DNA from: a virus
Length of the DNA: 22,067 nucleotides
Reading direction: 5' to 3' (one strand)
IMG/VR virus record: IMGVR_UViG_3300021335_000104
Location: 1-22,067 of that record
Below are positions 1 to 22,067 of the stretch, one piece after another (within the stretch, counting starts at the first letter, position 1; every line of letters starts with the position of its first letter). The translations under genes were made by a program, and so were the position numbers. The notes under the pieces were generated by a model. That model searched no databases and was not told the DNA's origin. It saw nothing but the letters and a program-made list of their open reading frames with translations.

Positions 1-1056
1 ACACCCCTGACCATTTGTGCCTGTTGATACCATAGAAAGATTAAACCTTGCTGCATTTATATTTAGTACATCGAAAGGACTGGCGGAATCATTAGAATTT
101 GACGCACCTCCTGCTAAATAACCTTTAACAAAATCAGCAGATGAAACGCTCATTGTTGGAGAAGTTCTCATAATTTTTCTAAAGCCTAAATGTGCTAAAA
201 CTTGATTTGCTGAAAACCATAAACCTGCGCCAAGAGTAGTTTCAACGTCCCATTTCTGAAAGTACCTTTCACATCTCTCTCGTTCATCATCAAAAGTTCG
301 ATGCTCAAAGTCCGTGGCGGTGTCGCCTACTTCTAGCTGAACGCCTGTCAGATAAAAGTCATTTGATGTGCTATCAGCTACATTTACCTGCCCAACTGCA
401 CGATTAGCATTAGTAGAACTCCAAGTGTTTGCACTATATGACCCTCCTGTAAAAGTTGTGCCAGCTAACAACCACCAATTTATTACCAATCCAGCAGTGT
501 TATCATTTGCTATTGCTGTTGTTTGGTAACCATCAAATGTAATTTTTACGTTTTGCCAAGTGTTTGCGGAGGCAATTGTGTACTGATGAATGTTAAATAC
601 TCCTCCAGCACTACTTTTTACTTCAAGATTATGTATTCCTGTTTTTGGTGACTTGACCCAAAAAGATAAAGTGCATTGTTTAGCTGACGAACTTCCATAT
701 AATAGTTGCTGTAAGTTTTGTCCTTCTATCTCTTGTCGAAGTTGATAAAACTCACCAGCAGCTAAACTGGTATCTGCTGTACTACAGTCTAATTTTAAAG
801 ACTTAGAAAAACCTTGGCCAGAAGGAACATCTGTACTTTGTGTTGTATCAAATCTGGCAGCAGAATTAGACGCTAATTTAAATCTATCGCAAGCTCCATA
901 ACCTGTTTGAAGGCCAGCAACACTTCCACGTTGAGCAACTTGCATCTCTCCATTAATTACTAGGTTCCTGTTACTCAGCGCACCACTACTAGCACCAACA
1001 GTATCGAGCCTAGTAGTTACACTGGCTAAGTCTGCTATGTCTCTTGCTAAACTCAT
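1..1056 (-). CDS. Distal tail-fibre / receptor-binding protein, lectin-like (3' end outside window)
   Basis: The frame is open from an ATG at 1056 through position 1 with no stop, giving at least 352 residues; the C-terminus lies outside the window. An AGGAGAG ribosome binding site lies just upstream, overlapping the stop of the preceding gene. Near the N-terminus (residues 29-44) is an NRNLVINGEMQVAQRG segment, and at about 233-269 a YLTGVQLEVGDTATDFEHR ... CERYFQK segment. I recognise both as recurrent in phage tail-fibre proteins, where they bracket a beta-sandwich resembling carbohydrate-binding modules. The stretch between them is rich in Ser, Thr, Asn and aromatic residues, as expected for such a fold. 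As the last gene seen in the fibre cluster it probably contacts the host surface. The receptor and exact assembly position are inference. Confidence 0.8.
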   Translation of the reverse strand, partial: MSLARDIADLASVTTRLDTVGASSGALSNRNLVINGEMQVAQRGSVAGLQTGYGACDRFKLASNSAARFDTTQSTDVPSGQGFSKSLKLDCSTADTSLAAGEFYQLRQEIEGQNLQQLLYGSSSAKQCTLSFWVKSPKTGIHNLEVKSSAGGVFNIHQYTIASANTWQNVKITFDGYQTTAIANDNTAGLVINWWLLAGTTFTGGSYSANTWSSTNANRAVGQVNVADSTSNDFYLTGVQLEVGDTATDFEHRTFDDERERCERYFQKWDVETTLGAGLWFSANQVLAHLGFRKIMRTSPTMSVSSADFVKGYLAGGASNSNDSASPFDVLNINAARFNLSMVSTGTNGQGC

Positions 1057-1057
1057 A

Positions 1058-1405
1058 TTACTCTCCTAGTAGAGTTGCCAAGTCCAATGCCTTTAGAGCG
1101 TCAGCGTCTGCTGCGTTAGCTATCTTAGCATCTGCTGTGATGTCTCTCAGTGTCTTCTTCTTAGCAGCTATGTCTGCTGCACCAGAGCCAGCTTCCAACG
1201 CTTTCATGTAGTCAACGTCTAAAGCTTCTAGTCTAGGCGCACGTTCTGCCCTTAGATTATCTTTGTGAATATCTCTAGCCTTAGACATATCCACCTCAAC
1301 AGCGTCACCGTTGAATTGCCAAGCACCTCTGAACGTTCTGTCAGAAGGTACTGTTAGAGAAGATGCCTCACGAACATCTCCGTTTATATTGATGTAAGTT
1401 GTCAT
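1058..1405 (-). CDS. Small phage protein with PSDRTFRGAW motif, fibre region
   Basis: A 115-residue protein. I choose the inner ATG at 1405 over the in-frame ATG at 1420 because it makes an ATGA overlap with the previous stop and has GGAG upstream (in GGAGAATTATGCA), the same coupling used by the neighbouring genes. The sequence has a short beta-like N-terminus, then VPSDRTFRGAWQF, then a charged helical part (DMSKARDIHKDNLRAER) and an Ala-rich helical C-terminus. This resembles a family of small proteins found next to fibre genes in many tailed phages. Their function is not established to my knowledge; virion component or fibre assembly factor are both possible. The PSDRxFRxAW motif is also present at the very end of the preceding gene. 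Confidence 0.75.
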   Translation of the reverse strand: MTTYININGDVREASSLTVPSDRTFRGAWQFNGDAVEVDMSKARDIHKDNLRAERAPRLEALDVDYMKALEAGSGAADIAAKKKTLRDITADAKIANAADADALKALDLATLLGE

Positions 1406-1815
1406 TGCATAATTCTCCATGCGTTTCTAAATGACCGATCACTAGGGATCATTTCAACAGGCACAATCTTTAGGATCGTTCTGTTACCTTTATAGTCTCG
1501 CCATACTGACGGATCTATATCCTTTTGAACTAAGTATTCTATTGCTTCTTCTTCTGTCATAGCACCGATAGGTTCAGCGTATGGATGCTCTTTAGGCTGT
1601 CCATCAGGCACATCTCTGTCACGCTGGTAAGTCTCTATAGGTGGAAGTATGTCACCCTCTAAAGCAGCAGCCATGAAGTTAGGGTCTGGCACTAATACCT
1701 TTGCTGGTTCGTCAGGTGCGGCTGGGTCTTCGAACAACACACGATACTTAGACTGCACTGGGTCTAGCCTAGTCTTAGCTTCTGCTAGTCTATCCCATAG
1801 ATGTCCGTGGGTCAT
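1402..1815 (-). CDS. Uncharacterised fibre-region protein ending at a PSDRSFRNAW motif
   Basis: A 137-residue protein. The start is set at the ATG at 1815, five codons inside the longest frame, because it forms an ATGA overlap with the previous stop and follows GGGGGACCAAGC, matching the junctions of the two genes before it. The body is acidic and Pro-rich (DPAAPDEPAKVLVPDPNF, then EEEAIEYLVQKDIDPSVW). It ends MIPSDRSFRNAWRIMQ. That last motif belongs to a domain that continues with a charged helix in the next gene and, as I recall, in related single-gene versions. This gene therefore looks like the front part of such a protein, or a duplicated copy cut at the motif. No enzymatic motif is visible and the function is unknown. 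Confidence 0.75.
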   Translation of the reverse strand: MTHGHLWDRLAEAKTRLDPVQSKYRVLFEDPAAPDEPAKVLVPDPNFMAAALEGDILPPIETYQRDRDVPDGQPKEHPYAEPIGAMTEEEAIEYLVQKDIDPSVWRDYKGNRTILKIVPVEMIPSDRSFRNAWRIMQ

Positions 1816-2195
1816 GCTTGGTCCCCCCACATTCCTAAATAGGCTATCAAATCAATATCTGTTCGACCACCAGATGTGCTACTTACATACCACTGTTGTA
1901 GTTTAAGAAGAGATGTTGTTTTTGAATCTGATACTGACCCAGCAGTAGACTGGATAATATGATAACCACGAGTCATCCCAACCGCAGCATAATTAGCATT
2001 AGAAAAACTGGTTGTAAAATTTACAGTAAAAAGACCTGTTGCATCGTCTGAAACGGACGAAACATTAAATGAGTCATCTACAGTGTTGTTGTTTTGATAA
2101 TAATTAACCCATACCTTTGCAGACCCATTCGTTAGATTTGTAGTCGCTACAGTTGTTGTGCCATCGTTGAGGTTGGATACTTCTAGTGTACTCAT
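1812..2195 (-). CDS. Small fibre-module protein, third of three tandem paralogues
   Basis: A 127-residue protein starting at an ATG in an ATGA overlap with the preceding gene; GGAGACTTAGC provides the ribosome binding site. It shares with the two upstream genes a pattern of AKVWVNY-like strand (residues 26-32), SFNVSSVSD (42-50), TVNFTTSFSNANYA (57-70) and a C-terminal GDQA. This all-beta, Asn/Ser/Thr-rich pattern resembles short modules found in phage tail-fibre and host-recognition proteins. It is probably a virion surface or fibre-tip component. The paralogues are diverged in their C-terminal halves, as expected for receptor contact surfaces (inference). Confidence 0.75.
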   Translation of the reverse strand: MSTLEVSNLNDGTTTVATTNLTNGSAKVWVNYYQNNNTVDDSFNVSSVSDDATGLFTVNFTTSFSNANYAAVGMTRGYHIIQSTAGSVSDSKTTSLLKLQQWYVSSTSGGRTDIDLIAYLGMWGDQA

Positions 2196-2548
2196 GCTAA
2201 GTCTCCAAAATAAATAACTTGATTGATGGCATCTTTAAGCCCCGTTCCTTCTTCTCTGTTTGGGGTACGGCATTTGCTACTTGTAGTATTAGCTATATTC
2301 CAACTTATATAGTCATTACTACTAGATGAAATACCAGCTTTTAAATAATTAACGTCTGAAAAAGCATTGGTAAAATTAGTATCTGGCGTACCAGCTTGAA
2401 CGTCAGTGTAACTGCTTACGTTCTGTGAATAACCAGCCGCTGCCCCAGTAGTCTGATTAAAATAACCATATGCACCAGCAACTCCAGATGTATCACGACT
2501 AGCTGTTTGACCTGTGGCTTTTATGTTTGTGACCGTTATCGTACTCAT
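2192..2548 (-). CDS. Small fibre-module protein, second of three tandem paralogues
   Basis: A 118-residue protein. The longest frame begins at 2575, but the inner ATG at 2548 is preferred. It gives an ATGA overlap with the upstream stop, has GGGAGACCTAGC before it, and starts MSTITVTN, which aligns with MSTLEVSN of the next gene. Shared features are the GYFNQ strand, QNVSSYTDV (residues 42-50), DTNFTNAFSDVNYLKAG (56-72) and a GDLA C-terminus. It is the most diverged of the three copies and lacks the AKVW sequence of the other two. The likely role is a small fibre or tip component of the virion. Confidence 0.75.
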   Translation of the reverse strand: MSTITVTNIKATGQTASRDTSGVAGAYGYFNQTTGAAAGYSQNVSSYTDVQAGTPDTNFTNAFSDVNYLKAGISSSSNDYISWNIANTTSSKCRTPNREEGTGLKDAINQVIYFGDLA

Positions 2549-2940
2549 GCTAGGTCTCCCATTATCATTACGCAAACATAATCAGGGTCAAAAGCACTTG
2601 TAAAAGTAGAAGCATTAACTGCGCTAGGGCTACATTGAAGAGCGCCTGTTGAAAATGTATCTGCATCTTTTGCAGCAAAAACCCTAGAAAAAGTATTAGG
2701 GGATGCCCCATCTTTTATAAATCCAGCAGGAGCGTAATTTACATTGCCCATGTTGTTAGTGAAATTATAGGTATAATCACAATTACCACCATCGGTTACA
2801 GAACTTGTATTAAAACTATCTCTAATGCTTGGGGCGTCAGCGTCAAAGTTACACCAAACTTTTGCAGCGTGTTGTTTAGTCAACGTAACAGGGCCAGTGC
2901 CAGCCGTATCACTTATCGTTGTAACTCTAATCTCAGACAA
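2545..2940 (-). CDS. Small fibre-module protein, first of three tandem paralogues (TTG start)
   Basis: A 131-residue protein. The first ATG in frame (2979) would overlap the upstream gene by 47 bases and add a non-homologous leader. A TTG at 2940, preceded by GGAGGG ten bases upstream, gives an N-terminus (M)SEIRVTTI that aligns with MSTITVTN and MSTLEVSN of the next two genes, so I take TTG as the start. The body shows AKVWCNFD (residues 26-33), IRDSFNTSSVTD (39-50), YTYNFTNNMGNVNYAPAG (56-73) and a GDLA C-terminus, all shared with its neighbours. It is predicted to be an all-beta fibre or tip module with no enzymatic motif. Confidence 0.75.
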   Translation of the reverse strand: MSEIRVTTISDTAGTGPVTLTKQHAAKVWCNFDADAPSIRDSFNTSSVTDGGNCDYTYNFTNNMGNVNYAPAGFIKDGASPNTFSRVFAAKDADTFSTGALQCSPSAVNASTFTSAFDPDYVCVMIMGDLA

Positions 2941-3397
2941 TGGACAAGTTCCCTCCTGTTGTGACAGTGAGAGTAACACCTGATGCTACGGCTACTGGGC
3001 CAGATGCTAGTGCGTTCTCTGTTGCGTCAATGGTTACGTTTGTATTCAGCGTTTGCTCATGCACCCTAAAGATGTCACCAGCAGCAGCCGCTGGGCCGTT
3101 AGTGCCACGCTCACCTTTGTATCTGCCACCACCTACCGCAGTGCTTAAATCAACAGCAGTGAAGATAAGGACTTCAAGTAAATCGTTTAGTGTAGCACCT
3201 GTTGTTAGAACTACATCTGAACCATTGGTAGCTGTAAAGTCTGTACCGTCTATTAGCTTAACACCGTTGAGATATACATCGACAAAACCAGCAGTGTAGC
3301 CTGACGTATTGAACGTAGTCTGAGAAGCTGTAGCTGTGTAATTGTGTCTAGCTTGGGTACTCTGGGGTACAGGTATATTGCCTAAATATCCAGCCAT
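2933..3397 (-). CDS. Small fibre protein with T7-fibre-like beta module
   Basis: A 154-residue protein whose ATG shares one base with the previous stop (TAATG), with GGAGG upstream. Residues 15-80 (ARHNYTATASQTTFNT, then FVDVYLNGVKLIDGTDF and ATLNDLLEVL) match in order the N-terminal beta module of the 311-residue fibre gene, which has VHYTATASQTAFTI, VDVYVNDVQK and LTLNDKVTI. Residues 92-107 are Gly/Ala-rich and may be a flexible linker. The C-terminal 45 residues (TLNTNVTIDATENALASGP ... GGNLSIV) resemble a short beta segment common in marine phage fibre proteins. It is probably a virion attachment or fibre component whose N-terminal module docks it; docking is inference. Confidence 0.8.
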   Translation of the reverse strand: MAGYLGNIPVPQSTQARHNYTATASQTTFNTSGYTAGFVDVYLNGVKLIDGTDFTATNGSDVVLTTGATLNDLLEVLIFTAVDLSTAVGGGRYKGERGTNGPAAAAGDIFRVHEQTLNTNVTIDATENALASGPVAVASGVTLTVTTGGNLSIV

Positions 3398-4689
3398 TAC
3401 TCTGCCTCCAATGCCGTTACTCTCGTTATGAGATCAGCTATCTGTGTTGCTTGGGTTGTGTTTTGAGTTTCTAGTGTTTCTACTTTAGTTTCTAATGCGT
3501 CATTTTTTGCTGACAGTTCTTGTATAGCATTAACTAAAACAGCAACCATGTTGCTATAACCAATTTCGCTTGGTATATCTTCTCCATTTTCGTCTTGCCA
3601 ATATTCAACATATTCAGTCATTCCTATGTCATGAAAGTCTTCAGCAATAAAACCAGCCCTTTGTTTTTGATTTGGCTCATCATTATAAACAAAATACTTG
3701 GGTTGCATTTGTAAAACTTCAGCAAGACCTTTATCGTAATCAACAATATCATGCTTAAATCTTCTAGATGAAGATGTTACAAAAAATTGACCACCACCGC
3801 TTGATGACCAGTGTAGATTAGCTGTTCCACCAACAGCCATAGTCGGGACGAATAAATTACCATTTGAATTTATTTTCAAACGTGCCGTTGATGATGTTGT
3901 TAGAGCAAGCTGATCGTTTGAATGATTGTAATCAATACCGCCAGCAAATCGACCATTTCCACTTGTTGCATCTGCAAAATATAACGCACCATATGTGTCA
4001 GAGTTACTATAAACTGTATATACCCCTGCCTGACCTGATGCACCTGTGCCAATAGTTAAAGATGAATTGCCAACCATATTACCTGCGACAGTGTTTCCAA
4101 TTCCTACCATACCATCGCTGTCGATACGCATACGTTCATTATCACCAGCAGTATAAAACTCTAACTGTTGACTAGATGTTGATGTACCTATTCTAGCTCT
4201 ATCTGTATTAGTTTCGTAATCAAACCGAAGCATAGCATCGCCAGTGCCACCATTATTAATAATTAGAGTTCCGTCATTTGCACCAGAGCCACCAGTTCCA
4301 CCAACTCTTGCACTTGTTGCTCCAGTTTGCGTGACATCTAAAGCATGACTTGGGTCATTAGTTAAAATACCTACTCGTTGCTGAGATGTAATCCTCATAG
4401 CCTCAGTTGGACTAGCACCATCAGAACCGTCGTTAGTGCGAAAGATTAAGTCACCCTTCTCATCGTCAGCCGTACCGTCATGGCTACCTTGAATTTCAGC
4501 TAGTGTACTTTCCTCACCGCCAGACTGTTGACCTTTGAAGATAACCTTACCTTCACGCCCACCATCAGTGTCTTCGTGCGTTGTGTTGACTATAGTAACT
4601 TCTGGCGTAGTGTCAGTAGCTGTTACGTCTTGGACGTTAGCAACCGTAGCACTAATAGTTCCAGCCCTTGCTCCTATGTATCCACCCAT
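3397..4689 (-). CDS. Tail fibre/spike with C-terminal peptidase S74 intramolecular chaperone
   Basis: A 430-residue protein. Residues 1-300 are Gly/Ser/Thr-rich and repetitive (AMRITSQQRVGI at 98-109 and ERMRIDSDGMVGIG at 185-198 are two copies of a fibre beta repeat). From about 305 it carries the S74 endosialidase-type chaperone: SSRRFKHDI with Ser307 and Lys312 at the spacing of the known Ser-Lys dyad, YFVYND, QRAGFIAEDF and IGYSNMVAVLVNAIQEL. It ends in a coiled coil (about 391-430). In this family the C-terminal domain trimerises the fibre and then cuts itself off just before the Ser, leaving the mature trimer on the virion. GGAG lies before the ATG at 4689, directly after the previous stop. 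The N-terminal MGGYIG resembles MAGYLG of the next gene. Confidence 0.88.
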   Translation of the reverse strand: MGGYIGARAGTISATVANVQDVTATDTTPEVTIVNTTHEDTDGGREGKVIFKGQQSGGEESTLAEIQGSHDGTADDEKGDLIFRTNDGSDGASPTEAMRITSQQRVGILTNDPSHALDVTQTGATSARVGGTGGSGANDGTLIINNGGTGDAMLRFDYETNTDRARIGTSTSSQQLEFYTAGDNERMRIDSDGMVGIGNTVAGNMVGNSSLTIGTGASGQAGVYTVYSNSDTYGALYFADATSGNGRFAGGIDYNHSNDQLALTTSSTARLKINSNGNLFVPTMAVGGTANLHWSSSGGGQFFVTSSSRRFKHDIVDYDKGLAEVLQMQPKYFVYNDEPNQKQRAGFIAEDFHDIGMTEYVEYWQDENGEDIPSEIGYSNMVAVLVNAIQELSAKNDALETKVETLETQNTTQATQIADLITRVTALEAE

Positions 4690-5043
4690 CTAGGTTATCT
4701 CCATATAAGACATCGTGACCGACAGCTTGTCAGCAACGCTACAGTCCACTTTTATAATATCGCCAACGTTCATGTTTATCTTTCCTTCGAGTGGGGAAAG
4801 TGTAGAACCGCTAGGAATGCTGACATCTTTAATTAAATGTGCAGTAGTGTTCTGCGTTTGCCCTGTTTGCGTTGTTGTGCTTACTAAAGTTACACTAGCT
4901 GTAACCTGAGAAGTGTGAACGTTAGCCAGTGTTAAACCAAGCATTACAACCGTACTACCTGTTTGTACTGTATAAATTGTTTCGGGCGTACCAGCAGTAG
5001 CTGGCGCAACATCCCTTGTAATAAGTTTAAATGTATTTGCCAT
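4690..5043 (-). CDS. Small beta-rich virion protein of the fibre region
   Basis: A 117-residue protein starting at an ATG with AGGAGG seven bases upstream (TTAGGAGGCTAACATG), one base after the fibre stop codon. The sequence alternates hydrophobic and Thr/Ser positions through its whole length: TPETIYTVQTGSTVVMLGLTL, then TASVTLVST, HLIKDVSIPSGSTLSPL and GDIIKVDC, ending SVTMSYMEIT. I recognise this as a family common in marine podo- and myovirus genomes beside fibre genes. The pattern suggests a compact beta-sandwich. No enzymatic residues are apparent. It may be a structural connector or decoration protein; the exact role is unknown. Confidence 0.78.
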   Translation of the reverse strand: MANTFKLITRDVAPATAGTPETIYTVQTGSTVVMLGLTLANVHTSQVTASVTLVSTTTQTGQTQNTTAHLIKDVSIPSGSTLSPLEGKINMNVGDIIKVDCSVADKLSVTMSYMEIT

Positions 5044-5044
5044 G

Positions 5045-5980
5045 TTAGCCTCCTAAAGCTATCGCTAATGCAGTCGCTTCGTCTACCGTTGCTTTCTGCG
5101 AGATTGTTGCAATGTTAGCCACCACTGTATTTATGTTAGCTGTGTTGTTGGCAACTGTGGCTATGTTAGCAGCAACAGGAGCTAAGTCATTCATATCACT
5201 AACTATGTCAGCAGTGCCTAAAGTATTCATATCAGCAATAGCGTCAGTAGTCCCAAGCAAACCTATTTGTGTAGCCTTTGCCGCTACTGCACCTATGTCC
5301 GTAGCATCAGCCGCAACTGCATTTATATTCGTAGCGTTTCCAGCCACAGCAGTTACGTTACTAGCAACTCCAGCTACTGTACTTACATTACTTGCAATAG
5401 CAGCTACCGATTGTATTGCGTCAGTAGCATCAGTACCGTCCTCGATGTCGCCTAGCGTAGCAATGTCAGCAGTAACTTGAGCTAGAGTTTCAACGTCAGC
5501 AATTAATGGCCCATTCTCCATTGCTCCAGTACTTGCGTTAAAACCAAGGACTCGGCCTTTCCTTGTTGACAGGCTAGGAAGAGTTAAGGTTGGAGCATTC
5601 TCGCTGTCTGGAACTCGTATGCCCCTTTCAGATCTGTCTTTATTGTCTGATGCAATAGCTGTTAATGTATCTAATTGTGTGTTTAAGGCTGCTCGATTGA
5701 TTGTTTGCCCTGCAAAGAAGTTAGCAGTTCTTTCAATGTCTATTCTTCGAGTAATAGTAACTTTATCATTTAGTGTAAGACCAGTTCCAAAGGTTGCAGT
5801 ACCAGTTGAACCATCACCACCAGAAAGAGTGTAGTGAGTAGTAATTGTTTTTTGAACATCGTTTACATATACATCAACGTCACCATCATCAAAGAACTCA
5901 AATGGAATAGTAAATGCTGTTTGACTTGCTGTTGCAGTATAATGCACTCGCGCAGAATTAGCAGAAAGAGCTATAGACAT
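5045..5980 (-). CDS. T7 gp17-like tail fibre adaptor
   Basis: A 311-residue protein. Residues 1-125 match the T7 tail-fibre N-terminal domain: VHYTATASQTAFTIPFEFF, VDVYVNDVQK, TYPICAL strand pairs up to ITRRIDIERTANF, and INRAALNTQLDTLTAIASDNKDRSERGIRVP. That domain attaches fibres to the tail. Residues 126-165 form a Leu/Gly linker. Residues 196-240 and about 269-293 are Ala/Asn/Val stalk repeats of ten residues. The protein ends at ALAIALGG with no tip or chaperone domain, much shorter than T7 gp17 (553). It is therefore probably an adaptor carrying the distal proteins encoded after it (inference). AAGGA precedes the ATG, and a copy of the 12-base late motif lies 44 bases upstream of it. 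Confidence 0.88.
   Translation of the reverse strand: MSIALSANSARVHYTATASQTAFTIPFEFFDDGDVDVYVNDVQKTITTHYTLSGGDGSTGTATFGTGLTLNDKVTITRRIDIERTANFFAGQTINRAALNTQLDTLTAIASDNKDRSERGIRVPDSENAPTLTLPSLSTRKGRVLGFNASTGAMENGPLIADVETLAQVTADIATLGDIEDGTDATDAIQSVAAIASNVSTVAGVASNVTAVAGNATNINAVAADATDIGAVAAKATQIGLLGTTDAIADMNTLGTADIVSDMNDLAPVAANIATVANNTANINTVVANIATISQKATVDEATALAIALGG
5276..5395 (-). repeat. Tandem 30-bp repeats encoding a fibre stalk
   Basis: Four consecutive 10-residue units in the fibre adaptor follow the pattern A-(S/T)-(N/D)-(V/I)-x-x-V-A-(G/A)-x: ASNVSTVAGV, ASNVTAVAGN, ATNINAVAAD and ATDIGAVAAK, followed by a partial fifth (ATQIG). Spacing is exactly 30 bases. Such repeats are typical of trimeric fibre stalks, and unit number can change by recombination. 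Confidence 0.8.
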
Positions 5981-6024
5981 ATCAAATCCTTTTCTTCCTT
6001 ATTGACTAAAAATTATAAAAAGTA

Positions 6025-6036
6025 CAACGCACAAAT
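6025..6036 (-). promoter_or_regulatory. Candidate late promoter/regulatory motif, copy 3 (before fibre gene)
   Basis: Minus-strand sequence ATTTGTGCGTTG, identical to the copies at 17980-17991 and 21264-21275. This copy is in the 69-base gap after the 1333-residue internal protein and ends 44 bases before the fibre ATG. It is followed by an AT-rich stretch containing TATAAT and then a purine-rich AGGAAGAAAAGGA leader. A promoter role is inference from recurrence, orientation and position. Confidence 0.5.
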
Positions 6037-6049
6037 AAACTAGTACAAA

Positions 6050-9000
6050 TTACTGCGCCCACATTCTTGTAATTGCATTCATGTCGTCTTTCCAAAACCA
6101 CATTCGAGCAAATGGTAAGTTGCGAGCAAAGTTCTTTGCACCTTCTCCATACTCACCACTTACAAACTGTGCAGCACCGCCAAGAAGATCTAAAGATATA
6201 GAGGCTCCAGCGCCAGCCATATTAGCAGTTGCATCCAATCCAATTATACCTGTACTTTCTTGTAGTTTCTGTTCTAAAAAACTAGGTTTTTGTGGAAACT
6301 TAGGAGCAATAAAACCATTTGTAATATTAGGTCCACCAAGAGCAAGTGATGTATGCAAGGTCTGATAAAACAAATCACTATACAAAGCAGTAATACCACT
6401 AGCATCCCATGATCGAGCAAATCTATCTTGTGCTGACATTTCATCCCAAGCAAACTCTGCACCAGATATTGAATATCTCATTTGCGTTGATAAATAGCCA
6501 AGACCAAGCATTGTTGTCATGCCTAACGCTCTATTCTTTAACTGACCATGAGCCATAGCACCAACCATTTTGTTTACATTAGCTAATGTGTAGCTATAAA
6601 ACTGAAATGGCAAAGCTAGGAACCCATTTTCTATTCTTGAATAACCCTTAAACATCTTATCTTCTGTGTAACCAAAACGCTTTGCAATATGATGCGGAAC
6701 AAATACAACACCATCGTTTATTATTGGTCTATCTGCTGGAGTTGCTGCAAGAATAGTATTTAATATTCCAGAGTTTAATGCAGATCTAAATGTATCAACA
6801 ACATCTTCTGCATCTTTTTCTGCATTCCTCATTTTTTTGTCTGCTGCAAGCTCAATGCCAAACTTTTTTTCGTTCTTCATATAAGCAAACGCTAGATCAT
6901 CAATTCTTTTTTCATAGTTAGGAAGTCTTTCACCTTCATTCATTTTAAATTTAGTATGGTGAAGTTCATGCAAAGTAACAAAACGAACATAATCATCAAA
7001 TGATTTTAACTCACTAGCTTTTTCTATTTTTACTAAAGCGTGATAATATTGTGTTTCAGATATAACACCTTCAGCTAATGCTTGAACAAGATTTGCTTTT
7101 CTTTCTTCTTTTGCTACTTTTCCTTTTTGCTCAAAAGCATCATAGTATGATTTCATATTTCTGCGATTTAAATAAATTTGATGAGTGCCATCAGAAAGCT
7201 CTACAGCAATACCCATTATGCTATTTGACTTACCTAGATCTTTCCAAACCGCATCAACTTCTTTTTGATTAGTAACAATTCTATCTACGTCAAACTCATT
7301 TTTAAAACGATTAAGAAGTTCTCTTTCATTCATTTTAAATATTGGTTTATCAGAAATCTTATAAGTTTTTCTAACTTCAGCAGTTACTTTTTTAAGATCA
7401 AGCTTACCCCATTGTTCTGTATTAGCTAAATACAAACCATTATTTGTTCTTTCCCAAGAAGACTCAGAAATTTGTTTTGCTTTCTTTTCATCAATTCCAT
7501 ATCGAGCAAGCCACTGTTTATCAAAAGCAGTTGCTTTTTTTTCGGTAAGTTTTATTGACCTATCTATAATTGTATGCGCTCGAGCAATACCATCAAGCAT
7601 TTTACTTAACTGTGTTAATGGGCCAAGACCATTTAATGTATAAAAAGCGTTTCTAGCTTTATTCCAAAACTCATTTGCATCAACATTATTAGCCATATCG
7701 TCAACTAATCGAGCAAACGCACTACCTTTTAAAATATCAATAGCTTCACCGCTAAGACGAACATCCTTTGAAGCCATCTTTAAAGTTTCTCTATCAAGCA
7801 AAGAAGAAATAGTTTTGATCATTGTTTGACCATCATGCTCCATAAGAACACGACCAAACTCAGGAACAGCAGCAATCCAACCAGAACCCATATAGTTAGT
7901 AGCAGCCGCTTCTTTCATAATGTAAGCAGTTCTTTGATTTAATGCAGATGGGTTTCTAAGAACAGCACCAGAAATACGATCATACATAAGATTAAAGTCT
8001 CTCATGTGTTTATTTATTTCTGTATCTGATAAGCCTCTTTTTATTGCATCCCTTCTAAGATGAAAGTTTACATCATCTAATTCCTGACCGTTAAATAGTT
8101 TTTTAAATTCTATTCTTGGAGCAACCCTAGCTGTATAAGTTTTCATTATAGCAATAGGATCTTGCATAATAAAATCCCAAACTAATTCATTTGGAATATC
8201 TAACTTGCGATGTCTAAAATGCTTAGATCTACCATATCCATAAGCAATACTTGAGTCACTAGTTGGATCTGAATCATTAAGAATATTATCAACAGTTTGT
8301 TTTGCTCTTTGCCTAATATCATCTGCATCAGGACTAAACTTTCTCTGCACCCACTTACCATTTTCAAAACGCCAAACAGTAGGATTGTTAGTGTACCATC
8401 TTGCAATAATACTTTCTAACTCATTGCGTCTATTTTTAACTACGGTAACATCCCAAAATCTAGGAAGAAAATTATCAGTAAAAGTTTGTTCCGTATCGCT
8501 AAAGTTTTTTAACTCTTGCTCTGCTATTTCTTTTCTATTTTTTAAACGACCTGTGTATTCTATTAGCTCCTGTCTTAATTTAGGATTGCTAGAAGCTCTA
8601 AGTATTTGGTCTTCAAGATCAGGAATAGTTCTATTAAAATAATTTATTGAATCTTGAATTGATTTTTTAGTTCCTATTAAACCAACGCTTTTTAGTTCGC
8701 CTTCTGCTTTTTTAAAAAAGCTATCAATAACACCAATAGCTTGTTTTTCAATATCACTTAGTTCTTCTTCTTTAAGAGTTCTTTTTCTATTAATACCTCG
8801 AAGCCAAGAGCCATAACTATCATCTCTTCGAGTAACGGATCTGTAAGCTGTAACAACATCAATATCTAAAACAGAAGTATCCATTAAACCCATATCATCT
8901 CTAAACAATTTAATAAGATCATCATGAGCCTTTACCCAAAGGCCATTCTTAGCAGCAGCCCTTTGATGCACAGATAACGGACTAGCAAAGCCAAGAGTTG

Positions 9001-10051
9001 TTGCAATATAATTAAGGCCAGAGTCACCGCCAAGTTTAACCATTGCCTGTTTCATAGCACCAGTAGCAGTTTCTGATTGAATAACTCTTTTAAATGGAGT
9101 GCTTACAAATTTATAAAAAGCACTGTCGGTAAACCTATTGTTAGCAATAGACCAAAGTTTTTCTGGAGTATATCCTTCAGCTACTAACTCTCTAATACCA
9201 GCTTCTCGTCTATGAGAAGATAATGAATTTTCTACTTCTCTAAACTCAGATTCTTTACCTGTTGTTTTACCAGCTTTCATTTCTATTTCTAGCTGGTCTC
9301 TTTTTTTAGTAAGCTGTCCTATTGTTGATTTTAAGGTTTCAATCTTAATATTTTCATGTGGCCTTACAGCATTAGAAAGATCTGACAAATCGTCAGCACT
9401 TAACTCAGAAGCGTGTTCAATCATTCGAACAGATCTAGCAAAGTCTGTTAAATCTTCTTGAGCTTTTCTTAGTGATTTAGCTCTAGCCGTAAGAGGAATA
9501 GATATTGCGCCACCAAACGCTGCGCCAAATAAAGTAGCCCCCACAATATTATACATACTTTCCGCTGCTGTTTGCACAGGATCATTAGGCTGTATAAGTG
9601 TAGCTTCTACGCCAGCTTGTATCATTCCAACGCCAGCACCAACTCTTAATGCACTTCTACCAATACCAACACTAGGGCCACCTAAAGGTAATGCTACTAA
9701 ATTAAGAGGATCAAATAAACCAGCGCCAAGTAAAGCAGTGAAAGAAGAGTCAGCTAATACTTGCCTTCTTGATATTGATTCATCAATCCCTCTTTTAAGA
9801 AATGACATATGCTGAGAATTTGTTGCATGACGTAAATGCATAGCAAACAAACCGTGACTGCCCAAATCTTCAAAAGGATTATAGCCCTGTTCTCTTTCAT
9901 TACCAAATTGATTATGCGCTCTAATAGATTCTATAATAGGATCATAAGTATAACCTAATGATGCTTTTAATGTTTGACCAAATGTAGGTTTAACAAACTC
10001 TCTTCTTGGGGAAAAACCACTAAAATCAACTGTAAGAGGATTAGTTACCAT
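6050..10051 (-). CDS. Internal (ejected) virion protein, gp16 position, with zinc-metallopeptidase motif
   Basis: A 1333-residue protein, close to T7 gp16 (1318), last of the three internal protein genes and directly before the fibre gene. The ATG at 10051 overlaps the previous gene by 11 bases. Residues 103-187 form a long hydrophobic Gly/Ala-rich stretch that could insert into membrane, and about 236-285 are coiled coil. I see no lytic transglycosylase motif in the N-terminus, unlike T7 gp16. Near the C-terminus, VTLHELHHTKF gives HELHH at 1028-1032, followed by YEKRIDDLAFAYM with Glu1047. This resembles an HExxH + E metallopeptidase of the ImmA/IrrE or minigluzincin type. A second amphipathic segment (about 1150-1215, FQFYSYTLANVNKMVGAMAHG) precedes the end. 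In T7-like phages this class is ejected into the cell envelope to build the DNA channel. Peptidase activity is inference. Confidence 0.82.
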   Translation of the reverse strand: MVTNPLTVDFSGFSPRREFVKPTFGQTLKASLGYTYDPIIESIRAHNQFGNEREQGYNPFEDLGSHGLFAMHLRHATNSQHMSFLKRGIDESISRRQVLADSSFTALLGAGLFDPLNLVALPLGGPSVGIGRSALRVGAGVGMIQAGVEATLIQPNDPVQTAAESMYNIVGATLFGAAFGGAISIPLTARAKSLRKAQEDLTDFARSVRMIEHASELSADDLSDLSNAVRPHENIKIETLKSTIGQLTKKRDQLEIEMKAGKTTGKESEFREVENSLSSHRREAGIRELVAEGYTPEKLWSIANNRFTDSAFYKFVSTPFKRVIQSETATGAMKQAMVKLGGDSGLNYIATTLGFASPLSVHQRAAAKNGLWVKAHDDLIKLFRDDMGLMDTSVLDIDVVTAYRSVTRRDDSYGSWLRGINRKRTLKEEELSDIEKQAIGVIDSFFKKAEGELKSVGLIGTKKSIQDSINYFNRTIPDLEDQILRASSNPKLRQELIEYTGRLKNRKEIAEQELKNFSDTEQTFTDNFLPRFWDVTVVKNRRNELESIIARWYTNNPTVWRFENGKWVQRKFSPDADDIRQRAKQTVDNILNDSDPTSDSSIAYGYGRSKHFRHRKLDIPNELVWDFIMQDPIAIMKTYTARVAPRIEFKKLFNGQELDDVNFHLRRDAIKRGLSDTEINKHMRDFNLMYDRISGAVLRNPSALNQRTAYIMKEAAATNYMGSGWIAAVPEFGRVLMEHDGQTMIKTISSLLDRETLKMASKDVRLSGEAIDILKGSAFARLVDDMANNVDANEFWNKARNAFYTLNGLGPLTQLSKMLDGIARAHTIIDRSIKLTEKKATAFDKQWLARYGIDEKKAKQISESSWERTNNGLYLANTEQWGKLDLKKVTAEVRKTYKISDKPIFKMNERELLNRFKNEFDVDRIVTNQKEVDAVWKDLGKSNSIMGIAVELSDGTHQIYLNRRNMKSYYDAFEQKGKVAKEERKANLVQALAEGVISETQYYHALVKIEKASELKSFDDYVRFVTLHELHHTKFKMNEGERLPNYEKRIDDLAFAYMKNEKKFGIELAADKKMRNAEKDAEDVVDTFRSALNSGILNTILAATPADRPIINDGVVFVPHHIAKRFGYTEDKMFKGYSRIENGFLALPFQFYSYTLANVNKMVGAMAHGQLKNRALGMTTMLGLGYLSTQMRYSISGAEFAWDEMSAQDRFARSWDASGITALYSDLFYQTLHTSLALGGPNITNGFIAPKFPQKPSFLEQKLQESTGIIGLDATANMAGAGASISLDLLGGAAQFVSGEYGEGAKNFARNLPFARMWFWKDDMNAITRMWAQ

Positions 10052-13000
10052 CTGTAGGATCTTTTACATTATTAATAAAACTAAGAGTTTCATTGATAGC
10101 TATACCTAGATTAGTAATTTCTGGGACATCTAAAGCATCAGTTTTTAAATCTGTAATTTCTTTTATTCTTCCTTTTATTTTATAGAGTACCTCAGCCATT
10201 TGAGCCTCACTAGTAAAAGATTTATTATTAAAGTAAAGCTTATCATCATCATCAAAGTCTTGAAGAAGATCAGGGTTGCTTTGCTCAAGTTTTGCAAAAA
10301 CATCAACAATAGAATTACCAAACTTGTTAATTTGAATTTGTCTTTGTGGTGAACCAGCAGGAAATTTATCTGAGATTAAATCAATAGTTTCAGTTTTTTG
10401 AGCTTCTGATATAGCTTCTGTTGTTAAAGCTAACTCCTGTTTTCTAACTAATTCTAAAAATGGCTGCTCTCTTGTTCCAAGATAAATAGCTGTTGGAACT
10501 TTATTCCCCTCTCCATCTTGAACAAACATTTGATAAGCTTCATCATCTTTGTTTACAACACTATAAACCTGACCTTTAGTTTGCGTGTCTTTTCCAAGAG
10601 GTCTTAAATAAAACTCTTCATTCTTCCAGTCAATTTTATTAACAGTTTTAAACTCACCACCAAACATATCAAACCCTATACCTTCAGCTTCTGGCTCTCC
10701 AAACTCATTATACTCAATAGCATTAGCAGCAAGCTCATTTCGAATATAACTAACAAACAAATCTCTATTTCCTTGAGTAGTTAGATCAAGAGAGTGTAAA
10801 GTTTTTTCAGTAAGAACTTCTTTTACAAGATCATCTTTTTTTAATCTAGCATCAAAGAAATTTGTAAGAGCATTTTCAGCTTTAAAACTAATATTTTCTG
10901 GATCAATTTTACTTTGAGCATAATGAGATCTAATAACAGATGATGCCATTATAAGAAGGTCACGATCAACGCCAACTTCATTACTAAAATTTTCTAAAAC
11001 ATACTCTTCTATGCTATTTTTATTTAGCTTGCTTAATAGCTCTTTTTCAAATGCTGGCTCATTTGATATGGCAGATATTTGTTTCATTTTATTTGAAAGA
11101 GCAGCATCTGTTTCTTCAATACTCATTGCTGGTAATCTTCTGTATTCAGCTAAAAGAAGATCTAAAGTAGCAGCAGTATCTGGATCTAGTATTTTATCAA
11201 GACCAGCATTATTAAAAATCTGACCTTGTTTTAAATTAATCTTATTTTTTACTGCATCGTATATATTAAGAACACGACTAGGACTAAAGTTTCCAGTTAC
11301 AAATCCACCTTGATTAGCTAAGCCATCAAAAACAGCAAGAACATCTGTGGGCAAAACACTAGATTGTCTAAGCATAACAAGAAGCTTTTGTTCTTCTTCA
11401 CCATTAATATCAAAGTTTGAATTAATAATAAAATCTCTTAAATCATTAGCTCCTAACTTTACAGCTACATCACTAAAAATATCATTTGCTAAATCACGAT
11501 TCTCTTTAGTATTATCATATGGACCACTTAGTATATCTACAAAAAACTTCTTTCTTGCGGCTACTTCTTTTTCATAAGTTAAAGCATCTGATGTTCTGCT
11601 AGCAAATGTAGATGCCTCAACCCTAGCAGCATTATCTCCAAGTAATATTCTAGCTTCATCTATAGCTTTCTTTTCACTATCAGTTAAAGTGTAAGCTTCT
11701 TTATAACTGTCTCTTTCAACACCATTTATTGCATAGTGATCAATAGAAGCTAACTGAACTTCTGAATTTATATTATTGTAAACACCAGAAAGTTTTGACT
11801 TACCAAATCTAAAATCAAAATTATCTTGCAATGAAGATCTCTGAGTAACATCTAGTTCTGTTTTTTTAATACTATTTTGTACTTTTATTCTTTCCTCTTC
11901 ATTAGAAAAATCTAAAGTTTTAATTTGTTTACTAATATCAATTGAGTTTTGAAGTTCTCTTTTTGATTGAAAGAAGTTCTGTTCGTCTTTAAAAGAAGTT
12001 GCTTTGTCTGAAAGCTTTCCTAAAAATCCAAACTGAGGTAGCCCTTGATCAAGCCTTACAAACTGTTGAGCATATTGCGCTAACTTAGGATTGTTTCTTT
12101 CCAAAAGATCTAAAGCTTTTTCATTAGTTGGATCTGTTATATATGATTGCAATCTATTAAGATCATCTAAACTATTAGCATGATTAGATACTATTGCATT
12201 TCCTAAACTATCAGCAAAGTTTTCTGCTCTAACATTAAACCTATTTATTTGAGCATCAAAAAGCTCAGCATTAAAACCCTCATTAAGCTCATTTATTGCA
12301 GTATTGTTTGTTGCTTCATTATCTTGAAATAATTTTCCTATAGCTTCAGAAACACTTGCAGAACTACCATTTGCCCCATCTCTTGATTTTTGAACTATTT
12401 CTGAATTATTTAATTGTTGTTGCTGTAAATAAAGTGTTTGTAATGTACCTTCAAACACCTCTCTATTATCAGCAGCTTTTATTAAAGGTAATGCAAACTC
12501 TTTTATAGTTGCGGAAATGGTAGCATCATCACTAGCGTTTTCTAATAGCTGCCTTACATTCTCAAACTTTTCACCAGATATGTATGATGGATTATTAGTT
12601 GTTATAGCAACATTAAGGAATTGAAGATCCTTTCTAGTTAAATCTGTATATTTAAAAAAGAACTCTAATGTACCTTTTGCTTTAGCTTGCTCTCTCTCAA
12701 TGCTTCTACCTAATCGCTCACCGTCTAATATAAATCCAGCAGCTACATCAATATCATTTTTTGTTTGAATTTCTTCTTCAATTTTTGTTGCAAGGTCTAC
12801 ATCGCCAACTCCAAGAGCATTTTGAATACCTAAAGCGGCTTGTTGGTTTTGAAATAAATTATGAATAGACATATCTTTATCATGCCTATTCTGAGCTTCA
12901 GCAACTAATCTACGATAACCGTCACTAGCAAGTGATTTTCCACGCTGATCAATAAACCTTTTGAATACAGAACTGCCTTCAACATTTATCATTTCAGCAG

Positions 13001-13400
13001 TGTAATCACTTAATGCTTTTTTATAACCTTCTGGACTTCTTCTAAATTTATTTGCAAATTCTTTAGCTTTATCAGTAAGCTCTAATTCTATTTCGGTTTC
13101 AAACCTATTAAGAAGTGCTTGCTCTCTTGCCTTTGATGCAATTCGCCCAAGACTTCTAGGTGCTTCAAAAACAGTAGGAAGGCCATCTTCTCCAAGAGTT
13201 GTTATTTCAGATGAAGAGTATTGCTCAACAGATTTAATTCCTCTTTCTCTAGCATCTTCAGCAGCACGTTTATAAAACTGTGCGTTTAAAGCATTAGCCC
13301 CTTCAGCAACAGCCTCACCCATTATAACACCAGCCCTCGATGATCGAGCAACGCCAATAGGCCCAACTTTAAATTGTCTTGTTTCTTTTTTAACAGCCAT
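10041..13400 (-). CDS. Internal (ejected) virion protein, gp15 position
   Basis: A 1119-residue protein between the gp14-like and gp16-position genes. The ATG at 13400 is 8 bases after the previous stop with a weak AGG upstream. The sequence is almost entirely predicted helix, rich in Lys, Glu, Asn and Leu, with no signal peptide, no long membrane segment and no catalytic motif that I recognise. The N-terminus (KVGPIGVARSSRAG, then ALNAQFYKRAAEDARERG) resembles the start of other large phage internal proteins. It is much longer than T7 gp15 (747), so part may be lineage-specific. By position and composition it should form, with its neighbours, the internal core that is ejected to make a trans-envelope channel. 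That role is inferred from context, not from a conserved domain seen here. Confidence 0.75.
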   Translation of the reverse strand: MAVKKETRQFKVGPIGVARSSRAGVIMGEAVAEGANALNAQFYKRAAEDARERGIKSVEQYSSSEITTLGEDGLPTVFEAPRSLGRIASKAREQALLNRFETEIELELTDKAKEFANKFRRSPEGYKKALSDYTAEMINVEGSSVFKRFIDQRGKSLASDGYRRLVAEAQNRHDKDMSIHNLFQNQQAALGIQNALGVGDVDLATKIEEEIQTKNDIDVAAGFILDGERLGRSIEREQAKAKGTLEFFFKYTDLTRKDLQFLNVAITTNNPSYISGEKFENVRQLLENASDDATISATIKEFALPLIKAADNREVFEGTLQTLYLQQQQLNNSEIVQKSRDGANGSSASVSEAIGKLFQDNEATNNTAINELNEGFNAELFDAQINRFNVRAENFADSLGNAIVSNHANSLDDLNRLQSYITDPTNEKALDLLERNNPKLAQYAQQFVRLDQGLPQFGFLGKLSDKATSFKDEQNFFQSKRELQNSIDISKQIKTLDFSNEEERIKVQNSIKKTELDVTQRSSLQDNFDFRFGKSKLSGVYNNINSEVQLASIDHYAINGVERDSYKEAYTLTDSEKKAIDEARILLGDNAARVEASTFASRTSDALTYEKEVAARKKFFVDILSGPYDNTKENRDLANDIFSDVAVKLGANDLRDFIINSNFDINGEEEQKLLVMLRQSSVLPTDVLAVFDGLANQGGFVTGNFSPSRVLNIYDAVKNKINLKQGQIFNNAGLDKILDPDTAATLDLLLAEYRRLPAMSIEETDAALSNKMKQISAISNEPAFEKELLSKLNKNSIEEYVLENFSNEVGVDRDLLIMASSVIRSHYAQSKIDPENISFKAENALTNFFDARLKKDDLVKEVLTEKTLHSLDLTTQGNRDLFVSYIRNELAANAIEYNEFGEPEAEGIGFDMFGGEFKTVNKIDWKNEEFYLRPLGKDTQTKGQVYSVVNKDDEAYQMFVQDGEGNKVPTAIYLGTREQPFLELVRKQELALTTEAISEAQKTETIDLISDKFPAGSPQRQIQINKFGNSIVDVFAKLEQSNPDLLQDFDDDDKLYFNNKSFTSEAQMAEVLYKIKGRIKEITDLKTDALDVPEITNLGIAINETLSFINNVKDPTDGN

Positions 13401-13408
13401 TGTTTTAC

Positions 13409-13843
13409 CTACATAGTCTCTTGAAATTCCATCATACCACCCATCAATGTAGTAAATGCCTTAACTTGTGCAGCTTTTTCTCTAGCTCGACCTTCAACTC
13501 TTATTGTTGTAGCTTGCTGTTGAAGCTTAGCTTGCTCAAACATACCCATAAGATCTGATCTAGAAGTATCTTGTAATGCTATTTCTCTTTGCCTACTTAA
13601 AAACGCTTTAACAGAAGCATCATCTCTACCTCTAAAAGCAGAGATGTTTGCAGAAAGATTATTGCGATATAACTCTAATCTATCATTGTGTCTTTGTAAT
13701 GCTGAAACCTTACTGCGTTTTTTTTCAGTTTCAGTAGCAAAGGCATCTAGTTCAGCAGCCTTACGCTGCGCTCTGCCAGCACTAGCCATAGCACCAGCTT
13801 GTATAACTTTGCTTCCAAAAGCTAATAGAGTAAATGGATCCAT
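13409..13843 (-). CDS. Internal virion protein, gp14-like
   Basis: A 144-residue protein that starts in a TAATG overlap with the tail-tube B stop, with a strong GGAGGT nine bases upstream. A short hydrophobic N-terminus (FTLLAFGSKVIQAGAMASAG) is followed by a long amphipathic helix rich in Ala, Arg and Gln (RAQRKAAELDAFATETEKKR, then SRQREIALQDTSRSDLMGMF). This layout is that of T7 gp14, which is ejected and forms the outer-membrane part of the DNA channel. It is shorter than T7 gp14 (196). The identification rests on gene order, composition and N-terminal hydrophobicity. Confidence 0.75.
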   Translation of the reverse strand: MDPFTLLAFGSKVIQAGAMASAGRAQRKAAELDAFATETEKKRSKVSALQRHNDRLELYRNNLSANISAFRGRDDASVKAFLSRQREIALQDTSRSDLMGMFEQAKLQQQATTIRVEGRAREKAAQVKAFTTLMGGMMEFQETM

Positions 13844-16146
13844 TAAATAATTACCTCCGTAATAAATCCATTAACTTGCATAGATAAGGGATCATTCTGT
13901 TCTATTGTTACTTGTGGATCTCTACTGTATCCAAGCAAGCGCACCTCTTCTTTACCAGTAACTCTAACACTTCCTATAGGTACTGATTTAGTATTTACCT
14001 TTATAGATCTGGTATCTTTCATATCTACAACAACATTTGTAATGCCTCGAAGAGATCCTGTTAATGGGCCAGCAGCACCAGAAGCATCTATTGGATTAGA
14101 TATTATTTTAGAATCAAACTTCTTTCCAATATAAACATCATCATAACATCCAACACCTATACCTGTTAATTCTAAAAAATCAGGAAAATTAAGCTTACCA
14201 TTTGCTAATGTAAACTCACCGAGATAATCTAACTTGCCTGCTCCACCTACAGAACTTGTATTACTTTGCTCACCTATAACATCAAGAACATCACCATTTG
14301 CATAAAGACTAGTGCCAAGAGTAATCTCAACTTTTGTTGGATTAAGTGCTGAGTCTACAGCAAAGTTTACTTTTGTATAAGAATCTAAGCCAACATCAAA
14401 ACCATATTCTTCAGTTCTAAATTCACAAAGAACTAGATTATTTTTAAAATCATAAAGATTAACAAACAATCTATCATCAATAGCAACACAAGAATCAAAT
14501 CTACCATTGGTAGTAAATGAAGTCCAAGATGCTCTTTTCTCTGCTCTGTTAGATGTAAATACAGCAGCATTACCATCTTCCATAACCATCATTGCATAAG
14601 AGTCTGCTTGTTTAAAACCACTATGAGCGACAGCAATCCATTGAGGTTGATCAATTAAATGAGAAGCAATTGTTGATATTGCAGTAGACGCATAAGCATC
14701 TTCAGCATCTGTAAATAAATACTCTCTAATTATTCTACCACTTGCTTGAGCAAATATAGTTGCACCATCTATTAATGCTGGTTGAGCAAATGAAGATCCA
14801 TAAGGAGTTTGCTCACGGATCTGAGCGTTGGTCGGTGTAATACCCTGATTAAGAAAGGTAGGAACATAAAGCTCACCAGTACCAGCAAACACTTGAAGGT
14901 CACGACTAGATACTAAATGACGTATTTCATGTACATCACCAGTTGCAGCAGTTAATTGAATAGCTTCATTATCTTGTCCAGTACCAACATCAAAGTTAAA
15001 GTACTCACCTATTTGACTCATAAAAATAGTATCTGGCTCTGCAATAGTTCCAGCAAATACTAATCTGTTTTCATGAAATGCTACGGCTGCTGGATAACCT
15101 CTTTTAGCTGACCAAGCTTGTTCATCAAAGTCTGTTGTTGGCGCATGAGTTGTTACAAACCCATTTCCACCACCATCTTCAGAAGATGTTGCAGTACCAT
15201 CTGCTATAATTTCATAGCGATTTTCATCAAGAACAGCTTGTATTGCTCTTGTTCCATTTAATTGAGTTCCTGTTATACCACCAACAGCATCCATATCGGA
15301 AAAAACAAGTGAGTCACCAACGTTATGACCATGATTAATTTGAGTAACTTCTACTCTAGTGCTTCCATTTCTTGTTCTTATTGGATTTGCAATGCTGAGA
15401 TTAAGTTTTAATGAATCTAAAATATTGGCAGTTGCCGAAGTTGTAGACTGAACACTTGTTATTTGTATTTCATTGCCACCATATCTTAAAATAACGCCAA
15501 CGTGCAAACCTGTTGTGTCAAAGTAAGCAGAGCTTGTTTGAATATTTATTCCATTTCCTGTTGTGTTATTTGGATTTAAAGTAACACCTACACCATGAAA
15601 CTTAGAGTATGGTTGATAAGTTTTCTTACCATCTGCTCGATCATCAAATGTATAAGTGCTAACATTAAATGCAGTAAGACTTGTTCTTGTTAATACTCTA
15701 GGCGCAAACAATGGATGACAGATAAACATAACATCGCCCATTTGTGCAGTAGTAATTTGATTTAAGTAAAGTCTATTAAATGGAAGTGTTGCACTACTAG
15801 CATCAGCAGTTAAAGTTGCAACTAATGTCACTGTATCAGCATCAACGACTCTAAAGCATCTTACTTTTTCATGCTCAATAGAAATAATGTATTGTTCATT
15901 ATTATCAAAAACAAATGGAAACAAACGAGATTGATATTTCTGAGAAGATGAAGAACTATAATCAATACCGTAATCATAATAGCGTTTTGTACCTTGACGT
16001 TTCCTTGCACTACCTTCGGCAGTAACAATCATGTTCTGAACTTTTTGTGCTGAGCTTGTGTAGATAGCTGTATCAGTTCTCATAATTAGAGAATCGCTAA
16101 CCTCACCAAACTGAAAACTGTTTTGTGGAACGCGAATTTTTTGCAC
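13843..16146 (-). CDS. Tail tubular protein B (T7 gp12-like nozzle)
   Basis: A 767-residue protein beginning at GTG; the upstream stop and this start share one base (TAGTG), and AAGG lies about nine bases upstream. The N-terminus (VPQNSFQFGEVSDSLIMRTD, then KVQNMIVTAEGSARKRQGTK) is typical of the gp12 family, as is FHENRLVFAGTIAEPDTIFM ... GEYFNF in the middle. The C-terminus has beta-strand sequence ending DPLSMQVNGFITEVII. Length is close to T7 gp12 (794). Six copies of this family form the tail nozzle below the gatekeeper ring. It follows the gp11-like gene as in T7, and no enzymatic motif is visible. Confidence 0.9.
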   Translation of the reverse strand: MQKIRVPQNSFQFGEVSDSLIMRTDTAIYTSSAQKVQNMIVTAEGSARKRQGTKRYYDYGIDYSSSSSQKYQSRLFPFVFDNNEQYIISIEHEKVRCFRVVDADTVTLVATLTADASSATLPFNRLYLNQITTAQMGDVMFICHPLFAPRVLTRTSLTAFNVSTYTFDDRADGKKTYQPYSKFHGVGVTLNPNNTTGNGINIQTSSAYFDTTGLHVGVILRYGGNEIQITSVQSTTSATANILDSLKLNLSIANPIRTRNGSTRVEVTQINHGHNVGDSLVFSDMDAVGGITGTQLNGTRAIQAVLDENRYEIIADGTATSSEDGGGNGFVTTHAPTTDFDEQAWSAKRGYPAAVAFHENRLVFAGTIAEPDTIFMSQIGEYFNFDVGTGQDNEAIQLTAATGDVHEIRHLVSSRDLQVFAGTGELYVPTFLNQGITPTNAQIREQTPYGSSFAQPALIDGATIFAQASGRIIREYLFTDAEDAYASTAISTIASHLIDQPQWIAVAHSGFKQADSYAMMVMEDGNAAVFTSNRAEKRASWTSFTTNGRFDSCVAIDDRLFVNLYDFKNNLVLCEFRTEEYGFDVGLDSYTKVNFAVDSALNPTKVEITLGTSLYANGDVLDVIGEQSNTSSVGGAGKLDYLGEFTLANGKLNFPDFLELTGIGVGCYDDVYIGKKFDSKIISNPIDASGAAGPLTGSLRGITNVVVDMKDTRSIKVNTKSVPIGSVRVTGKEEVRLLGYSRDPQVTIEQNDPLSMQVNGFITEVII

Positions 16147-16730
16147 TAGCTAAGCCTTTCAGTAACAAACCTTTTTGTATTAAGCTTCTTAGTTGTTTGA
16201 GCTTGAGAGTCTAACCTTCGAGCTTTTATTAACTGAACATTTGCTTGCTGATCCATAGCAGCAGATAAAGAAGCATCCCTTGCTAATGAAACCGCAAACA
16301 CAGAAGCCACTGAAAATTGAACGCCAAGCGTAAAATAAGGTGCCCAACTAGATTCATTGGCTCGATAAATATAATCTGCAATCACTTCATCAGTAGCGTT
16401 TGCATTATTATAAACTTTATCTTCATATATATTATATTCGATTGGAAGATCCTGAACGGTAATAGCATTAATCATTAGTGAATCTGCTGGTAATTGATAG
16501 GTAGCATCCCATCTTCCTATTGGCGCTTCAGAAACTTTGTTAAGTTGAAATTGTTTAGTGGCAAAACGCCAACGACTGCTTGTTAAAGCAGCCCTAACAA
16601 TATCTTCATATATTGCATCAGCTATGTCAGACTCCGTAGTTCCATCTGTAAAGGATTGAATAGGACTACCGCCAATTAACATTGATGCTCGAGAGCAAAT
16701 TTTTATTGCTGTGTTTGCAAAATCAGGCAT
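16146..16730 (-). CDS. Tail tubular protein A (T7 gp11-like adaptor)
   Basis: A 194-residue protein, nearly the length of T7 gp11 (196). The family pattern is clear: a helical N-terminus (TAIKICSRASMLIGGSPIQS, DGTTESDIADAIYEDIVRAA), then SRWRFATKQFQLNK, a central strand region with TYQLPADSLMINAI, then the second helical half with SWAPYFTLGVQFSVASVFAV. These rings connect portal to nozzle. The ATG at 16730 has no Shine-Dalgarno: the eight bases before it are AACTTTCT, and before those is a GC hairpin. Its translation may thus depend on readthrough from upstream ribosomes or on local structure (inference). Confidence 0.9.
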   Translation of the reverse strand: MPDFANTAIKICSRASMLIGGSPIQSFTDGTTESDIADAIYEDIVRAALTSSRWRFATKQFQLNKVSEAPIGRWDATYQLPADSLMINAITVQDLPIEYNIYEDKVYNNANATDEVIADYIYRANESSWAPYFTLGVQFSVASVFAVSLARDASLSAAMDQQANVQLIKARRLDSQAQTTKKLNTKRFVTERLS

Positions 16731-16738
16731 AGAAAGTT

Positions 16739-16754
16739 GGGGGCCGAAGCCCCC
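16739..16754 (-). terminator. Stable GC hairpin with UUCG tetraloop after the capsid/decoration genes
   Basis: On the transcribed strand the sequence is GGGGGC-TTCG-GCCCCC: a perfect 6-bp GC stem closed by a C(UUCG)G loop, one of the most stable RNA hairpins known. It starts 5 bases after the stop codon at 16760 and is followed by AACTTTCT and the next ATG. There is no good U-run, so it may be a weak terminator, an RNA processing or stability element, or a translation barrier. T7 has its Tphi terminator at the matching place, between capsid and gp11. Confidence 0.65.
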
Positions 16755-16759
16755 ACCCC

Positions 16760-17023
16760 TTAGTCAGAGTCTGTTTCTGCTACTGCCGTACCATCAGATA
16801 CGTCAACAACAGAGCCAGTATTAGATAACACAGTTACAAAACTTGTTGTTGGAGCATTAGTATCATGCACCATAATCAAGTCACGAACAGCAAGCATATT
16901 AGCTGAATCGTTAAAGTAACCAGCAGTATTTACTGTAGCAATCGCATCAGTAGTTGTGTATCTCCACACACTACCATTCGAATCACCACCAATACGAGTT
17001 AGTCCAGTTGCACTATAAGCCAT
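16760..17023 (-). CDS. Small head protein, probable capsid decoration
   Basis: An 87-residue protein directly after the capsid gene; its AGGAGG ribosome binding site overlaps the capsid stop codon. The sequence has a Gly/Ser/Thr-rich N-terminus, then TTTDAIATVNTAGYFNDSANMLAVRDLIMVHDTN, then short strands ending in an acidic tail (VAETDSD). The GYFND...L.V.DLI pattern is one I know from small proteins encoded beside phage capsid genes, predicted to be beta-rich. A head decoration or stabilising protein is the likeliest role, inferred from position and size. High expression is expected because it is coupled to the capsid gene and followed by the stable hairpin. Confidence 0.75.
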   Translation of the reverse strand: MAYSATGLTRIGGDSNGSVWRYTTTDAIATVNTAGYFNDSANMLAVRDLIMVHDTNAPTTSFVTVLSNTGSVVDVSDGTAVAETDSD

Positions 17024-17035
17024 TTTCTAACCCTC

Positions 17036-17845
17036 CTAGTTATTGTCTAATAGTTCATAGATACCATTGTCATCAATAACAACAGCGCCCATAGACATCA
17101 TAGATGTTGCAAGGTGAGATACTTTCTCAGCAACGTAGTTGACTTCAGTTTGAACATCAGAGTTGATACCCAAGCCAACAGAAGTTGTGTGATAGCACAT
17201 ACTCTTACCAGCAGCCACAGCAGACGTTGAGAAGATCTTAAAGCCTAAGAACTCTTTCATTGTCATGCCACCAGCATAAGGTAAGTTTTGATCACCAACA
17301 AAGTCAGATGATGCAAACTCTGTAATTAAGAACAGATCAGCAAAACCTTTTGGGTGCATAGCGATATAACGCTGTCCATCCTCAGGAAGATTAGCTGTTC
17401 CAAATGTTTCAAATACAGATAGTAGGTCTGCTTTTTCAACAGCAGAACTTGTATCGTGGATTTGAGTTGAGTTAGCACCAGCATCCATAGCTGTAATTAG
17501 TAAGCTATCAGTCTTACGACCTAGAGCAGCAGCAGCAGATTGGGCTACAGCTTGACGCTCATTGATGTTGGTTTTGAGTTCATCTAATTTATCGATGTAC
17601 TCAGCAGCGTAGAAGTCAGCCATAGTTGCTTCTACATTGGTATGTGCAAGTTCCATAGGAGTTACATTACCATTACGAGATTTAGTAGTTGCTTCCGCAG
17701 TACCAATCTTCTGAAATCTAACAGTCGATCCAGTTACATTAGCAGTCCGCACTGTGTTCCGTAGCTTAGAACCCATACGCTGATATGCCATGTGAACTTC
17801 TGTTTCGAACTGTTTGATAAAGGCTGTGTCTATTGTATTAGCCAT
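17036..17845 (-). CDS. Major capsid protein
   Basis: A 269-residue protein with an AAGGA site nine bases before the ATG. Sequence landmarks fit a compact HK97-fold capsid protein: a helical N-terminus, a loop region with GSTVRFQKIGTAEATTKSRNG (39-59) that could be the E-loop, a long helix around NINERQAVAQSAAAALGRKTDSLLITAMD (93-121) as spine helix, then QRYIAMHPKGFADLFL (158-173) and KEFLGFKIFSTSAV (197-210) in the A and P domains. It is shorter than T7 gp10A and no decoration domain is fused to it. It comes after scaffold and before a small head protein. Similar capsid proteins are widespread in marine podoviruses. A 12-base late motif lies 134 bases upstream of its ATG. Confidence 0.88.
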   Translation of the reverse strand: MANTIDTAFIKQFETEVHMAYQRMGSKLRNTVRTANVTGSTVRFQKIGTAEATTKSRNGNVTPMELAHTNVEATMADFYAAEYIDKLDELKTNINERQAVAQSAAAALGRKTDSLLITAMDAGANSTQIHDTSSAVEKADLLSVFETFGTANLPEDGQRYIAMHPKGFADLFLITEFASSDFVGDQNLPYAGGMTMKEFLGFKIFSTSAVAAGKSMCYHTTSVGLGINSDVQTEVNYVAEKVSHLATSMMSMGAVVIDDNGIYELLDNN

Positions 17846-17924
17846 TTATTAGTTCCTTATTGAAGTTACGGTTACTAACAGGTGTCCGCTTTATCACATC
17901 AACAAGGGTATCCTATCGGGCCTC
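17846..17924 (-). promoter_or_regulatory. Capsid gene leader (79-base gap)
   Basis: This is the longest non-coding gap in the window. It contains the capsid ribosome binding site (AAGGA) and, further upstream, an AAGAGGCCCGATAGGATACC stretch that is more GC-rich than its surroundings. I find no convincing hairpin. A late transcript starting near the 12-base motif at 17980-17991 would carry this leader. Confidence 0.4.
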
Positions 17925-18518
17925 TTAGTGTATTACGGGCTGCAATGTGCCATCATAAACATCTTTTTGATTTGGATTGCAACGCACAAATTCAACATAT
18001 TCAACTTCATTGTTAGATGTTACACCAACAGCCTCGAATCCTAACCATGATGCCCAATCTAAAATAAACTCATATTCTTTAAGTATTGTCATAGATAAGC
18101 CATCGTGAAACTCATCAAAATACTTAACAAACATTACAGATCCTCTAGCCATAGCTTTAAAGTTTTCTTTTATTTTATTAGAAAACATAGCAAACATTTG
18201 AGGCCATTCCTGATCTTCAGCAAACCAAAGACCCCCAATCATAATAAAACTCTCATTATTTTTTCTGCATAGATAGCACTCAGAACTTTCATGCATATCA
18301 ATAAGAGCTTTTCTAATATCAGTATATCCTAATAAAATTAGCTCTTTTACATTCTCTTTGCTTAAACCCTCAATGACTTCATCAATATGATCTAAGGTAA
18401 AAGGGGTAAGATAATACTCACCCCTCTGTAAAATCTTAGCTTCTGTAGATTCTCTTGAATCCTTCGGCAACTTGCTTGTGTATGTTTGGGTCACGATCTT
18501 TCCAATACTTTGGATCAT
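17925..18518 (-). CDS. T7 gp13-like / GNAT-fold protein encoded between scaffold and capsid
   Basis: Up to 197 residues from the ATG at 18518, which overlaps the scaffold gene by 83 bases. Homology-like sequence begins only near residue 30 (YYLTPFTLDHIDEVIEGLSK, then ELILLGYTDIRKALIDM), just where the scaffold gene stops, so the true start may be later at a non-ATG codon. Middle and end (CYLCRKNNESFIMIGGLWF, FAMFSNKIKENF, FIL-DWASWLGFEAVG) resemble the acetyltransferase-like fold of T7 gp13 and related phage proteins: an N-terminal (I/L)xPxTxxDI segment, a central strand pair and a WLGFE motif. T7 gp13 is an assembly factor for the internal core; acetylation by this protein is not shown. The position before the capsid gene is unlike T7, where gp13 follows gp12. 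Confidence 0.72.
   Translation of the reverse strand: MIQSIGKIVTQTYTSKLPKDSRESTEAKILQRGEYYLTPFTLDHIDEVIEGLSKENVKELILLGYTDIRKALIDMHESSECYLCRKNNESFIMIGGLWFAEDQEWPQMFAMFSNKIKENFKAMARGSVMFVKYFDEFHDGLSMTILKEYEFILDWASWLGFEAVGVTSNNEVEYVEFVRCNPNQKDVYDGTLQPVIH
17980..17991 (-). promoter_or_regulatory. Candidate late promoter/regulatory motif, copy 2 (before capsid gene)
   Basis: ATTTGTGCGTTG on the minus strand, inside the last codons of the gp13-like gene (coding Phe-Val-Arg) and 134 bases upstream of the capsid ATG. It is identical to the copies at 6025-6036 and 21264-21275. Because this copy is coding, protein constraint could contribute to its sequence, but GTG-CGT is not the codon choice expected in AT-rich DNA. 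Confidence 0.45.
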
Positions 18519-19173
18519 CCATCATCTTTCTTAGATCAGCTTCATTAACCTCAGATGCTGACGCTGTATCACCAGCAAATGACCCATCCTTCATACCAGC
18601 CATTATAGTTTCAAGAGCAATAATACCCTCATGACTTTCACACATTTTTTCTATAGCTGGTAATGCTGACTCAGGAAAAAACTTGTTAGCCCATAATGAT
18701 GCCGCATCTATTCTCGCATCAGCATTATCGCCAAGTTTTGATATCTCTTCTTCATAGCTAGGTTGAGTTCCAAGAACAGACTCAGAGTATATCTTAATAC
18801 CTTCTTCAAACTCTTCCTGAGAAAATCCATTGTTAAAAGAATGTTCTGACCACCACTTTAACAAATCATTATCAACAGCTTCTTCTTCATTAATAATATC
18901 TGGAAGCTGATAATCCCCAGAAGTCTCTGGTCTATCTGAGAAAGCCTCTGATTGTATTTCTTCTATGATTTGATTTCGTAAGTCTTCATCTTTAGCACCA
19001 AGCTTAGATTCAAGTTCTTTATAAGCTTTGGCTAGATCCTCACCAGTTTTGTACTTCTCTGGCAACCATTCAGGTTTTTCAGATGTTTGTTCTACTTTTT
19101 CAACATCTTCTTGAGTTACAAAGTCACGACCATCTTCGGCTGCTACTTCAACTGCTGCATCTTCTTCACTCAT
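18436..19173 (-). CDS. Capsid assembly scaffold protein (gp9-like)
   Basis: A 245-residue, strongly acidic protein. Start at an ATGA overlap with the previous gene, with AGGAG upstream. The N-terminus is disordered and Glu/Asp-rich, followed by PEWLPEKYKTGEDLAKAYKE, a segment typical of T7-type scaffold proteins. The middle is Glu-rich helix. The C-terminus (EADLRKMMDDPKYWKDRDPN, then IHKQVAEGFKRIYRS) is a basic helical hairpin-like end, the part that binds coat protein in scaffolds. It acts inside the procapsid and leaves on maturation. Length is somewhat below T7 gp9 (307). Gene order portal, small protein, scaffold, then capsid supports the call. Confidence 0.85.
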   Translation of the reverse strand: MSEEDAAVEVAAEDGRDFVTQEDVEKVEQTSEKPEWLPEKYKTGEDLAKAYKELESKLGAKDEDLRNQIIEEIQSEAFSDRPETSGDYQLPDIINEEEAVDNDLLKWWSEHSFNNGFSQEEFEEGIKIYSESVLGTQPSYEEEISKLGDNADARIDAASLWANKFFPESALPAIEKMCESHEGIIALETIMAGMKDGSFAGDTASASEVNEADLRKMMDDPKYWKDRDPNIHKQVAEGFKRIYRS

Positions 19174-19427
19174 TGTTTACTCCTATTTGCGTGTGCAATG
19201 CGTTGCTCGATCAAACCTACAAGGTATCTCTGCCCCTCGATGTGCCGAAGTTCTTCTGTAGAAACGTTAGGCCCATTAACCATTTCAATAGTAATAGATC
19301 TAAAGTATTTCAAAACCTCTTGCCCTGTTGGGGTAGAAAATATCTGAGCAATATTTTTGCTAATCTCAACATCACGTTCAGATTTACGATGAATACCATC
19401 GATCCCAATATTAACCTTGCTGTTCAA
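19170..19427 (-). CDS. Small Bbp19-like phage protein (TTG start)
   Basis: An 85-residue protein between portal and scaffold. The only good start in frame is TTG at 19427, overlapping the portal gene by 17 bases, with GGA about ten bases upstream. Its core (IAQIFSTPTGQEVLKYFRSI, then STEELRHIEGQRYLVGLIEQ) matches the layout of the Bbp19 domain family: F.TP.GQ.VL.....followed by REGQR.LV..I. Such proteins are small helical proteins encoded near portal genes in many podoviruses; their molecular function is not known to me. It could be a head assembly factor. It stops in an ATGA overlap with the scaffold start, so the two are translationally coupled. Confidence 0.7.
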   Translation of the reverse strand: MNSKVNIGIDGIHRKSERDVEISKNIAQIFSTPTGQEVLKYFRSITIEMVNGPNVSTEELRHIEGQRYLVGLIEQRIAHANRSKQ

Positions 19428-20952
19428 CTGGCATCATTCCCTGCTGCATTGCCTGTTGTTGCGCTAATTGCTGCGCGGCTTCCGCAATTTGTTTACGCTG
19501 TTCTTCATCTCGAATCAAGCTTTCTGGAACACCAAACTTCTTAGCTAGGTAAATAGCAGTCTCTTCGCCATCAATTAAAAGCTGCAACATCTCTGGCCCA
19601 AAGCCATTACCAATCATCTCAAGAAAGCGTGACACTACAGAAATATCCTGATTAGCTTGCGCTTGTGCTAATGGAGAAACAGATCTAACTTTAATTTCTC
19701 TGCCATTAACTGTTGGTATATCAATACGCCCTTGCTTCTTAAGAATATAAACCACACGTTGAAGAAGCGGCTGAACAAGCTCTGCTTGTAATCTTCCAAA
19801 TGATGCACCCATTCTTCTAGATAAATCAGCCATACGTTCAGCTATTTCTGTAGCTGTCGCTGGAGTTCTGTCAGGATTACCTAGCATATCATTATACAAA
19901 GCTTTCTTAATATTTAATCTAAGATCGCCTAAAACAAGTTGAGCAACATCGAAACGACCAGCAGCTTGTATAGGTTGTAATCCAGCAGATCCCATAGCTT
20001 TAGGAATTATAGTTCCTGGAACGAGATTGATTGTATCAGGGTTTATTACCCCATCATCTTCCATTTGATAAATACCAGAGATCGACATCTGTGCGTTCTC
20101 AAGTATTAATTGAATAGTAAGATTGGTTGTTTTTATAGAACTTAACGCATTAATTAACGGCCCTCGACCATAAACCTCACCAGCGCACTTAGACCAGCGA
20201 AAACAAATGAATGGATTAGATCCAACACCACTCATTTCTTTGGAGTGTAATATTGTTTCAGTAGTTAGGCATATTGCGTAATGATAATACGCCTCGACAT
20301 TTGGTTGGGTATAGTTTCTGCATACAAGCTCAAGAACTGTAGTTTCTCTATTCGAACCCATCTGTGAGGTAACTTTGGAATCAAATGTAGATTTAGGAAA
20401 CATTAAAGGTAAATGATCAAACTTAACTTTCTTTCTTTCTCGATAAACGTGATCAATCCTATCATCAGGGCCAGTATCTAAAACAACATGAGGAAGTGGT
20501 ATTGCAGAGAAGTTAATTGGATTTAGAGCGTCACCTTCTTCAACGCATAGAACGCCAGTGCCAACGGCTAAGTCCATAAAAGATTCATGAACCTCTTGGC
20601 TAAAATTAGAGTTCTGCAAAACCTCAAACACATAGTTTGTTACTTCATCTAATTGATTATCAACTTCTTCTCGTTCTTGCGGATCTACTTCACTGCCAGA
20701 AACAAAGTCTGCCCATCGAGCAAAGTTTGGAACAATACCTGACTGCAATCTACTTGCAAACTCTTGAGTACCTACTACAGCAGTCTCGTCAAATATCTTT
20801 TCATCTCTACGCTGACCATGTTCTTCATAGTAAAAAGATTCTCGTTGAGGCAAAGCATACTCATAGCATTCCTCAAAAAGCGAAACCCATTGCTCACGAA
20901 AAGATTTTGCCTTTCGATACTTCTCTATAAAATGCTTTGCTATATTATCCAT
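19411..20952 (-). CDS. Portal / head-tail connector protein (T7 gp8-like)
   Basis: A 513-residue protein (T7 gp8 is 536). The family N-terminus is clear: KYRKAKSFREQWVSLFEECY, EYALPQR, FDETAVVGTQEFASRLQSGI and PNFARWADF. Later features are SANCTIONED connector sequence such as LINALSSIKTTNLTIQLILE (wing-crown transition), GTIIPKAMGSAGLQPI, and the stem-like LNIKKALYNDMLGNPDRTPA TATEIAERMADLSRRMGASF stretch. The last 35 residues are Gln/Ala-rich and probably disordered. Twelve copies form the ring at the unique capsid vertex through which DNA is packaged. The ATG overlaps the previous stop by one base (TAATG) with little Shine-Dalgarno, suggesting coupled translation. Confidence 0.92.
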   Translation of the reverse strand: MDNIAKHFIEKYRKAKSFREQWVSLFEECYEYALPQRESFYYEEHGQRRDEKIFDETAVVGTQEFASRLQSGIVPNFARWADFVSGSEVDPQEREEVDNQLDEVTNYVFEVLQNSNFSQEVHESFMDLAVGTGVLCVEEGDALNPINFSAIPLPHVVLDTGPDDRIDHVYRERKKVKFDHLPLMFPKSTFDSKVTSQMGSNRETTVLELVCRNYTQPNVEAYYHYAICLTTETILHSKEMSGVGSNPFICFRWSKCAGEVYGRGPLINALSSIKTTNLTIQLILENAQMSISGIYQMEDDGVINPDTINLVPGTIIPKAMGSAGLQPIQAAGRFDVAQLVLGDLRLNIKKALYNDMLGNPDRTPATATEIAERMADLSRRMGASFGRLQAELVQPLLQRVVYILKKQGRIDIPTVNGREIKVRSVSPLAQAQANQDISVVSRFLEMIGNGFGPEMLQLLIDGEETAIYLAKKFGVPESLIRDEEQRKQIAEAAQQLAQQQAMQQGMMPVEQQG

Positions 20953-21218
20953 TATCTACCAAACCGACCTAAGTATCCAGAAGCACCGCCAGCAGCACCC
21001 ATTTGTTGAGTGGCTCTAAACAAAGAACGTCTAGCTGTTCCACCTCTAGCACCAGCATCTGCAACACTTGATTCTAATGCAGCAGATATATCTTTACGCT
21101 TTTGTTTAGCCCTACGATCAACTTCTTTTCTTTCAGCATCTTCTGCTTCTATTCTATCTTCAGCAGCAGCCGTTTCCTCTGCTTGAGTTGGGCCACCGCC
21201 TCCACCACCAAAACACAT
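20952..21218 (-). CDS. Small Gly/Ala-rich protein, possibly T7 gp7.3-like
   Basis: An 88-residue protein between terminase and portal, with a strong AAGGAG before the ATG. It begins MCFGGGGGGPTQAEE, continues with a highly charged helix (AAAEDRIEAEDAERKEVDRR) and ends in a Gly/Ala/Arg-rich tail (ARGGTARRSLFRATQQMGAAGGA). The GG..(G/A)RRSL motif and the Gly-rich end recall T7 gp7.3, a small virion protein encoded just before the portal gene and needed for host adsorption. Similar MCFGGG proteins occur at this place in marine podoviruses. I make the gp7.3 link at low confidence because such sequence is low-complexity. No small terminase features are seen. Confidence 0.68.
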   Translation of the reverse strand: MCFGGGGGGPTQAEETAAAEDRIEAEDAERKEVDRRAKQKRKDISAALESSVADAGARGGTARRSLFRATQQMGAAGGASGYLGRFGR

Positions 21219-21262
21219 AATAAATCTCCTTTTCTCTTCCTAGTCACAAAGTTAAAATAAAA

Positions 21263-22067
21263 TCAACGCACAAATTGAAAAGCTCTCTTTTTCTTAGGTC
21301 TGGAAAACAAATCAAAACTTCTTTTAGCAACGACAGGTTGTAGAGGTTTTTGGTTATTCATTAAAGCTCTACCTTCACCAGCACCGAGAAAGAGATACTG
21401 AGCAGCATCATGAACGTGAGAAAACATATTCTTATCTGGTTTATCAGCATATCTCTCACCAGATACTTCCATTCTTTTATAAGCGTAGCCACCCTCAAAA
21501 CCTTTGATAAGTTGAGGGCAACGCCTGTCTATAAGTAGTGCTGGCTTACCTTCAACCATCTTCGTTAATTGGGAGGAAACCGATTCTAATCGAAGATCAA
21601 CAGAGTTGGAGGGCGCAGGGTATGCCCTCAAGCCAGCACCGCGCAAAATATGAAAGGGAGTTGATTCATCTGTTTGCGCTCTAAAGTCTCCAGCAGGATC
21701 TCCATAGATAATAACTTCGGAAGCTGCGGAGAATCTTGTTGCGAGTTCTTGTCTTAATACTTCTGCAAAACGGACAATCCCCATATCTATCGCAACAATT
21801 TCTGATTGAATAAACCAACGTCCTCTTACTTTCTGTCCAAGAACTGCGGCTGGTGTTAACCCAAAGTCTATACCAACATACACAGGCGCATTTGCAGCAA
21901 TAGGTATTTCTTCTTTTGCTATGTGTACTTCGCCAGCAAACATTGGGTAAACAGGTTTTCCGTCTTGGATATGACCCAAGCGATTCATAACATAGACATC
22001 AATCCAGCTTTTAGTCTTACCGCGAATAAGGTTTGAATAATAATTGCCTATTATGTTTTTTTGGTTT
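21263..22067 (-). CDS. Terminase large subunit, C-terminal nuclease part (5' end outside window)
   Basis: The frame stays open to the window edge, so the visible 267 residues are the 3' part of the gene; the ATG at 21988 is internal. The first visible residues (NYYSNLIRGKTKSWIDVYV, then GKPVYPMFAGEVHIA) are the linker that joins ATPase and nuclease domains in this family. The RNase H-like nuclease has its three acidic positions: YVGIDFGLTP (Asp codon 21866-21868), IIYGDPAGDFR (Asp codon 21698-21700) and SHVHDAAQYL (Asp codon 21407-21409). The protein packages DNA through the portal and cuts concatemers. The ATPase Walker motifs lie outside. Terminase is upstream of the portal here, whereas in T7 it is at the end of the late region. 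Confidence 0.93.
   Translation of the reverse strand, partial: NQKNIIGNYYSNLIRGKTKSWIDVYVMNRLGHIQDGKPVYPMFAGEVHIAKEEIPIAANAPVYVGIDFGLTPAAVLGQKVRGRWFIQSEIVAIDMGIVRFAEVLRQELATRFSAASEVIIYGDPAGDFRAQTDESTPFHILRGAGLRAYPAPSNSVDLRLESVSSQLTKMVEGKPALLIDRRCPQLIKGFEGGYAYKRMEVSGERYADKPDKNMFSHVHDAAQYLFLGAGEGRALMNNQKPLQPVVAKRSFDLFSRPKKKRAFQFVR
21264..21275 (-). promoter_or_regulatory. Candidate late promoter/regulatory motif, copy 1 (before portal block)
   Basis: ATTTGTGCGTTG on the minus strand, identical to the copies at 6025-6036 and 17980-17991. It covers the last sense codons of terminase and all but the final base of the stop codon, and ends 45 bases before the ATG at 21218, almost the same distance as copy 3 (44). 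As in copy 3 it is followed by AT-rich DNA, then an AGGAAGAGAAAAGGA leader. Confidence 0.5.

Follow-up and report, generated by a model that had tools for sequence, protein, structure and literature searches.

The DNA analysed here, a stretch of 22,067 nt from the record of a marine phage (the window), carries terL, portal, capsid and fibre genes on its minus strand (Table 1). The 12-mer ATTTGTGCGTTG, here called the box, occurs in it as three exact copies, all on the minus strand, with none on the plus strand. An earlier note on this DNA had reported the triple repeat as always lying in the direction of transcription, and its coordinates and strand are borne out. Its finer observations also agree with our re-reading of the sequence: the next ATG begins 45 nt after the first copy and 44 nt after the third, both of these copies are followed by a purine leader, and in the translated proteins the first and second copies are coding and read Phe-Val-Arg. 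In relatives the box is found at four places, designated P1 to P4; the window contains P2-P4, and the fourth copy, P1, falls in the relatives upstream of where the window ends.

Table 1. Positions of box copies, second elements, late genes and hairpins in the window
Feature	Position	Strand	Basis and context
terL, C-terminal part from first ATG; frame continues towards window end	21263..21988	-	PHROG terminase large subunit, E 5.7e-11
P2 box copy	21264..21275	-	Exact match; terL 3' end, 45 nt before next gene, upstream of portal block; same place in relatives
P2 second element TGTGACTAGGAA, TG-extended, -10-like	21237..21248	-	Read from sequence; TRTGNNTANGAA conserved at P2 of relatives
Portal / head-tail adaptor, block after P2	19411..20952	-	PHROG 332, E 5.3e-94
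g197, gene containing P3	17925..18518	-	PHROG 308 internal virion protein, weak, E 8.7e-6
P3 box copy	17980..17991	-	Exact match; inside 3' part of g197, before capsid gene; relatives; frozen codons
P3 second element TGTTTATGAT, TG plus TATGAT	17952..17961	-	Read from sequence; TG-N0-2-TA in 17/28 P3 representatives
Conserved hairpin, capsid-gene leader	17904..17924	-	Covarying stem in relatives
Major capsid protein, first gene after P3	17036..17845	-	PHROG 3437, E 1.2e-56
GC-rich hairpin after capsid and 87-aa genes	16738..16755	-	Present in 29/31 relatives examined
P4 box copy	6025..6036	-	Exact match; between 1333-aa gene and fibre gene; relatives; without clear second element
Fibre gene, first after P4	5045..5980	-	PHROG 1640 and 21412 tail proteins

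The note had argued that three exact copies are unlikely to arise by chance. This is correct for a given 12-mer but not for any 12-mer: when the window was shuffled 60 times with its dinucleotides preserved, 6 of the shuffled sequences had some 12-mer at least three times on one strand (mean 0.1), and the window itself has three copies of a second 12-mer, ATACAAGTTCTG, again on the minus strand. The triple repeat alone is therefore only mildly surprising. When up to two mismatches were allowed, the window held 6 matches against 2.16 expected, a number reached in 2 of 100 shuffles.

It is the comparison with relatives that establishes the repeat as non-random. These relatives are frequent in IMG/VR, where capsid, portal and helix-turn-helix (HTH) queries each returned at least 600 matches. 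In 1.75 Mb of their sequence, the box was found on the late-gene strand in 76 exact and 109 one-mismatch copies, against 0 and 6 in antisense; the box word read backwards gave 1 exact and 4 one-mismatch copies. This set takes in the window along with three fragments of it (L001-L003), the phage Hodr and loci that overlap on one contig. Once L001-L003 and identical contexts were removed, as in all later counts, 137 of 141 distinct sites lay near P1-P4 as judged by flanking genes, and the remaining 4 lay within the portal gene. In near-complete relatives P1 is located 2-4 kb upstream of terL, between terS and terL. P2 coincides with the terL stop, P3 precedes the capsid gene by about 146 nt, and P4 stands ahead of the fibre gene. 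The conserved core at these places is TTTGTGC(G/A)TTG, and in 14 near-complete box-bearing genomes the shorter word TTGTGCRTTG has 58 sense copies and 1 antisense copy. Nine longer records carry 3-5 box copies apiece, every copy on one strand. A query with the fibre protein recovered the box before the fibre gene in only 6 of 48 loci, the others belonging to different lineages or being box-less. Because the loci are related, most of these counts are not independent; the only independent events are changes of box state on the tree of relatives, of which there are at least 4. The sequence tests that the note had set for relatives gave conserved places and an almost empty opposite strand, which supports its reading that the copies ahead of the portal, capsid and fibre blocks are candidate late promoters. 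We regard it as highly probable, from these sequence comparisons, that the box is a late-promoter element.

Codon use at P3 suggests what is being conserved. From 109 g197 genes, 36 with less than 85% identity were taken; 3 were cut before the site and one, G001, reads Asn-Arg-Cys there, which left 32. Arg is encoded by CGT in all 32 and Val by GTG in 28, against 16% and 15% elsewhere in those 28 genes, which are by definition the exact-box genes, so that 28/32 is to be read as their share. The P3 box is also retained in relatives that are missing g197. As judged from codons, then, the constraint on the box is on the DNA itself, its coding copies included.

The note had stated that no sigma70 -35/-10 pair with normal spacing is shared among the sites. 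Across the group this does not stand for a -35/-10-like pair at P1, P2 and P3, where a TG-extended TA element lies 19-25 nt downstream of the box in 20 of 23, 19 of 32 (strict form) and 17 of 28 representatives respectively (less than 80% identity, matching the core), against shuffle means of 2.1, 4.5 and 2.6; it does stand at P4, where the element is absent (1 of 10). Apart from P3, the hexamers of the second element match TATAAT poorly. In the -35 region one class of P1 sites reads CGTTGACA, and P2-P4 retain only TTG. Scans of the window with consensus sigma70 patterns gave no excess (33 found against 35.3 expected, and 14 against 29.4). The late promoters probably use the host polymerase.

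To ask which gene accompanies the box, gene families were compared across genomes of 26-35 kb, 15 with the box and 8 without it; the shorter G013, G032, G034, G015, G019, G021, G030 and G048 were excluded, as was G020, and one genome scored box-less (G029) is 29 kb and may be missing part of the early region. One of 38 families tracks the box. It encodes an XRE HTH protein of 76-95 residues, located on the early strand outside the window, and was found in 15/15 box-bearing and 0/7 box-less relatives; Hodr has a weak relative (E 2.5e-16) without the box. Conversely, a query with the HTH protein found the box at the expected P1 place in 26 of 28 loci; in the control, one scrambled word reached 18 of 28. 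Of the two misses, L294 is accounted for by the locus edge (a copy in its record, G053, lies 33 bases outside), and the other is L317. A search of bacterial genome contigs for the HTH protein gave five loci, all in metagenome bins, which do not show the host. At L353 an exact box stands 4.0 kb upstream, on the strand expected, and at L356 a copy with one mismatch stands 5.9 kb upstream; no such copy was found at L354, L355 or L357, the upstream DNA of the first two being just 1.1 and 0.8 kb.

Within the HTH core (Ile44-Phe64) 15 of 21 columns are invariant among 14 proteins with identity down to 45%. The best PHROG is 4836, 'CII-like regulator', which covers residues 20-77 only (E 1.8e-7), and Pfam HTH_3 is reached at 23.2 bits (cut-off 23). 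The predicted structure is a four-helix model (pLDDT 83), whose Foldseek matches to XRE proteins have E values of 0.003 or higher; no match reached E 0.001. By domain and modelled fold the protein is thus predicted to belong with XRE / lambda-repressor-like HTH proteins. Many XRE operators are palindromic; the box is not. Of the two readers proposed in the note, the phage-encoded activator is favoured by this tracking of the box, and we consider the XRE HTH protein a likely candidate reader. The same four places and the joint presence and absence with the HTH gene therefore make the box very probably the phage's own switch for virion genes.

It is unlikely that the box is read instead by another phage regulator (a sigma factor or a neighbouring second HTH-like protein, for example) or by nothing more than a host factor. 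A second HTH-like family, neighbour of the XRE gene, is indeed present in 15/15 box-bearing genomes, but it also occurs in 3 of 8 box-less ones (G006, G016, G031). Sigma region 4 (PF04545) exceeded the cut-off in 1 of 20 records (G059); against this, sigma region 2 (PF04542) was found in 0 of 20, with 10 of 14 controls positive, which does not support a phage-encoded sigma factor system in these records. A host factor alone would leave the tracking between the box and a phage gene without explanation.

A role as an antitermination or RNA-processing site, or as a packaging or replication signal, is quite improbable. The sense-strand bias would fit an RNA element, and the position of P1 at the terminase genes, together with two G-tracts that follow the box in one P1 class, could be read in this way. 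However, four dispersed copies each precede a late block, three of the places have a -10-like element, and spacers at box sites are present only where the box is present (in the P2 comparison G017 was scored box-less because a one-mismatch form stands there, and a 1-nt gap in G036 is an artefact of the pattern matching the box itself).

Still less probable is a promoter of a T7-like single-subunit RNA polymerase. The likeness to T7 that the note had drawn stands as far as placement before the portal-side, capsid and fibre blocks is concerned, and one P1 class ends in TATAGGG, like a T7 start. T7-type promoters are a contiguous motif, though, and the distance from the box to its second element varies from 19 to 25 nt. 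Nor was the polymerase gene itself found: PF00940 had no match in 52 records, fragments among them, in a search that detected T7 at E 9.9e-110 and could overlook a polymerase that is small and split or has diverged beyond the reach of Pfam, and the largest early-strand ORF in 14 genomes is 293 aa. On the gene search and the ORF sizes the T7-like polymerase, the other of the two proposed readers, was rejected. Chance or coding coincidence, to which the other triple 12-mer and the coding position of two of the three copies might point, has next to no probability left, since the conserved place and strand in relatives and the frozen codons rule it out although the first statistics were weak.

The best explanation overall, which we hold to be likely, is that a predicted phage activator recruits the host RNA polymerase to the late promoters. 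The box would lie at about -44 to -34, with its final TTG overlapping the -35 hexamer; the small XRE/CII-like HTH protein, made early, would bind it and recruit a host sigma70-type RNA polymerase, thereby switching on P1 (the upstream late block and terL), P2 (the portal block), P3 (capsid) and P4 (fibre). Whether this forms a compact module, in which an XRE/CII-like late activator of about 80 residues reads one 11-bp box that is not palindromic, with gene, four boxes and spacers gained and lost together while the structural genes stay, is a question on which we find the case evenly balanced. If so, relatives without the box must have another way to express these late genes. The paired presence and absence of box and HTH gene is a natural experiment on a phage changing its late switch. 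The box would delimit late operons, point to a regulator that can be tested in a laboratory strain and serve as a marker for reading metatranscriptomes.

Several known systems, described here from general knowledge, resemble the proposed activator. At lambda CII promoters, which the host polymerase transcribes, a small phage HTH protein likewise acts at a box that overlaps the -35; the CII site is a direct repeat, TTGC-N6-TTGC, before lysogeny genes, whereas here a single 11-bp word precedes virion genes and that repeat was not found at -35. The controller (C) proteins of restriction-modification systems, such as C.EcoT38IS and C.AhdI, are XRE proteins of about 80 residues like the HTH protein; a profile search gives them as its closest solved chain (E 3.3e-5), and they also occur among the fold matches. 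Activation from a site close to -35 is a property of some C proteins. Their boxes come in pairs and are nearly palindromic, whereas what is proposed here is a phage late regulon of four sites. T4 MotA middle promoters similarly use a specific box that replaces the -35, a TG-extended -10 and the host polymerase, but differ in box sequence and position and serve middle rather than late genes.

The nearest isolate found is Pelagibacter phage EXVC031P Hodr (OQ414635), which has similar structural genes (portal 62% identical) but no box copy in the late-gene sense, its terL and fibre junctions being 1-2 nt long. No description of the box was found in open-licence papers. Skadi-1 is reported to encode no RNA polymerase, and four sigma70 promoters are named for it (PMC10504331); for Melnitz, T4-like promoters are described (PMC9004378).

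Structured elements also lie in this region. An Rfam search of the window, with E values allowed up to 1, returned nothing. If P3 is a promoter, its transcript would include the capsid-leader hairpin. For the capsid leader RNAalifold gave a weak consensus (-1.9, against -0.04 in 30 column shuffles, the lowest being -0.36), and for this reason occurrences of the hairpin were counted by direct matching to a pattern picked after inspection. Inverted repeats were seen by eye downstream of some P2 and P4 sites. The GC-rich hairpin beyond the capsid and 87-aa genes is possibly a terminator or 3' end.

The window is a 22-kb virus record that covers the late-gene half of a podovirus-like genome: terL (truncated by the window end), portal, scaffold, capsid, tail and fibre genes and those for 1119-aa and 1333-aa proteins of unknown function all lie on the minus strand, and ARAGORN found no tRNA in it (gene labels such as g197 and g1333 are coined here from protein length). 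Of the isolates in the phage collection, Pelagibacter phage EXVC031P (OQ414635; Hodr) is nearest, with a portal 62% identical. Three exact copies of a 12-mer, here called the box (core TTTGTGC(G/A)TTG), are all oriented with transcription, a repetition that the earlier note considered unlikely by chance. Taken alone it is not strong evidence, because some 12-mer is present three times in 6 of 60 shuffled windows and a second 12-mer, ATACAAGTTCTG, also has three exact copies here (2799-2810, 14250-14261 and 17443-17454 (minus)), each within a coding frame.

Box places (P1-P4) and hairpins
Feature	Window position	Strand	Location
P1	past end of window		2.1-4.3 kb upstream of terL C-terminal part
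P2	21264-21275	minus	terL stop
P3	17980-17991	minus	143-158 nt before capsid start
P4	6025-6036	minus	~55 nt before fibre start
Capsid-leader hairpin	17904-17924	minus	79-nt leader of capsid gene
GC-rich hairpin	16738-16755	minus	after capsid and 87-aa genes

The relatives examined were 80 loci fetched with the capsid protein and 80 with the portal protein, the closest among at least 600 matches listed for each. In 162 sequences drawn from these closest matches, with the window, Hodr, three pieces of the window and overlapping loci all counted, there were 76 exact and 109 one-mismatch occurrences of the 12-mer in the late-gene sense, as against 0 exact and 6 one-mismatch occurrences antisense; the 12-mer read backwards gave 1 and 4 one-mismatch matches. 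Once identical contexts were dropped, 137 of the remaining 141 sites fell near P1-P4 as judged by flanking genes, the other 4 lying within the portal gene. Of the long relatives the closest is G035 (35,432 bases), where each of the four places is occupied by a single exact copy and the portal gene contains a one-mismatch word. A looser word, TTGTGCRTTG, occurs 58 times in sense and once antisense in 14 box-bearing genomes of 31-35 kb (3 to 5 sense copies each), and once in each direction in 8 box-less genomes. In one divergent genome, G036, the P2 copy has decayed to TGTGCGTTG and the P4 copy to TGTGCGTAG.

By the pattern used, 13 records lack the box at P2 and P3 (G001, G002, G003, G006, G015, G016, G019, G021, G029, G030, G031, G048 and Hodr), and at P4 wherever that place was located; G006 reads ATTTGAGCGTTG at P3. 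The P2 junction measures 2-29 nt in box-less records (12 of 13 measured) but 44-78 nt in box-bearing ones (16 of 19 properly measured), and the P4 junction 0-22 nt (7 measured) versus 41-103 nt (17 measured). A portal and terL tree of 32 records requires at least four changes of box state, and one sister pair differs (G017 with, G006 without). At P3 the box translates as Phe-Val-Arg-Cys within g197, and among 32 non-redundant genes with this peptide Arg is CGT in all and Val is GTG in 28 (GTA in 3, GTT in 1); elsewhere in those 28 box-bearing genes, the shares are 16% for CGT (212 Arg codons) and 15% for GTG (334 Val codons). In L031, L032, L033 and L079 (seen also in the whole records G004 and G020) g197 is undetected and the scaffold match to box distance is only 15 nt, yet the box still stands 146 nt before the capsid gene. 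Judged from these sequences, the box at P3 is conserved as DNA, not as protein.

A second element, defined as TG followed within 0-2 nt by a TA lying 19-25 nt past the box, accompanies 20 of 23 representatives at P1 (shuffle mean 2.1, maximum 7), 19 of 32 at P2 (mean 4.5, maximum 10) and 17 of 28 at P3 (mean 2.6, maximum 8). P2 sites converge on TRTGNNTANGAA; across 73 sequences, not made non-redundant, the second T of TRTG is conserved in 93% and the G in 96%, with several neighbours variable. TTGACA spans the box end in one class of P1 sites. Box and second element together look like a sigma70-type promoter with a specific box overlapping the -35 region, the spacing of the second element placing the box at a predicted -44 to -34. 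We consider the case for the box as a late promoter, with predicted start sites, to be strong; counting against it, P4 mostly lacks the -10-like element (1 of 10 representatives). An ATG lies 33-34 nt past the box in 15 of 28 P1 sites (L006, L017, L093, L109, G035, G037 and others), close to the predicted start, so that the P1 transcript could be nearly leaderless in these. In one class of P1 sites (L031, L079, L141, L155, G036), two G tracts 6-8 nt long and separated by about 15-20 nt come after the box, near the terminase genes. Searches of the open-licence literature turned up no account of the box or its regulon.

As to what reads the box, the earlier note had offered a phage RNA polymerase or a phage-encoded activator. 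No PF00940 polymerase was found in 52 records by a search in which T7 was positive, and 14 genomes contain no early-strand ORF above 293 aa. Sigma region 2 was absent from 20 records; sigma region 4 gave one match above cut-off (G059), several weaker ones falling within the HTH gene described below. Transcription from the proposed box promoters is likely to be by the host polymerase, and phage activators of host polymerase are a known class of mechanism. Clustering gave 38 families represented in at least five box-bearing genomes, of which one tracks the box: an early-strand XRE-type HTH protein encoded outside the window, present in 15/15 box-bearing and 0/7 box-less relatives; Hodr, the eighth box-less genome, has a weak relative. 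An earlier test covered 16 box-bearing genomes and found it in 14, the exceptions, G013 and G032, being shorter records. In G006 and G016 the gene is absent between a retained HTH-like neighbour and the next conserved gene. Identity among its fourteen sequences (76-95 aa) falls to 45%, yet between Ile44 and Phe64 15 of 21 columns never vary, a pattern that a fixed DNA site would lead one to expect. The protein matches Pfam HTH_3 marginally, its best PHROG match is 'CII-like regulator' and its best solved chain by profile is 2ef8, titled C.EcoT38IS; an AlphaFold2 model (pLDDT 83, pTM 0.64) has four helices and matches XRE folds at E 0.003 and above. It is the best candidate for a reader of the box, with binding and activation predicted.

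The association was also approached from the protein, using 80 loci fetched with it alone, the best 80 of at least 600 matches listed. Among these matches, 26 of the 28 loci with at least 4.6 kb upstream carry, on the opposite strand and 2-5.6 kb upstream, a box with at most one mismatch, where P1 is expected; 60 scrambled words scored 1.4 on average and 18 at most. Because these loci are related they do not count as independent events; only the changes of box state on the tree do. In nine longer records reached in this way (30-44 kb), TTGTGCRTTG is present in 4, 4, 4, 4, 4, 4, 5, 3 and 4 copies, never on both strands of a record. G052 (43,851 bases) has the HTH gene twice, 29.7 kb apart, yet four boxes, and G053, G054, G055 and G056 each have one in-frame TAG within the HTH-family match. 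Beside the XRE gene stands a second, HTH-like gene (G035:8664-8948, same place in relatives) that has no Pfam match and is also present in three box-less genomes.

Two hairpins lie near the capsid gene. The one in the capsid leader, in which CC...GGAYAM is conserved between two 4-nt arms, has no Rfam match and is shared by box-bearing and box-less genomes; its pattern, chosen after looking, is present in 54 of 56 non-redundant leaders, with all four pairs formed in 46 of the 54 and three in 8, across 18 arm combinations. It may be a regulatory or translational element of the capsid mRNA. The GC-rich hairpin, whose downstream T run is poor, is found in 29 of the 31 records listed, Hodr included (G016 and G019 lack it), and is possibly a terminator or an mRNA 3' end.

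Follow-up and report, generated by a model that had tools for sequence, protein, structure and literature searches.

The common view of ejection proteins is that of conduits and motors for DNA entry that carry, at most, a murein hydrolase. The locus analysed here raises the question of why such a protein would contain what looks like a zinc-metallopeptidase active site, as an earlier note on this DNA had proposed, and what a peptidase in this place would cut. The window, i.e. the whole stretch of DNA that was analysed, is a 22,067-base virus record, which is probably a fragment.

Gene order and the ejection-protein scaffold

On its minus strand, to which all bracketed feature coordinates below refer, the window encodes in this order portal (PF12236), capsid (PF19821), tail tube and nozzle proteins, the gp14-, gp15- and gp16-position proteins, and tail-fibre genes. 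The gp16-position ORF encodes an internal virion (ejection) protein of 1333 aa (6050..10051), which constitutes the scaffold bearing the putative peptidase cassette and is homologous to 'putative internal virion protein 1' of Vibrio phage CKB-S2. Residues 526-889 of this scaffold match the profile phrog_16310 (E 4.6e-16), the function of which is unknown in PHROGs. The tail nozzle-type protein (13843..16146) is well supported by phrog_376 (E 1.1e-96), and the gp14-position protein of 144 aa (13409..13843) shows a weak match to the internal virion protein family phrog_418 (E 0.0066). The gp15-position protein of 1119 aa (10041..13400) was assigned by its position; it has no match in Pfam or PHROGs, and no muralytic domain was found in it. 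One of the tail-fibre proteins, at window positions 3397-4689, carries a Peptidase_S74 intramolecular chaperone at its C-terminus (PF13884, E 8.2e-10).

As in T7 and P22, the gp16-position protein occupies its place in a gp14-gp15-gp16 order and contains hydrophobic segments. It is encoded by the large third gene of an internal-protein set downstream of the nozzle (144, 1119 and 1333 aa), which is a T7 gp16-like trait, and its length resembles the approximately 1300 aa of the T7 protein. A Kyte-Doolittle scan placed the hydrophobic segments at residues 106-124 and 169-187 (9491..9736). Unlike T7 gp16, the window protein lacks an N-terminal transglycosylase and contains an internal zincin-like cassette instead. 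The earlier note had not seen a lytic transglycosylase in it, in agreement with Pfam and PHROGs, which gave no SLT or lytic transglycosylase match in the window's ejection proteins; SLT was also absent from the 11 related records searched. P22 gp16 likewise has no lytic transglycosylase, and ejection proteins are known to be mosaic in the domains they contain (PMC8954989).

The HExxH motif and its conservation

The HELHH observation was confirmed. The motif occupies residues 1028-1032 (6956..6970), is predicted to provide two zinc-binding histidines and the general-base glutamate, and is the sole HExxH in the 1333-aa ORF, in which about 0.03 would be expected from composition. As the stretch YEKRIDDLAFAYM begins at residue 1046, its glutamate is Glu1047 (6911..6913), located 15 residues after the motif as claimed before; it is predicted to be the third zinc ligand, on the next helix, and is followed by Ala1054 (6890..6892) within an Exx[IV][ND]xxA motif. 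The segment HQIYLNRRN at residues 957-965 (7157..7183), previously likened to the strand before the active site of ImmA/IrrE-type and minigluzincin peptidases, corresponds in the AlphaFold model to an edge strand (residues 957-961) that precedes the helix of the active site.

Homologues of the window protein were identified at 60-94% identity, and further ones at 32-45% via alignments. In an alignment of 58 homologous domains, most of which are only about 18-30% identical to that of the window, His1028, Glu1029, His1032, Glu1047 and Ala1054 are the only invariant columns among 94 well-filled ones (mean column entropy 1.98 bits). The four residues singled out in the earlier note are thus all retained, and Ile959 and Asn962 are among the more conserved columns. 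The middle letters of the motif vary freely (HELHH, HEIMH, HEINH, HEIAH, HEFQH, HEKAH and others). One homologue retrieval used a pattern containing HExxH and yielded a biased subset; in five retrievals with patterns outside the motif, every domain-bearing protein that reaches the motif keeps HExxH. The exceptions come from a retrieval seeded with Pelagibacter phage Hodr, which yielded a lineage that has lost the histidines. As a negative control, we used the HEIRH at residue 406 of the nozzle protein, which reads NTIRH, NEIRH, NSIRH, NEIRY and similar in most homologues and can, owing to this lack of conservation, be attributed to chance.

Predicted fold and relationship to known peptidase families

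Structure prediction gave a confident model. AlphaFold was supplied with window residues 884-1083 and 58 sequences and returned a model with a pLDDT of 86.6 and a pTM of 0.81, containing strands at fragment positions 41-43, 64-68 and 74-78 (the last corresponding to residues 957-961) and an HExxH helix at 135-149 that bears H145, E146 and H149. Glu1047 is located in a helix at fragment positions 160-199. The HExxH thus terminates one helix, and the glutamate sits on the following one, beyond a strand pair, which is a zincin-like arrangement. Furthermore, the compact domain of homologue L011 was modelled with similar confidence (pLDDT 86.5, pTM 0.83) and likewise combines strands with one helix that bears HExxH and another that bears the glutamate. 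The predicted elements fit a beta-sheet and two-helix core, with no significant match to a solved zincin. A metallopeptidase fold and site at this position is very likely, and the earlier reading of a metallopeptidase within an ejected protein is supported by the invariant catalytic residues together with the zincin-like model. Of the two outcomes that the note had named as refuting, loss of the HExxH residues in close homologues was not observed, and the layout of the model speaks against His and Glu residues that do not cluster.

Neither the window protein nor its domain matched a peptidase in Pfam, PHROGs, NCBIfam or PADLOC, and sequence searches of PDB chains gave no match to the domain. 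A DUF5975 match (E 0.053; 0.0043 in one homologue) fell below the cut-off and was disregarded. Foldseek with the window model found nothing significant in PDB or BFVD, the two best, non-significant BFVD leads being large proteins of about 1300 aa (A0A6J5N5Q0 and A0A516LUJ6). With the compact domain, the top PDB lead was selecase (4qhj; E 0.53, probability 0.47, TM 0.33-0.39), followed by 4qhh and the zinc peptidase 3lmc, all of them non-significant. The compact domain has a single match among annotated phages, Hodr (E 5e-4), and the window domain and the domains found at a second site (see below) match none. Scanning of genome contigs with both cassette types identified no cellular or prophage relatives, and no resemblance to murein peptidase families emerged.

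Both families suggested in the earlier note were recovered as leads below significance. As modelled, the domain shares the small gluzincin topology of minigluzincins such as the selecase of M. jannaschii (4qhj), which ranked best among the PDB leads for the compact domain; the domain has no sequence match to any PDB chain, and the fold lead is not significant. With ImmA/IrrE-type proteins (Peptidase_M78, PF06114), it shares the HExxH and, further downstream, a motif of the E..(A/I)N..A type. Nine records were searched with Peptidase_M78, and one of them gave a match of 12.3 bits versus a cut-off of 22, located on the HExxH segment of a homologue; the window protein gave no match, and hhalign joined the M78 alignment only over 11 residues around HExxH. 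The M78 proteins compared are small or annotated as DNA-binding and are not virion proteins.

Injected phage proteins with zincin domains have been described before, as part of the phage polyvalent proteins (Iyer et al. 2017), and the N4 virion RNA polymerase with its HExxH-bearing C1 domain is the best case (PMC5512222, PMC12633501). Like these polyvalent-protein zincins, the window domain has an HExxH helix followed by a Glu helix within a large virion protein whose injection is predicted; fusions to lysozyme-like domains occur, and only some relatives possess the domain. Unlike them, it resides in a gp16-position ejection protein rather than an RNA polymerase or an ArdC/ParB protein, and the same cassette is found at three alternative sites. 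Six related records were searched with the polyvalent-protein metallopeptidase family PF18818 and none matched at E <= 10, although the control itself matched only weakly, and hhalign joined the N4 C1 alignment only over the 7 columns of the HExxH stretch. LPD38 as the scaffold family gave no match either, an uninformative result since its controls were silent as well. Since motif and layout fit and the fold and profile searches remained non-significant, the domain is predicted to be zincin-like by motif, spacing and layout, and it was placed in none of the families tested.

A mobile cassette at three sites

In the window, the metallopeptidase cassette comprises residues ~886-1083 (6803..7396) and is located at site 1, between the conserved scaffold residues ~881 and ~1088. 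In the homologues L013, L014, L015, L017 and L018, site 1 is empty and the counterparts of these two residues join directly or nearly so, which identifies the domain as an insert. Site 2 is empty in the window (residues 560-568; 8348..8374) and filled in L029, L072-L074, L076-L078 and L135-L158. In BLAST searches with the window protein, regions matching residues 1-560 and 568-896 flank a domain that matches window residues 904-1061 with 22-28% identity (E down to 6e-15), and site 1 is vacant in these carriers. Site 3, at approximately residue 260-470 behind the N-terminal hydrophobic region, is occupied in L129/L176-L181 and in Hodr and its relatives. All three sites are C-terminal to the hydrophobic segments. 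No domain was detected in L075 and L067, which are close scaffold relatives of the site-2 phages, in the L033-L058 group, or in the Vibrio, Klebsiella and Escherichia phage relatives. Beyond what the earlier note had described, the domain is a discrete, mobile and swappable insert. In L068, site 1 (residues ~975-1094) is taken up by about 118 aa rich in proline and charged residues, with no HExxH among them.

The cassette has also been exchanged between lineages. The domain tree splits into two types (support 100/100): type A, to which the window clade, L024 and every site-2 domain belong, and type B, with the remaining site-1 domains and those of site 3. In the scaffold tree, calculated with the domain removed, the window clade joins the type-B carriers L007, L011 and L012 (100/100) and L024 joins the type-B carrier L061 (100/100), so that mapping cassette type on this tree needs three changes, each forced by well-supported branches. 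A single scaffold clade of the window clade and L024 was rejected (p-AU 1.45e-8), a value that is descriptive since this group was named after the first tree had been viewed; the supported branches carry the weight. The flanks immediately outside the cassette track the scaffold and not the domain. Given this conflict between trees, the cassette at site 1 has been replaced no fewer than two times, or else the exchange ran the opposite way.

Nested inserts and a lineage without zinc ligands

Several homologues contain inserts between HExxH and the glutamate, approximately 235 aa long in L010 and L132 (residues ~1004-1255 and ~909-1155, respectively) and approximately 110-130 aa long in L007, L104, L117 and L130. 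The insert that follows HEIMH in L117 and L130 is different from that of L010 and L132, is about 120 aa long and reads GRWFSDDLEEAQWY...LLYVDVP; L007 and L104 carry a third kind in the same gap. The L117 insert has no match in Pfam, PHROGs or phages, and that of L010 none in Pfam, PHROGs, PDB or phage records. By eye, the L010/L132 insert (FVHFTRKQN...GNVMYFTQD) resembles an ADP-ribosyltransferase, a likeness that is visual only because the libraries give no match. The gap between the zinc-ligand helices is an insertion hot spot, and variable inserts have been described at the equivalent place in polyvalent-protein zincins (PMC5512222).

In the Hodr lineage (L013, L182-L190 and L192; ~52-99% identical), HExxH is replaced by KE[VI]..[RK], and the general-base glutamate and a downstream [FY]EN motif are retained. 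The domain corresponds to residues ~257-371 in L013. Going by the alignments, this lineage keeps a conserved domain that lacks the zinc-binding histidines, which implies that the fold has, or can take on, a non-catalytic role. No relative with an intact version of the domain turned up among deposited isolates. The record of L013 (OQ414635.1) is titled EXVC031P Hodr and carries EXVC032PBaldr locus tags, possibly due to a mix-up of labels at deposition.

Possible functions of the cassette

A motif arising by chance in a helical structural protein is extremely improbable. The nozzle protein does hold such a chance HEIRH, but the ejection-protein motif is invariant in about 80 proteins, its spacing motif is conserved, the fold prediction is confident and the insertion borders are defined; the conservation test refutes this explanation. 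A structural or regulatory module, in which the fold is kept mainly for its shape or for metal-stabilised folding and catalysis is secondary, would account for the ten non-identical Hodr-lineage ORFs that retain the domain without zinc-binding histidines. Elsewhere, however, the glutamate and the three ligands are invariant while the rest drifts, including in lineages retrieved without the motif, and metal binding alone does not demand Glu1029; we regard this role as unlikely in general. Still less probable is a peptidoglycan peptidase that substitutes for the T7 gp16 lytic transglycosylase in crossing the cell wall. T7 gp16 carries a transglycosylase (PMC8954989), and neither SLT nor lysozyme domains are present in the window's ejection proteins, with SLT missing from the related records as well. 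Yet L119-L121 have the peptidase in a protein that also starts with an endolysin-like segment, which indicates that the peptidase there is no stand-in for a murein hydrolase and makes a murein role unlikely as the general function. A replacement murein hydrolase was rejected as the leading account, and the lack of similarity to murein peptidases and the position of the sites, on the cytoplasmic side by T7 analogy, also argue against it. The endolysin-like region of L119 spans residues 1-170 (phrog_873, E 2.4e-8), with a similar region seen by eye in L121, and L067 has an N-terminal Phage_lysozyme domain (residues 1-160; PF00959, E 2.5e-5).

Self-processing is the strongest rival, yet doubtful as well. 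In this case, the domain would cut the ejection protein itself or its gp14-/gp15-like partners, at head maturation or after ejection, fitting the core or releasing domains. It would account for the conservation of the catalytic residues too, and some homologues bear extra domains on the same polypeptide. Both self-processing and host targeting have been proposed for related zincins, the former e.g. for P1 DdrB, whose processing precedes packaging; the virion RNA polymerase of N4, on the other hand, has an HExxH domain yet enters the head unprocessed (PMC5512222). In addition, the cassette would have to work from three positions in the chain, and its absence from L075 and L067 and its inactivation in the Hodr lineage mean that processing would have to be dispensable. 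A movable, exchangeable and losable cassette favours action in trans over cutting of a fixed site in its own chain. Being independent of position, exchangeable and divergent except for its catalytic residues, the domain would fit a trans-acting effector.

We therefore favour, with slightly better than even confidence, an injected zincin cassette that cuts a host protein. Residues ~886-1083 would form a compact zincin-type metallopeptidase in which, as we infer from the motif, zinc is held by His1028, His1032 and Glu1047 and water is activated by Glu1029; an active protease in the window phage is probable. The self-contained cassette is inserted at one of three sites of the ejection protein and exchanged among the marine podovirus lineages of this group. 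It would be packaged in the head within the internal protein and exit with it at infection. Its virion-gene context and the presence of a zincin-like domain in a large multidomain protein are observed, and delivery to the host together with the DNA is likely by analogy to T7 gp16 (PMC8954989). By the same analogy, a position C-terminal to the hydrophobic segments would correspond to the cytoplasm-facing side; the domain may refold on the side that follows these segments and would probably reach the inner membrane or cytoplasm. A host protein might be cut there, most plausibly one that stands in the way of DNA entry or of the early stages of infection, and we consider action in trans on a host protein an even call.

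Implications for podovirus ejection proteins

New features described here are the family itself, its occurrence in ejection proteins at the gp16 position, the three sites that it occupies, the tree conflict that reveals exchange, and an inactivated lineage. We found no report of such a cassette in the open full-text literature searched, and the words protease and peptidase are absent from a review of ejection proteins (PMC8954989). Considering the cassette at three sites and in several lineages, together with a hot spot between HExxH and the glutamate that takes up unrelated domains, it is possible, and here tentatively proposed, that the gp16-type ejection protein serves as a swap platform for injected effectors. 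If so, phages could retune their injected content with no need to rebuild the DNA conduit.

With the cassette, it can be tested directly if effectors are delivered by podovirus ejection proteins, and site 3 provides a natural pair of active and inactive versions (L177-L181-type and Hodr-type) for asking what purpose the cut would serve. An exchanged cassette, catalytically intact in most lineages and inactive in a single one, points to a step of protein cutting in the first moments of marine-phage infection, and suggests an injected weapon or processing tool within a protein more familiar as a passive channel for DNA.
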